64,000 nucleotides of DNA, from assembly GCA_022605955.1 (NCBI GenBank), contig JAKCOZ010000021.1:14186161-14250160 (forward strand), read 5' to 3'. The position numbers were made by a program, and so were the translations under genes. Shown here one piece after another: positions 1 to 64,000 of this stretch (its first letter is position 1; each line of letters begins with the position of its first letter). The stretch comes from Rallus limicola (lineage: Eukaryota; Chordata; Aves; Gruiformes; Rallidae). The notes beneath the pieces were generated by a model, which saw nothing but the letters and a program-made list of their open reading frames with translations, did no database searches and was not told where the DNA came from.

Positions 1-507
1 CTCTCTTTGTGTTGAGCCTGTATCTTTGTACAACAATGTTCAGCTAGAGGTTAAAAGAAGGTGCTACCTAAGCAGATCCAAACTATTTTCCCTACCTTCT
101 ATATATATGGAGAAAAAGAGTGCATACTTTTTACCTTTCCTTGATGTTCCAGGGTCTTCAAATTCTTCCCCTCTATTTGCACTGGCTGCTCCTAATGGAC
201 AAACCTCAGGTACAGCCATTGCCTGTTTCTCTTTCTAGTGCTCCTTGATATGGGGGACATAGTGAGGGATGGAGCAGCAGTGAGATGACAGAGGTTTGAT
301 TATCCTGACTTGTGCAGACAAATTGCCACTGGGACAGTCCTCTGGTATCTGGCTGTCGATCAAGAGCTGCCAATGGCTCCCCATGCAGAGATGGCAGGAA
401 ATCCAGCCCATCAGCAACAAGCATTTTGGGAGCTACCTGCCCATGGCTGTAAAATACTCACTAGATTTGAGTTCAGGGTAAACAGATGAGTGGACAGTGT
501 TGCTCAC
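1..507 (-). other. MMP24: MMP24 intron 5, start
   Basis: Follows the exon 5 donor. No hinge or hemopexin coding sequence can be seen on the minus strand. A short AG/GT-bounded stretch near 150-225 has an early stop in the phase required and is not an exon. Confidence 0.75.
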
Positions 508-669
508 CATAGATTTTCTGGATTCCTTGGAGGTCATCCTGGGGCAGTTTGAAGTTGTGTGTTTCCATGTACTGGTAGAAAGGAGCCATGATTGCACTGG
601 GATCATTGGAGTGTTCCAGACCCAGCGCATGTCCCAGCTCATGGACTGCAACCAGAAAGAGATCATTCC
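508..669 (-). CDS. MMP24: MMP24 exon 5: zinc-binding helix and Met-turn
   Basis: 162 bp. It encodes [20 protein letters not shown], which holds the HExxHxxGxxH motif with its three zinc-binding His and the catalytic Glu, then [18 protein letters not shown] with the Met-turn, ending [11 protein letters not shown]. The donor is G|GTGAGC at 508/507. Sequence beyond the donor runs into a stop and is intron. This is the last MMP24 exon in the window. Confidence 0.95.
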
Positions 670-3600
670 CTGTGGAAGGAAGGCACAGCCAGGTTAGAAC
701 ACTGCCACAGCCTGACACAACCCCAAGCCCCACTTACTCATAAAGCAAATACTTTGCACAGACCAGGTAACACAGGCAGCTGCCTGGAGTGAAGGGATAC
801 TGACTGCAGAGAGCTTACAGAAAATGGCCAACAAAGTAGGCTGCTCTGATACCACTGCCTCCTTATCTGAGTGCTGACAGGAGGCGAGAGCACTGACAAT
901 CTGCTAATCAACAAGGGTACACAGTAGGAAGGCAGCTATGTTCCCCTTTCAGGCCTCCAGTGCTGTGCTCTGATCTGACCTGCACCTCCAAATCCTAAGG
1001 AGATCTGTACAGCAACTGGCAAGGCAGAAGGAAAGACAAGACTGGGGCTAACACCCACCATAGCACATGTAGTACCTGGGAGAAGAACCCCATCTCCTCT
1101 AGCACAGGCTCCTCAACATGCTTTACTCTGCTGGACTGCCATGTCTGCGGGAGGAGGTGAGCACAGGTAGCACCATCCTGCAGGAGGCAGAGCCACAGAG
1201 GGAAAGGATGGGTTGGATCCCATGGCAGGAGGGAGAAGAAGGAAGGAGGAAAGAAGGAACATGCTCCTGACTGGAAGAGAAAGGGCTGAGGAGCCCTGTC
1301 TGGTCCAGAAGCTGTGCGAAGTAGGGGTACCTTCAACTCTACGTTACAGGCATCATACACTCCTCTTCAGTCCTATGGATCTGGGATCCTCATCTCCTTG
1401 ATCTAGTGTGGTCCCTGGATGTCCTACTCCGTGAGGGCACCTTGACATGGGAGGTGACACGGGCAATGCTACATGAGGGATGAAGACACAGCCAAGGACA
1501 GATGTAAGAGTCTCCCCATGACAATAAAATGCCTGAGCCCTCAATTCTGCCTGCATCGGGCTTCTCTTGGCAAGGCACAAACCAAGAGCACTTGCAGTCA
1601 GACATGGGAGAAAACAGTTGGCAGCAGCAGCTTAGTGGCTGCTTTACAGCATCTCCAAACAGCTCCTCTCTGTTCCCCACATCTCTAAACTGCACCTATC
1701 TTAGTTTTGTGTACAAGGCTGAGCCCTCCTTGGGACAGGAGTTGCAACAGTGACTCGTGTAGAACTACCTCCACTTTTTAAGTACTTACTGCTTCACCAT
1801 TACCCATAAAAAATGTGACAACATAGGTTGAGGGTTCTGCAAGTCCTCACAGCAGCTTAAGATACTTAAAGTCAATAACAAACAGTGCTCAACTGGTCAT
1901 CAATACCACACCAAAAGAGTTAAACAGTCTAAACATTTGAGTTGGGGGGTGTAACTACACAAATATGCAAGGCATGTTCAAATACACAAATGCATTTCAA
2001 ATACATTTCTTCAGGCACCAATGTCCAAAACCATACAGGGGGTAAGTTTAACCATGTACATATTGAAAATGTCACCATTTCTGGATGCAAGAAATCCAAG
2101 TGAGCACTTAATCCTCTCATCTGTTGCTGAAAGATCTGTGTGCAGAACACGTCCATAAAGTGTCCCACACCATAATATAAAATGCATTAAGTAGTTTCAT
2201 GGTAAAATCTGGAGGACTGGTCACTATTCAGAGGTTTTCAAAACCACTTCAGCTGAGAAGGTGCACCCAGTTTTAAAAAAAGGAATTCAGAGACTCTGAG
2301 TCCTGTTGGAAGTTAAATGGGCTCACTCTCCTGTAGCACTTAAATGCTCATGCAGGCATAACTTTCATTGCTACCACAATTACTCACACGTGAAGTCCAT
2401 GGTAAAAGGCACTCAGTACAGAACTGACTGTCCTGAGTCTTCTCACATCAGAGTGTCATGGATGTCAGCTCCATACTGACTTTTACCAGGGGCTCATGGG
2501 CTGTGCCTGTGCCAAGTGCTTGGAAAACATTTTCCCTCACCAAGTAAGTGGCATTTTCTTCCTCCATGAAGTATCAAGAGTCTTTGTACTGACAGCATGT
2601 CTAGAACTTGTCTCTTTGTAAATCTACACATAAATCTGTAGCAGTTACTTGCCTCTATGTGCTAAAACTTTATCAGGAACAGAAGATCAGGCACAATCTT
2701 AATTTAAATTAGTTTTAAATAACCTTGAATCAGTTGTTTCCTCCCAAAGCAAAATCCATCCCACTTTACGGCTGGAAAACTAAATCACAGACTCACTGAA
2801 TGGTTGAGGTTGGACAGCAGTTCTGGAGATTATCTAGTCTGGGCTTGGAGCAGCTCAAGCAAGGCCAAGTAAACCAGGTTGTTCAGGACTGAGTCCAGTC
2901 AGGTTTTGAATTGAAAAGCCCTGTACAGAGCATTGCAGGTGGGCTGAGTAGAAAGGTAGGACAATCTCCCTTGACCTGCTGGCAGTCCGGTCCCCAATAC
3001 AGCCCTGAATGTTGTGGGCCACCTGTGCTGCAGGGCCACATTGCTGACTCACATTCATCTTGGTGTTAACTAGGACCCTCAGGTCCTTCTCTGCAAAGCT
3101 GCCTTCCAGTCTGTTGGCCATGAACAAAGCCCAGGTTGTGCTTTGTTCCACTTCATGAGGTTCCTGTTAGCCCATTTCTCCAGCTTCTTGAGGTGTCTCT
3201 CAATGACAGCATCACTATTTAGTATATTAACCACTCTTCCAAATTTTGTATCTTAGAACTTGCTGACAGTGCACTTTGGAGCATCACTGATGTAATTCAT
3301 GAAGACACTCATATCAGTGCTGTTTAATATCCCCCCCTCTGACACATACCCTGAACTCCAACATCTCATGGTTACTGCAGCCAGAGATGCTACTCATCTT
3401 CACACTACCCTCCAGTTCTCCCACTCAACTATCAAGTCCAGCAGACCACCTGTCTTTGCTGGTTCCTTGATCACCAGTGAGAAAACTAGGAAGAATTCTG
3501 ATGATCAGCAAGCCCAGACCAATGATGGCTCATACCTGAGGAAGCATGTCAACAGCCACCGTGGTCAGGCCCATCAGTCCCACTATTGAACAGAAACACA

Positions 3601-6600
3601 CCTATTCCTAGTCACCCTTATGATGTGTCTGTACCCAGAAATACAGACAAGTGTGGAAACCAGCTGCTACTGCCCAGTGTTAAAACACCAGTTTGACTGA
3701 CAGGTGTGTGTGAGGACACCACAGCACATGGAAAATTTTAGCTTGGGACATCTGCTTCCTTGCATCTAGAGGCAAGGGACGCAATAGAAAGGAACCTTCC
3801 CAGTACCAGCACAGCCCCAGAGGACAGGTCAACACTGGAGTGGAAAAGCTGTCCTCCTAAGGGAGGATACATTGCCAAGAGGCCACTCAAACTGGAGCAG
3901 TGATGAGCTGGGAAGAAGTGACTGAACCAGATGAAGTGGAGCTGAAGAGAATTTCTTGGAAATGATGTGACTTACACATAAAGTAAGACAAGAAGCTTCT
4001 CTTGCTTCTCAACAAACGGTTGCTTCTCATCTCAAAGCTTTTGCTGAAAAGCAGAAGAGTGGCATGAGCAGACACCAGTTCTTTTCCTTGCATTCCCTGC
4101 CTGACAAAACACTTCTCACCACTGCTTCAACCCCTCACCTTTCTTTTTATTCTAGCCTCCTCCCAGACACATCCATCACTCCCTTCCTTCCAGCATGCCC
4201 ACACCAACTGCCTTCTCCACCCTGCTATATTCTGTAAGAGCATCCAAAGTCTGAGAACAGTCAAGTAATTCTCAGAGAGCAAGTGGACAACATGCAATTT
4301 TCATTGAAGGAGGCAAAAAAAGTTTAAGTCCATTTCATAAGCAGAGTGCTTGAAACCCCAGCACTGGATTCATCATTACATTTCTCAGGGGGTCAGTTTA
4401 TATCAATAATGCTGTTAAGCAAAGTGTTCTCTGTATTTTTATAAATGGCAGGGAGCTTCATAGCATGGAAGAGAACACGTTGCTAATTTTCTTCTCAAAG
4501 GGTGGGCTAGGATTTACTCTGAAAAGAATATAGCAACAGTGTACTGCTCTCCTCCCACAGCCCTTAGATTGAGCTGTGATGGCTCTTTGTGTACTGCTAC
4601 CCACTGCTCTTCAGCTGCTGTTTGCAAACTCTCCACTCAGCACTTGTAATAATAACAACATCCATCTTCTTGAGGTAAGATTCAGAAGGAAGAACTAAGA
4701 GCCTAGCTTGATTCTTTGCTACTCATACAGAAATGAGGTTAGGCAATCAGATAAAGCTCCTTAATTTCTTGTACAAGCCCCTTCCCCAAGACCAAGTAAG
4801 AAGTTGTGTTTGGTGTACACCAGCCACCTGGGTAAGACAGCAGGGTGAAGAACGAACTAATCACCCTTGCTTTGTGTTTGCAGGGAAAGAGCCCAAGAGA
4901 AACCCAACAATTTTTGCTCATTTGCACCATCTGTACAAAATAAACAGGTCTGATCAGAGACCCACCTGAGCTTTCTCATTCCCAATAGTCAGGAGGCATC
5001 CAAAAGTCCACCAGTAAGCACCAGAGGGAAGATGACCCTGTAAACTTGAGGTAGTTTTGGAAGTTGGTTCATTGAGCAGAATAGCTTGACCTGCTATGTC
5101 AAACCACCAAAACACACAGTTACTTTAGCTCTAAAGTCACTGATATGCTTTCCTTACCTAAACAAGGTGGCTGATTGCCAGTGGGAGTTATCATTGAGGA
5201 CACATCTTGTATATACTCAATATAAAAGCATCACCCACTATCATGATGCCAAACCAGGCCCAAACGCTGCTTATCTCCCATTAACAGCTCAGCACTCCCC
5301 ACACACACACCAGGCAGAATATGCACAGCTTGAAACATACTTATTAGTTGCATTTTCTGAAGGGATCTAAATTTGTGTCCAGAATAAACCTCCTGTTAGT
5401 TGATATATTCCCAGTTGAGAGAACTTATTTAAGATAAACTTCACACATCAATACAAGCTCTTTGGTTAGCACTCAAACTCTTTGTAATATACTGCTTTTC
5501 CCTGTAGAGATAGGAAACACATGGTTTTATTGCAGCAACACAGGGGAACACTAGCCACATATAAACAGATTTATGTATGCTCTTCCTTCTAGTCATGTAG
5601 TCTATCCTCATGCTGCTTTGGTTTTCACCTGCAGCTGGAAAAAGGGCTGTTAAATGAAGTAACAGACATCTTGAGAAGGGTTTATCTGTGAAACTCCTGC
5701 CACACATCTTCCTGTACAGTTTCATTCATTTTAATTTTGAAAAATCCATAAGAAAGCCTTTTCTTTATTTGGTTAGGTAACCCATTGCATAGTAAGGTAT
5801 CCAATTGCTGTAGGTTAGCTAAACTACTTCTTTAAATGACTGTCAGTTTAAAGTAATAGGTGACAGGGTTACTACTATGGCAATGTTGTGATACTATGAT
5901 CAGTATTTACCTCTGAGCATGGTAACTGTAATGAGTGCAGGTAGCCTCTAGCACAATGGGGTATAAATTAAGGACAGAGCTTTTAAAACAACAGTTGTAA
6001 TATTATATATCTGATTAATAACAGAAAAGCAACTGTGAATCTCTGAAATTTGTCATATTAAGTTTTATACTTTATGCACTGCCTCACCATGCTAATGTGC
6101 CTACATACTGCAGTTTACTCAGACATCATTAAAAAGACATATGAAAGGTGTATTTTGAAATTTTATTAAAGTAAGAATGATACTGAAGTCAGATAATTGC
6201 TTGTGACAAGAGCATGCCTAGGGTAATTACAGAGAAGATGGTGTGAACTAAACATGCTTTAAGTATGCTAAGATGATCCTTTCTACTCCAATAGCCATGG
6301 AGAGAGACTAGTTTTCCAAGCACAACTTAAAGAAGCTTTAGGGCTACTCTAAGCTATGCCTTGGTTCTTGCATCTTCAGACCTGGTAGGTATGAACCAAA
6401 CAGAAGAACATAAGATCTGTCTGTACTCCTCCATTCACCTCCACAACATGCTCTGCTCATGAAATGCTTTTCAATCTTCTGAAGACCCTGAAGAAGCAGT
6501 GATGCTGCTCTTCCACTTGTTTGCCTCAAATGAGATGTGGAAAACTGCTTTGCTACCTAGGAAGGAAGGGAACACATGTCAAAAAGAAATACAGGTTTCA

Positions 6601-9600
6601 TTTTGTTCATAAAATATTATCATTGTAAGTGTAGAAATTATTATGATGCATCTTAAGGACTTTGTGAAGATTCTTAAGTGTCTTTAACAGCTTCATGGGA
6701 GAAAGAAGAGATATCCAGTCTCAACAGAAATTGCATGACAGCCACGTTCACAAACCAATCTCTGTAAGATCAAATGGCTACAAAAGGACAAAGAACCACA
6801 TGATGTGACCAATTACCATGGAAGACAGGTAGTTTACCAGATTGTCCCCAAAAGGCAGTGTGCAAACTAGGTTTGCTAGCTGTGCTGTAGACCCAATTAA
6901 TCATAGAATCACAGAATTGTCTTGGTTGAAATGGAATCTTTAGATCTTTAGTCCAACCATCACCCTAACCTGCCAACCACCACTAAACCACGTCCTTCAG
7001 CACCACATCTAACCAGAATGTTGGAAGCAGTGCTCTATCTGACACGACACCAATGGCACTATGAAGATAAGCCCCTGTAGAAATTCTCAGGAAAAAGTAT
7101 AAAGCAAGAGTTGACAGCCAGAGTGTGGGGAAGACATGACTGCTTCAGCTGACTCAGCAGCCTGACATCAATGGAAGAAGAGTGTTCTCCTGAAAAGCTC
7201 TCCTCTATCTTTCACAAGTGTAGGTTGCAATTCAATGGCACAGAATCATCAATCCTAAAATGAAAACTCCTATTTGCTTAGAGTATCACTCCCTAATTTG
7301 GCAGAACAGATGGTAAAGAAAAATACTCATAAACCATGGAAAATGTAGATGACATTCATCCCATCAGGCTTGAACAGAAGTTAGGCTTAGTTTTATTTTT
7401 TAAAAGTATTTAAATACAGCAGTGTCTACTAAGAGAATGCAGCACTTGACCCTGGACCGTGGAACAACCAGAGGTGACTATAAAACAACTCAATGGCTCA
7501 AACAAAAAGCCCAGTGGATTCTGAAACACTCCAAAGGCTGACCCAGTGTGTTCCAAACAGGTCCTGGCACAGTCAGTGTGAATACAAGCCAAACAAACCA
7601 GTTTGTGTTACTTGGGATTCTTTTTTGCCAACCAGGTTGAAACTCCTGAGGGCTGGCAACAGAGAACACGCTCTCCTGGAAGCTATGAGAGCAGCTCTTC
7701 ACAGCAAGGACAGTGTTTTCTACCTAAGGACAGGAGATTTACTGACTTTGTCCTCCCCTGACACTGAAAGTTCCTGATGGGGCTGTAAACACTGATTAAG
7801 ACTGAGAACTGGGACATAAAAATCATTCCCCCCTCAAACCAGTATTCCCGATGGATTTGGATAAAGAAGACTATATGGGTTAAACTGCCACCAAACCTTG
7901 TGCTCTTCTCCAGGACCAGGAAAGGAAACAAATCAAAATGTAGTTTAAACAACTCCCAACTTTGCCACTTTGTCACAATGTCAGAAGTCTGGAGTATTGG
8001 GTGCCATTTCACTGCTGACATTGCAATCCCCCTCTGAAGACAATGACCTGCAAACTCTTCAAAAATTCATCTATTTTTTCTTTTTTTGCTTCCTGAATGC
8101 CTGTTACTGCCTTTCTCTCCCTTCACCCAGAAGAATGCAGTAAGTTTATTAGATAGTGCTGCATTACGGCTCACTTCACATCATCTGTCTCCACTCTACA
8201 AAGGAAGGTGGCAAAGAGACTTTTTGGCTCACCTTGATTCTCATGACCTGTCTTTTTACAGTTGGTATTTTTTCTTCCTTTTTAAGGGAATGACACATCA
8301 TTTTGATCCTTACTGGCTCCTTCCTGTGAATCTCAGCATACCTCATTCTCTGTGGAAAAAAGTAGAGTATTTTACTTTGCTTATACAGAAATCAGTAGAA
8401 TTCCAAACACTTGCACAGCTGTATTCCTACTCTGTGTTTTAATTACTCACAAAAGCACTGGATATTCATTTTCTTTACAGAACACTGTGAACATCAGAGT
8501 AAGTGAACAGTGTGTTTATAAGCACTTTGTTCTGAAAGTGGAATTTGCAGCTGATCCTTATTAATGAGTTTCAGATGTAAACAGTAAGTAGCACTGTCAA
8601 TACTGCCAAGCTTTAAAATCCAGACCACACTAGCACAGCACTACTATAATGCTACTTCTGTGTTTGTGTAATGACAGCCATATAGACCATAAAGAGAAAA
8701 GCACTACTTACAGAGATGCTGTCCAGCAGTGAAGAAGAATAATCTGAAGCCAGAAGTTCTCCATGGGTGCTGGTGAGCTTTCTCACTTCACTTGTGAAAA
8801 AACTAACTTGCAAGTTCTCTGTTCATGGCCTGTTTATGTTTGGATTGCCATAGCAGGGGTATAATCTCAAACTGGTGCTGATTTAAGCCACCTGATTTAA
8901 TTTCTTTTTACTGTGGCTGGCTGCCCTGAAACCACATGCATAGGCACTTGCTCAAATTTGGCTTAACAGATGATTTTAGAGAACGCTGGGTTAAGTGAAC
9001 AAGCCTCTGTAAGCAGTTACAGGATGAAACCAGTGTCAAGTAGGAATGTTCTAGAGGCTAAATGCTGAACTGTTCTTCAATGAACAGAAGTACTGACCTA
9101 CAGCAGGATCAGGTGAAGCATTGTGTAAAGGCCTGGTAGAATAAATTGAGGTTTTAATACAATTTATGCCCCCACTTGACTTCCAACTGACCAAAAGTCA
9201 GTCAGATAACAGGTCTTCTGCATTACAGGACATGAGAGTAGCTTCAAAGCAGCTCTGATTTGTGCTCTGAAAAATACTGATGCTCCTTTTCAACAATAGT
9301 GTCAGAAGCCTGAAAAATAATGATGGATTCAAAATGCCATTTGTTAGAACAAAACTCTTTAGATGTGGAGATGTTCTGTACCTGAGAAATCAGAGAAAGA
9401 AAATTAAAAATGTATTTAACAGCCAAGCAGCCCAAAGATATTCTGTGTTGTGAGTACACACACTCTTTGTCAAGTTGCTCATTATATACTGATAGTTCAT
9501 AGATTGTCTTTGCTGGCCCCAGCACTTCATGGAAAATAAACATGAAAAAAGTGATCCAATAAGAAAGAAATGAGACAAAGCAAGGCAAAATGCAGAGGAA

Positions 9601-12600
9601 ACAGGAATTCACTGAGGATAGATTGCCAGGTTCTGGCAGTATGCTGGCTGAAGGTACAGGGTTTAAGGGAAGCAGGGTTTTCTTTTTCAGCAAGCATGCA
9701 CTGTACCTGTGCAAGTCAGTAAATGGGTTGCAAGTAGGTAGCAGAGACTCAAACTAAGAAAGTGAATACCAACAGGAAACCCCCCAAAAATATAAAGCAA
9801 ACCTGGATACTCTTCATTCCTCTGAATCCACTCCCTCCACCTCAAATATCACAATTGGAATAAAACAACAATAACAAAAAGATAGGATAAAGGGCATTTA
9901 GTTGGCCTGTTTCCTAAGGGACTGGATAACCTGGAAGTCTTTGATAATAACTTCCTGACCAGGTTAAAAAAGCCAAACCTTCTTACACATACTGCTTTAA
10001 TACTAGGGGTTACTAGCATTACTAGGTAGTACCATTGTAATCAGTCTGTCTAACATACATTTATCTGATTCATCTGGTGAATCACTTACAGAAGCTTGGT
10101 ACATTCTTGTAATTAAAACCAGCTAGACATAGTCCATAAAGTGCAATGGCTTTGCTCAGTAATGTGACTGTTAGAGAAGAAGCTTCCATACTCTAACAGC
10201 TCCCAGGGTATTCAATGCAAGCCCCAACACATTCCAGTACTCAAATGTGACAGCAAAGGCACTGAGCACCAGAAGCACGGGACATCCTCCATAAGACACT
10301 TAAGATGGATCAAATGGATAACAAGACCCTAAAGAAAAGAAACAGAGAAGCAGCCTGAGAGACAAACTTTTCATCCCTGCCTTCCCCTAATCACATGCAG
10401 GGGTGATGCAGTTTCAGACAGAAATTAATCATTCTGTTAACCCAGCTCCATTTATTGTGGCCATGGCTTTCTGTTGATAAGGAATGAACAATGAGACTTC
10501 TCCTTTCTTGAGGCCTCTTCTCCTTGGTTACTCCTACACATTGCTTTTCCTCTAACAGAGCTATTGGACTTTTTTTCCCCTTTGATGGGATAAAATAATA
10601 AACATGAGATGGAAAATGAGAAGGGCACCCTTTTGGCTGGAAGTCTGAAAGTGTGGCTTCTTTCTGCTTCCAACTACATCTTCTGAAGTTGCCTCAAATG
10701 AGGGGGAAGGGGAAGTAGCAGGAGTCATTAATTCATTTTAAAACCCACTATAACCAAAACCTGGTTCCTTTCATACTGATTTCTGGTATTTTCAGTAACT
10801 TGGTTTCATTGTAGATGTATCAGTTCTCCTATGGCTTAATTAACTATGTGGCTTCCAAGAGGTATTGAAATGGGAAAATGGATGAAATTCAGGGGAAGTT
10901 TAGGCTGGATATTAGGATCAATTTCTTCACTGAAAGGGCTGTCAGATTTTGACACAGGCTGCCCAGCAAGGTGGTTGAGTCACCATCCCTGGAGGGGTTT
11001 AAAAGAAGAGATGTTGTTACTTGGTGACATGGTCTAGTGTTGGACCTAGTAGGTCTGGGTAGATGGTTGGACTTGATCTTGAAGGTCTTTTCCAACTGAA
11101 AACCATTCCATGACAAAGGCATGGATCAGGGATCTAAACAGGACTGAGTCCAAGTACAGGCACTGCTGCAGCAGGAAGTCTGTAGGTACCTGATCAATTT
11201 TAAGAACTCTGCATTCATATGAGGAATAAATGGAGAGCCAAAACATTCAGATCCAAGCTCAAACCAATGTGGCTCAGTTGATTTATTAACAAGAACAGCC
11301 CAGGCTGTGCTCTCATACCCTGGCTAAATGCCTGTTTGTGCTACCAAATCCCACTGTAATGATGAGAGAGGGGATCCCATATTTAGGAATGGGGATACAA
11401 ATGCCAAAAGAATCAAGAAAATTTGTGATATTAATACTACTGGGGTAGAAAACAATACATCTCCAGTGAAGACACCACTTTGAACACGCTGACCAGCAGA
11501 TTAAATGTCAGCTCAAAGCTATGTGTGCTCCCTATCAACAGGTCTAACAGTCTTCTATGCTCACTGGCTATCACTAAGACTCTCCTCCAAAATTAGCTAC
11601 CCTAATCAAAACTTTATCCTTGAGATCCTTGCTGAACAGTCATATTAGCTTAAGACAGTATTTGTCTGTCCTGAAAAACCTGCTCAGGTTCCTGAACATA
11701 TGCTGTGTCCAGATGGTGGCTTCAGGAGTGCTTGCTCTGTCATCCAGGCAGTGGACATCTGCCCACTGAAACAGCGCTAGTTCTAGTGGAATCAGAGAAA
11801 AACATGTCCAGTTCCTCTCCTCTGTGGCTAACAGAAGCCTTCCCAGAAGGTAGTTCAGGCTCCTTTCCTCCAGCAGAAGCTCCTGTACTGCTTTGGCACT
11901 TAAAGTGACCCATGAGGTCTCCTCTCTTCCCAGCTCTGGCAGTGTCTGGTAAATGCTGGCACTTTTTTTTGGTTGGCTTTTTTTTCTCAGAAGCTCTGAA
12001 CAAGAAGCTTTCCAAAGAAGTTTCTGGAAGAACCCCCAGGATCTATGGGGGGGTCATGATGACAATATCTGCCACATCTCACCTGAAAACAACAAATTCA
12101 TTCTGTGTGCTACAGCCCCAGTTAACAAGGGCTGCAGGACTTCAGCTTCCTATACAGTTCTGCACATCCTCATCATAATAATACCTAAATTAATCTTCCA
12201 CAGTTTATGGGAATGCCAGGGAAGGCAGTACAATCAAGATAAGCCAGGGATCATGTATTCCAAGTGCAGTATTACTCAGCTAAAGGAATGGGATGCACAA
12301 GTGGAACTGTAGCTAACATCCAGGGGGAAAGGACACTTGGCATTCACTTTGAAAGTCTACCTGGGATCTTTCTTCACAGCACAGGACACTAGAAACATTG
12401 GTGCCATGTGCCCCTATTACCAGTCTCAGAAAGACAACCAACAGCATCATAGCTATTGTGATTAAGCTAATGATTTTAAGGGATATGGTAATGGTCATGC
12501 TGCCACAAGAGGCAAAATCAGTTTAATAATGATAATGCAAAATGATAATGAGTATAAAAACCCCACCTAACTCACCACTAGCTGGAGTGGTAAAACTGCT

Positions 12601-15600
12601 AATGAAGCCTGGTGGATCCCCACAAGGTATCTTTACAGGATAGAAACTTTCATCAACAGGATGTATCATGGTCTCCAGGTACACATCAGAGATGTCTGTT
12701 TTCATAGGAAGATCTGTTCAAATCAAGAGTGATTTTTGTCTGACTGGGTGATATTTCATGTGGAATGTTTCACTTTCATCCACATAATTCACACTGCCAG
12801 TGAAGACTCCAAAAGACTTCTGTAGGGTAGACAGCTGCATCCAAACATGGGACTTACTGAAACTCTTCAGATGCCACAACACAGGAAGAGAAATGTAGAC
12901 CAACAAAAGCCAAGCTTCATATTGGTTTGTAACAAGGCTATACAAACTGAATACATCAGCCAAATACTCTGAGGACCTACAGTGCCAGTTTCAGCATCCT
13001 GCTCTGTTGACCAGAGATTTACTTTTACAATTGCTGAAAGGCTAAGAGAGCTTTGAGACAGATTGTTCTAATTCTTTCAGGAATGTAAAGTTATGATGAT
13101 GTTTTGCAGGTTACTTCATGGCTATTGTAAGATTTCTGCTATGAATGAATGGATGCTGACTGGACAAAACAGTTCCTTTTTTTGCATCTAAATCAATGGG
13201 AACTCTGCCACTGATCTACTGGTTTATTCTTTCACTGAGAGACTTCTTCAGTTCCAGACTGAACAACCCTATTGCCCCCAAATACATATCATAAGGAGCA
13301 AGCAACACCATGTTTGAAGAAATACTTCTGTTAAAAAGAAAAATTGCCCTCAGGAACACCTTATTTCAAATGAAAACAGGCAGAAAGTTGATCACAGTGC
13401 AGGAAGCATCTGACCAAGAAGAAACTCTTAAGTCCTGCTGACAGCATTTCATGTAGAACACATCATAGGTGAGAGCCTGGAGTTAACAACTCCAATGACA
13501 ATAGTGACAGAGAAAGGAAAACCCTCCTCAGAAAGTCTGGATCATCCAGTGAGGAGACAGGGCACTTTCACATCCACATACCAAGGCTGAGAACACAGGC
13601 AAAGCCTAACTCCTCACACTCACCACTCATACCTAGAATGCTCTGACTACAGGTGTACCCCTGTCACCCTCAACACCTGGAATGCCCTTTTTATGATCAG
13701 CATTTCCCTAGGTGGAAGGAACAAGTATAACCCCACCATTATCAGCATCTTATCTGGTGACTTTTAAGAGAGACTGTGCTGCACAGTCTATTTGAAAAAT
13801 ACACAAGCTCCATTTATCCCATAGAATGGAAATCCCAACTCTATCGGTTTCCACACTCTAAGTGCACAGCCTCCCCCCAAACACCAACTGCACACACCTC
13901 CAGAACACAACAGGCACTCAGCACACCAGAGAAACACATCACTCTTCTGAAAGAGCCATGTGGATACTGCCTAACTTCTACTAAAACAAAAAACACCCCA
14001 AACAGCTCTCTACTCATTGTGAGCATCACTTTGAAACACCATCCTAAAAATATATTAAAAAACCTCCAAAGAGTGATAATCTGTTAGAACATCCTACCAG
14101 TGGGAAATTTTCCCCAGAGCCAGCCAGCCCTGCCAGTCTTTAAGCTGCCTCACAGCCTTGCTAAGCTTGCCAGGAGAAACCTTACACATGGGCTTACCTG
14201 GGAAGTGATATCCAGCACACAAGCCACCCTCACAGCCCACAGCTGAGATCAAGTTACTAGACTGAGCTCTCACAGACTACTGACAAAGCACAAACACACC
14301 TAACCACCACTAAAGTGGCTCTCTCAAGGTCATCACCCACTCTGACTGTCAATCCTGATCCTCAAGGGAAACCTGTAAACTACCCCCCACAAACCTGGGA
14401 ATAAAAATTCATAACGTTTCAAGACAGCAAGACTGTGCTTCCCTGCCACACCATGACCTCCCACACCCTCCACACTACCTATCCCCCCTCCACATCCCAT
14501 GGGCTGTAACCTCTCTCTTCCTCTGCCTACACCTAACCCAGGAATTCCAGCATGTCAGGAAACATTCCTTCTCTTTCCCTGAGAAGCCAAGTACCATACA
14601 ACTTCTGCTTTCCTGCAAGTTAGCTTTCCCACACTGAACTTGCCAGCTCCATTTCTTTTCAAAGAGGGTCTGATAGGTGCAGACTCAAAACTCTGAGGGG
14701 TTTTCTCCATCTGCATTTCATTCTGAGAGAAGCTGTCACTTTTAGGTCAGGCCAGAAGGTGGCTTGCATGACTCCCAAGTTTTTTTCTTTTTCAATCTAC
14801 ACTGTCTGGTCTAATGGAAGACATTCCCTCTGCACATGTCCTCAGGCATCCAGCCACAACAAAACAAATCAAGCCATATTTACATTCCAAATAAACATCC
14901 TTATATTTCAAAGTGTGATTTTGAATCCCTAATCACATTGCCCTTCCCAAATCACTAACAATGTGGAAACTGGAGTGATAATTTGTAAAATCCTGGGTTT
15001 TTTAACTCAAACCTTTTACAAGTCATTAGTATCCTAAATCAATGGTTTGAAAATAGATCAGAAAGCACTTATCAGAGTAAGATAAAGCTAGAAAGACACA
15101 GAAACTCTTCATTGCTTAATATCACAAAAACACTTGTCCTAATCAGTAATCCTCAACGAATCAGCCAGACCCAAACCTCTGCTGGGAAGATTATGACCAT
15201 ACTCAGACTATGGGAAAACAAATATGGATCAAAACCATCTGTCATTCAAATGTCTTTACTCTCTCCACTTTCTATTCCCCATTACAGCTAACTTTACCCT
15301 TGCTAAGTATTCCATGAGATGTGGAGCTTACATTTCAACAGTCTCCTGTTCATCTTTTCCCTCCCCAAAGGTTTCTGTAAAAACAACAGTCCAAAACTTG
15401 AGATGTAAAAAGCCAGATGACAATTGTGTTCACTCCTCAGCATCCACAGGTGTGAGCACAGAGGCATGCAGAGTCACAAACTCACTAATTAAATGATTTA
15501 CCCATTTAAGATAGAATACATGCTTCAGAAAACATCTGAACCACTGCATGGGAGGCAAAAACTCCACTAACCAGGTGCTTTCTACTTAAAAGCCCATCAG

Positions 15601-18600
15601 AATGTCCACATTCAACATCTTGTTTTGAAGAAAAGACCTGCTCTCTTACCATCATGATTAGAATTTCCCAGGGTCCACGGCTCATCTGAATCAAAATGAG
15701 TATCTCCTCCTATTCCCGGTCCAGGAAAGTAAGCATGAGCTAGAAATCCACCTTCTCCATCAAATGGAGAACTGTCTCCATGGAAACCAGAAGCAAAAAA
15801 GATCATAATATCTGCCTCCTTTCTATCATTTTTAATTTCATGGTAAGGAACCTCTTCAAAGGTAAGTGGTGTCACTCGCTGCCAAACATCAAATGCCTGA
15901 CGAATCGCTCTCCTCGTATCAGTCTCTCCAACCTTGGGGGTATAGTTGTGCACACTGTGTGGATGAGAAAGAAGGGTTGTTCAAATCTGCAGAATATATA
16001 ATCCCAATACATAGCCACAGCTACACAATTACCATTTCCAAAGGGTCATTATTTATTGCAGATACTACCCTGCCCATGCAAACTTTCACAAATAAAGCTG
16101 CCAGCAGCACTACAGCCTTGGTCTGAAGTCTGTATTTATTGACAACAATCTTCCCAATACCTGGGTTGATCTGGCATTGCTTCCTAAAAACCTGACCACC
16201 TTTACTTACCTGTCTCCACCAGGATTGTAAGGTAGCTAAAAATGTGAACTACTTAAGATTTTGTCTGAAATTATTGTGCTAAACCTTTCAGTAAACTATG
16301 CAACCTGATTAAGGCAGCTTAAGTCTTAGGACTACTACAAGTACCTAAGAGCTCATAGGGGCTGCCAGTTTTGTGCAACCCAGTCATGACAGCTGATGAT
16401 ACAGAGTTTATAAGGGGTGGTGTGTGGGGTGTGCATGTGTGTGTTGAAAACAACAAACCAACGTTTAATTGTACATAAGTTTCCCACAGTTGTAAACTTC
16501 AGTTTAAAAAGTGCTGTTTCCAGTGTGGGTTTTGTGTGTGCATATAATATACTCAAGACTTATTAAATTTGGGTTGGGAAATATGAAGTATCTGTGTCAT
16601 GGGAACAACTTTCAGTCTTCAATGAAATTGGCTCAATTTAATATAATGATTGACAGATGAAAGACACTGTAAAACAATGTGGTAAAACAAGATAACCTGT
16701 TGCTTGAATGGCACACTACAACTGTTAGTTCAACAACAACTACTAGTTTGACAATGGCAGAAGTGAAGCCATCTGACAGCCAGTCCCTGTGCCTGTGCAT
16801 ATGCTTCAGAGGTGGTTTATTCATACAGTTATCAACCAGTTTTCCCTAGGGCCCATAAAAGGTCAGAAGCAGAATGAGCCTCTCAGAGGTTAAGGTGTCC
16901 CTTTACAGTCTGAGTTAAAGGAAGGATTACCAGTGGATGCTTTGAAGTAGTCCCTCCTCCCAGCCTCTGCAGTCCCTCACTATTACTTGAAGAATCCTCC
17001 TCCTCCTTTCTCAGTGTCCTAGTCCCATTCTCCTTCCTTTCACACTATCCCCTCTCTTCCTTTACATTCTGGTGCCCTCTCCATGCTGGTCACTCGTATT
17101 TATACCTCTTCACCACAGCCTTTTGTTCTGCCTTAGCCTTGCTCACCCATACCTTCTCCTTAGTGTCTACATTCCTAGTTCTCACTCCTCTGCAATCTCC
17201 TTTCACCCTCCAAAAATACTTCTGACTACAGGGCTGTTTAATTTTATTTCAAAGTGACATTGTCAAAAATTTCCATTGGCATCATTCAGCAATTGTCTTT
17301 CAATAGCTCAGTGCCTAAATGACTCAAACAAGAACCCTCAGGGAAAAGCTGGAGAGGGGCATGGAGGGACAGACAAAGGGGAACAGCCTTCAGCTGCAGG
17401 GGGGCAGCTGGAAAGGAGCTGGGAGGCAGAAATCCTTCCCAGGGAGGAGGGGAGGCTCTGGCCCAGGGTGCCCAGAGAAGCTGGGGCTGCCCCTGGATCC
17501 CTGGCAGTGTTCAAGGCCAGGCTGGATGGGGCTTTGGGCAACCTGGGCTAGTGGGAGGTGTCCCTGCCCGTGGCTGGGATAACTGGAGAGGTTCTGACCT
17601 CTCTCCCAATCCAAACCAGACTGGGGTTCTGTGATTCATTTGACACTCACTTTAGTACATTGACTCAGCAGACCTGTGCCTGACAAAAGCAAGAGTTCTT
17701 CTACATGAGGATAATAAAATCTCCACAAAAATAAACACTCAGTGAAATGTCACAGATCAGCAGAGGGAGAAAGATCATGTCTTTAGACAATGATGTTCCT
17801 TAAAGGTTTGTTAAAGAGGACACATGATCTAAAGGCTAGAGCCTTCCACTTCTAAGGGAACTGAACAGGGCTTACTAGGATTTTCCTGCCAGAAGTACAC
17901 ATCTGATGATGGGTGAGATTCAGGAGTCTTTACAGATCAGTTATTTTCTAACTGAACATAACCCACATTTAGCCCAGTGCTCTGAAAGCATTCCCCTCCA
18001 CCGTGTTCCAAGAATGAAACCCTCAACTAGGCATTAAAGTCCATTAAAAAAAAAGTTAGTAAAAATAATTACAAAATTTTACTGCCAAACAAGTATAGAG
18101 CATTTTTTCCCCCCTAACAAAGAGGGGCAGGGAGGGGGCTATACCTGTAGGTTATATGCTTCTGCCTCCACTTCTGCCCAGTCAGTGCATACCGCTTTTT
18201 CCTCCGACTGCGGCGTAGGTGGGGATGATCTGGAACTCCACATCGAGGCTTCTTCATCCACCTGTGAGGGAAAGAAAAAGGAAGCTAACAAAGAGCTTGG
18301 AAAAGAGATTCAAAAGAACTCAGGGGATGACTGGAAGACCTCAATGTCACCACCAAGAAGGGCTCAGTCTTCCCTCTCCTGGGTCTACCCTCTTTGCACA
18401 CACCTCTGCTAGCAATCCACACACATCAGGACATGAAAGAACTCGTTTTTCTTTTGGAAACACAGATCCCAGATCATGCAGCCCTTATGCTTGACAAGAA
18501 CTTAATGATGATAATGCCACAAAAGCAGCCCAGATCAAAATTCCATGTGTGCTCACACTGGGATCAAGCTATCCTATCACCCACTCCATCCACTCTCCAT

Positions 18601-21600
18601 CTGTTAAAGTGCTCCTGTGCCAGTAAAAAAAAAATAATCAAACCCTCCAATTCATAACTCATGTGTGTGAGTTTGAACAAGCACAAACTCTCCCAGATAA
18701 CAACTAAGGTTTTCACCTATGATGACCAGAACAGATCACTTCAACCTGTGTGCCACAGCCACCAAACTTTGTTAGGTTCTTCTCCCCATAATTCTTGACT
18801 CTTGCTGTCACTCATGATGAAGGAAACTCTGGCCTCTAAGGTCAGAAGAGCAAAGGATGCTGTCCTGTGCATGGGGACCCATGCTTTATCAGAGAAATCA
18901 GGTCTTCTCCCCTACCTCCAATCTTTTGCTTATTTCTTGCACCAGCTAGAGAGGGTGGTCAATCACTGGCACAGGTTGCCCAGAGAAGTGGTAGTCTCCA
19001 GCCTTGGAGGTATTCAAAACCCAAGTGGACATGGTCCTTGACAACCTGCTCTAGCTATCCCTGTTTGAGGCAGGGGTTCAAGTAGATGATCTCAAGAGGT
19101 CCCCATACCTAAATGATTCTCTAACATGGAGAAACAGACCATTGCTCAGAATATTATCCAGCTTGCTGGTGTGGGCATGCTCCAGGTAAGTCCGAAGTGG
19201 CTTATGGAGGACTGAATCCACCCATCACTGCATGCAGCAGGAGGGGACAAAGGAGGCAGGACAGAAAACAGAGGAGAGGTACTGGTCTCCAAAAGTCCTA
19301 ACAGAGCAACTTTCCATCCCAGCCATGTTTTTTGTGGCTTTGAAATTCAGGCCAGGACAGGAGACCAGAGCCCAGGAATAACACAAGCAGGCTCTGGCCA
19401 CAGCCTCACCAGCACACTGGCACTGCTCTCAGTCTCCTGCTTGGACTGCTGAGGACATCACCATCAGCACTCTTCAGGCATTTGATCCACTGAGTCTGAG
19501 GGCAAAGGCAAGTGCCCACTGTGACACATGCCTTCAGAAAACTCTGCAGGACACGAGATGCACAAATACGCTGCTGCCAGGTCACATATGAGAAGAGCAC
19601 TGCAGCCAATCCTGGGCTATTTCTTGCACTGATACCAAATTCTCTCCCCTCTCCTCAGCAGGGCTTCCCCAACATCCTTCACCACCTGGGGGACAAATTT
19701 TGGCCTCCAAACCCAAATGCAGCCCGCAAATGGCAAGCAGTCCAGATTGCTCACATGCTTGAGCCTGAGCAACACATATTTTATCAAAAATACACACCCC
19801 ACACCTTCAGGAGTGTCTTCCCATCACCAGTGGATAGTTTACAAGACTTCTTTCCATGAAACCTTTTAAATAAAGGCCAAACACTGCTCTGTACAACCTC
19901 ACAAAAACATTCTTTCACAGCACACAAACCTGCTCCCAGTTCAGGCAGCCAAGCAGCTGACCTTCCTACATCCAAAAACTCTGGGTGCTTCCAAATTTCA
20001 GTGCAGTCATCTGTCAGTACACCCTCCCAGCAAGAACACAGAAAATAAGGGTTTTATACATATTGTACTGTACCTGACAAGAACCCAAGCTGTGGATGCA
20101 AAGCTAGCACAGACCTTCCCCACTTAGATTACCTTCCATTTCTCAGTATGGTATGTCTTTCAGAAGTCAGAGCAGCCTGTGGAAATCAGATCTGTCTTGC
20201 CCACACAACTGCTGCCACCTTCAAAGAAAAGCAGTACATCCAAGATTTGCTTTTAGAAAAGCCCCATTAGTTCAACCTCAATATTCTGTGGGTTTTGCTT
20301 CTACCACTTTGCTAGAGAGATGTCAGGCTTTCTGAAGCTGTGTTCTCCTAGATGTGTCCTCAGTATTTAAGTTTTCCAGTTATGTGATATGGTGCTGAGT
20401 TTTCAGCATAACCTTACATAAACCATAGCAGGGATTAGGCTTTCACCTCCTGAGCTTCAGGAGAACTCCAGTACTCTGAGCATCACCATCATCAGGCCCT
20501 GCTGAGTCAGAAAATGACCTTTTGTTTTATCTTTACCAGTATTATCTAGAAGACAAAATTGCAGAAGGGTTGGAAGGGACATTGAAAGATCATCTAGTCC
20601 AACCCCCCCACCAGAGCAGGATCACCTAGATTAGGTCACACAGGAAGGCATGCAGGTGGGTTTTGAATGTCTCCAGAGAAGAGGACTCCACAATCTCTCT
20701 GGGCAGCCTGTCCCAGGGCTCTGTCATCACCACAGTGAAGAAGTTTTTCCTTGTGGTACCAGCAGTGCTACCAAACCAATGTGGCTGTGTAGGACAAGTC
20801 CTCAGGACTACCCAGGGCAGTGCTAGGGATGCTGACACACTAGCAATACATTGCCAAGTCCCTCACACCTCAACATCTGCTCCATGTATGAACAGTACCT
20901 GTCCTACACTGAGTAGGCTGCAGGAAATCAGCACTCCACAGCTTAGTCTTGTGCTATCAAAGCCAACCTGAACTGCACAAAGACCAGGCCAAATCTTAAT
21001 TCCCTCAAAGACAGACAAACTGCTCACCCCTGTGCCAGCTCCATCCCAGTGTACAGACACAAGGCAGGGTGTGGAGCTGTTCCAGATTCAAGCTGCAATA
21101 CCATGCTTAGTGACATGGTCTGGTGTTGGACCTAATAGGGCTGGAGAGATGGTTGGACTCTATCTTAAGGTCTTTTCCAACCAAAATCATTCTATGATTT
21201 TATGATTCTATGATTCTAAGCTCCTGGGCTTTAATGACTTCTTGAGTCAGAGCTCCCAAAGCATCAGCATTTGCAAAGCTGCTGATAGACTTAAGCTACA
21301 AACAGGCTGCCTAACTCCTCTTTCAACCCTATTAACACTTAGGCCAGTCTGGACCCCCATGTTCTGCCACAGTTTGCTCCAGAGCTCAGCAACACACTCT
21401 GGGAAACAGACCTAGGAAAAAAGCCCAACTACCTGGTTAGAGCAACACAGTACCCAACCTGTCAGCAGCCTGTGTAATGTCAAGCTGAGAATGTTTACCT
21501 GGACCAGTTCTCTGATTCACCTTCCCTCCCAGGCCTAGTCTAATCATGTGGGACAGAATCCCACAGAAACATTAAGGTTGGAAAAGACCTCCAAGATCAT

Positions 21601-24600
21601 CTAGTCAAACCATCCCCTACCACCTATATTACTCACTAAACCATGTCCCCAGGTATCTCATCCAATCTTTTCTTGAGTACAAATCCAGGCATCTCTCTTT
21701 TTCAGCAGGGCAGATACACAGCAAAATCATCCCAACACCAGCTCGTGCCATTGCCCATCTTCAGCTGAGGCTTTTCACAGCCATTCTCTGCTGAGCACTG
21801 TGGATAACCCATTCTGTATTCCAGGGACTTTTTACAAAACACATCCCATCAGAAGCAAAAGGCAATTACTTGAAGTAGGATTCAGATAATTATGGCTGAT
21901 TTCTCCCCCCACCCTTTTTTTCTTAACGGGGGCACCAATAACACCAGATCATCAACATTTATACTCAGCACTGTTTATGGACAGACTACTGCCCTCCTCC
22001 AGCTGTCTGGTGTGCAGAAAACAGGTACTTTCAAAAGCAGTGGCATCCTGCTCTTGTCCAGGTACAGCTGCTGTTCCCAGTTCAGGTTCCACACCCTCCA
22101 CAAGATTCTCTAAACAGAACAAGCTCTCACTCCCAATTGCCTGCTATTGAGCTGGTGAGAGTGGTATCTTTAAACAGCTACATCATGGACCCCAAGGTAA
22201 GGGGCCTCCACAACAGGCTCAGGACAAAGCATGAGACACATGAGACACTTCCAAATAGGTAAGCCTATTTCTTGGCTGCCCCAGGGGCTATGAGACTGAC
22301 TGCAACAATCACAGCAGCCACTACCAGCGTGCCTTCTCCCCCAGCACGCTCCCAGGACCACATCCCTGCCTGAGCAAAACTACAATTCAACCCTCTAGTT
22401 GCAGGCAGACACAGCTCACCGAGGCACTGTATCAATTCCAGGGTAAAGGAAGGTGTTTCACATATTCCCCCCACTCCCATTACAAGAAACTACATATCCC
22501 CAACCTCCCACCTCTGCTGAACAGGCCCCTGTCCCACCTGCCTTTCAGGTTCCTGTAAGCAACACCAAGAACAATGTTCCTTCCCCTGTCCCACAGACCT
22601 GCCTGGCAGCTTTCACACACTCAGGTACCACTCTTGGGGGAAAGAGCAAGGTCAGGATTTGGAGGCACATGGGGAAGGAGATGAAAAACTTTCCATAATA
22701 AGCATAATGCAGAACTTTTTGCCTAACAAAGAAACCACAGAAAATAACAGCTGCACTCTGATGGATTCTAAAGGTACTTTAAAAGGACAGACCTTATGAC
22801 ACTGGCAGAGGTGACAGAGAAATTCATAATTGCCATCTTGAAATGCCCAACACAGACACAGTAATAACAGCCTAGCAAATGCCTGAGTAGCACGGAGCTC
22901 TGAGTCAGCCTGCTTCACCTGCTCTGCTGCTCAGCTCCCACAACCAGGTCTGAAGAAACGACAGCCCAGCAAGGCCCAGCCAGACACACTCCTTTCAACT
23001 CAAAATGCCTCTTTTTCCTTTCATGTAGTTTCTTGGTAGGTACTCCTGCTCCGTGCTGCCATACAACATATGGACCTAGCGGCACCAAACATGACTGCAG
23101 AGTAAACCCATCCCTGGATGCAGACGAGGTTTGAAGCCTTTGGAGGCTCGAGTTTCAGAAGAGGGATCCAGCTAGGTTTTCCACCCATCAGCCCTTGGGT
23201 GTTCATAGACTTACAGAATCATTTGGGTTCCAAAAGCCCTTGAAGATTAAGTCCAGCTGCTAGCCAAGGGCACCACTAAACCATGTCCCTAAGCACCACA
23301 TCTACATGTCTTCCAAATCCCTCCAGGGATGGTGCCTCCACCACTTCCCTGGGCAGCCTGGTCCAACGCTTGACAAGCCTCTTGGGGAAGAGATTGTTCC
23401 CAATACCCAATGTAGACATCCCAGGCACAACCTGAGGCTGTTTCCTCTCATCCTACAACTTCTTACTTAAGAGAAGAGACCGACCCCCACCTCACTATAC
23501 CCCCCTTTCCAGGGAGATGCAGAGAGTGATCAGGTCTCCCCTCAGCCTCCTCTTCCCCACACTGAACCCCCCTCTCCCCCAGTTCCTTCAGCCACTCCCC
23601 ATCAGACTTGTGCTCCAGACCTTTATCCACTCCATTGCCCTTCTCTGGACACACTCCAGCACCTCAATGTCCTTCTTAGCATGAGGGGCCCAAACCTGAA
23701 CCCAGTACTTGAGCTGCAGCCTCACCAGTGCCCAGGGCAGGGAACGATCACTGCTCTGGTCCTGCTGGCCACACCACTGCTGAGACAAGCTGGGATGCTG
23801 TTGGCCTTCTTGGCCACCAAGGCACACTGCTGGCTCATGTTCAGCCAGCTGTCAACTAGCAACCTCAGGTCTTTTTCCACCAGGCAGCTCTCCAGCCACT
23901 TTGCCCCTGGCCTGTTGCCTGGGGTTGTTGTGACCCAAGTGCAGGACCCAGCAGGACCCTGCACAAGGACAAGGCACTGAGCCTTGTTAAACCTCAGACA
24001 GCTCGCCTCAGTCCACCTAGCCAGATCGTCCAAATTCCTCTGCAGAACCTTCCTACCCTCAAACAGATCAATGCTCCCACATAACTTGGTGCCATCTGCC
24101 AACTTACTGGGGGACCACTTGACCCTCTCATCCAGATCAATGATGAAGATATTAAAGAGAACTGACCCCAGTGCAGAGCCCTGGGTAACACCACTTGTGA
24201 CCAGACACCAACAGGACTTAATTCTATTCACTACAATTCTTTGCACCTGGGCATCCAGCTGGGTTTTACCCAGCAAAGCATATGCCATTCAAGCCATGAC
24301 AGGCCCAGTTCTCCAGAAGAATGATGTGGGAAATGATGTCAAAGGCTTTACTAAAGGAAGGACTTCTCCTGTGAGCTAAAGGAGGGAATGTTACATTCAC
24401 TGAAGAGGCACTCCCAGTCCAGGATGACCCCCTTCTGCCTAATTCAGTCATTTCTTCTGTTTCTCCTTCTTCTTGTAGCCTGGAAGGCATGCAACCAACC
24501 CCCTTTGTTCTTCAAACTCTGGTTATTTTTGCCCTCTTCTTTTACACCAGTGTCCCTCTTACCAGCAGAGTGCTGTAACAGGAAAGAACTAGGCAGAGCA

Positions 24601-27600
24601 TACTCTAAAAGCATCTGCTAACACACTAAGAAAAGGTCCAGGGAAAGCTCTAAGGCAGAGACTAAGTAAGCTTGATTACTTGTGATTTTTGGTTGGATAT
24701 TTTTTGTTTGGTGGTGGGGTTTCTTTCTTGTTGACCATGAGCTGCTTCTTTCCCCCAGAAAGCATAAACAAGACCTTATCTATGTTCTGCTGTAGTCAAA
24801 AGATTCTCCCCTAGCCCAGACAGATTCAGCCAATACACGGCATCGAGGCAAGCAGACAATCAGACAACAGGGAGCCAGTCAGCAGCACCACACTTCACAG
24901 TATACACTGAAGAGCAGACTAAAGGCAACCACCTTCAAAGAACAAAGTCCCTCCAGCCCAGGTGGTTTAGACCACTGGTTCTGTGCTAACAAAGACACCA
25001 ATCCAAACAAGTAACACGTGGTCAACACACAACAGAGAACACCTAATGTCCAACAAATGGCAACTATCAATGGCTAAGTAGTCTATCACATGACTGTCAT
25101 CACCAGACTAGAACTCGCTTCATCTTGGAACTACAGGTCTCCACAAGGGCATGTATGGAGACCCACAGATGCAAGTAATTAAGAAATATATCAGAAGCCA
25201 TTTCTGTGGCCAGATTTTCACCCACATCCAGACAAGAGATGGAAATAAATGAAACCCTTGAAGTTCTCAGCTTTCAGAAACTCACAGGATTTATGCTTTG
25301 CCTGTGCATCAGCAATGGGGATCTATGTACAAAGAACATTTAACAAGAGCTTTCCTCACACTTGCAAACAGAACTGTTGGTAAAAAGAACAGGTGGAGTT
25401 GTCCACGTTTTCATTGTGGGTACATATTCAAAACCAAGACTTCTCTGGCTGAGTCAGTCAAATCTACCACTTTTGAGAGCTTCTTGTGGCTGGAATAATT
25501 ACCCAGGTAAAATGACAACACATTAAGAAAGGGAAAGACAAAATTAGCCTACGTTGATCTTACTCAATAGTTGTCTGGTCCAAAACTCCTGTTACTGGGA
25601 TCCCATAAAACTGTTGCATAGTGGCAACTGCAGACTGCACAGCTTTTCCTGACTGCAAGGCAGACATTTGGCTGTCAGATGGAAGTAAGTAGCCATAAGT
25701 TTTTAACCAACCCTGAAAAAGAAAGAAACAGATGGTAAGATGCCACGGTAAGTTTTCAACTTCGCAGATCAGAACATTTCCTCATAAGAAAAAGTGACAA
25801 GCTAGCCCCCAAAAATTCAACCATCACTCTTTTTTTTGGTTAGGTTTGGTAATATCATCTGATCCCTGGGAAAGGCTGGAGATCCAGCTTAAAAAAAATC
25901 TGTCCTGACAGGACAATGCAGATCTGTCAATTAAAAACTGCCATCATCTCAACTGAGTAACCGGGACAGACTTACATCTTAGGAACACCAGAAAAGCCCA
26001 AGAAGCTCTGTCCTCATTCCAGAGACCTGTACAACCCTGTCACCTTCCCTTTGTGAGATTTCTCAGTCCCCACAGCAACATGCTCCAAATAACCCACTGT
26101 CAGCCACCTACTGCTGTCTCTGGACCATCACTCCAAGTGAGCAGTTTAACAGGCTCAGGCAATTCCCAGAAAGGTTCACCTTTACACTTGCACTGAGCAC
26201 AGGAGCACTCCTTTAACACTCACCACCACCACCACAAAAAAACCCAAACCAAACCAAAAAAAAAAAAAAAAGAACATAAAAAACACACACTCAAAGTTTG
26301 CAGGGTCTCTTGTTAGATGGACTTTTCCTCTACTAATAGCAGATATCTAGCAAATTGTCAGAACAGGAAAAAAGCCAAGTTCCCTCAAGGAGCTTTATCC
26401 CTTTTCCCCGCCTCCCCCGCAAAACGCAGCCTGAGATAAAACCATGTGTCAAACTTGTCAAAATGCTAGGGACAGCACTTTCAAAACCACCCATTAATTC
26501 AGGATGGTTTTTTCCTCCCCTCTCCTCCCACCTCCCCACTTTAGTACCATGAGAGAAAGGAATCTTCATCATTAGGTGCAAATGCCAATAAAACCTGAAC
26601 ACCTGTTTGCATAAACTTTTCACTGTCACCTTTCATGCATACACCCCAGTGCTGCTTTCTTCTGGCCAACACCCCAATCCTCTGATTCAAAACCAGGATT
26701 AATGTGATCAATGTACATCCCGTAAGCTTTTTGCAGCCATGAGGACAAGCCATCTGACCCACAGGTCGCAGTCCTCAGCACACAAGCAGTGATAAACCCT
26801 CTGCATGTGCTGCTCTCACACAGGCAGCAGGATTACTGGGAGCAGGGGTGGGAGAGAAGAGGGGCCTTCCCATAAGAGCAGCAGAAAAGGGGGTCAAGTC
26901 AGGATGAGCACAAGAGGGAGAAAGATTCCCATTTTTTAGCAACAAGATGACACCAGAATCACTTGAAACAGAGGAAGACCTCACTTCCAAAGCAGGAGAA
27001 ATAAGGGCATGTCAGTATCAGGGCCAGGCATGGTCAAGTTCAACAAGTACCTGGACACATGGTACTATTCAACACAGACATCACCAATGGCAAAAGACAA
27101 AGCAAAGCTGCAAAACTGCCTGGAGGCTGGACATTTGCTACCACTGCCTTGGCATCCAGCCTTGGCCCGACATACACAGCGTGCTGCAACCTTCAGTCTG
27201 ACAAAAACCCCAGCTGTCCTTGAGCAGCGAGAGCAGAACACACTAACCAAGCCAGTCCTGAGCAGGTTACCCCCGTGTATCCCCTTTTCCTCCCGACCCG
27301 ACTCAGACGGGGCAGGGAGCAAGGGAAAGGGACACAAGATGCCCGCATCAAGAGAAGCTCCACCGGGGAGGCTGATACACACAGAAGCAGCACGGCTAGC
27401 TTCGCCTGCCGGTTCCCAACCTGCCCAGGCACGGGCAGAGGAGCTGCCAGCGACTGTGGCCGCACACCTGTGCCAAGCCCGGCCCTGCCCAGCAACCAAC
27501 AACCGAGAGCGGCACGACGAAGGCCTACAGGAGATGCAGGAAGGCTCCGGCGGGCAGCAGCGCCCAGATACAGCGACAAGGCGGGAGCCGTGTGCGAGGA

Positions 27601-27895
27601 AGCAGAGGAGGCGCTGCCCGCCCGGCTTTCCAGCCCGCCCCCGGGCCAACAGAGCGCACAACCCGCCCCCGGGCTTCCCGGACCCCAGCGCCCCTCGTCC
27701 CAGTTGTGGCAGCACCGGGCTCGCAGCTCCCCCGAGCCGCACAACCCCGCTCCCCTCCGCCAGGTCACAGCCCGCCCCTCCCGCTCCCAGACCTACCCGG
27801 CCGGTGCTGGTGTCGGCGGCGGCGCGGAGCAGCGCGCAGAGCAGCGGCAGCAAAGGGCCCGCTGCAGCCAGGCCCCGGCGCCGCCTCGGCGCCAT
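508..27895 (-). CDS. MMP24: MMP24 (MT5-MMP), 5' part: five coding exons
   Basis: Membrane-type matrix metalloproteinase, a zinc endopeptidase made as a secretory-pathway zymogen and active at the cell surface, best known from neurons. The coding exons, read on the minus strand, are 27895-27797, 25712-25564, 18261-18145, 15954-15650 and 669-508. All junctions have AG/GT sites and the phases join without a break (0, 2, 1/2, 1/1, 1). In order they give the signal peptide, the prodomain, the cysteine switch with furin site, and the catalytic domain. The prodomain wording ([27 protein letters not shown]) and [11 protein letters not shown] fit MMP24 better than its close relative MMP16, which differs at these places. 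The hinge, hemopexin repeats, transmembrane segment and cytoplasmic tail are missing because the window ends inside intron 5, not because the gene is broken. Introns 4 (about 15 kb) and 2 (about 7.3 kb) are large. No frameshift or lost catalytic residue is seen. Confidence 0.93.
2783..3580 (-). mobile_element. CR1 LINE fragments (5'-truncated, decayed)
   Basis: The left edge carries the reversed CR1 3' end (sequence like ACTGAATGGTTGAGGTTGGA). On the minus strand a decayed frame reads [20 protein letters not shown] and later [19 protein letters not shown], a hallmark of the CR1 ORF2 C-terminus. Beyond about 3,310 the similarity looks like a second internal piece (endonuclease or RT part), so the element is probably composite. 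It is non-functional. Confidence is lower for the right half. Confidence 0.75.
6898..7025 (-). mobile_element. CR1 3' end fragment
   Basis: Begins with ATCATAGAATCACAGAATTG and continues with the standard reversed CR1 3' end (TTGGTTGAAATGGAATC, GTCCAACCATCACCC, CACCACTAAACCACGTCC). About 130 bp, truncated at its 5' side. Confidence 0.85.
10850..11115 (+). mobile_element. CR1 3' end fragment
   Basis: Forward CR1 3' UTR: wording such as AGGCTGGATATTAGGATCAA, TGGAGGGGTTTAAAAGAAGA and GATCTTGAAGGTCTTTTCCA, ending in AACCATTCCATGA. The element is 5'-truncated, about 265 bp. Confidence 0.88.
15650..15954 (-). CDS. MMP24: MMP24 exon 4: catalytic domain, first part
   Basis: 305 bp, phase 1 at the end. 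It encodes [20 protein letters not shown], then the MT-type block [15 protein letters not shown], and the structural zinc and calcium region [18 protein letters not shown] followed by [20 protein letters not shown]. The insert EVPYHEIK between strands is typical of membrane-type MMPs. All expected His and Asp ligands are present. Confidence 0.95.
15955..18144 (-). other. MMP24: MMP24 intron 3
   Basis: Contains a plus-oriented CR1 3' fragment at about 17.34-17.64 kb and a pyrimidine-rich stretch near 16.95-17.2 kb. Nothing else is recognisable. Confidence 0.85.
17336..17637 (+). mobile_element. CR1 3' end fragment, GC-rich subtype
   Basis: Forward-oriented CR1 with CAGAGAAGCTGGGGCTGCCC, GTTCAAGGCCAGGCTGGATG, GGGCAACCTGGGCTAGTGGG and the end GGGGTTCTGTGATTC. 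It differs in subfamily from the neighbouring, more AT-rich fragments. Confidence 0.85.
18145..18261 (-). CDS. MMP24: MMP24 exon 3: cysteine switch and furin site
   Basis: 117 bp. It encodes [20 protein letters not shown], then [25 protein letters not shown] is the cysteine switch, whose Cys coordinates the catalytic zinc in the latent enzyme. RRKKR directly before YALTG is the furin-type cleavage site that activates membrane-type MMPs in the Golgi. The last codon is split AG|T (Ser) with exon 4. Confidence 0.95.
18930..19125 (+). mobile_element. CR1 3' end fragment
   Basis: Forward CR1: CACAGGTTGCCCAGAGAAGT, TTGGAGGTATTCAAAACCCA, GACAACCTGCTCTAGCTATC and TAGATGATCTCAAGAGGTCC. Its 3' tail is decayed. 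Confidence 0.85.
20560..20760 (-). mobile_element. CR1 3' end fragment
   Basis: Reversed CR1: GGTTGGAAGGGACATTGAAA, GATCATCTAGTCCAACCCCC, GGCAGCCTGTCCCAGGGCTC and GTGAAGAAGTTTTTCCTTGT. Confidence 0.88.
21098..21220 (+). mobile_element. CR1 3' end with tail repeat
   Basis: Forward CR1 3' terminus with GACCTAATAGGGCTGGAGAG and GGTCTTTTCCAACCAAAATC, followed by several ATTCTATG/ATTTTATG-type units, the microsatellite-like tail that ends CR1 elements. Confidence 0.9.
21550..21715 (-). mobile_element. CR1 3' end fragment
   Basis: Reversed CR1: AAGGTTGGAAAAGACCTCCA, AGATCATCTAGTCAAACCAT and ACTAAACCATGTCCCCAGGT. Confidence 0.85.
23205..24370 (-). mobile_element. CR1 LINE fragment with decayed reverse transcriptase
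   Basis: The longest CR1 piece in the window, about 1.2 kb. The 3' end is on the left (CTTACAGAATCATTTGGGTT) and the coding part is on the right. A minus-strand frame at 24288-23722 encodes [20 protein letters not shown], a reverse transcriptase motif. The catalytic box, normally ADD, reads LADGTKL: its second Asp is replaced by Gly at about 24091-24093. Further on come [18 protein letters not shown] and the CR1 C-terminal region. It is 5'-truncated, catalytically dead and lies in MMP24 intron 2. Confidence 0.88.
25564..25712 (-). CDS. MMP24: MMP24 exon 2: prodomain helices
   Basis: 149 bp with a polypyrimidine acceptor ending in CAG and a GTAAGA donor. It encodes [14 protein letters not shown] followed by the conserved prodomain segment [19 protein letters not shown]. 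The final codon is split as GA|G with exon 3. This is the peptidoglycan-binding-like helical part that keeps the enzyme latent. Confidence 0.92.
25713..27796 (-). other. MMP24: MMP24 intron 1
   Basis: About 2.1 kb. It shifts from AT-rich sequence, with an A-rich low-complexity run near 26.22-26.29 kb, to very GC-rich sequence as it nears exon 1. The long plus-strand open frames over its right part come from the CpG-rich composition and have no recognisable product. Confidence 0.8.
26221..26292. repeat. A-rich low-complexity run
   Basis: A CACCACCACC run is followed by a nearly unbroken A stretch and ACAC repeats, within MMP24 intron 1. It could be the remnant of a retroposed tail, but no source element is recognisable. 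Confidence 0.7.
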
Positions 27896-28200
27896 GGCAG
27901 CGCGGCGGGGCTCCGGCCAGCGCTCCGGCCCAGCGGCGCGGGCTGCGGCTGCGCGGGGAGGCCGGCAGCGGAAGGCGGCAGCCGCCGCCACCCCTCCTCT
28001 TCCTCCGGCAGCCCGCCGTCTGCCTGGCGGTAGCGCCGCGGCTGCGCTGCCCCGGCGGGAGGGGCTCAGAGCCGGGCACCGGCAGCCCCGGGGCGTCGCC
28101 CCTCGCGGGGTTTTGCCACGCACCCGCCTCTGGCTGCAGGCGGGACGGAGCGCGGAGGGGCTGCTGGCGGCCCAGCACCGGAGCAGATAGAGGAGGTCCG
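27270..28200 (-). promoter_or_regulatory. CpG island over MMP24 first exon
   Basis: CpG dinucleotides and G+C rise sharply between about 27.27 and 28.20 kb and fall on both sides. The island covers the MMP24 start codon and the presumed 5' UTR and upstream region to its right. No TATA box is visible just upstream of the start, as expected of a CpG-island promoter. The exact transcription start cannot be read from sequence alone. Confidence 0.75.
27797..27895 (-). CDS. MMP24: MMP24 exon 1: start codon and signal peptide
   Basis: Starts at ATG 27895-27893 and encodes 33 residues: a basic stretch (APRRRRG), then a hydrophobic core [11 protein letters not shown] and an Ala-rich end, which is a typical signal peptide. 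The donor CGG|GTAGGT leaves phase 0, matching exon 2. The reading frame stays open upstream for over 200 bases, but no in-frame ATG is present there, so this ATG is the natural start. From memory, mammalian MMP24 has a longer Ala-rich N-terminus, so this exon looks short. First exons of this GC richness are often misassembled, so the length should be treated as provisional. Confidence 0.8.
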
Positions 28201-30191
28201 CATCCTTTCCCTACGGCCCTCTCACGACGGGGAAAGGGGTTTCCTGGTCTGGAGAGCCCCGCTCCCTGCCAAGGCTGCCTCTGCCTGTAGCCTGAAGATA
28301 TTCACCAGGGGTGTGAAGAAGCCCCAGGTGCAGGAGGCCAGCTATATATGTAGCTTCCTCATGCTGAACCAGAGAAGAGGAAAGGTGGGGCTGGTGCAGG
28401 AAAATGAGGGTTAAGGCCATACAGAGTATATGCCAGCTCAGGTATCCTTAACAGTATGCTCTGAAACAACAGTAATGAGGGTAGTGTATTTCTCGAGGGA
28501 CCAAGGATTTAGAACAGTAGGGCCCTTCAAAGTATTATTTCTCTATTGTAAATGTGTATAAAATATATGGAGCCTTGGAAGAGCATCAAGAAATACTGCA
28601 GCCTCAACTCACCTGTGCTCATCTTAATACTAAAATCTGCACCCCTTTGTGAATAATGCACATGCTAATTAGAGGATCTCCCCAAATGTTTGGAACTTGA
28701 AGTACATATGTATGGTGAAGACTAGTGCAAAGACATTATGGAAGTGTAAGAACACCAGTCAGCTACGTTGTATTTCTATAAAAAAGGCACGCAGTTCTTT
28801 GCTACCATAGAGACACACAAGGTCTTTGCACCCTCTAGTTCTCTCCTTCATTTCAGCAGACAGCCTGTACTTTCACATGTGCTTACTATTTTTATATGGG
28901 ATTTGGGGTAGGATCTTTCGTTGTATCTTCTCTTCCCTGTCCAGCTGAGAAGGGAAGTGATAGAGCGGCTTTTGTGGGCATCTGGCCTCCAGCCAGGGTC
29001 AGCCACCACACCAGGGAATAAATGTTTGAGTAAAAGTACACAAAAGAAAGCATAACTTCTCTCATCGAAGGAAGGGGGAGTTTTTGTTATTGCTAATGTT
29101 TCTCAGAGGTAAAGGTGGAGGAAAAGTGTACATGAATCCACCACTCCCAAATAAAAGCTGCAACCAATCTGGAACTGGAACAAGGAAGCCCTCCTACCAC
29201 TAAGGGAACTTTCATCACTGAAAAGACCAATTCACTTGTGGCTGGGAACTGACCTAGAGCCAGAGGTTTGGCTGTGAAACCACTGATCTTGCATGAAAAT
29301 TCAACAACCAGGCAGTGGAAAGTAATCTGTTACCTATGAATTGTACATGGACTAAACCATAACCTTAGAGTGCAGCCAAGGTATTTGCTATTTGTGTCTG
29401 TAGCTTTTTCCTGTTAATAGTGATTTGGAAACCTAGCTTTTGAGATGACAGCCTTTCTTAAAAGCCTGTGATGGAACATTGAAGATATGGATCCATTCCA
29501 TGATAGCAACACTCAGCGCTACTGCAGCAGTGGCAAATATGCCTGACTGCTGACAATACCCTAGAAACCAATCCTCTACCAGATATCAGCTCCCCTGAAT
29601 TTCTATCCTATTCAGTTCTCAGTGGTACAAGGATGGGCATAAGAGTTATGGATTTCCACTAAAGAAAAGAAGGTGGAACCTGAGAAGAGTTCATCACTAG
29701 TTTGAAAGGTAAACCCTGGGTATTTATGGAAAGCAAACCTATTGAGCAGAACATTCACACTGTATAGGTTGGAATAGAAAATGCAAACAATACCTTTGAT
29801 AGAAGTAATAGGTTAATACAGCTCAAGGTACGCATTCACTGTCTGTTTGATTACTCTATATAAAATGAAATAGTATGAACCATTTAAAGATTTACATAGA
29901 TTACACTGCATATTGAATATTGATGTTAAAGCACACATGACTGCAATGCAAGCAGAAACACGGTGCACAGTGTGAAACAGAAGGAATAACCTCAGACTAC
30001 AAAGTTAACACAGGCAAACGATCCTCTCCAAATCCTCTGTAACCCCTGGGCCATCTTATTGGTCATGTCATCAATGATCACCTATAGAGCAGAGGTACTT
30101 AGGGACATCCTTGTGGCCACCTTCTCGACACTATAAACATGGAAAAAGCTTCCATTCTTCCTCTATCCTGGACACACCCACTTCAGAAATA
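28200..30191. other. Intergenic spacer, no gene seen
   Basis: Between the MMP24 CpG island and the first array unit. The sequence is AT-rich, without a long open frame, recognisable repeat or RNA gene. The base composition changes abruptly where the array begins. Confidence 0.7.
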
Positions 30192-30244
30192 TCACCATGT
30201 GTGAAGGAAAAGCTCGGCCTTCGCCTTGAGATCATTTGTGCAGG

Positions 30245-30480
30245 TGTGGTGGTTTGGCCCTGGCTAGAGGCCAAATGCCCACCAAGCCGCTCGCTCACTC
30301 CCTCTTCTCAGCCCAACACGGGAGAAAATATATGGTGGGAGGCTTAGGACCTGAGATGAGGACGGAGGGGTGACTTTCCAATTAGAGCAATGGGCCAGAC
30401 AGAGTCAGCACAGAGTAAAAGAAAGAAAAGGGATTTACTACTACTACGACTACCCAGGCAGTGAACCAGAGTCCTTGCAT
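30245..30480 (+). mobile_element. LTR-like block at the head of each array unit
   Basis: Starts TGTGGTGGTTTGGCCCTGGC and continues with GCCCACCAAGCCGCTCGCTC, AACACGGGAGAAAATATATG (AACAGGGG in later units) and AGATAAGGACAGAGGGG-type wording. This is the 5' end of a long terminal repeat family common in bird genomes, which I recognise from memory. The copies start at 30245, 33722, 37199, 40676, 44153, 47606, 51142 and 54658. The right boundary is uncertain. No retroviral gene accompanies it, so it is a solo or partial LTR amplified with the unit. It lies about 650 bp upstream of each start codon and could supply promoter elements; that is inference. Confidence 0.65.
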
Positions 30481-30898
30481 TTCTTCCCGCTTGGCAAGGA
30501 CGCCTGCTTCACTTCACAGAGGGGCGCAGGAGTTGAGGCGGGATGGGGCCTGTGCAGATGAACTCTCAAAGCCAGGTCAGCAAGAATGGGTGGTCCATAG
30601 ACCTGGGGTCCTGCAGGCGGGCCCCCCACATGGACCAGTGGGCAGCAGCTGGGCGTGCAGTGGCCAGTGCAGTGATGCAACAGTAGGTAGCCAGGGGAAC
30701 GTGGTGATGTAACAATGAGGCCACGTGATGATGCACCAGTGTGGGGCTGCTCTCTAGCTGCTGGCTGTGTCTGGGACCTCAGATCGGTACCTCTGGAGCA
30801 AGAGGAGTGAGCGCAGTGTCGCAGCTCCTGGACAGCTCTTGGAAGGAACCATAGAGTACTGCCACACTGTTGGCGCCCAAAAGGCACTGAGGAGCACA

Positions 30899-33120
30899 AT
30901 GGAAAAAAGGAGAGAGGTAAGCAGCGGGCTGATGGAGAGGGCCCAGCTCTGGGACCACGGCACCTGCCGTTTCTTACCACTGCCTATTGAGCTGGGATCT
31001 GAGTGTCTCTGTCTTCCTAGGTCAAGCCCGGAAGCGAGCACCTGGGAGAATGGCTGCTGGGCCTCCCACTCGGGGCCAAGGTCCCTGTGTCACCTCACTC
31101 CGAGCATGTCTTCACTAGGGGAAAGCTGGGGAAAATGGTAAGGGAAGTGGAAAGGGGCAGAGAAGCTCTCTTCTTTTAGGGGGTCCCCGTCATTCAGAGA
31201 TGTCCTTGTGGCCACCTGCTGTGCACTGGGAGCTGCAGCCCCTCCACCGCACAGGGCTGGGGAGTTGAGGGAGCCTCTTGGCTCTGCAGTGCCAAGAAAA
31301 AAGAAGGCCTCACCCATAGCAGCGCTCCAGGCTGGGCAGAGCTGCGTGAAGTAAAAGTGTTGCTCATCCACCTCAAAAAACACAGCTTGGCACCTCTGGG
31401 GAGCCCAATCCCGGTTTGCAGGCAGAGCAAAGTGCCAGGGGGAAAGAGGGGGCTGTGGGAAGCATTTCAGCTGAGCTCCTTACAGGGGCTGCAGCACTGG
31501 ACACAACCCTCACAGTCCTGCAGTACACAGCTCCTTGAATTCCTACAGCAACAGTCCATGGCCACCACATAGCGGATGTGGGCAGAGGCGGCTTCTCTGC
31601 TGGAGAGTCTCCGGGGTGCTGATCTTTCCCCCGGGTGGGACATAAGCCGGGAATTAGTCTAGACCTGGGAGGTTTGGAAATGCCCTCCCATGTGCGTGAT
31701 GAGGTCGGGAGTGTGTTGGTTGCTACTGCTCTGCCTGCCCCCTTCATACTCAGGAACATGCATCCCTCTTGCAGCTTCACCAGCCATCCGGCTATTTTAA
31801 CCTGGGAGATCCCTGCTGTCGCCAGTTGAGCACAGAGTACAACAGCCTGCATGACCCACACCTAAAGAAGTATTTCAACCACAAAGACAACCTCCAAATG
31901 CTGAGGAGAGAGGGCTTCATCACCAGCGACGACAGAGTAGGCTTGGGTGTCTCTGGCCTGGTGAAAAGAGTTCCCTCCGAGGAGGGTTCTCTGAGCCAGA
32001 GACAGTGTATGCAGAGGAGCAGCTCCCCTCCTGCTGCTTGGGTTGGGGCTGCTTTGGGGAAGGCAGTCTGCGTAGCTGGCTTGACAGTGCTTGGGTGATT
32101 TCTCCCCTCACCTCTCCATAGGTGGTGTGCACTGTGAAGGAGTACAATGAGTACAGAAACTATCTGACCAGGCTCAGGCTGGACATAGAGGCAGTGGCCC
32201 GGCAAGAAAAGGTAAGCGAAGCCAAGGGGTGGCAGATACGCGTCAGCAGCACGGTGCTGAGCCCCTGGGCTTGACTGGCTGCATCTCGGGGAGGCCGACA
32301 GTGCAGAGGAGGGGAGGGCTGTCATGGTGGCCTGGGCATTGTGGCAGCGAAAGGACTAACCCTCTGGGAGCTGAGCTAGCACAGGTTGGGCATGGGCAGG
32401 AAGGTGGCGTGCGGGCACGTGAGGTGCTCTGGGAAGCCCTTCTCTTAGGCCCTCATTGCCAGGCTGAAGCAGAGCGCCGGCCTGGGCCCGTGCGATGCCT
32501 CAGCACGCATGGCCGTGAGTGCTTCCGCAGGCAACAGCGAGCTGCAACCTCCTGTCTCCTTTCAGGAAAGGCTTCAGACACGCCTGACCACATTTAAGGA
32601 TGCCTCCAAAGTGACAGACACTTCTCCCTCGTTACTGCGGCGGCAGCAGGCTCAAAAACCACGTTGCCCAACTCCACCCAAGCACAGAACAAGCTCCTTC
32701 AAATCCAAGGGATGCAGAGGAGAGAAAGGAGCTTGGGACAAAGACCGCACCAAGTCCCATGCTGAGATGGGGCAGGAAGGTGCCAAGCTGCCTGGCAGTG
32801 TCACGAGGATCTCTCAGTGCAGGCCTGTGCTGACTCCTGAACCGAACAGTGAAAGGCCAGTTCCAAAACCGCCTGCACAGCGAGGCCGAACTGGCAGCTC
32901 TCTCGCTGAGGATGGCGTCCCCTCCACGGGCCCGCACTTCTCCCAGCAGCCTGTCCCTCCTCTGCATCCAAAGCCCTCTGCCCACACAGGAGCACAGCGC
33001 AGAGGGCTGCGCTTCAAACCTCTCTGTGGGGAGACCCAGACAGCCGGGTCGGAAGCGAGGGCCTTGCCTGGGAGGATCGTGGATGATCTCCTGGGGAGCT
33101 GTGTGCCACGAGATGTGTAG
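30899..33120 (+). CDS. FSIP2-like N-terminal mini-gene, copy 1
   Basis: Predicted six-exon gene, 335 codons: 30899-30916, 31021-31137, 31775-31936, 32122-32211, 32449-32514, 32566-33120. All introns are GT-AG and phase 0. Residues 7-45 (LGLPLGAKVPVSP), 46-99 (GYFNLGDPCCRQLSTEYNSL, HDPHLKKYFNHKDNL, RREGFITSDDR) and 100-129 (VVCTVKEYNEYRNYLTRLRL) match, in order, the start of fibrous sheath-interacting protein 2, a very large sperm flagellum protein. Residues 152-335 are a basic Pro/Ser/Arg/Gln-rich tail I do not recognise. The start ATG has a good context (ACAATGG) and is the first in-frame ATG after a TAG at about 30,757. Introns are kept, so this is not a retrocopy. It lacks nearly all of FSIP2, so any role as a fibrous-sheath protein or as a competitor of full-length FSIP2 is inference. 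The exon 5/6 boundary may not be spliced (see the 51-nt segment). Here residues TAG occur in exon 6 near 33,041-33,049. Confidence 0.75.
32515..32565 (+). other. 51-nt in-frame segment: mini-intron or retained coding
   Basis: Lies between exon 5 (ends ATGGCC) and exon 6 (starts GAAAGG). It begins GTGAGT and ends TCTCCTTTCAG, both good splice sites, yet it is only 51 nt and would read through without a stop (VSASAGNSELQPPVSFQ). That is shorter than typical vertebrate introns. Retention would give 352 residues in place of 335. All eight copies keep both the length and the open frame. Confidence 0.6.
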
Positions 33121-33356
33121 AGACTCTGTGCGGCTCCCCCAGGCAGCTATGGGAAATGGAAAAGTGGCCCTGGGAAGGAGAAAGAAGCTGAAAAGCAGGA
33201 AGGAGGGTCGTCGTTTAGCAGGGAGGTGGCACGGTGTGCTTTGTCAGGAGGAGCCCCCAAGCTGGGACAACCTTTTGTGTAGGAATGTTGTAGTTCTAGT
33301 ATTCATGAAAAGCCCTGAAACCTGACTCGAGGCTGCTGCGTCAGCCATCGAGAGGG

Positions 33357-33384
33357 TATAAAATTTTGCTCAGTTGTTATTAAA
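33357..33384 (+). terminator. Probable 3' end signals of the mini-gene
   Basis: About 240 bp after the stop codon comes TATAAAA (33357-33363), then ATTAAA (33379-33384), the common variant poly(A) signal. The TATAAAA repeats at 36834, 40311, 43788, 47241, 50718, 54273 and 57770. Units 6-8 also have a canonical AATAAA about 115 bp further on (50839, 54387, 57891). A TATA word followed by AATAAA also resembles the U3-R layout of an LTR, so this could be a retroelement remnant serving as a 3' end. Confidence 0.5.
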
Positions 33385-33668
33385 GTTGTCTTCGATCCAC
33401 CACGCTCTTCAATACGCCACAGGCCGCAAACTCTATTGCAGACACCAGGGGCGCAGCTTCATTCAAGCCAGGCCACGCTGGGTCTGGGCCTTTTCCCGGC
33501 CATAATCTGCCTGACGTTCTTCCCTCCTACAGCGTGTGTCACACTGAGACCCAGTTTCACAGGGCACCGTAAGGAGGGAGGCGAGAAGCAGCCAGCATTT
33601 GGGCCACATTTAGCAAGCCTTGCCAGGGGGCTACTGGAGGGAGGGTGCAGTTCTAGGAAGCCTGGTAT

Positions 33669-36600
33669 TCACCGTGTGTGAAGGAAAAGCTCGGCCTTCG
33701 CCTTGAGATCGTTTGTGCAGGTGTGGTGGTTTGGCCCTGGCTAGAGGCCAAATGCCCACCAAGCTGCTCGCTCACTCCCTCTTCTCAGCCCAACAGGGGA
33801 GAAAATATATGGTGGGAGGCTTAGGACCTGAGATAAGGACAGAGGGGTGACTTTCCAATTAGAGCAATGGGCCAGACAGACTCAGCACAGAGTAAAAGAA
33901 AGAAAAGGGATTTACTACTACTACGACTACCCAGGCAGTGAACCAGAGTCCTTGCATTTCTTCCCGCTTGGCAAGGACGCCTGCTTCACTTCACAGAGGG
34001 GCGCAGGAGTTGAGGCGGGATGGGGCCTGTGCAGATGAACTCTCAAAGCCAGGTCAGCAAGAATGGGTGGTCCATAGACCTGGGGTCCTGCAGGCGGGCC
34101 CCCCACATGGACCAGTGGGCAGCAGCTGGGCGTGCATTGGCCAGTGCAGTGATGCAACAGTAGGTAGCCAGGGGAACGTGGTGATGTAACAATGAGGCCA
34201 CGTGATGATGCACCAGTGTAGGGCTGCTCTCTAGCTGCTGGCTGTGTCTGGGACCTCAGATCGGTACCTCTGGAGCAAGAGGAGTGAGCGCAGTGTCGCA
34301 GCTCCTGGACAGCTCTTGGAAGGAACCATAGAGTACTGCCACACTGTTGGCGCCCAAAAGGCACTGAGGAGCACAATGGAAAAAAGGAGAGAGGTAAGCA
34401 GCGGGCTGATGGAGAGGGCCCAGCTCTGGGACCACGGCACCTGCCGTTTCTTACCACTGCCTATTGAGCTGGGATCTGAGTGTCTCTGTCTTCCTAGGTC
34501 AAGCCCGGAAGCGAGCACCTGGGAGAATGGCTGCTGGGCCTCCCACTCGGGGCCAAGGTCCCTGTGTCACCTCACTCCGAGCATGTCTTCACTAGGGGAA
34601 AGCTGGGGAAAATGGTAAGGGAAGTGGAAAGGGGCAGAGAAGCTCTCTTCTTTTAGGGGGTCCCCGTCATTCAGAGATGTCCTTGTGGCCACCTGCTGTG
34701 CACTGGGAGCTGCAGCCCCTCCACCGCACAGGGCTGGGGAGTTGAGGGAGCCTCTTGGCTCTGCAGTGCCAAGAAAAAAGAAGGCCTCACCCATAGCAGC
34801 GCTCCAGGCTGGGCAGAGCTGCGTGAAGTAAAAGTGTTGCTCATCCACCTCAAAAAACACAGCTTGGCACCTCTGGGGAGCCCAATCCCGGTTTGCAGGC
34901 AGAGCAAAGTGCCAGGGGGAAAGAGGGGGCTGTGGGAAGCATTTCAGCTGAGCTCCTTACAGGGGCTGCAGCACTGGACACAACCCTCACAGTCCTGCAG
35001 TACACAGCTCCTTGAATTCCTACAGCAACAGTCCATGGCCACCACATAGCGGATGTGGGCAGAGGCGGCTTCTCTGCTGGAGAGTCTCCGGGGTGCTGAT
35101 CTTTCCCCCGGGTGGGACATAAGCCGGGAATTAGTCTAGACCTGGGAGGTTTGGAAATGCCCTCCCATGTGCGTGATGAGGTCGGGAGTGTGTTGGTTGC
35201 TACTGCTCTGCCTGCCCCCTTCATACTCAGGAACATGCATCCCTCTTGCAGCTTCACCAGCCATCCGGCTATTTTAACCTGGGAGATCCCTGCTGTCGCC
35301 AGTTGAGCACAGAGTACAACAGCCTGCATGACCCACACCTAAAGAAGTATTTCAACCACAAAGACAACCTCCAAATGCTGAGGAGAGAGGGCTTCATCAC
35401 CAGCGACGACAGAGTAGGCTTGGGTGTCTCTGGCCTGGTGAAAAGAGTTCCCTCCGAGGAGGGTTCTCTGAGCCAGAGACAGTGTATGCAGAGGAGCAGC
35501 TCCCCTCCTGCTGCTTGGGTTGGGGCTGCTTTGGGGAAGGCAGTCTGCGTAGCTGGCTTGACAGTGCTTGGGTGATTTCTCCCCTCACCTCTCCATAGGT
35601 GGTGTGCACTGTGAAGGAGTACAATGAGTACAGAAACTATCTGACCAGGCTCAGGCTGGACATAGAGGCAGTGGCCCGGCAAGAAAAGGTAAGCGAAGCC
35701 AAGGGGTGGCAGATACGCGTCAGCAGCACGGTGCTGAGCCCCTGGGCTTGACTGGCTGCATCTCGGGGAGGCCGACAGTGCAGAGGAGGGGAGGGCTGTC
35801 ATGGTGGCCTGGGCATTGTGGCAGCGAAAGGACTAACCCTCTGGGAGCTGAGCTAGCACAGGTTGGGCATGGGCAGGAAGGTGGCGTGCGGGCACGTGAG
35901 GTGCTCTGGGAAGCCCTTCTCTTAGGCCCTCATTGCCAGGCTGAAGCAGAGCGCCGGCCTGGGCCCGTGCGATGCCTCAGCACGCATGGCCGTGAGTGCT
36001 TCCGCAGGCAACAGCGAGCTGCAACCTCCTGTCTCCTTTCAGGAAAGGCTTCAGACACGCCTGACCACATTTAAGGATGCCTCCAAAGTGACAGACACTT
36101 CTCCCTCGTTACTGCGGCGGCAGCAGGCTCAAAAACCACGTTGCCCAACTCCACCCAAGCACAGAACAAGCTCCTTCAAATCCAAGGGATGCAGAGGAGA
36201 GAAAGGAGCTTGGGACAAAGACCGCACCAAGTCCCATGCTGAGATGGGGCAGGAAGGTGCCAAGCTGCCTGGCAGTGTCACGAGGATCTCTCAGTGCAGG
36301 CCTGTGCTGACTCCTGAACCGAACAGTGAAAGGCCAGTTCCAAAACCGCCTGCACAGCGAGGCCGAACTGGCAGCTCTCTCGCTGAGGATGGCGTCCCCT
36401 CCACGGGCCCGCACTTCTCCCAGCAGCCTGTCCCTCCTCTGCATCCAAAGCCCTCTGCCCACACAGGAGCACAGCGCAGAGGGCTGCGCTTCAAACCTCT
36501 CTGTGGGGAGACCCAGACAACTGGGTCGGAAGCGAGGGCCTTGCCTGGGAGGATCGTGGATGATCTCCTGGGGAGCTGTGTGCCACGAGATGTGTAGAGA

Positions 36601-37145
36601 CTCTGTGCGGCTCCCCCAGGCAGCTATGGGAAATGGAAAAGTGGCCCTGGGAAGGAGAAAGAAGCTGAAAAGCAGGAAGGAGGGTCGTCGTTTAGCAGGG
36701 AGGTGGCACGGTGTGCTTTGTCAGGAGGAGCCCCCAAGCTGGGACAACCTTTTGTGTAGGAATGTTGTAGTTCTAGTATTCATGAAAAGCCCTGAAACCT
36801 GACTCGAGGCTGCTGCGTCAGCCATCGAGAGGGTATAAAATTTTGCTCAGTTGTTATTAAAGTTGTCTTCGATCCACCACGCTCTTCAATACGCCACAGG
36901 CCGCAAACTCTATTGCAGACACCAGGGGCGCAGCTTCATTCAAGCCAGGCCACGCTGGGTCTGGGCCTTTTCCCGGCCATAATCTGCCTGACGTTCTTCC
37001 CTCCTACAGCGTGTGTCACACTGAGACCCAGTTTCACAGGGCACCGTAAGGAGGGAGGCGAGAAGCAGCCAGCATTTGGGCCACATTTAGCAAGCCTTGC
37101 CAGGGGGCTACTGGAGGGAGGGTGCAGTTCTAGGAAGCCTGGTAT
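33669..37145 (+). repeat. Array unit 2 of 8 (3,477 bp)
   Basis: Same length as unit 1 and nearly identical to it. Private differences seen by eye include AAGCTGCTCG for AAGCCGCTCG near 33,763 and GTGCATTGGCC for GTGCAGTGGCC near 34,136. Confidence 0.97.
34376..36597 (+). CDS. FSIP2-like N-terminal mini-gene, copy 2
   Basis: Exons 34376-34393, 34498-34614, 35252-35413, 35599-35688, 35926-35991 and 36043-36597; 335 codons. By eye the predicted protein differs from copy 1 only in exon 6, where ACAACTGGG (TTG in one-letter code) replaces ACAGCCGGG (TAG). All splice sites are unchanged. Its introns are as similar to copy 1 as its exons are, so the identity reflects recency or exchange and not protein constraint alone. 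Confidence 0.75.
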
Positions 37146-40100
37146 TCACCGTGTGTGAAGGAAAAGCTCGGCCTTCGCCTTGAGATCGTTTGTGCAGGTG
37201 TGGTGGTTTGGCCCTGGCTAGAGGCCAAATGCCCACCAAGCCGCTCGCTCACTCCCTCTTCTCAGCCCAACAGGGGAGAAAATATATGGTGGGAGGCTTA
37301 GGACCTGAGATAAGGACAGAGGGGTGACTTTCCAATTAGAGCAATGGGCCAGACAGACTCAGCACAGAGTAAAAGAAAGAAAAGGGATTTACTACTACTA
37401 CGACTACCCAGGCAGTGAACCAGAGTCCTTGCATTTCTTCCCGCTTGGCAAGGACGCCTGCTTCACTTCACAGAGGGGCGCAGGAGTTGAGGCGGGATGG
37501 GGCCTGTGCAGATGAACTCTCAAAGCCAGGTCAGCAAGAATGGGTGGTCCATAGACCTGGGGTCCTGCAGGCGGGCCCCCCACATGGACCAGTGGGCAGC
37601 AGCTGGGCGTGCAGTGGCCAGTGCAGTGATGCAACAGTAGGTAGCCAGGGGAACGTGGTGATGTAACAATGAGGCCACGTGATGATGCACCAGTGTAGGG
37701 CTGCTCTCTAGCTGCTGGCTGTGTCTGGGACCTCAGATCGGTACCTCTGGAGCAAGAGGAGTGAGCGCAGTGTCGCAGCTCCTGGACAGCTCTTGGAAGG
37801 AACCATAGAGTACTGCCACACTGTTGGCGCCCAAAAGGCACTGAGGAGCACAATGGAAAAAAGGAGAGAGGTAAGCAGCGGGCTGATGGAGAGGGCCCAG
37901 CTCTGGGACCACGGCACCTGCCGTTTCTTACCACTGCCTATTGAGCTGGGATCTGAGTGTCTCTGTCTTCCTAGGTCAAGCCCGGAAGCGAGCACCTGGG
38001 AGAATGGCTGCTGGGCCTCCCACTCGGGGCCAAGGTCCCTGTGTCACCTCACTCCGAGCATGTCTTCACTAGGGGAAAGCTGGGGAAAATGGTAAGGGAA
38101 GTGGAAAGGGGCAGAGAAGCTCTCTTCTTTTAGGGGGTCCCCGTCATTCAGAGATGTCCTTGTGGCCACCTGCTGTGCACTGGGAGCTGCAGCCCCTCCA
38201 CCGCACAGGGCTGGGGAGTTGAGGGAGCCTCTTGGCTCTGCAGTGCCAAGAAAAAAGAAGGCCTCACCCATAGCAGCGCTCCAGGCTGGGCAGAGCTGCG
38301 TGAAGTAAAAGTGTTGCTCATCCACCTCAAAAAACACAGCTTGGCACCTCTGGGGAGCCCAATCCCGGTTTGCAGGCAGAGCAAAGTGCCAGGGGGAAAG
38401 AGGGGGCTGTGGGAAGCATTTCAGCTGAGCTCCTTACAGGGGCTGCAGCACTGGACACAACCCTCACAGTCCTGCAGTACACAGCTCCTTGAATTCCTAC
38501 AGCAACAGTCCATGGCCACCACATAGCGGATGTGGGCAGAGGCGGCTTCTCTGCTGGAGAGTCTCCGGGGTGCTGATCTTTCCCCCGGGTGGGACATAAG
38601 CCGGGAATTAGTCTAGACCTGGGAGGTTTGGAAATGCCCTCCCATGTGCGTGATGAGGTCGGGAGTGTGTTGGTTGCTACTGCTCTGCCTGCCCCCTTCA
38701 TACTCAGGAACATGCATCCCTCTTGCAGCTTCACCAGCCATCCGGCTATTTTAACCTGGGAGATCCCTGCTGTCGCCAGTTGAGCACAGAGTACAACAGC
38801 CTGCATGACCCACACCTAAAGAAGTATTTCAACCACAAAGACAACCTCCAAATGCTGAGGAGAGAGGGCTTCATCACCAGCGACGACAGAGTAGGCTTGG
38901 GTGTCTCTGGCCTGGTGAAAAGAGTTCCCTCCGAGGAGGGTTCTCTGAGCCAGAGACAGTGTATGCAGAGGAGCAGCTCCCCTCCTGCTGCTTGGGTTGG
39001 GGCTGCTTTGGGGAAGGCAGTCTGCGTAGCTGGCTTGACAGTGCTTGGGTGATTTCTCCCCTCACCTCTCCATAGGTGGTGTGCACTGTGAAGGAGTACA
39101 ATGAGTACAGAAACTATCTGACCAGGCTCAGGCTGGACATAGAGGCAGTGGCCCGGCAAGAAAAGGTAAGCGAAGCCAAGGGGTGGCAGATACGCGTCAG
39201 CAGCACGGTGCTGAGCCCCTGGGCTTGACTGGCTGCATCTCGGGGAGGCCGACAGTGCAGAGGAGGGGAGGGCTGTCATGGTGGCCTGGGCATTGTGGCA
39301 GCGAAAGGACTAACCCTCTGGGAGCTGAGCTAGCACAGGTTGGGCATGGGCAGGAAGGTGGCGTGCGGGCACGTGAGGTGCTCTGGGAAGCCCTTCTCTT
39401 AGGCCCTCATTGCCAGGCTGAAGCAGAGCGCCGGCCTGGGCCCGTGCGATGCCTCAGCACGCATGGCCGTGAGTGCTTCCGCAGGCAACAGCGAGCTGCA
39501 ACCTCCTGTCTCCTTTCAGGAAAGGCTTCAGACACGCCTGACCACATTTAAGGATGCCTCCAAAGTGACAGACACTTCTCCCTCGTTACTGCGGCGGCAG
39601 CAGGCTCAAAAACCACGTTGCCCAACTCCACCCAAGCACAGAACAAGCTCCTTCAAATCCAAGGGATGCAGAGGAGAGAAAGGAGCTTGGGACAAAGACC
39701 GCACCAAGTCCCATGCTGAGATGGGGCAGGAAGGTGCCAAGCTGCCTGGCAGTGTCACGAGGATCTCTCAGTGCAGGCCTGTGCTGACTCCTGAACCGAA
39801 CAGTGAAAGGCCAGTTCCAAAACCGCCTGCACAGCGAGGCCGAACTGGCAGCTCTCTCGCTGAGGATGGCGTCCCCTCCACGGGCCCGCACTTCTCCCAG
39901 CAGCCTGTCCCTCCTCTGCATCCAAAGCCCTCTGCCCACACAGGAGCACAGCGCAGAGGGCTGCGCTTCAAACCTCTCTGTGGGGAGACCCAGACAACTG
40001 GGTCGGAAGCGAGGGCCTTGCCTGGGAGGATCGTGGATGATCTCCTGGGGAGCTGTGTGCCACGAGATGTGTAGAGACTCTGTGCGGCTCCCCCAGGCAG

Positions 40101-40622
40101 CTATGGGAAATGGAAAAGTGGCCCTGGGAAGGAGAAAGAAGCTGAAAAGCAGGAAGGAGGGTCGTCGTTTAGCAGGGAGGTGGCACGGTGTGCTTTGTCA
40201 GGAGGAGCCCCCAAGCTGGGACAACCTTTTGTGTAGGAATGTTGTAGTTCTAGTATTCATGAAAAGCCCTGAAACCTGACTCGAGGCTGCTGCGTCAGCC
40301 ATCGAGAGGGTATAAAATTTTGCTCAGTTGTTATTAAAGTTGTCTTCGATCCACCACGCTCTTCAATACGCCACAGGCCGCAAACTCTATTGCAGACACC
40401 AGGGGCGCAGCTTCATTCAAGCCAGGCCACGCTGGGTCTGGGCCTTTTCCCGGCCATAATCTGCCTGACGTTCTTCCCTCCTACAGCGTGTGTCACACTG
40501 AGACCCAGTTTCACAGGGCACCGTAAGGAGGGAGGCGAGAAGCAGCCAGCATTTGGGCCACATTTAGCAAGCCTTGCCAGGGGGCTACTGGAGGGAGGGT
40601 GCAGTTCTAGGAAGCCTGGTAT
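37146..40622 (+). repeat. Array unit 3 of 8 (3,477 bp)
   Basis: No length change against units 1, 2 and 4. I found no private differences by eye, so it represents the consensus of units 2-6. Confidence 0.97.
37853..40074 (+). CDS. FSIP2-like N-terminal mini-gene, copy 3
   Basis: Exons 37853-37870, 37975-38091, 38729-38890, 39076-39165, 39403-39468 and 39520-40074; 335 codons. The predicted protein appears identical to copy 2. Confidence 0.75.
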
Positions 40623-43600
40623 TCACCGTGTGTGAAGGAAAAGCTCGGCCTTCGCCTTGAGATCGTTTGTGCAGGTGTGGTGGTTTGGCCCTGGCTAGAG
40701 GCCAAATGCCCACCAAGCCGCTCGCTCACTCCCTCTTCTCAGCCCAACAGGGGAGAAAATATATGGTGGGAGGCTTAGGACCTGAGATAAGGACAGAGGG
40801 GTGACTTTCCAATTAGAGCAATGGGCCAGACAGACTCAGCACAGAGTAAAAGAAAGAAAAGGGATTTACTACTACTACGACTACCCAGGCAGTGAACCAG
40901 AGTCCTTGCATTTCTTCCCGCTTGGCAAGGACGCCTGCTTCACTTCACAGAGGGGCGCAGGAGTTGAGGCGGGATGGGGCCTGTGCAGATGAACTCTCAA
41001 AGCCAGGTCAGCAAGAATGGGTGGTCCATAGACCTGGGGTCCTGCAGGCGGGCCCCCCACATGGACCAGTGGGCAGCAGCTGGGCGTGCAGTGGCCAGTG
41101 CAGTGATGCAACAGTAGGTAGCCAGGGGAACGTGGTGATGTAACAATGAGGCCACGTGATGATGCACCAGTGTAGGGCTGCTCTCTAGCTGCTGGCTGTG
41201 TCTGGGACCTCAGATCGGTACCTCTGGAGCAAGAGGAGTGAGCGCAGTGTCGCAGCTCCTGGACAGCTCTTGGAAGGAACCATAGAGTACTGCCACACTG
41301 TTGGCGCCCAAAAGGCACTGAGGAGCACAATGGAAAAAAGGAGAGAGGTAAGCAGCGGGCTGATGGAGAGGGCCCAGCTCTGGGACCACGGCACCTGCCG
41401 TTTCTTACCACTGCCTATTGAGCTGGGATCTGAGTGTCTCTGTCTTCCTAGGTCAAGCCCGGAAGCGAGCACCTGGGAGAATGGCTGCTGGGCCTCCCAC
41501 TCGGGGCCAAGGTCCCTGTGTCACCTCACTCCGAGCATGTCTTCACTAGGGGAAAGCTGGGGAAAATGGTAAGGGAAGTGGAAAGGGGCAGAGAAGCTCT
41601 CTTCTTTTAGGGGGTCCCCGTCATTCAGAGATGTCCTTGTGGCCACCTGCTGTGCACTGGGAGCTGCAGCCCCTCCACCGCACAGGGCTGGGGAGTTGAG
41701 GGAGCCTCTTGGCTCTGCAGTGCCAAGAAAAAAGAAGGCCTCACCCATAGCAGCGCTCCAGGCTGGGCAGAGCTGCGTGAAGTAAAAGTGTTGCTCATCC
41801 ACCTCAAAAAACACAGCTTGGCACCTCTGGGGAGCCCAATCCCGGTTTGCAGGCAGAGCAAAGTGCCAGGGGGAAAGAGGGGGCTGTGGGAAGCATTTCA
41901 GCTGAGCTCCTTACAGGGGCTGCAGCACTGGACACAACCCTCACAGTCCTGCAGTACACAGCTCCTTGAATTCCTACAGCAACAGTCCATGGCCACCACA
42001 TAGCGGATGTGGGCAGAGGCGGCTTCTCTGCTGGAGAGTCTCCGGGGTGCTGATCTTTCCCCCGGGTGGGACATAAGCCGGGAATTAGTCTAGACCTGGG
42101 AGGTTTGGAAATGCCCTCCCATGTGCGTGATGAGGTCGGGAGTGTGTTGGTTGCTACTGCTCTGCCTGCCCCCTTCATACTCAGGAACATGCATCCCTCT
42201 TGCAGCTTCACCAGCCATCCGGCTATTTTAACCTGGGAGATCCCTGCTGTCGCCAGTTGAGCACAGAGTACAACAGCCTGCATGACCCACACCTAAAGAA
42301 GTATTTCAACCACAAAGACAACCTCCAAATGCTGAGGAGAGAGGGCTTCATCACCAGCGACGACAGAGTAGGCTTGGGTGTCTCTGGCCTGGTGAAAAGA
42401 GTTCCCTCCGAGGAGGGTTCTCTGAGCCAGAGACAGTGTATGCAGAGGAGCAGCTCCCCTCCTGCTGCTTGGGTTGGGGCTGCTTTGGGGAAGGCAGTCT
42501 GCGTAGCTGGCTTGACAGTGCTTGGGTGATTTCTCCCCTCACCTCTCCATAGGTGGTGTGCACTGTGAAGGAGTACAATGAGTACAGAAACTATCTGACC
42601 AGGCTCAGGCTGGACATAGAGGCAGTGGCCCGGCAAGAAAAGGTAAGCGAAGCCAAGGGGTGGCAGATACGCGTCAGCAGCACGGTGCTGAGCCCCTGGG
42701 CTTGACTGGCTGCATCTCGGGGAGGCCGACAGTGCAGAGGAGGGGAGGGCTGTCATGGTGGCCTGGGCATTGTGGCAGCGAAAGGACTAACCCTCTGGGA
42801 GCTGAGCTAGCACAGGTTGGGCATGGGCAGGAAGGTGGCGTGCGGGCACGTGAGGTGCTCTGGGAAGCCCTTCTCTTAGGCCCTCATTGCCAGGCTGAAG
42901 CAGAGCGCCGGCCTGGGCCCGTGCGATGCCTCAGCACGCATGGCCGTGAGTGCTTCCGCAGGCAACAGCGAGCTGCAACCTCCTGTCTCCTTTCAGGAAA
43001 GGCTTCAGACACGCCTGACCACATTTAAGGATGCCTCCAAAGTGACAGACACTTCTCCCTCGTTACTGCGGCGGCAGCAGGCTCAAAAACCACGTTGCCC
43101 AACTCCACCCAAGCACAGAACAAGCTCCTTCAAATCCAAGGGATGCAGAGGAGAGAAAGGAGCTTGGGACAAAGACCGCACCAAGTCCCATGCTGAGATG
43201 GGGCAGGAAGGTGCCAAGCTGCCTGGCAGTGTCACGAGGATCTCTCAGTGCAGGCCTGTGCTGACTCCTGAACCGAACAGTGAAAGGCCAGTTCCAAAAC
43301 CGCCTGCACAGCGAGGCCGAACTGGCAGCTCTCTCGCTGAGGATGGCGTCCCCTCCACGGGCCCGCACTTCTCCCAGCAGCCTGTCCCTCCTCTGCATCC
43401 AAAGCCCTCTGCCCACACAGGAGCACAGCGCAGAGGGCTGCGCTTCAAACCTCTCTGTGGGGAGACCCAGACAGCCGGGTCGGAAGCGAGGGCCTTGCCT
43501 GGGAGGATCGTGGATGATCTCCTGGGGAGCTGTGTGCCACGAGATGTGTAGAGACTCTGTGCGGCTCCCCCAGGCAGCTATGGGAAATGGAAAAGTGGCC

Positions 43601-44099
43601 CTGGGAAGGAGAAAGAAGCTGAAAAGCAGGAAGGAGGGTCGTCGTTTAGCAGGGAGGTGGCACGGTGTGCTTTGTCAGGAGGAGCCCCCAAGCTGGGACA
43701 ACCTTTTGTGTAGGAATGTTGTAGTTCTAGTATTCATGAAAAGCCCTGAAACCTGACTCGAGGCTGCTGCGTCAGCCATCGAGAGGGTATAAAATTTTGC
43801 TCAGTTGTTATTAAAGTTGTCTTCGATCCACCACGCTCTTCAATACGCCACAGGCCGCAAACTCTATTGCAGACACCAGGGGCGCAGCTTCATTCAAGCC
43901 AGGCCACGCTGGGTCTGGGCCTTTTCCCGGCCATAATCTGCCTGACGTTCTTCCCTCCTACAGCGTGTGTCACACTGAGACCCAGTTTCACAGGGCACCG
44001 TAAGGAGGGAGGCGAGAAGCAGCCAGCATTTGGGCCACATTTAGCAAGCCTTGCCAGGGGGCTACTGGAGGGAGGGTGCAGTTCTAGGAAGCCTGGTAT
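40623..44099 (+). repeat. Array unit 4 of 8 (3,477 bp)
   Basis: Like unit 3, except that near the end of the gene it carries the CAGCCGGGTC variant otherwise seen only in unit 1. Confidence 0.97.
41330..43551 (+). CDS. FSIP2-like N-terminal mini-gene, copy 4
   Basis: Exons 41330-41347, 41452-41568, 42206-42367, 42553-42642, 42880-42945 and 42997-43551; 335 codons. The predicted protein appears identical to copy 1, including the TAG residues in exon 6, although copies 2 and 3 lie between them. Confidence 0.75.
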
Positions 44100-47000
44100 T
44101 CACCGTGTGTGAAGGAAAAGCTCGGCCTTCGCCTTGAGATCGTTTGTGCAGGTGTGGTGGTTTGGCCCTGGCTAGAGGCCAAATGCCCACCAAGCCGCTC
44201 GCTCACTCCCTCTTCTCAGCCCAACAGGGGAGAAAATATATGGTGGGAGGCTTAGGACCTGAGATAAGGACAGAGGGGTGACTTTCCAATTAGAGCAATG
44301 GGCCAGACAGACTCAGCACAGAGTAAAAGAAAGAAAAGGGATTTACTACTACTACGACTACCCAGGCAGTGAACCAGAGTCCTTGCATTGCTTCACTTCA
44401 CAGAGGGGCGCAGGAGTTGAGGCGGGATGGGGCCTGTGCAGATGAACTCTCAAAGCCAGGTCAGCAAGAATGGGTGGTCCATAGACCTGGGGTCCTGCAG
44501 GCGGGCCCCCCACATGGACCAGTGGGCAGCAGCTGGGCGTGCAGTGGCCAGTGCAGTGATGCAACAGTAGGTAGCCAGGGGAACGTGGTGATGTAACAAT
44601 GAGGCCACGTGATGATGCACCAGTGTGGGGCTGCTCTCTAGCTGCTGGCTGTGTCTGGGACCTCAGATCGGTACCTCTGGAGCAAGAGGAGTGAGCGCAG
44701 TGTCGCAGCTCCTGGACAGCTCTTGGAAGGAACCATAGAGTACTGCCACACTGTTGGCGCCCAAAAGGCACTGAGGAGCACAATGGAAAAAAGGAGAGAG
44801 GTAAGCAGCGGGCTGATGGAGAGGGCCCAGCTCTGGGACCACGGCACCTGCCGTTTCTTACCACTGCCTATTGAGCTGGGATCTGAGTGTCTCTGTCTTC
44901 CTAGGTCAAGCCCGGAAGCGAGCACCTGGGAGAATGGCTGCTGGGCCTCCCACTCGGGGCCAAGGTCCCTGTGTCACCTCACTCCGAGCATGTCTTCACT
45001 AGGGGAAAGCTGGGGAAAATGGTAAGGGAAGTGGAAAGGGGCAGAGAAGCTCTCTTCTTTTAGGGGGTCCCCGTCATTCAGAGATGTCCTTGTGGCCACC
45101 TGCTGTGCACTGGGAGCTGCAGCCCCTCCACCGCACAGGGCTGGGGAGTTGAGGGAGCCTCTTGGCTCTGCAGTGCCAAGAAAAAAGAAGGCCTCACCCA
45201 TAGCAGCGCTCCAGGCTGGGCAGAGCTGCGTGAAGTAAAAGTGTTGCTCATCCACCTCAAAAAACACAGCTTGGCACCTCTGGGGAGCCCAATCCCGGTT
45301 TGCAGGCAGAGCAAAGTGCCAGGGGGAAAGAGGGGGCTGTGGGAAGCATTTCAGCTGAGCTCCTTACAGGGGCTGCAGCACTGGACACAACCCTCACAGT
45401 CCTGCAGTACACAGCTCCTTGAATTCCTACAGCAACAGTCCATGGCCACCACATAGCGGATGTGGGCAGAGGCGGCTTCTCTGCTGGAGAGTCTCCGGGG
45501 TGCTGATCTTTCCCCCGGGTGGGACATAAGCCGGGAATTAGTCTAGACCTGGGAGGTTTGGAAATGCCCTCCCATGTGCGTGATGAGGTCGGGAGTATGT
45601 TGGTTGCTACTGCTCTGCCTCCCCCCTTCATACTCAGGAACATGCATCCCTCTTGCAGCTTCACCAGCCATCCGGCTATTTTAACCTGGGAGATCCCTGC
45701 TGTCGCCAGTTGAGCACAGAGTACAACAGCCTGCATGACCCACACCTAAAGAAGTATTTCAACCACAAAGACAACCTCCAAATGCTGAGGAGAGAGGGCT
45801 TCATCACCAGCGACGACAGAGTAGGCTTGGGTGTCTCTGGCCTGGTGAAAAGAGTTCCCTCCGAGGAGGGTTCTCTGAGCCAGAGACAGTGTATGCAGAG
45901 GAGCAGCTCCCCTCCTGCTGCTTGGGTTGGGGCTGCTTTGGGGAAGGCAGTCTGCGTAGCTGGCTTGACAGTGCTTGGGTGATTTCTCCCCTCACCTCTC
46001 CATAGGTGGTGTGCACTGTGAAGGAGTACAATGAGTACAGAAACTATCTGACCAGGCTCAGGCTGGACATAGAGGCAGTGGCCCGGCAAGAAAAGGTAAG
46101 CGAAGCCAAGGGGTGGCAGATACGCGTCAGCAGCACGGTGCTGAGCCCCTGGGCTTGACTGGCTGCATCTCGGGGAGGCCGACAGTGCAGAGGAGGGGAG
46201 GGCTGTCATGGTGGCCTGGGCATTGTGGCAGCGAAAGGACTAACCCTCTGGGAGCTGAGCTAGCACAGGTTGGGCATGGGCAGGAAGGTGGCGTGCGGGC
46301 ACGTGAGGTGCTCTGGGAAGCCCTTCTCTTAGGCCCTCATTGCCAGGCTGAAGCAGAGCGCCGGCCTGGGCCCGTGCGATGCCTCAGCACGCATGGCCGT
46401 GAGTGCTTCCGCAGGCAACAGCGAGCTGCAACCTCCTGTCTCCTTTCAGGAAAGGCTTCAGACACGCCTGACCACATTTAAGGATGCCTCCAAAGTGACA
46501 GACACTTCTCCCTCGTTACTGCGGCGGCAGCAGGCTCAAAAACCACGTTGCCCAACTCCACCCAAGCACAGAACAAGCTCCTTCAAATCCAAGGGATGCA
46601 GAGGAGAGAAAGGAGCTTGGGACAAAGACCGCACCAAGTCCCATGCTGAGATGGGGCAGGAAGGTGCCAAGCTGCCTGGCAGTGTCACGAGGATCTCTCA
46701 GTGCAGGCCTGTGCTGACTCCTGAACCGAACAGTGAAAGGCCAGTTCCAAAACCGCCTGCACAGCGAGGCCGAACTGGCAGCTCTCTCGCTGAGGATGGC
46801 GTCCCCTCCACGGGCCCGCACTTCTCCCAGCAGCCTGTCCCTCCTCTGCATCCAAAGCCCTCTGCCCACACAGGAGCACAGCGCAGAGGGCTGCGCTTCA
46901 AACCTCTCTGTGGGGAGACCCAGACAACTGGGTCGGAAGCAAGGGCCTTGCCTGGGAGGATCGTGGATGATCTCCTGGGGAGCTGTGTGCCACGAGATGT

Positions 47001-47552
47001 GTAGAGACTCTGTGCGGCTCCCCCAGGCAGCTATGGGAAATGGAAAAGTGGCCCTGGGAAGGAGAAAGAAGCTGAAAAGCAGGAAGGAGGGTCGTCGTTT
47101 AGCAGGGAGGTGGCACGGTGTGCTTTGTCAGGAGGAGCCCCCAAGCTGGGACAACCTTTTGTGTAGGAATGTTGTAGTTCTAGTATTCATGAAAAGCCCT
47201 GAAACCTGACTCGAGGCTGCTGCGTCAGCCATCGAGAGGGTATAAAATTTTGCTCAGTTGTTATTAAAGTTGTCTTCGATCCACCACGCTCTTCAATACG
47301 CCACAGGCCGCAAACTCTATTGCAGACACCAGGGGCGCAGCTTCATTCAAGCCAGGCCACGCTGGGTCTGGGCCTTTTCCCGGCCATAATCTGCCTGACG
47401 TTCTTCCCTCCTACAGCGTGTGTCACACTGAGACCCAGTTTCACAGGGCACCGTAAGGAGGGAGGCGAGAAGCAGCCAGCATTTGGGCCACATTTAGCAA
47501 GCCTTGCCAGGGGGCTACTGGAGGGAGGGTGCAGTTCTAGGAAGCCTGGTAT
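44100..47552 (+). repeat. Array unit 5 of 8 (3,453 bp, 24-bp deletion)
   Basis: A 24-bp deletion near 44,388 removes sequence between TTGCATT and GCTTCACTTC, upstream of the gene's start codon. The direct word TGC/GCTT at the break points suggests a short-homology slip. Two private changes lie in intron 2 (GGGAGTATG and GCCTCCCCCC near 45,594-45,625). Confidence 0.97.
44783..47004 (+). CDS. FSIP2-like N-terminal mini-gene, copy 5
   Basis: Exons 44783-44800, 44905-45021, 45659-45820, 46006-46095, 46333-46398 and 46450-47004; 335 codons. The protein is as copy 2. A silent GCG to GCA change near 46,939 is shared with copies 6 and 7. The 24-bp deletion of this unit lies about 390 bp upstream of the start and does not touch the frame. 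Confidence 0.75.
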
Positions 47553-50500
47553 TCACCGTGTGTGAAGGAAAAGCTCGGCCTTCGCCTTGAGATCGTTTGT
47601 GCAGGTGTGGTGGTTTGGCCCTGGCTAGAGGCCAAATGCCCACCAAGCCGCTCGCTCACTCCCTCTTCTCAGCCCAACAGGGGAGAAAATATATGGTGGG
47701 AGGCTTAGGACCTGAGATAAGGACAGAGGGGTGACTTTCCAATTAGAGCAATGGGCCAGACAGACTCAGCACAGAGTAAAAGAAAGAAAAGGGATTTACT
47801 ACTACTACGACTACCCAGGCAGTGAACCAGAGTCCTTGCATTTCTTCCCGCTTGGCAAGGACGCCTGCTTCACTTCACAGAGGGGCGCAGGAGTTGAGGC
47901 GGGATGGGGCCTGTGCAGATGAACTCTCAAAGCCAGGTCAGCAAGAATGGGTGGTCCATAGACCTGGGGTCCTGCAGGCGGGCCCCCCACATGGACCAGT
48001 GGGCAGCAGCTGGGCGTGCAGTGGCCAGTGCAGTGATGCAACAGTAGGTAGCCAGGGGAACGTGGTGATGTAACAATGAGGCCACGTGATGATGCACCAG
48101 TGTGGGGCTGCTCTCTAGCTGCTGGCTGTGTCTGGGACCTCAGATCGGTACCTCTGGAGCAAGAGGAGTGAGCGCAGTGTCGCAGCTCCTGGACAGCTCT
48201 TGGAAGGAACCATAGAGTACTGCCACACTGTTGGCGCCCAAAAGGCACTGAGGAGCACAATGGAAAAAAGGAGAGAGGTAAGCAGCGGGCTGATGGAGAG
48301 GGCCCAGCTCTGGGACCACGGCACCTGCCGTTTCTTACCACTGCCTATTGAGCTGGGATCTGAGTGTCTCTGTCTTCCTAGGTCAAGCCCGGAAGCGAGC
48401 ACCTGGGAGAATGGCTGCTGGGCCTCCCACTCGGGGCCAAGGTCCCTGTGCCACCTCACTCCGAGCATGTCTTCACTAGGGGAAAGCTGGGGAAAATGGT
48501 AAGGGAAGTGGAAAGGGGCAGAGAAGCTCTCTTCTTTTAGGGGGTCCCCGTCATTCAGAGATGTCCTTGTGGCCACCTGCTGTGCACTGGGAGCTGCAGC
48601 CCCTCCACCGCACAGGGCTGGGGAGTTGAGGGAGCCTCTTGGCTCTGCAGTGCCAAGAAAAAAGAAGGCCTCACCCATAGCAGCGCTCCAGGCTGGGCAG
48701 AGCTGCGTGAAGTAAAAGTGTTGCTCATCCACCTCAAAAAACACAGCTTGGCACCTCTGGGGAGCCCAATCCCGGTTTGCAGGCAGAGCAAAGTGCCAGG
48801 GGGAAAGAGGGGGCTGTGGGAAGCATTTCAGCTGAGCTCCTTACAGGGGCTGCAGCACTGGACACAACCCTCACAGTCCTGCAGTACACAGCTCCTTGAA
48901 TTCCTACAGCAACAGTCCATGGCCACCACATAGCGGATGTGGGCAGAGGCGGCTTCTCTGCTGGAGAGTCTCCGGGGTGCTGATCTTTCCCCCGGGTGGG
49001 ACATAAGCCGGGAATTAGTCTAGACCTGGGAGGTTTGGAAATGCCCTCCCATGTGCGTGATGAGGTCGGGAGTGTGTTGGTTGCTACTGCTCTGCCTGCC
49101 CCCTTCATACTCAGGAACATGCATCCCTCTTGCAGCTTCACCAGCCATCCGGCTATTTTAACCTGGGAGATCCCTGCTGTCGCCAGTTGAGCACAGAGTA
49201 CAACAGCCTGCATGACCCACACCTAAAGAAGTATTTCAACCACAAAGACAACCTCCAAATGCTGAGGAGAGAGGGCTTCATCACCAGCGACGACAGAGTA
49301 GGCTTGGGTGTCTCTGGCCTGGTGAAAAGAGTTCCCTCCGAGGAGGGTTCTCTGAGCCAGAGACAGTGTATGCAGAGGAGCAGCTCCCCTCCTGCTGCTT
49401 GGGTTGGGGCTGCTTTGGGGAAGGCAGTCTGCGTAGCTGGCTTGACAGTGCTTGGGTGATTTCTCCCCTCACCTCTCCATAGGTGGTGTGCACTGTGAAG
49501 GAGTACAATGAGTACAGAAACTATCTGACCAGGCTCAGGCTGGACATAGAGGCAGTGGCCCGGCAAGAAAAGGTAAGCGAAGCCAAGGGGTGGCAGATAC
49601 GCGTCAGCAGCACGGTGCTGAGCCCCTGGGCTTGACTGGCTGCATCTCGGGGAGGCCGACAGTGCAGAGGAGGGGAGGGCTGTCATGGTGGCCTGGGCAT
49701 TGTGGCAGCGAAAGGACTAACCCTCTGGGAGCTGAGCTAGCACAGGTTGGGCATGGGCAGGAAGGTGGCGTGCGGGCACGTGAGGTGCTCTGGGAAGCCC
49801 TTCTCTTAGGCCCTCATTGCCAGGCTGAAGCAGAGCGCCGGCCTGGGCCCGTGCGATGCCTCAGCACGCATGGCCGTGAGTGCTTCCGCAGGCAACAGCG
49901 AGCTGCAACCTCCTATCTCCTTTCAGGAAAGGCTTCAGACACGCCTGACCACATTTAAGGATGCCTCCAAAGTGACAGACACTTCTCCCTCGTTACTGCG
50001 GCGGCAGCAGGCTCAAAAACCACGTTGCCCAACTCCACCCAAGCACAGAACAAGCTCCTTCAAATCCAAGGGATGCAGAGGAGAGAAAGGAGCTTGGGAC
50101 AAAGACCGCACCAAGTCCCATGCTGAGATGGGGCAGGAAGGTGCCAAGCTGCCTGGCAGTGTCACGAGGATCTCTCAGTGCAGGCCTGTGCTGACTCCTG
50201 AACCGAACAGTGAAAGGCCAGTTCCAAAACCGCCTGCACAGCGAGGCCGAACTGGCAGCTCTCTCGCTGAGGATGGCGTCCCCTCCACGGGCCCGCACTT
50301 CTCCCAGCAGCCTGTCCCTCCTCTGCATCCAAAGCCCTCTGCCCACACAGGAGCACAGCGCAGAGGGCTGCGCTTCAAACCTCTCTGTGGGGAGACCCAG
50401 ACAACTGGGTCGGAAGCAAGGGCCTTGCCTGGGAGGATCGTGGATGATCTCCTGGGGAGCTGTGTGCCACGAGATGTGTAGAGACTCTGTGCGGCTCCCC

Positions 50501-51088
50501 CAGGCAGCTATGGGAAATGGAAAAGTGGCCCTGGGAAGGAGAAAGAAGCTGAAAAGCAGGAAGGAGGGTCGTCGTTTAGCAGGGAGGTGGCACGGTGTGC
50601 TTTGTCAGGAGGAGCCCCCAAGCTGGGACAACCTTTTGTGTAGGAATGTTGTAGTTCTAGTATTCATGAAAAGCCCTGAAACCTGACTCGAGGCTGCTGC
50701 GTCAGCCATCGAGAGGGTATAAAATTTTGCTCAGTTGTTATTAAAGTTGTCTTCGATCCACCATCCACCACAGTCGGAGTCTGTGCTCTTCAATACGCCA
50801 CAGGCCGCAAACTCAAGAGTTTACCCCCTGGTGTCTGCAATAAAGAGTTTATTCCCCAGTGCTTGCTTGGGCGCCGCTTCATTCAAGCCAGGCCACGCTG
50901 GGTCTGGGCCTTTTCCCGGCCATAATCTGCCTGACGTTCTTCCCTCCTACAGCATGTGTCACACTGAGACCCAGTTTCACAGGGCACCGTAAGGAGGGAG
51001 GCGTGAAGCAGCCAGCATTTGGGCCACGTTTAGCAAGCCTTGCCAGGGGGCTACTGGAGGGAGGGTGCAGTTCTAGGAAGCCTGGTAT
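47553..51088 (+). repeat. Array unit 6 of 8 (3,536 bp)
   Basis: Nearly identical to units 1-5 over the gene. Its 3' flank is 59 bp longer and of the other haplotype: it holds CCACAGTCGGAGTCTGTG and a segment with AATAAA at 50839-50844 that units 1-5 lack. It is thus a junction unit with the body of units 1-5 and the tail of units 7-8. Confidence 0.97.
48260..50481 (+). CDS. FSIP2-like N-terminal mini-gene, copy 6
   Basis: Exons 48260-48277, 48382-48498, 49136-49297, 49483-49572, 49810-49875 and 49927-50481; 335 codons. In exon 2, TCA becomes CCA, so Ser30 is Pro, as in copy 7. The 51-nt segment before exon 6 has a GTC to ATC change (Val to Ile if retained). Confidence 0.75.
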
Positions 51089-54000
51089 TCACCGTGTGTG
51101 AAGGAAAAGCTCGGCCTTCGCCTTGAGATCGTTTGTGCAGGTGTGGTGGTTTGGCCCTGGCTAGAGGCCAAATGCCCACCAAGCCGCTCGCTCACTCCCT
51201 CTTCTCAGCCCAACAGGGGAGAAAATATATGGTGGGAGGCTTAGGACCTGAGATAAGGACAGAGGGGTGACTTTCCAATTAGAGCAATGGGCCAGACAGA
51301 CTCAGCACAGAGTAAAAGAAAGAAAAGGGATTTACTACTACTACGACTACCCAGGCAGTGAACCAGAGTCCTTGCATTTCTTCCCGCTTGGCAAGGACGC
51401 CTGCTTCACTTCACAGAGGGGCGCAGGAGTTGAGGCGGGATGGGGCCTGTGCAGATGAACTCTCAAAGCCAGGTCAGCAAGAATGGGTGGTCCATAGACC
51501 TGGGGTCCTGCAGGCGGGCCCCCCACATGGACCAGTGGGCAGCAGCTGGGCGTGCAGTGGCCAGTGCAGTGATGCAACAGTAGGTAGCCAGGGGAACATG
51601 GTGATGTAACAATGAGGCCACGTGATGATGCACCAGTGTAGGGCTGCTCTCTAGCTGCTGGCTGTGTCTGGGACCTCAGATCGGTACCTCTGGAGCAAGA
51701 GGAGTGAGCGCAGTGTCGCAGCTCCTGGACAGCTCTTGGAAGGAACCATAGAGTACTGCCACACTGTTGGCACCCAAAAGGCACTTGAGGAGCACAATGG
51801 AAAAAAGGAGAGAGGTAAGCAGCGGGCTGATGGAGAGGGCCCAGCTCTGGGACCACGGCACCTGCCGTTTCTTACCACTGCCTATTGAGCTGGGATCTGA
51901 GTGTCTCTGTCTTCCTAGGTCAAGCCCGGAAGCGAGCACCTGGGAGAATGGCTGCTGGGCCTCCCACTCGGGGCCAAGGTCCCTGTGCCACCTCACTCCG
52001 AGCATGTCTTCACTAGGGGAAAGCTGGGGAAAATGGTAAGGGAAGTGGAAAGGGGCAGAGAAGCTCTCTTCTTTTAGGGGGTCCCCGTCATTCAGAGATG
52101 TCCTTGTGGCCACCTGCTGTGCACTGGGAACTGCAGCCCCTCCACCGCACAGGGCTGGGGAGTTGAGGGAGCCTCTTGGCTCTGCAGTGCCAAGAGAAAG
52201 GAGACCTCGCCCATAGCAGCGCTCCAGGCTGGGCAGAGCTGCATGAAGCAAAAATGTTGCTCTTCCACCTAAGAAACCCTTCACCTTTCCCTGAGGACAG
52301 CTTGGCACCTCTGGGGAGCCCAATCCCGGTTTGCAGGCATAGCAAATTGCAAGGGGGAAAGAGGGGGCTGTGGACAGCATTTCAGCTGAGCTCCTTACAG
52401 GGGCGGCAGCACTGGACACAACCCTCACAGTCCTGCAGTACACAGGTCCTTGAATTCCTACAGCAACAGTCCATGGCCACCACATAGCGGATGTGGGCAG
52501 AGGCTTTTTCTCTGCTGGACAGTCTCCGGGGTGCTGATCTTTCCCCCGGGTGGGACATAAGCCGGGAATTAGTCTAGACCTGGGAGGTTTGGAAATGCCC
52601 TCCCATGTGCGTGATGAGGTCAGGAGTGTGTTGGTTGCTACTGCTCTGCCTGCCCCCATCATACTCAGGAACATGCATCCCTCTTGCAGCTTCACCAGCC
52701 ATCCGGCTATTTTAACCTGGGAGATCCCTGCTGTCGCCAGTTGAGCACAGAGTACAACAACCTGCACGACCCACACCTAAAGAAGTATTTCAACCACAAA
52801 GACAACCTCCAAAGGCTGAGGAGAGAGGGCTTCATCACCAGCGACGACAGAGTAGGCTTGGGTGTCTCTGGCCTGGTGAAAAGAGTTCCCTCCGAGGAGG
52901 GTTCTCTGAGCCAGAGACAGTGTATGCAGAGGAGCAGCTCCCCTCCTGCTGCTTGGGTTGGGGCTGCTTTGGGGAAGGCAGTCTGCGTAGCTGGCTTGAC
53001 AGTGCTTGGGTGATTTCTCCCCTCACCTCTCCATAGGTGGTGTGCACTGTGAAGGAGTACAATGAGTACAGAAACTATCTGACCAGGCTCAGGCTGGACA
53101 TAGAGGCAGTGGCCCGGCAAGAAAAGGTAAGCGAAGCCAAGGGGTGGCAGATACGCGTCAGCATCACGGTGCTGAGTCCCTGGGCTTGACTGGTTGCATC
53201 TCGGGGAGGCCGACAGTGCAGAGGAGGGGAGGGCTGTCATGGTGGCCTGGGCATTGTGGCAGCGAAAGGACTAACCCTCTGGGAGCTGAGCTAGCACAGG
53301 TTGGGCATGGGCAGGAAGGTGGCGTGCGGGCACGTGAGGTGCTCTGGGAAGCCCTTCTCTTAGGCCCTCATTGCCAGGCTGAAGCAGAGCGCTGGCCTGG
53401 GCCCCTGTGATGCTTCAGCACGCATGGCCGTGAGTGCTTCCGCAGGCAACAGCGAGCTGCAACCTCCTGTCTCCTTTCAGGAAAGGCTTCAGACACGCCT
53501 GACCACATTTAAGGATGCCTCCAAAGTGACAGACACTTCTCCCTCGTTACTGCGGCGGCAGCAGGCTCAAAAACCACGTTGCCCAGCTCCACCCAAGCAC
53601 AGAACAAGCTCCTTCAAATCCAAGGGATGCAGAAGAGAGAAAGGAGCTTGGGACAAAGACCGCACCAAGTCCCATGCTGAGATGGGGCAGGAAGGTGCCA
53701 AGCTGCCTGGCAGTGTCACGAGGATCTCTCAGTGCAGGCCTGTGCTGACTCCTGAACCGAACAGTGAAAGGCCAGTTCCAAAACCGCCTGCACAGCGAGG
53801 CCGAACTGGCAGCTCTCTCGCTGAGGATGGCGTCCCCTCCACGGGCCCGCACTTCTCCCGGCAGCCTGTCCCTCCTCTGCATCCAAAGCCCTCTGCCCAC
53901 ACAGGAGCACAGCGCAGAGGGCTGCGCTTCAAACCTCTCTGTGGGGAGACCCAGACGCCCGGGTCGGAAGCAAGGGCCTTGCCTGGGAGGATTAGGGATG

Positions 54001-54604
54001 CTCTCCTAAGGAGATGTGTGCCAAGTTGATGTGTAGAGACTCTGTGCGGCTCCCCCAGGCAGCTGTGGGAAATGGAAAAGTGGCCCTGGGAAGGAGAAAG
54101 AAGCTGAAAAGCAGGAAGGAGGGTCGTCGTTTAGCAGGGAGGTGGCACGGTGTGCTTTGTCAGGAGGAGCCCCCAAGCTGGGACAACCTTTTGTGTAGGA
54201 ATGTTGTAGTTCTAGTATTCATGAAAAGCCCTGAAACCTGACTCGAGGCTGCTGCGTCAGCCATCGAGAGGGTATAAAATTTTGCTCAGTTGTTATTAAA
54301 GTTGTCTTCGATCCACCACAGTCAGAGTCTGTGCTCTTCAATACGCCACAGGCTGCAAACTCAAGAGTTTACCCCCTGGTGTCTGCAATAAAGAGTTTAT
54401 TCCCCAGGCCACGCTGGGTCTGGGCCTTTTCCTGGCCATAATCTGCCTGACGTTCTTCCCTCCTACAGCGTGTGTCACACTGAGACCCAGTTTCACAGGG
54501 CACCGTAAGGAGGGAGGCGAGAAGCAGCCAGCATTTGGGCCACATTTAGCAAGCCTTGCCAGGGGGCTACTGGAGGGAGGGTGCAGTTCTAGGAAGCCTG
54601 GTAT
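51089..54604 (+). repeat. Array unit 7 of 8 (3,516 bp, diverged)
   Basis: Visibly more diverged than units 1-6. About 52,190-52,310 in intron 2 has many substitutions and roughly 20-30 extra bases. A one-base insertion (GGCACTTGAGG) lies just upstream of the start codon near 51,785. Its 3' flank joins TTTATTCCCCAGG directly to the CCACGCTGGG spacer, dropping about 30 bp kept in units 6 and 8. Confidence 0.96.
51797..54029 (+). CDS. FSIP2-like N-terminal mini-gene, copy 7
   Basis: Exons 51797-51814, 51919-52035, 52690-52851, 53037-53126, 53364-53429 and 53481-54029; 333 codons. Changes against copy 1 include Ser30Pro, Ser69Asn, Met87Arg and several in exon 6. The four differences I see in exon 5 are all silent. 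The protein ends RIRDALLRRCVPS followed by TGA, two residues earlier than copies 1-6 (DLLGSCVPRDV, TAG). The one-base insertion upstream of the ATG breaks the longer upstream open frame found in the other copies, which supports the ATG as the true start. Confidence 0.7.
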
Positions 54605-57600
54605 TCACCGTGTGTGAAGGAAAAGCTCGGCCTTCGCCTTGAGATCGTTTGTGCAGGTGTGGTGGTTTGGCCCTGGCTAGAGGCCAAATGCCCACCAAGC
54701 CGCTCGCTCACTCCCTCTTCTCAGCCCAACAGGGGAGAAAATATATGGTGGGAGGCTTAGGACCTGAGATAAGGACAGAGGGGTGACTTTCCAATTAGAG
54801 CAATGGGCCAGACAGACTCAGCACAGAGTAAAAGAAAGAAAAGGGATTTACTACTACTACGATTACCCAGGCAGTGAACCAGAGTCCTTGCATTTCTTCT
54901 CGCTTGGCAAGGACGCCTGCTTCACTTCACAGAGGGGCGCAGGAGTTGAGGCGGGATGGGGCCTGTGCAGATGAACTCTTAAAGCCAGGTCAGCAAGAAT
55001 GGGTGGTCCATAGACCTGGGGTCCTGCAGGCGGGCCCCCCACATGGACCAGTGGGCAGCAGCTGGGCGTGCAGTGGCCAGTGCAGTGATGCAACAGTAGG
55101 TAGCCAGGGGAACGTGGTGATGTAACAATGAGGCCACATGATGATGCACCAGTGTGGGCTGCTCTCTAGCTGCTGGCTGTGTCTGGGACCTCAGATCGGT
55201 ACCTCTGGAGCAAGAGGAGTGAGCGCAGTGTCGCAGCTCCTGGACAGCTCTTGGAAGGAACCATAGAGTACTGCCACACTGTTGGCGCCCAAAAGGCACT
55301 GAGGAGCACAATGGAAAAAAGGAGAGAGGTAAGCAGCGGGCTGATGGAGAGGGCCCAGCTCTGGGACCACGGCACCTGCCGTTTCTTACCACTGCCTATT
55401 GAGCTGGGATCTGAGTGTCTCTGTCTTCCTAGGTCAAGCCCGGAAGCGAGCACCTGGGAGAATGGCTGCTGGGCCTCCCACTCGGGGCCAAGGTCCCTGT
55501 GTCACCTCACTCCGAGCATGTCTTCACTAGGGGAAAGCTGGGGAAAATGGTAAGGGAAGTGGAAAGGGGCAGAGAAGCTCTCTTCTTTTAGGGGGTCCCC
55601 GTCATTCAGAGATGTCCTTGTGGCCACCTGCTGTCCACTGGGAGCTGCAGCCCCTCCACCGCACAGGGCTGGGGAGTTGAGGGAGCCTCTTGGCTCTGCA
55701 GTGCCAAGAAAAAAGAAGGCCTCACCCATAGCAGCGCTCCAGGCTGGGCAGAGCTGCGTGAAGTAAAAGTGTTGCTCATCCACCTCAAAAAACACAGCTT
55801 GGCACCTCTGGGGAGCCCAATCCCGGTTTGCAGGCAGAGCAAAGTGCCAGGGGGAAAGAGGGGGCTGTGGGCAGCATTTCAGCTGAGCTCCTTACAGGGG
55901 TGGCAGCACTGGGCACAACCCTCACAGTCCTGCAGTACACAGCTCCTTGAATTCCTACAGCAACAGTCCATGGCCACCACATAGCGGATGTGGGCAGAGG
56001 CGGCTTCTCTGCTGGAGAGTCTCCGGGGTGCTGATCTTTCCCCCGGGTGGGACATAAGCCGGGAATTAGTCTAGACCTGGGAGGTTTGGAAATGCCCTCC
56101 CATGTGCGTGATGAGGTCGGGAGTGTGTTGGTTACAACTGCTCTGCCTGCCCCCTTCATACTCAGGAACATGCATCCCTCTTGCAGCTTCACCAGCCATC
56201 CGGCTATTTTAACCTGGGAGATCCCTGCTGTCGCCAGTTGAGCACAGAGTACAACAACCTGCATGACCCACACCTAAAGCAGCATTTTAACCACAAAGAC
56301 AACCTCCAAATGCTGAGGAGAGAGGGCTTCATCACCAGCGACGACAGAGTAGGCTTGGGTGTCTCTGGCCTGGTGAAAAGAGTTCCCTCCGAGGAGGGTT
56401 CTCTGAGCCAGAGACAGTGTATGCAGAGGAGCAGCTCCCCTCCTGCTGCTTGGGTTGGGGCTGCTTTGGGGAAGGCAGTCTGCGTAGCTGGCTTGACAGT
56501 GCTTGGGTGATTTCTCCCCTCACCTCTCCATAGGTGGTGTGCACTGTGAAGGAGTACAATGAGTACAGAAACTATCTGACCAGGCTCAGGCTGGACATAG
56601 AGGCAGTGGCCCGGCGAGAAAAGGTAAGCGAAGCCAAGGGGTGGCAGATACGCGTCAGCAGCACGGTGCTGAGCCCCTGGTCTTGACTGGCTGCATCTCG
56701 GGGAGGCCATCAGTGCAGAGGAGGGGAGGGCTGTCATGGTGGCCTGGGCATTGTGGCAGCGAAAGGACTACCCCTCTGGGAGCTGAGCTAGCACAGGTTG
56801 GGCATGGGCAGGAAGGTGGCGTGCGGGCACGTGAGGTGCTCTGGGAAGCCCTTCTCTTAGGCCCTCATTGCCAGGCTGAAGCAGAGCGCTGGCCTGGGCC
56901 CCTGTGATGCTTCAGCACGCATGGCCGTGAGTGCTTCCGCAGGCAACAGCGAGCTGCAACCTCCTGTCTCCTTTCAGGAAAGGCTTCAGACACGCCTGAC
57001 CACATTTAAGGATGCCTCCAAAGTGACAGACACTTCTTCCTCGTTACTGCGGCGGCAGCAGGCTCAAAAACCACGTTGCCCAACTCCACCCAAGCACAGA
57101 ACAAGCTCCTTCAAATCCAAGGGATGCAGAGGAGAGAAAGGAGCTTGGGACAAAGACCGCACCAAGTCCCATGCTGAGATGGGGCAGGAAGGTGCCAAGC
57201 TGCCTGGCAGTGTCACGAGGATCTCTCAGTGCAGGCCTGTGCTGACTCCTGAACCGAACAGTGAAAGGCCAGTTCCAAAACCGCCTGCACAGCGAGGCCG
57301 AACTGGCAGCTCTCTCGCTGAGGATGGCGTCCCCTCCACGGGCCCACACTTCTCCCGGCAGCCTGTCCCTCCTCTGCATCCAAAGCCCTCTGCCCACACA
57401 GGAGCACAGCGCAGAGGGCTGCGCTTCAAACCTCTCTGTGGGGAGACCCAGACGCCCGGGTCGGAAGCGAGGGCCTTGCCTGGGAGGATTAGGGATGCTC
57501 TCCTAAGGAGATGTGTGCCAAGTTGATGTGTAGAGACTCTGTGCGGCTCCCCCAGGCAGCTGTGGGAAATGGAAAAGTGGCCCTGGGAAGGAGAAAGAAG

Positions 57601-58140
57601 CTGAAAAGCAGGAAGGAGGGTCGTCGTTTAGCAGGGAGGTGGCACGGTGTGCTTTGTCAGGAGGAGCCCCCAAGCTGGGACAACCTTTTGTATAGGAATG
57701 TTGTAGTTCTAGTATTCATGAAAAGCCCTGAAACCTGACTCGAGGCTGCTGCGTCAGCCATCGAGAGGGTATAAAATTTTGCTCAGTTGTTATTAAAGTT
57801 GTCTTCGATCCACCATCCACCACAGTCGGAGTCTGTGCTCTTCAATACGCCACAGGCCGCAAACTCAAGAGTTTACCCCCTGGTGTCTGCAATAAAGAGT
57901 TTATTCCCCAGTGCTTGCTTGGGCGCAGCTTCATTCAAGCCAGGCCACGCTGGGTCTGGGCCTTTTCCCGGCCATAATCTGCCTGACGTTCTTCCCTCCT
58001 ACAGCGTGTGTCACACTGAGACCCAGTTTCACAGGGCACCGTAAGGAGGGAGGCGAGAAGCAGCCAGCATTTGGGCCACGTTTAGCAAGCCTTGCCAGGG
58101 GGCTACTGGAGGGAGGGTGCAGTTCTAGGAAGCCTGGTAT
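54605..58140 (+). repeat. Array unit 8 of 8 (3,536 bp, diverged)
   Basis: Last complete unit. It shares the alternative gene end and AATAAA-bearing 3' flank of unit 7, but its intron 2 is of the unit 1-6 type. A ninth unit starts at 58141 but homology stops at about 58187, after the leader. Confidence 0.97.
55311..57526 (+). CDS. FSIP2-like N-terminal mini-gene, copy 8
   Basis: Exons 55311-55328, 55433-55549, 56187-56348, 56534-56623, 56861-56926 and 56978-57526; 333 codons. Private changes fall in the FSIP2-like core: Lys77Gln and Tyr78His (LKQHFNH for LKKYFNH) and Gln127Arg. Ser69Asn and the alternative C-terminus are shared with copy 7. Splice sites and frame are intact. Confidence 0.7.
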
Positions 58141-58187
58141 TCACCGTGTGTGAAGGAAAAGCTCGGCCTTCGCCTTGAGATCGTTTG
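58141..58187 (+). repeat. Truncated ninth unit leader
   Basis: The first 47 bases of a further unit, identical in wording to the other leaders. Homology then stops just before the position where the LTR-like block begins in units 1-8. Confidence 0.85.
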
Positions 58188-58424
58188 TCCAGTGCCCTTT
58201 CTCAAACCCAGCTCCCCCAGAAGCTCCGCACAAACACGGGCTGTCACTGCACCAGAGACAGACTGTGGCATCTCCAGCTGGGGAGTGGTCTGTCCCATGT
58301 TGCTTTGGCGTGGTCTGTGCAGAGCTGGGGCAGGCATAATGCGGAGGCCAAAACTGTGCACTTCAGTGGGTAGAAGCAGGCCGTGCCAAGGCTCCTGCTA
58401 AGGGCAGGGGGCTGGGAGCAGCAG

Positions 58425-58830
58425 AAGAGGGAAAGGAGCTTGGGACAAAGAACGCACTAAACTCCCCGTCTGAGATGGGGCAAGAAGGTGCCAAGCTGCC
58501 TGGGAGCATCAGGAGGATCTGTCAGCCTGTGCCTATTCTTAGCCCTGAACTGAATTGTGGAAGGCCTGTCACAATGTCAACGACATGACAAGGCAGAACG
58601 GGCAGCTATCTCACTGAGGATGGCCTACCCTCCACAGGCCCGGACTTCTCCAGGCAGTCCGTCCGTCCAGTGCATCTAAAGCCCTCTGCCCACACAGGAG
58701 CATGGCACAGAGGAGTGCACCTCTAGCTTCTCTGTGGAGAGCCCCAGACGCTCGTGTCGGGCCTGGCCTGAGAGCTATGTGGATGCTCTCCTGGGGAGCT
58801 GTGTGGGGCAGGAGAGGTGTAGAGCCTCTG
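58425..58830 (+). pseudogene. Decayed FSIP2-like exon 6
   Basis: Aligns by eye with the second half of array exon 6: AAAGGAGCTTGGGACAAAGA, GATGGGGCAAGAAGGTGCCA, CCCTCTGCCCACACAGGAGC and GATGCTCTCCTGGGGAGCTG. The match is clearly diverged. A CGA codon of the array genes is TGA here (58586-58588), and small indels occur. It is a remnant of an older unit, with no LTR-like block between it and the ninth leader. Confidence 0.8.
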
Positions 58831-59396
58831 CACAGCTCCACCAGGCAGCAAACTCACAGTTTACACCCTTGTCACCCCCACACTTCCACAGCCAGCCCCT
58901 CTCCCTCCCAGGCTGCAAAAGTCCTTCTCTCCTAGCTGTGCCAACCAGAGTTCTCTCCTGTTCCCTGGCAAGATTCTCAGCATGCAGAGAGAGAGACGCT
59001 GGCTGTAAGCTACTAAATATGCTCCTGTGCAGCTTTGCTGCCACTGTGAGCCAGCAGCCCCATGGGCCCTCTTCTCAGTCATGTCATCACACAAACCCAC
59101 CAGCAGCTAACACATCTGCCCTCTGCCACTCCAGCCCCACAAAGGTCACTCTTGATTCTGTTCTTAACCTTTTGGATTTTCTTGCCCCCTACTCCTCTAC
59201 CCTATTTCCCTGTCCTGAATTGGAATGGCAAAACCACAGCACATTGGAGTGAAAATGTGTTTGTAGCTGAGCTGGCTGAGTGGACGCAGGCAGGCAGCAC
59301 TGTGTTCTTATGCCACCTCTGCACATAGGCCCCTGCCAAGACTTTCAGCAGAGACCTCCTGCCCTCGCTGAGCTCCCGGAGTTCTCTGTAGTCAAC

Positions 59397-59580
59397 TGTG
59401 GTGGTTTGGCCCTGGCTGGAGGGCAGATGCCCACCAAAGCCGCTCTGGTATCACACTCCCCTTTTCAGTTCGACAGGAGAGAAAAGTGCGGAGGCTCACA
59501 GCCATGCGCTTGAGCAGGTACAAGCAGGCCGTGCCAAGGCTCCCGCAAAGGGCAGGGGGGTGGGAGCAGCCCCCTCTCTA
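59397..59580 (+). mobile_element. Second, diverged LTR-like fragment
   Basis: Starts TGTGGTGGTTTGGCCCTGGC like the block in the array, but continues TGGAGGGCAGATGCCCACCA and CAGTTCGACAGGAGAGAAAA. It is thus a separate insertion or subfamily. Its right part (AAGCAGGCCGTGCCAAGGCT) recurs at about 58,376-58,395. Confidence 0.6.
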
Positions 59581-59953
59581 AGGGGAACTCACCACCCTGC
59601 TGTGCCACTGGCCAGCTTGGCCTTTGGTGGCCCCCTAAGCAGTTGCACTTTATGACATGGCTCCAAGGCAGCAAGCTGGGCCTCTTCCCCTTAAAAAGTT
59701 TAACAGACAGAGATTGTTTCGGCCTCAGGACTTCTAACCCTTCACTTTAGTGGGTAAAACGGCCCCTTGCCTTCAGTGTGGTTTTTAAAAGTCCACTGCA
59801 GCATTCAAAAGTAGAGAATGCTTTGTGAATATGCGTGTCACCCCTGCACAAGGGCTCTGCTACCCTTCTCTGTATCATTGTAATTTTAGTTTATGGTGCT
59901 GCTGACGTGAATGCCCAGGTCCAGGCAACGGCAGGCCACAACACCTGTGTGAT

Positions 59954-60300
59954 GTGACCTTTCAGGAAAGGCTTTGGCCACACCTAACTGCATCACAGCA
60001 TGCCCAAAAACTGCTTGGTGAGATAGACAGGTCTTGCCTGTTACAGAGGCTGCAGCCTCAGGAGCCATCTTGCCCACCTCCCCCACAAATCGGGGCTATG
60101 CAGAGTAGTGACCAGCTCCAAAGCGTGGCAGGCAGAGAATGCACCAGTACACTTGGGGAACTCACATCATTGCTACTTGGTACTTGCGGCTTTAAGAGAG
60201 ACAAGGAGGGATTAGAACATTCCTACGAGACACAACGTGAACATTATTTCCTATATATAGTTTTTTTTCTTTAAAATTTATTTATTCCCAAATATCCAAG
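59954..60300 (+). pseudogene. Diverged FSIP2-like exon 6 start
   Basis: After an acceptor-like CCTTTCAG the frame reads ERLWPHLTASQHAQKLLGEI, then LLQRLQPQEPSCPPPPQ. This mirrors ERLQTRLTTF, LLRRQQAQKPRCPTPPK of the array genes at low identity. The frame runs on into unrelated sequence. A shorter relative of the same block follows at 60,951-61,180, sharing GCCACCTCCCCCACAA-like wording and ACACTTGGGGAACTCACATC. Confidence 0.7.
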
Positions 60301-60403
60301 GTTTGGAAATGCCCTCCCATGGGTGTGGTGAGCTCGGAAGTGTGTTGGTTGCTACTGCTCTGCCTGCCCCCTTCATACTCAGGAACATGCATCCCTCTTG
60401 CAG

Positions 60404-60565
60404 CTTCACCAGCCATCCGGCTATTTTAACCTGGGAGATCCCTGCTGTCGCCAGTTGAGCACAGAGTACAACAGCCTGCACGACCCACACCTAAAGAAGT
60501 ATTTCAACCACAAAGACAACCTCCAAAGGCTGAGGAGAGAGGGCTTCATCACCAGTGACAACAGA
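60404..60565 (+). pseudogene. Orphan FSIP2-like exon 3
   Basis: A 162-bp match to array exon 3 with the acceptor (CCTCTTGCAG) and donor (AGA|GTAGGC) intact and the frame open. It has Met87Arg, as in copy 7, and SDNR for SDDR. Homology covers 60,299-60,660, taking in the end of intron 2 and the start of intron 3. It then jumps directly to sequence of the exon 6 end (about 60,661). Exons 4 and 5 are missing, so this is a deleted unit, although this single exon could still be spliced into a transcript. Confidence 0.8.
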
Positions 60566-60660
60566 GTAGGCTTGGGTGTCACTGGGCTGGTAAAGAGTTC
60601 CCTCCAAGGAGGGTTCTCTGAGCCAGAGACGGTGTATGCAGAGGAGCAGCTCCCCTCCTG

Positions 60661-60882
60661 CTGGCCTGGGAGCTATATGGATGCTCTCCTGAGGAGCTGT
60701 GTGGGGCAGGAGAGGTGTGGAGCCTCTGCACAGCTCCACCAGGCAGCAAACTCACAGTTTACACCCTTGTCACCCCCACACTTCCACAGCCAGCCCCTCT
60801 CCCTCCCAGGCTGCAAAAGTCCTTCTCTCCTGGCTGTGCCAACCAGAGTTCTCTCCTGTTCCCTGGCAAGATTCTCAGCATG
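60661..60882 (+). repeat. Duplicate of 58,760-58,985
   Basis: The block GATGCTCTCCTGAGGAGCTG through CACAGCTCCACCAGGCAGCA, TTTACACCCTTGTCACCCCC and GGCTGCAAAAGTCCTTCTCT appears at both places with few changes. It shows that this flank was itself duplicated. Confidence 0.85.
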
Positions 60883-60953
60883 ACCCACACCTAATGAAGT
60901 ATTTCAACTGGAAAGACAACTTCCAAAGGCTGAGGAGAGAGGGCTTCATCACT
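60879..60953 (+). pseudogene. Partial FSIP2-like exon 3 remnant
   Basis: About 75 bp starting CATGACCCACACCTAATGAA and ending GAGGGCTTCATCACT, matching the second half of exon 3 (HDPHLMKYFNWKDNFQRLRR). The donor is lost. Confidence 0.8.
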
Positions 60954-61164
60954 GCTTGGCGAGATTAACAGGCAAGATCTGTCTCAGAGGCTGCTGCAGC
61001 CTAAGGAGCCATCTTGCCCACCTCCCCCACAAGTTGGGGCTATGCAGAGAAGTGACCAGCCTCCAAAGCGTGGGCAGGCAGAGAATGCACCAGTACACTT
61101 GGGGAACTCACATCATTGCTACTTGGTACTTGTGGCGGAGGGAACAGAACATTCCTACAAGACA

Positions 61165-61215
61165 CAACCTAATTTTATTTTTTATATATTTATATATATT
61201 TATATTTATTTATAC
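61165..61215. repeat. TA-rich low-complexity tract
   Basis: A run of TATATTTATATATATTTA-type sequence separating the decayed array flank from the MAP1LC3A side. Confidence 0.7.
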
Positions 61216-62201
61216 CTTTGTATAGATTCAACTGGGTGGGATTTTAGCATATACATTTCCTTCGGTATAATACATGAGAAAGAGGAATGGGAACATAGCA
61301 AATATAAAACAGTACATTCCTTGAGCAAACTGCCACACTGAGACTGTAACATTGCATGCAATGGGGAGACAGAAGGGAAATCAATTTTATTTAAAAAACC
61401 CAGACAATCTACATCCGACTCTGAAAAGAGGAGCAGTACTATGTATGGCAAACTTGTATAAAATAAAAATAAATTCCACTCTTACATCTAGTATGCTTTA
61501 AAGTGCAATGAAGCCTGACTTATTTACCTACAGGATACAGGAAAGATCACTCCCTCTACCCATTCCAATCCCCCCCAAAAAAAACAAACCCTCACAACCC
61601 AATAAAATGTAAAGGATATACATTATCCACAGTCCTATAGATATGCCTACATCTACTCAGTAGCACCAAGAATCTGATCTGGGCATAAACAAAATCATTT
61701 AAAACTTAGGAGAATGGGAACATTTGTTTGCTGCTTTAGCAGTCCTCCTGCCCTTTCTTAATGTCTCAGAGGAGAAGCGTCTCTCCCTGTGCAGAAAGGG
61801 GAGGCAGCAGCATCCTGTCCTCTCCATCACCAGCTGAACTGCCTTGTCAGTAGGCTACAAACGCAAAGAGCACAGCAAGAGCAGGTGAGGGTTACACAAA
61901 GAGGATGACATAGGACACTGAGGCCCCGTGTGTGTATGGGCATCTACATTTGTGGGTACATGGGTGTGTGTGTAGAGGGAGTAGGACTTAATGACACAAA
62001 GGTAGAAGGGTTGCGCGAGTCCAACACACTCTGACAGCCTCTCTGGTCATGGTGATGGGAAGCAGAGGGAGGGAGGAAGGAGAGAGGGAGAGGGAGTCAG
62101 GATAGCTCCCCTTCTGTGAACCTCTAGCTGTGCTGTCTTACAAGACAGGGAGCCTGTATGCTATAGTTCATTTGTCTCCACATGCCACCTCTTGGCAGGC
62201 C
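61216..62201 (-). other. MAP1LC3A: Probable MAP1LC3A 3' UTR and downstream DNA
   Basis: Follows the MAP1LC3A stop on the minus strand. A canonical AATAAA on that strand lies at 61386-61391 (TTTATT on the plus strand), about 810 bp past the stop, with another at 61205-61210. Purine-rich (62,055-62,100) and TG-rich (61,925-61,975) simple stretches occur. The true cleavage site is not determined. Confidence 0.55.

Positions 62202-64000
<1,799 letters not shown>

Follow-up and report, generated by a model that had tools for sequence, protein, structure and literature searches.

The window analysed here (64,000 nucleotides of the Rallus limicola contig JAKCOZ010000021.1, read on the forward strand) holds eight tandem predicted genes that carry the N-terminal module of FSIP2 without the FSIP2 domain, and the reading that we prefer, for which the chances appear about even, is that they encode a likely sperm-tail protein whose dose rises with copy number. 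In the assembly, the array runs head-to-tail at 30199..58147 (+); its units, each 3,453-3,536 bp long, start at 30199, 33676, 37153, 40630, 44107, 47560, 51096 and 54612, and measure 3477 bp (four units), 3453, 3536, 3516 and 3536 bp. The end of the array is marked at 58148 by a ninth copy of a 27-base anchor, so that anchor positions and unit lengths confirm the eight head-to-tail units of 3,453-3,536 bp described in the initial annotation. A 20-mer scan of the window found zero repeated 20-mers left of about 30000. The features of the window are as follows (+, forward strand; -, reverse strand).

464..25760 (-), matches to presumed MMP24 exons at 464-670, 15648-15959, 18135-18191 and 25563-25760, ends approximate
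26900..28500, CpG-rich block (GC 0.65, CpG o/e 0.66)
30199..58147 (+), eight-unit head-to-tail array, from 20-mer scan, anchor positions and unit comparison
30245..30340 (+), dispersed-repeat fragment near each unit's head, here of unit 1, right end approximate
30851..30853 (+), ATA where many relatives start, copy 1
30899..33120 (+), copy 1, start to stop
30899-30916, 31021-31137, 31775-31936, 32122-32211, 32566-33120 (+), coding exons of copy 1 in the five-exon model, 313 aa
32449..32514 (+), exon 5 of the initial annotation in copy 1 (66 nt, with a 51-nt intron after it), probably part of an intron
33357..33384 (+), TATAAA (33357) and ATTAAA (33379), about 240-260 nt past the stop
34376..36597 (+), copy 2
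37853..40074 (+), copy 3
41330..43551 (+), copy 4
44783..47004 (+), copy 5
48260..50481 (+), copy 6
51797..54029 (+), copy 7, diverged, with a different 3' end and a diverged patch in intron 2
55311..57526 (+), copy 8, diverged, with a 3' coding patch common to copies 7 and 8
58421..60952 (+), broken relic copies
58421-58849 (+), relic, exon-6 piece, 77%
59958-60084 (+), relic, exon-6 start, 66%
60299-60663 (+), relic, exon 3 with intron, 96%
60661-60747 and 60878-60952 (+), relic, further pieces
62205..63018 (-), MAP1LC3A exons at 62205-62366 and 62911-63018

The six-exon model first proposed for the mini-gene is open in all eight copies (335 residues in six of them, 333 in two), and all 80 of its splice borders carry GT/AG. 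Its 66-nt exon 5, however, is probably not an exon, since comparison with the relatives points to five coding exons and a product of 311-313 residues; in the five-exon model the junction between exon 4 and the last exon is gapless and keeps the frame in 86 of 103 spanning alignments with relatives. The product predicted from the five-exon model is basic (pI 9.8). The start codon, which had been described as preserved, is so only in one sense: an ATG opens the frame in the copies, but it lies 16 codons downstream of an ATA that stands, in 8/8 copies, at the start codon position of many relatives. Copy 7 has one base inserted upstream of the ATG. A fold model built on an owl relative (mean pLDDT 55, which is weak) found no match among solved structures. 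The module is predicted to be helical, with two short helices, a turn and one long helix, and the predicted turn would hold the conserved GxITxD..VVCTxKE stretch; the proline- and arginine-rich tail is probably disordered.

The likeness to the beginning of FSIP2 named in the initial annotation is significant over the first ~130 residues, which match a mammalian FSIP2 record (Galemys, P0024) with E=1.9e-21; 23 bird proteins match the window product better than this record, and certain bird relatives carry the record names FSIP2 or FSIP2-like. The absence of the rest of FSIP2, also named there, is supported by a Pfam scan of the window product, which returned 0 families at E<=10 and hence no FSIP2 domain (PF15783), though short FSIP2 records such as P0024 (Galemys) and P0122 also miss PF15783. 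The domain was not found in the 16 bird relatives scanned, nor in the precomputed Pfam annotation of the listed bird relatives; it is present in turtle P0086 and Chinchilla P0120. The window product is thus homologous to FSIP2 over the N-terminal ~130 residues, and differs from it in lacking PF15783 and in size, human FSIP2 having 6907 residues according to PMC11276731.

The initial annotation suggested a lineage-specific gene family. This does not hold for the mini-gene: 86 of the 124 listed relatives come from named birds of 45 species (isoforms and joined gene models counted), and the bird copies sampled fall into one clade. In a first tree, which sampled 52 of 172 relatives, 35 bird rows, two of them window copies, group together (100/100, stem 0.43), separate from turtle, lizard and mammal FSIP2 and adjoining turtle sequences at a fork with a support of 97/78; in a second, sampling 67 of 124 relatives and comprising 60 rows with three window copies among them, the birds again form one clade (SH-aLRT 100). 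Copies from the same species pair in Coturnix, Columba and Heliangelus (first tree), which speaks for separate expansions; no such pairing is seen in Numida, Phasianus, Larus, Passer and Pipra (second tree). What is private to the window lineage is the eightfold expansion only. The bird FSIP2-like family, which includes Gallus LOC101752265 and LOC112530124 as well as Larus LOC141738341, shares with the window copies the N-terminal module and the junction of exon 4 with the last exon; several relatives also carry the C-terminal PHF..QP.PP..PKP...GA.RR motif, not every relative having this tail. The window copies differ from many bird relatives in that a middle segment is missing and the relatives' start codon is lost, and from bird relatives in their eight near-identical tandem units. 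Ten mammal rows form a clade of their own (98/90), bird and mammalian FSIP2-like genes being without exclusive shared ancestry; the mammal rows, which include mouse LOC209005 (P0134; presumably Fsip2l), are set apart from the birds, and the bird mini-FSIP2 family thus arose independently of FSIP2L. Like mini-FSIP2, mammalian FSIP2L (mouse Fsip2l) is described as a separate FSIP2-like gene in PMC9825485 and PMC9729108, the latter placing it on chrX in mouse. Open-licence literature, judged by titles and abstract openings, yielded no paper on the bird mini-FSIP2 family.

The flanks of the array had been called housekeeping-like. The two genes there are MAP1LC3A and MMP24, the latter encoding a membrane metalloproteinase. 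We take the exons at 464..25760 (-) to be those of MMP24 from their match to a human MMP24 sequence, a comparison made with that MMP alone, and the CpG-rich block at 26900..28500 probably represents the promoter of MMP24 together with its first exon. Among the 124 relatives, three gene models (P0009 and P0019 of pintail, P0083 of flamingo) join the mini-FSIP2 family to the MMP24-type exon at window 25563-25760, which suggests that mini-FSIP2 of these birds sits at the same locus, with the MMP24 neighbourhood seen in the window.

Pairwise divergence is 0.06-0.69% among units 1-6 and 1.3-2.0% in comparisons of units 7 and 8 with these or with one another. Units 2-4 are just 2-4 bases apart, as could be the case if an array of another length had been expanded or collapsed in assembly; yet other units bear private marks, namely a 24-bp deletion in unit 5 and a private patch in unit 7, and we consider it highly improbable that the count of eight is such an effect. 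In copy 7, 20 of the 34 private differences cluster within one 331-column stretch (reached in 0 of 5000 shuffles), which points to a conversion patch. Because copies 1-6 are at most 0.7% apart, eight intact frames say little in favour of the gene being in use, and with units 7 and 8 diverged they amount to approximately three independent observations. The array may have arisen by recent, satellite-like amplification from a gene losing function, with frames open only through recency and homogenisation. Apart from the closeness of copies 1-6 (at most 0.69%), this is favoured by the dN/dS test across diverged copies that the initial annotation had suggested, which gave 0.58-1.10 in comparisons involving copy 7 or 8, close to neutral; by a simulation in which the frame stayed open in 59% of runs (a probability of no stop of 0.59) after 17 random substitutions, the number separating copy 7 or 8 from copy 1; and by the broken relics adjoining the array. 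The lost start codon of many relatives, together with the long stem of the window lineage (0.43-0.49 changes per column in the two trees), would be the pattern expected of a gene losing constraint. However, reckoned over 48 bird relatives hand-picked from 86, the window has the conserved residue in 32 of the 36 domain columns with conservation of 95% or more (departures I27V, E44K, R81H and F107Y), in 15 of the 27 columns with 80-95% and in 26 of the 36 with 50-80% conservation; in the tail, 7/7 columns at 80-95% conservation are kept and the C-terminal proline-rich motif is present. The 32 near-invariant residues retained are the strongest sign of past, long-term constraint. As, in addition, all 80 splice borders of the six-exon model are intact and copies 7 and 8 are still open at about 2% divergence, we regard decay as the less likely explanation, albeit one to be taken seriously.

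The bird family could also be the FSIP2 ortholog itself, shortened in birds, and not a duplicate beside a full-length gene. Its position as one clade adjacent to the turtles (97/78) and the lack of PF15783, both in the scan (0/16 birds) and in the precomputed annotation, would agree with this; but full-length FSIP2 lies far outside the searched length range, so its absence there is uninformative, and FSIP2 is counted in PMC11276731 among the proteins widely represented across vertebrates. We think such a shortening improbable. Slightly less probable still is a product that competes with full-length FSIP2 by occupying its N-terminal binding site, limiting sheath growth: the module is present without PF15783, and truncated FSIP2 without the second AKAP4 site is reported to bind AKAP4 poorly (PMC11276731), but no partner of the FSIP2 N-terminus turned up, and the length-limited searches showed no full-length bird FSIP2.

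For the preferred reading of a copy-number-dosed sperm-tail protein, FSIP2 itself is located in the sperm flagellum (PMC11276731 and PMC9830513), and a sperm-tail role is the likely prediction for mini-FSIP2. The family would descend from a single copy of the 5' exons of FSIP2 that landed beside MMP24 without the remainder of FSIP2, before the sampled birds diverged, and was re-amplified in separate lineages via unequal crossing-over, with gene conversion holding the copies alike. Through this module the mini-protein would occupy, in spermatids, the docking site of the FSIP2 N-terminus on the flagellum, and would lack the FSIP2 parts joining the AKAP4 scaffold. Neognath sperm have no fibrous-sheath ribs or columns, according to PMC11276731, and the classical FSIP2 site is hence missing in neognaths, which counts against the preferred reading. 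It is conceivable, though we would not expect it, that on losing these structures neognaths kept and repeatedly amplified the freed FSIP2 N-terminus, which would then serve on its own for docking at the flagellum; the eight-copy array would in that case reflect a dose driven up by selection among sperm. If expressed in spermatids, the gene would be a case in which nature has detached the N-terminal module of FSIP2 from the remaining protein and, in sperm without a classical sheath, would reveal what this module does; as a multi-copy gene with lineage-by-lineage expansions, it is a test case for dosage and sperm competition in birds.

A scan of the window found no CRE-like site near the start of the mini-gene: TGACGTCA at one mismatch gives 5 matches across the whole window versus 14.8 expected, and each unit has just one TGACGT half-site, some 860 nt before the ATG of the unit that follows. 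Given that mouse Fsip2l is CREB1-responsive, according to PMC9729108, this absence would count against the sperm-gene reading. Past the stop, TATAAA and ATTAAA both occur in 8/8 units. The dispersed-repeat fragment near the head of the units has a sharp TGTGGTGG edge, common to the copies at 28924-29012 (-) and 59397-59485 (+).

The initial annotation described eight head-to-tail units of 3453–3536 bp, and this array is borne out by strong 20-mer self-matches, which start at its left edge in the self-comparison of the window, and by the positions of the units. It is missing from the Tandem Repeats Finder output because the longest period reported there is 500. The array and its surroundings comprise:

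left flank, minus strand: MMP24 (Pfam Matrixin and exon matches to human MMP24, the only MMP compared)
23722–24285, minus strand: weak RVT_1 (reverse transcriptase) match within MMP24 (E 0.005, below the cut-off), probably a retroelement remnant
26900–28500: CpG-rich block in the left flank
30199–58147: eight units head-to-tail, four of 3477 bp and the others of 3453, 3536, 3516 and 3536 bp
33357–33384, as an example: TATAAA and ATTAAA, 22 bases apart, found after the stop of every unit
58421–60952: broken pieces of older copies, right of the array
59807–59916, minus strand: U6 snRNA match inside this relic zone (Rfam, full model, 58.5 bits), probably a retrocopy
right flank beyond the relics and the U6 copy, minus strand: MAP1LC3A (two exon matches, 54 and 36 residues, each with 100% identity to the human protein)

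Units 1–6 differ pairwise by only 0.06–0.69%, and units 7 and 8 are 1.3–2.0% away from these and from one another; given such small differences the array is thus of recent origin or recently homogenised. The differences are clustered: copy 7 carries 20 private differences within a stretch of 331 columns, and a second patch, common to copies 7 and 8, has 11 differences within 100 columns, each a density reached in 0 of 5000 shuffles. The units have a G+C content of 0.57–0.58 vs 0.44 in the left flank, and their CpG o/e is 0.35–0.36 vs 0.06 there; in a further scan the array has 0.31–0.38 vs 0.03–0.07 in positions 1–24000 (MMP24 introns). This excess is as expected if gene conversion were frequent, with other causes possible. 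The CpG loss across the MMP24 introns itself looks very strong for a vertebrate flank.

The resemblance to FSIP2 is supported by sequence search for the first ~130 residues: among 5.8 billion proteins the window product has 26 relatives, including FSIP2 of the mammal Galemys (E=1.9e-21), which is outscored by 23 bird proteins with names such as FSIP2, FSIP2-like and uncharacterized. Neither a Pfam family (up to E=10) nor a relative of solved structure was found. A profile search yielded 224 relatives, of which the best 120 are listed. Among the matches listed from both searches there are 124 relatives: by manual count, with isoforms and joined gene models, 86 come from named birds of 45 species and 30 from named mammals, while turtles contribute three, a lizard one, and four carry no species name. 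The listed bird species are neognaths. Palaeognaths and crocodiles are not named among the best-scoring candidates of limited length, a scope too narrow for this absence to count as proof.

The initial six-exon model stands in part: it is open in all eight copies and has GT or AG at 80 of 80 splice borders, but its 66-nt exon 5 is doubtful. In the relatives exon 4 abuts the last exon (gapless in 86 of the 103 alignments spanning the five-exon junction), no convincing counterpart of exon 5 was found in these alignments, and keeping it leaves an adjoining intron of only 51 nt. We therefore favour, from sequence comparison, five coding exons and a predicted product of 313 residues (311 in copy 8 and, by exon lengths, copy 7). 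The first exon of many relatives, e.g. MEHRLAAGVRKADALLSALGKRRE of P0003 (P-numbers denote relatives from the protein searches), can be traced in frame upstream of the annotated ATG as IEYCHTVGAQKALRSTMEKRRE. Their start site, 16 codons upstream of the window ATG, is ATA in all eight copies, and in copy 7 an extra inserted base upstream of the ATG also breaks the frame; passerine relatives start at another place. The TATAAA/ATTAAA pair may terminate the transcript of one copy and begin that of the next; units 6–8 additionally retain AATAAA.

The eight open frames should not be counted as separate observations, since the array is recent or homogenised and a frame stays open in 59% of simulations with 17 random substitutions. 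The dN/dS test proposed for diverged copies gives no clear constraint (0.58–1.10 on few changes in comparisons involving copies 7 or 8). Over longer times, conservation was scored by domain column in 48 hand-picked bird relatives of the 86 listed: where it is at least 95%, the window matches in 32 of 36 columns, but only in 15 of 27 at 80–95% and 26 of 36 at 50–80%. As near-invariant columns are mostly kept, the core was constrained through much of the lineage's history.

For the owl relative P0004 the structure model reaches a mean pLDDT of 55 and matched no solved structure. It is better modelled in two places: a stretch at about 100–170 with two short helices, a turn and a long helix, and a second helix at 264–289 that is mostly missing from the window product, whose basic tail has a pI of 10.2 and 13% proline. 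According to PMC11276731 and PMC9830513, FSIP2 binds AKAP4 and is needed by the flagellum, and the former states that sheath ribs and columns are missing in neognath birds. The window product is a putative stand-alone docking module of the flagellum, whose dose would be set by copy number.

For a careful tree with a shark root we combined 52 hand-picked relatives out of 172 with two window copies (54 rows). All 35 bird rows form one clade (100/100, stem 0.43) adjoined by turtle sequences (97/78), whereas ten mammal rows, mouse LOC209005 among them, make up a clade of their own (98/90). Judging by these distinct clades, the mini-FSIP2 of birds is separate from the FSIP2-like genes of mammals (FSIP2L). 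FSIP2L is named in PMC9825485, and PMC9729108 describes the mouse FSIP2-like gene as X-linked. Titles and abstract openings on FSIP2 in birds or chicken, FSIP2-like genes and Fsip2l contained no treatment of the bird family.

Same-species copies, some of which may be isoforms, group for Coturnix, Columba and Heliangelus in the careful tree and for Gallus (81), Calonectris (88) and Accipiter (83) in a quick tree, where those of Phalacrocorax and Phoenicopterus are identical and those of Numida, Phasianus, Larus, Passer and Pipra do not group. This pattern is consistent with recurrent expansion or conversion in a number of bird lineages and older duplicates in others. In the quick tree the window copies group with Heliangelus and Pogoniulus (85); the careful tree leaves them unplaced within the bird clade.

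In three of the 124 relatives, two from pintail (P0009, P0019) and one from flamingo (P0083), the gene model fuses the family to the MMP24-type exon seen at window 25563–25760, so the position adjoining MMP24 is probably old. In these models the family lies on MMP24's strand, in the window on the opposite one; read-through, inversion or several copies could underlie this mismatch. P0001 (Gallus LOC101752265) has the domain twice in one protein, as would result from splicing across two tandem copies. Eight listed hawfinch (Coccothraustes coccothraustes) proteins (P0031, P0034, P0036–P0038, P0055, P0067 and P0071) lie on one 17.96-Mb contig and probably represent another large expansion. Many other copies are on contigs of about 12–19 Mb, but P0002 (Larus) sits on one of 170 Mb and P0016 (Coturnix) on one of 135 Mb; judging by the latter two, some copies may have relocated to other chromosomes.
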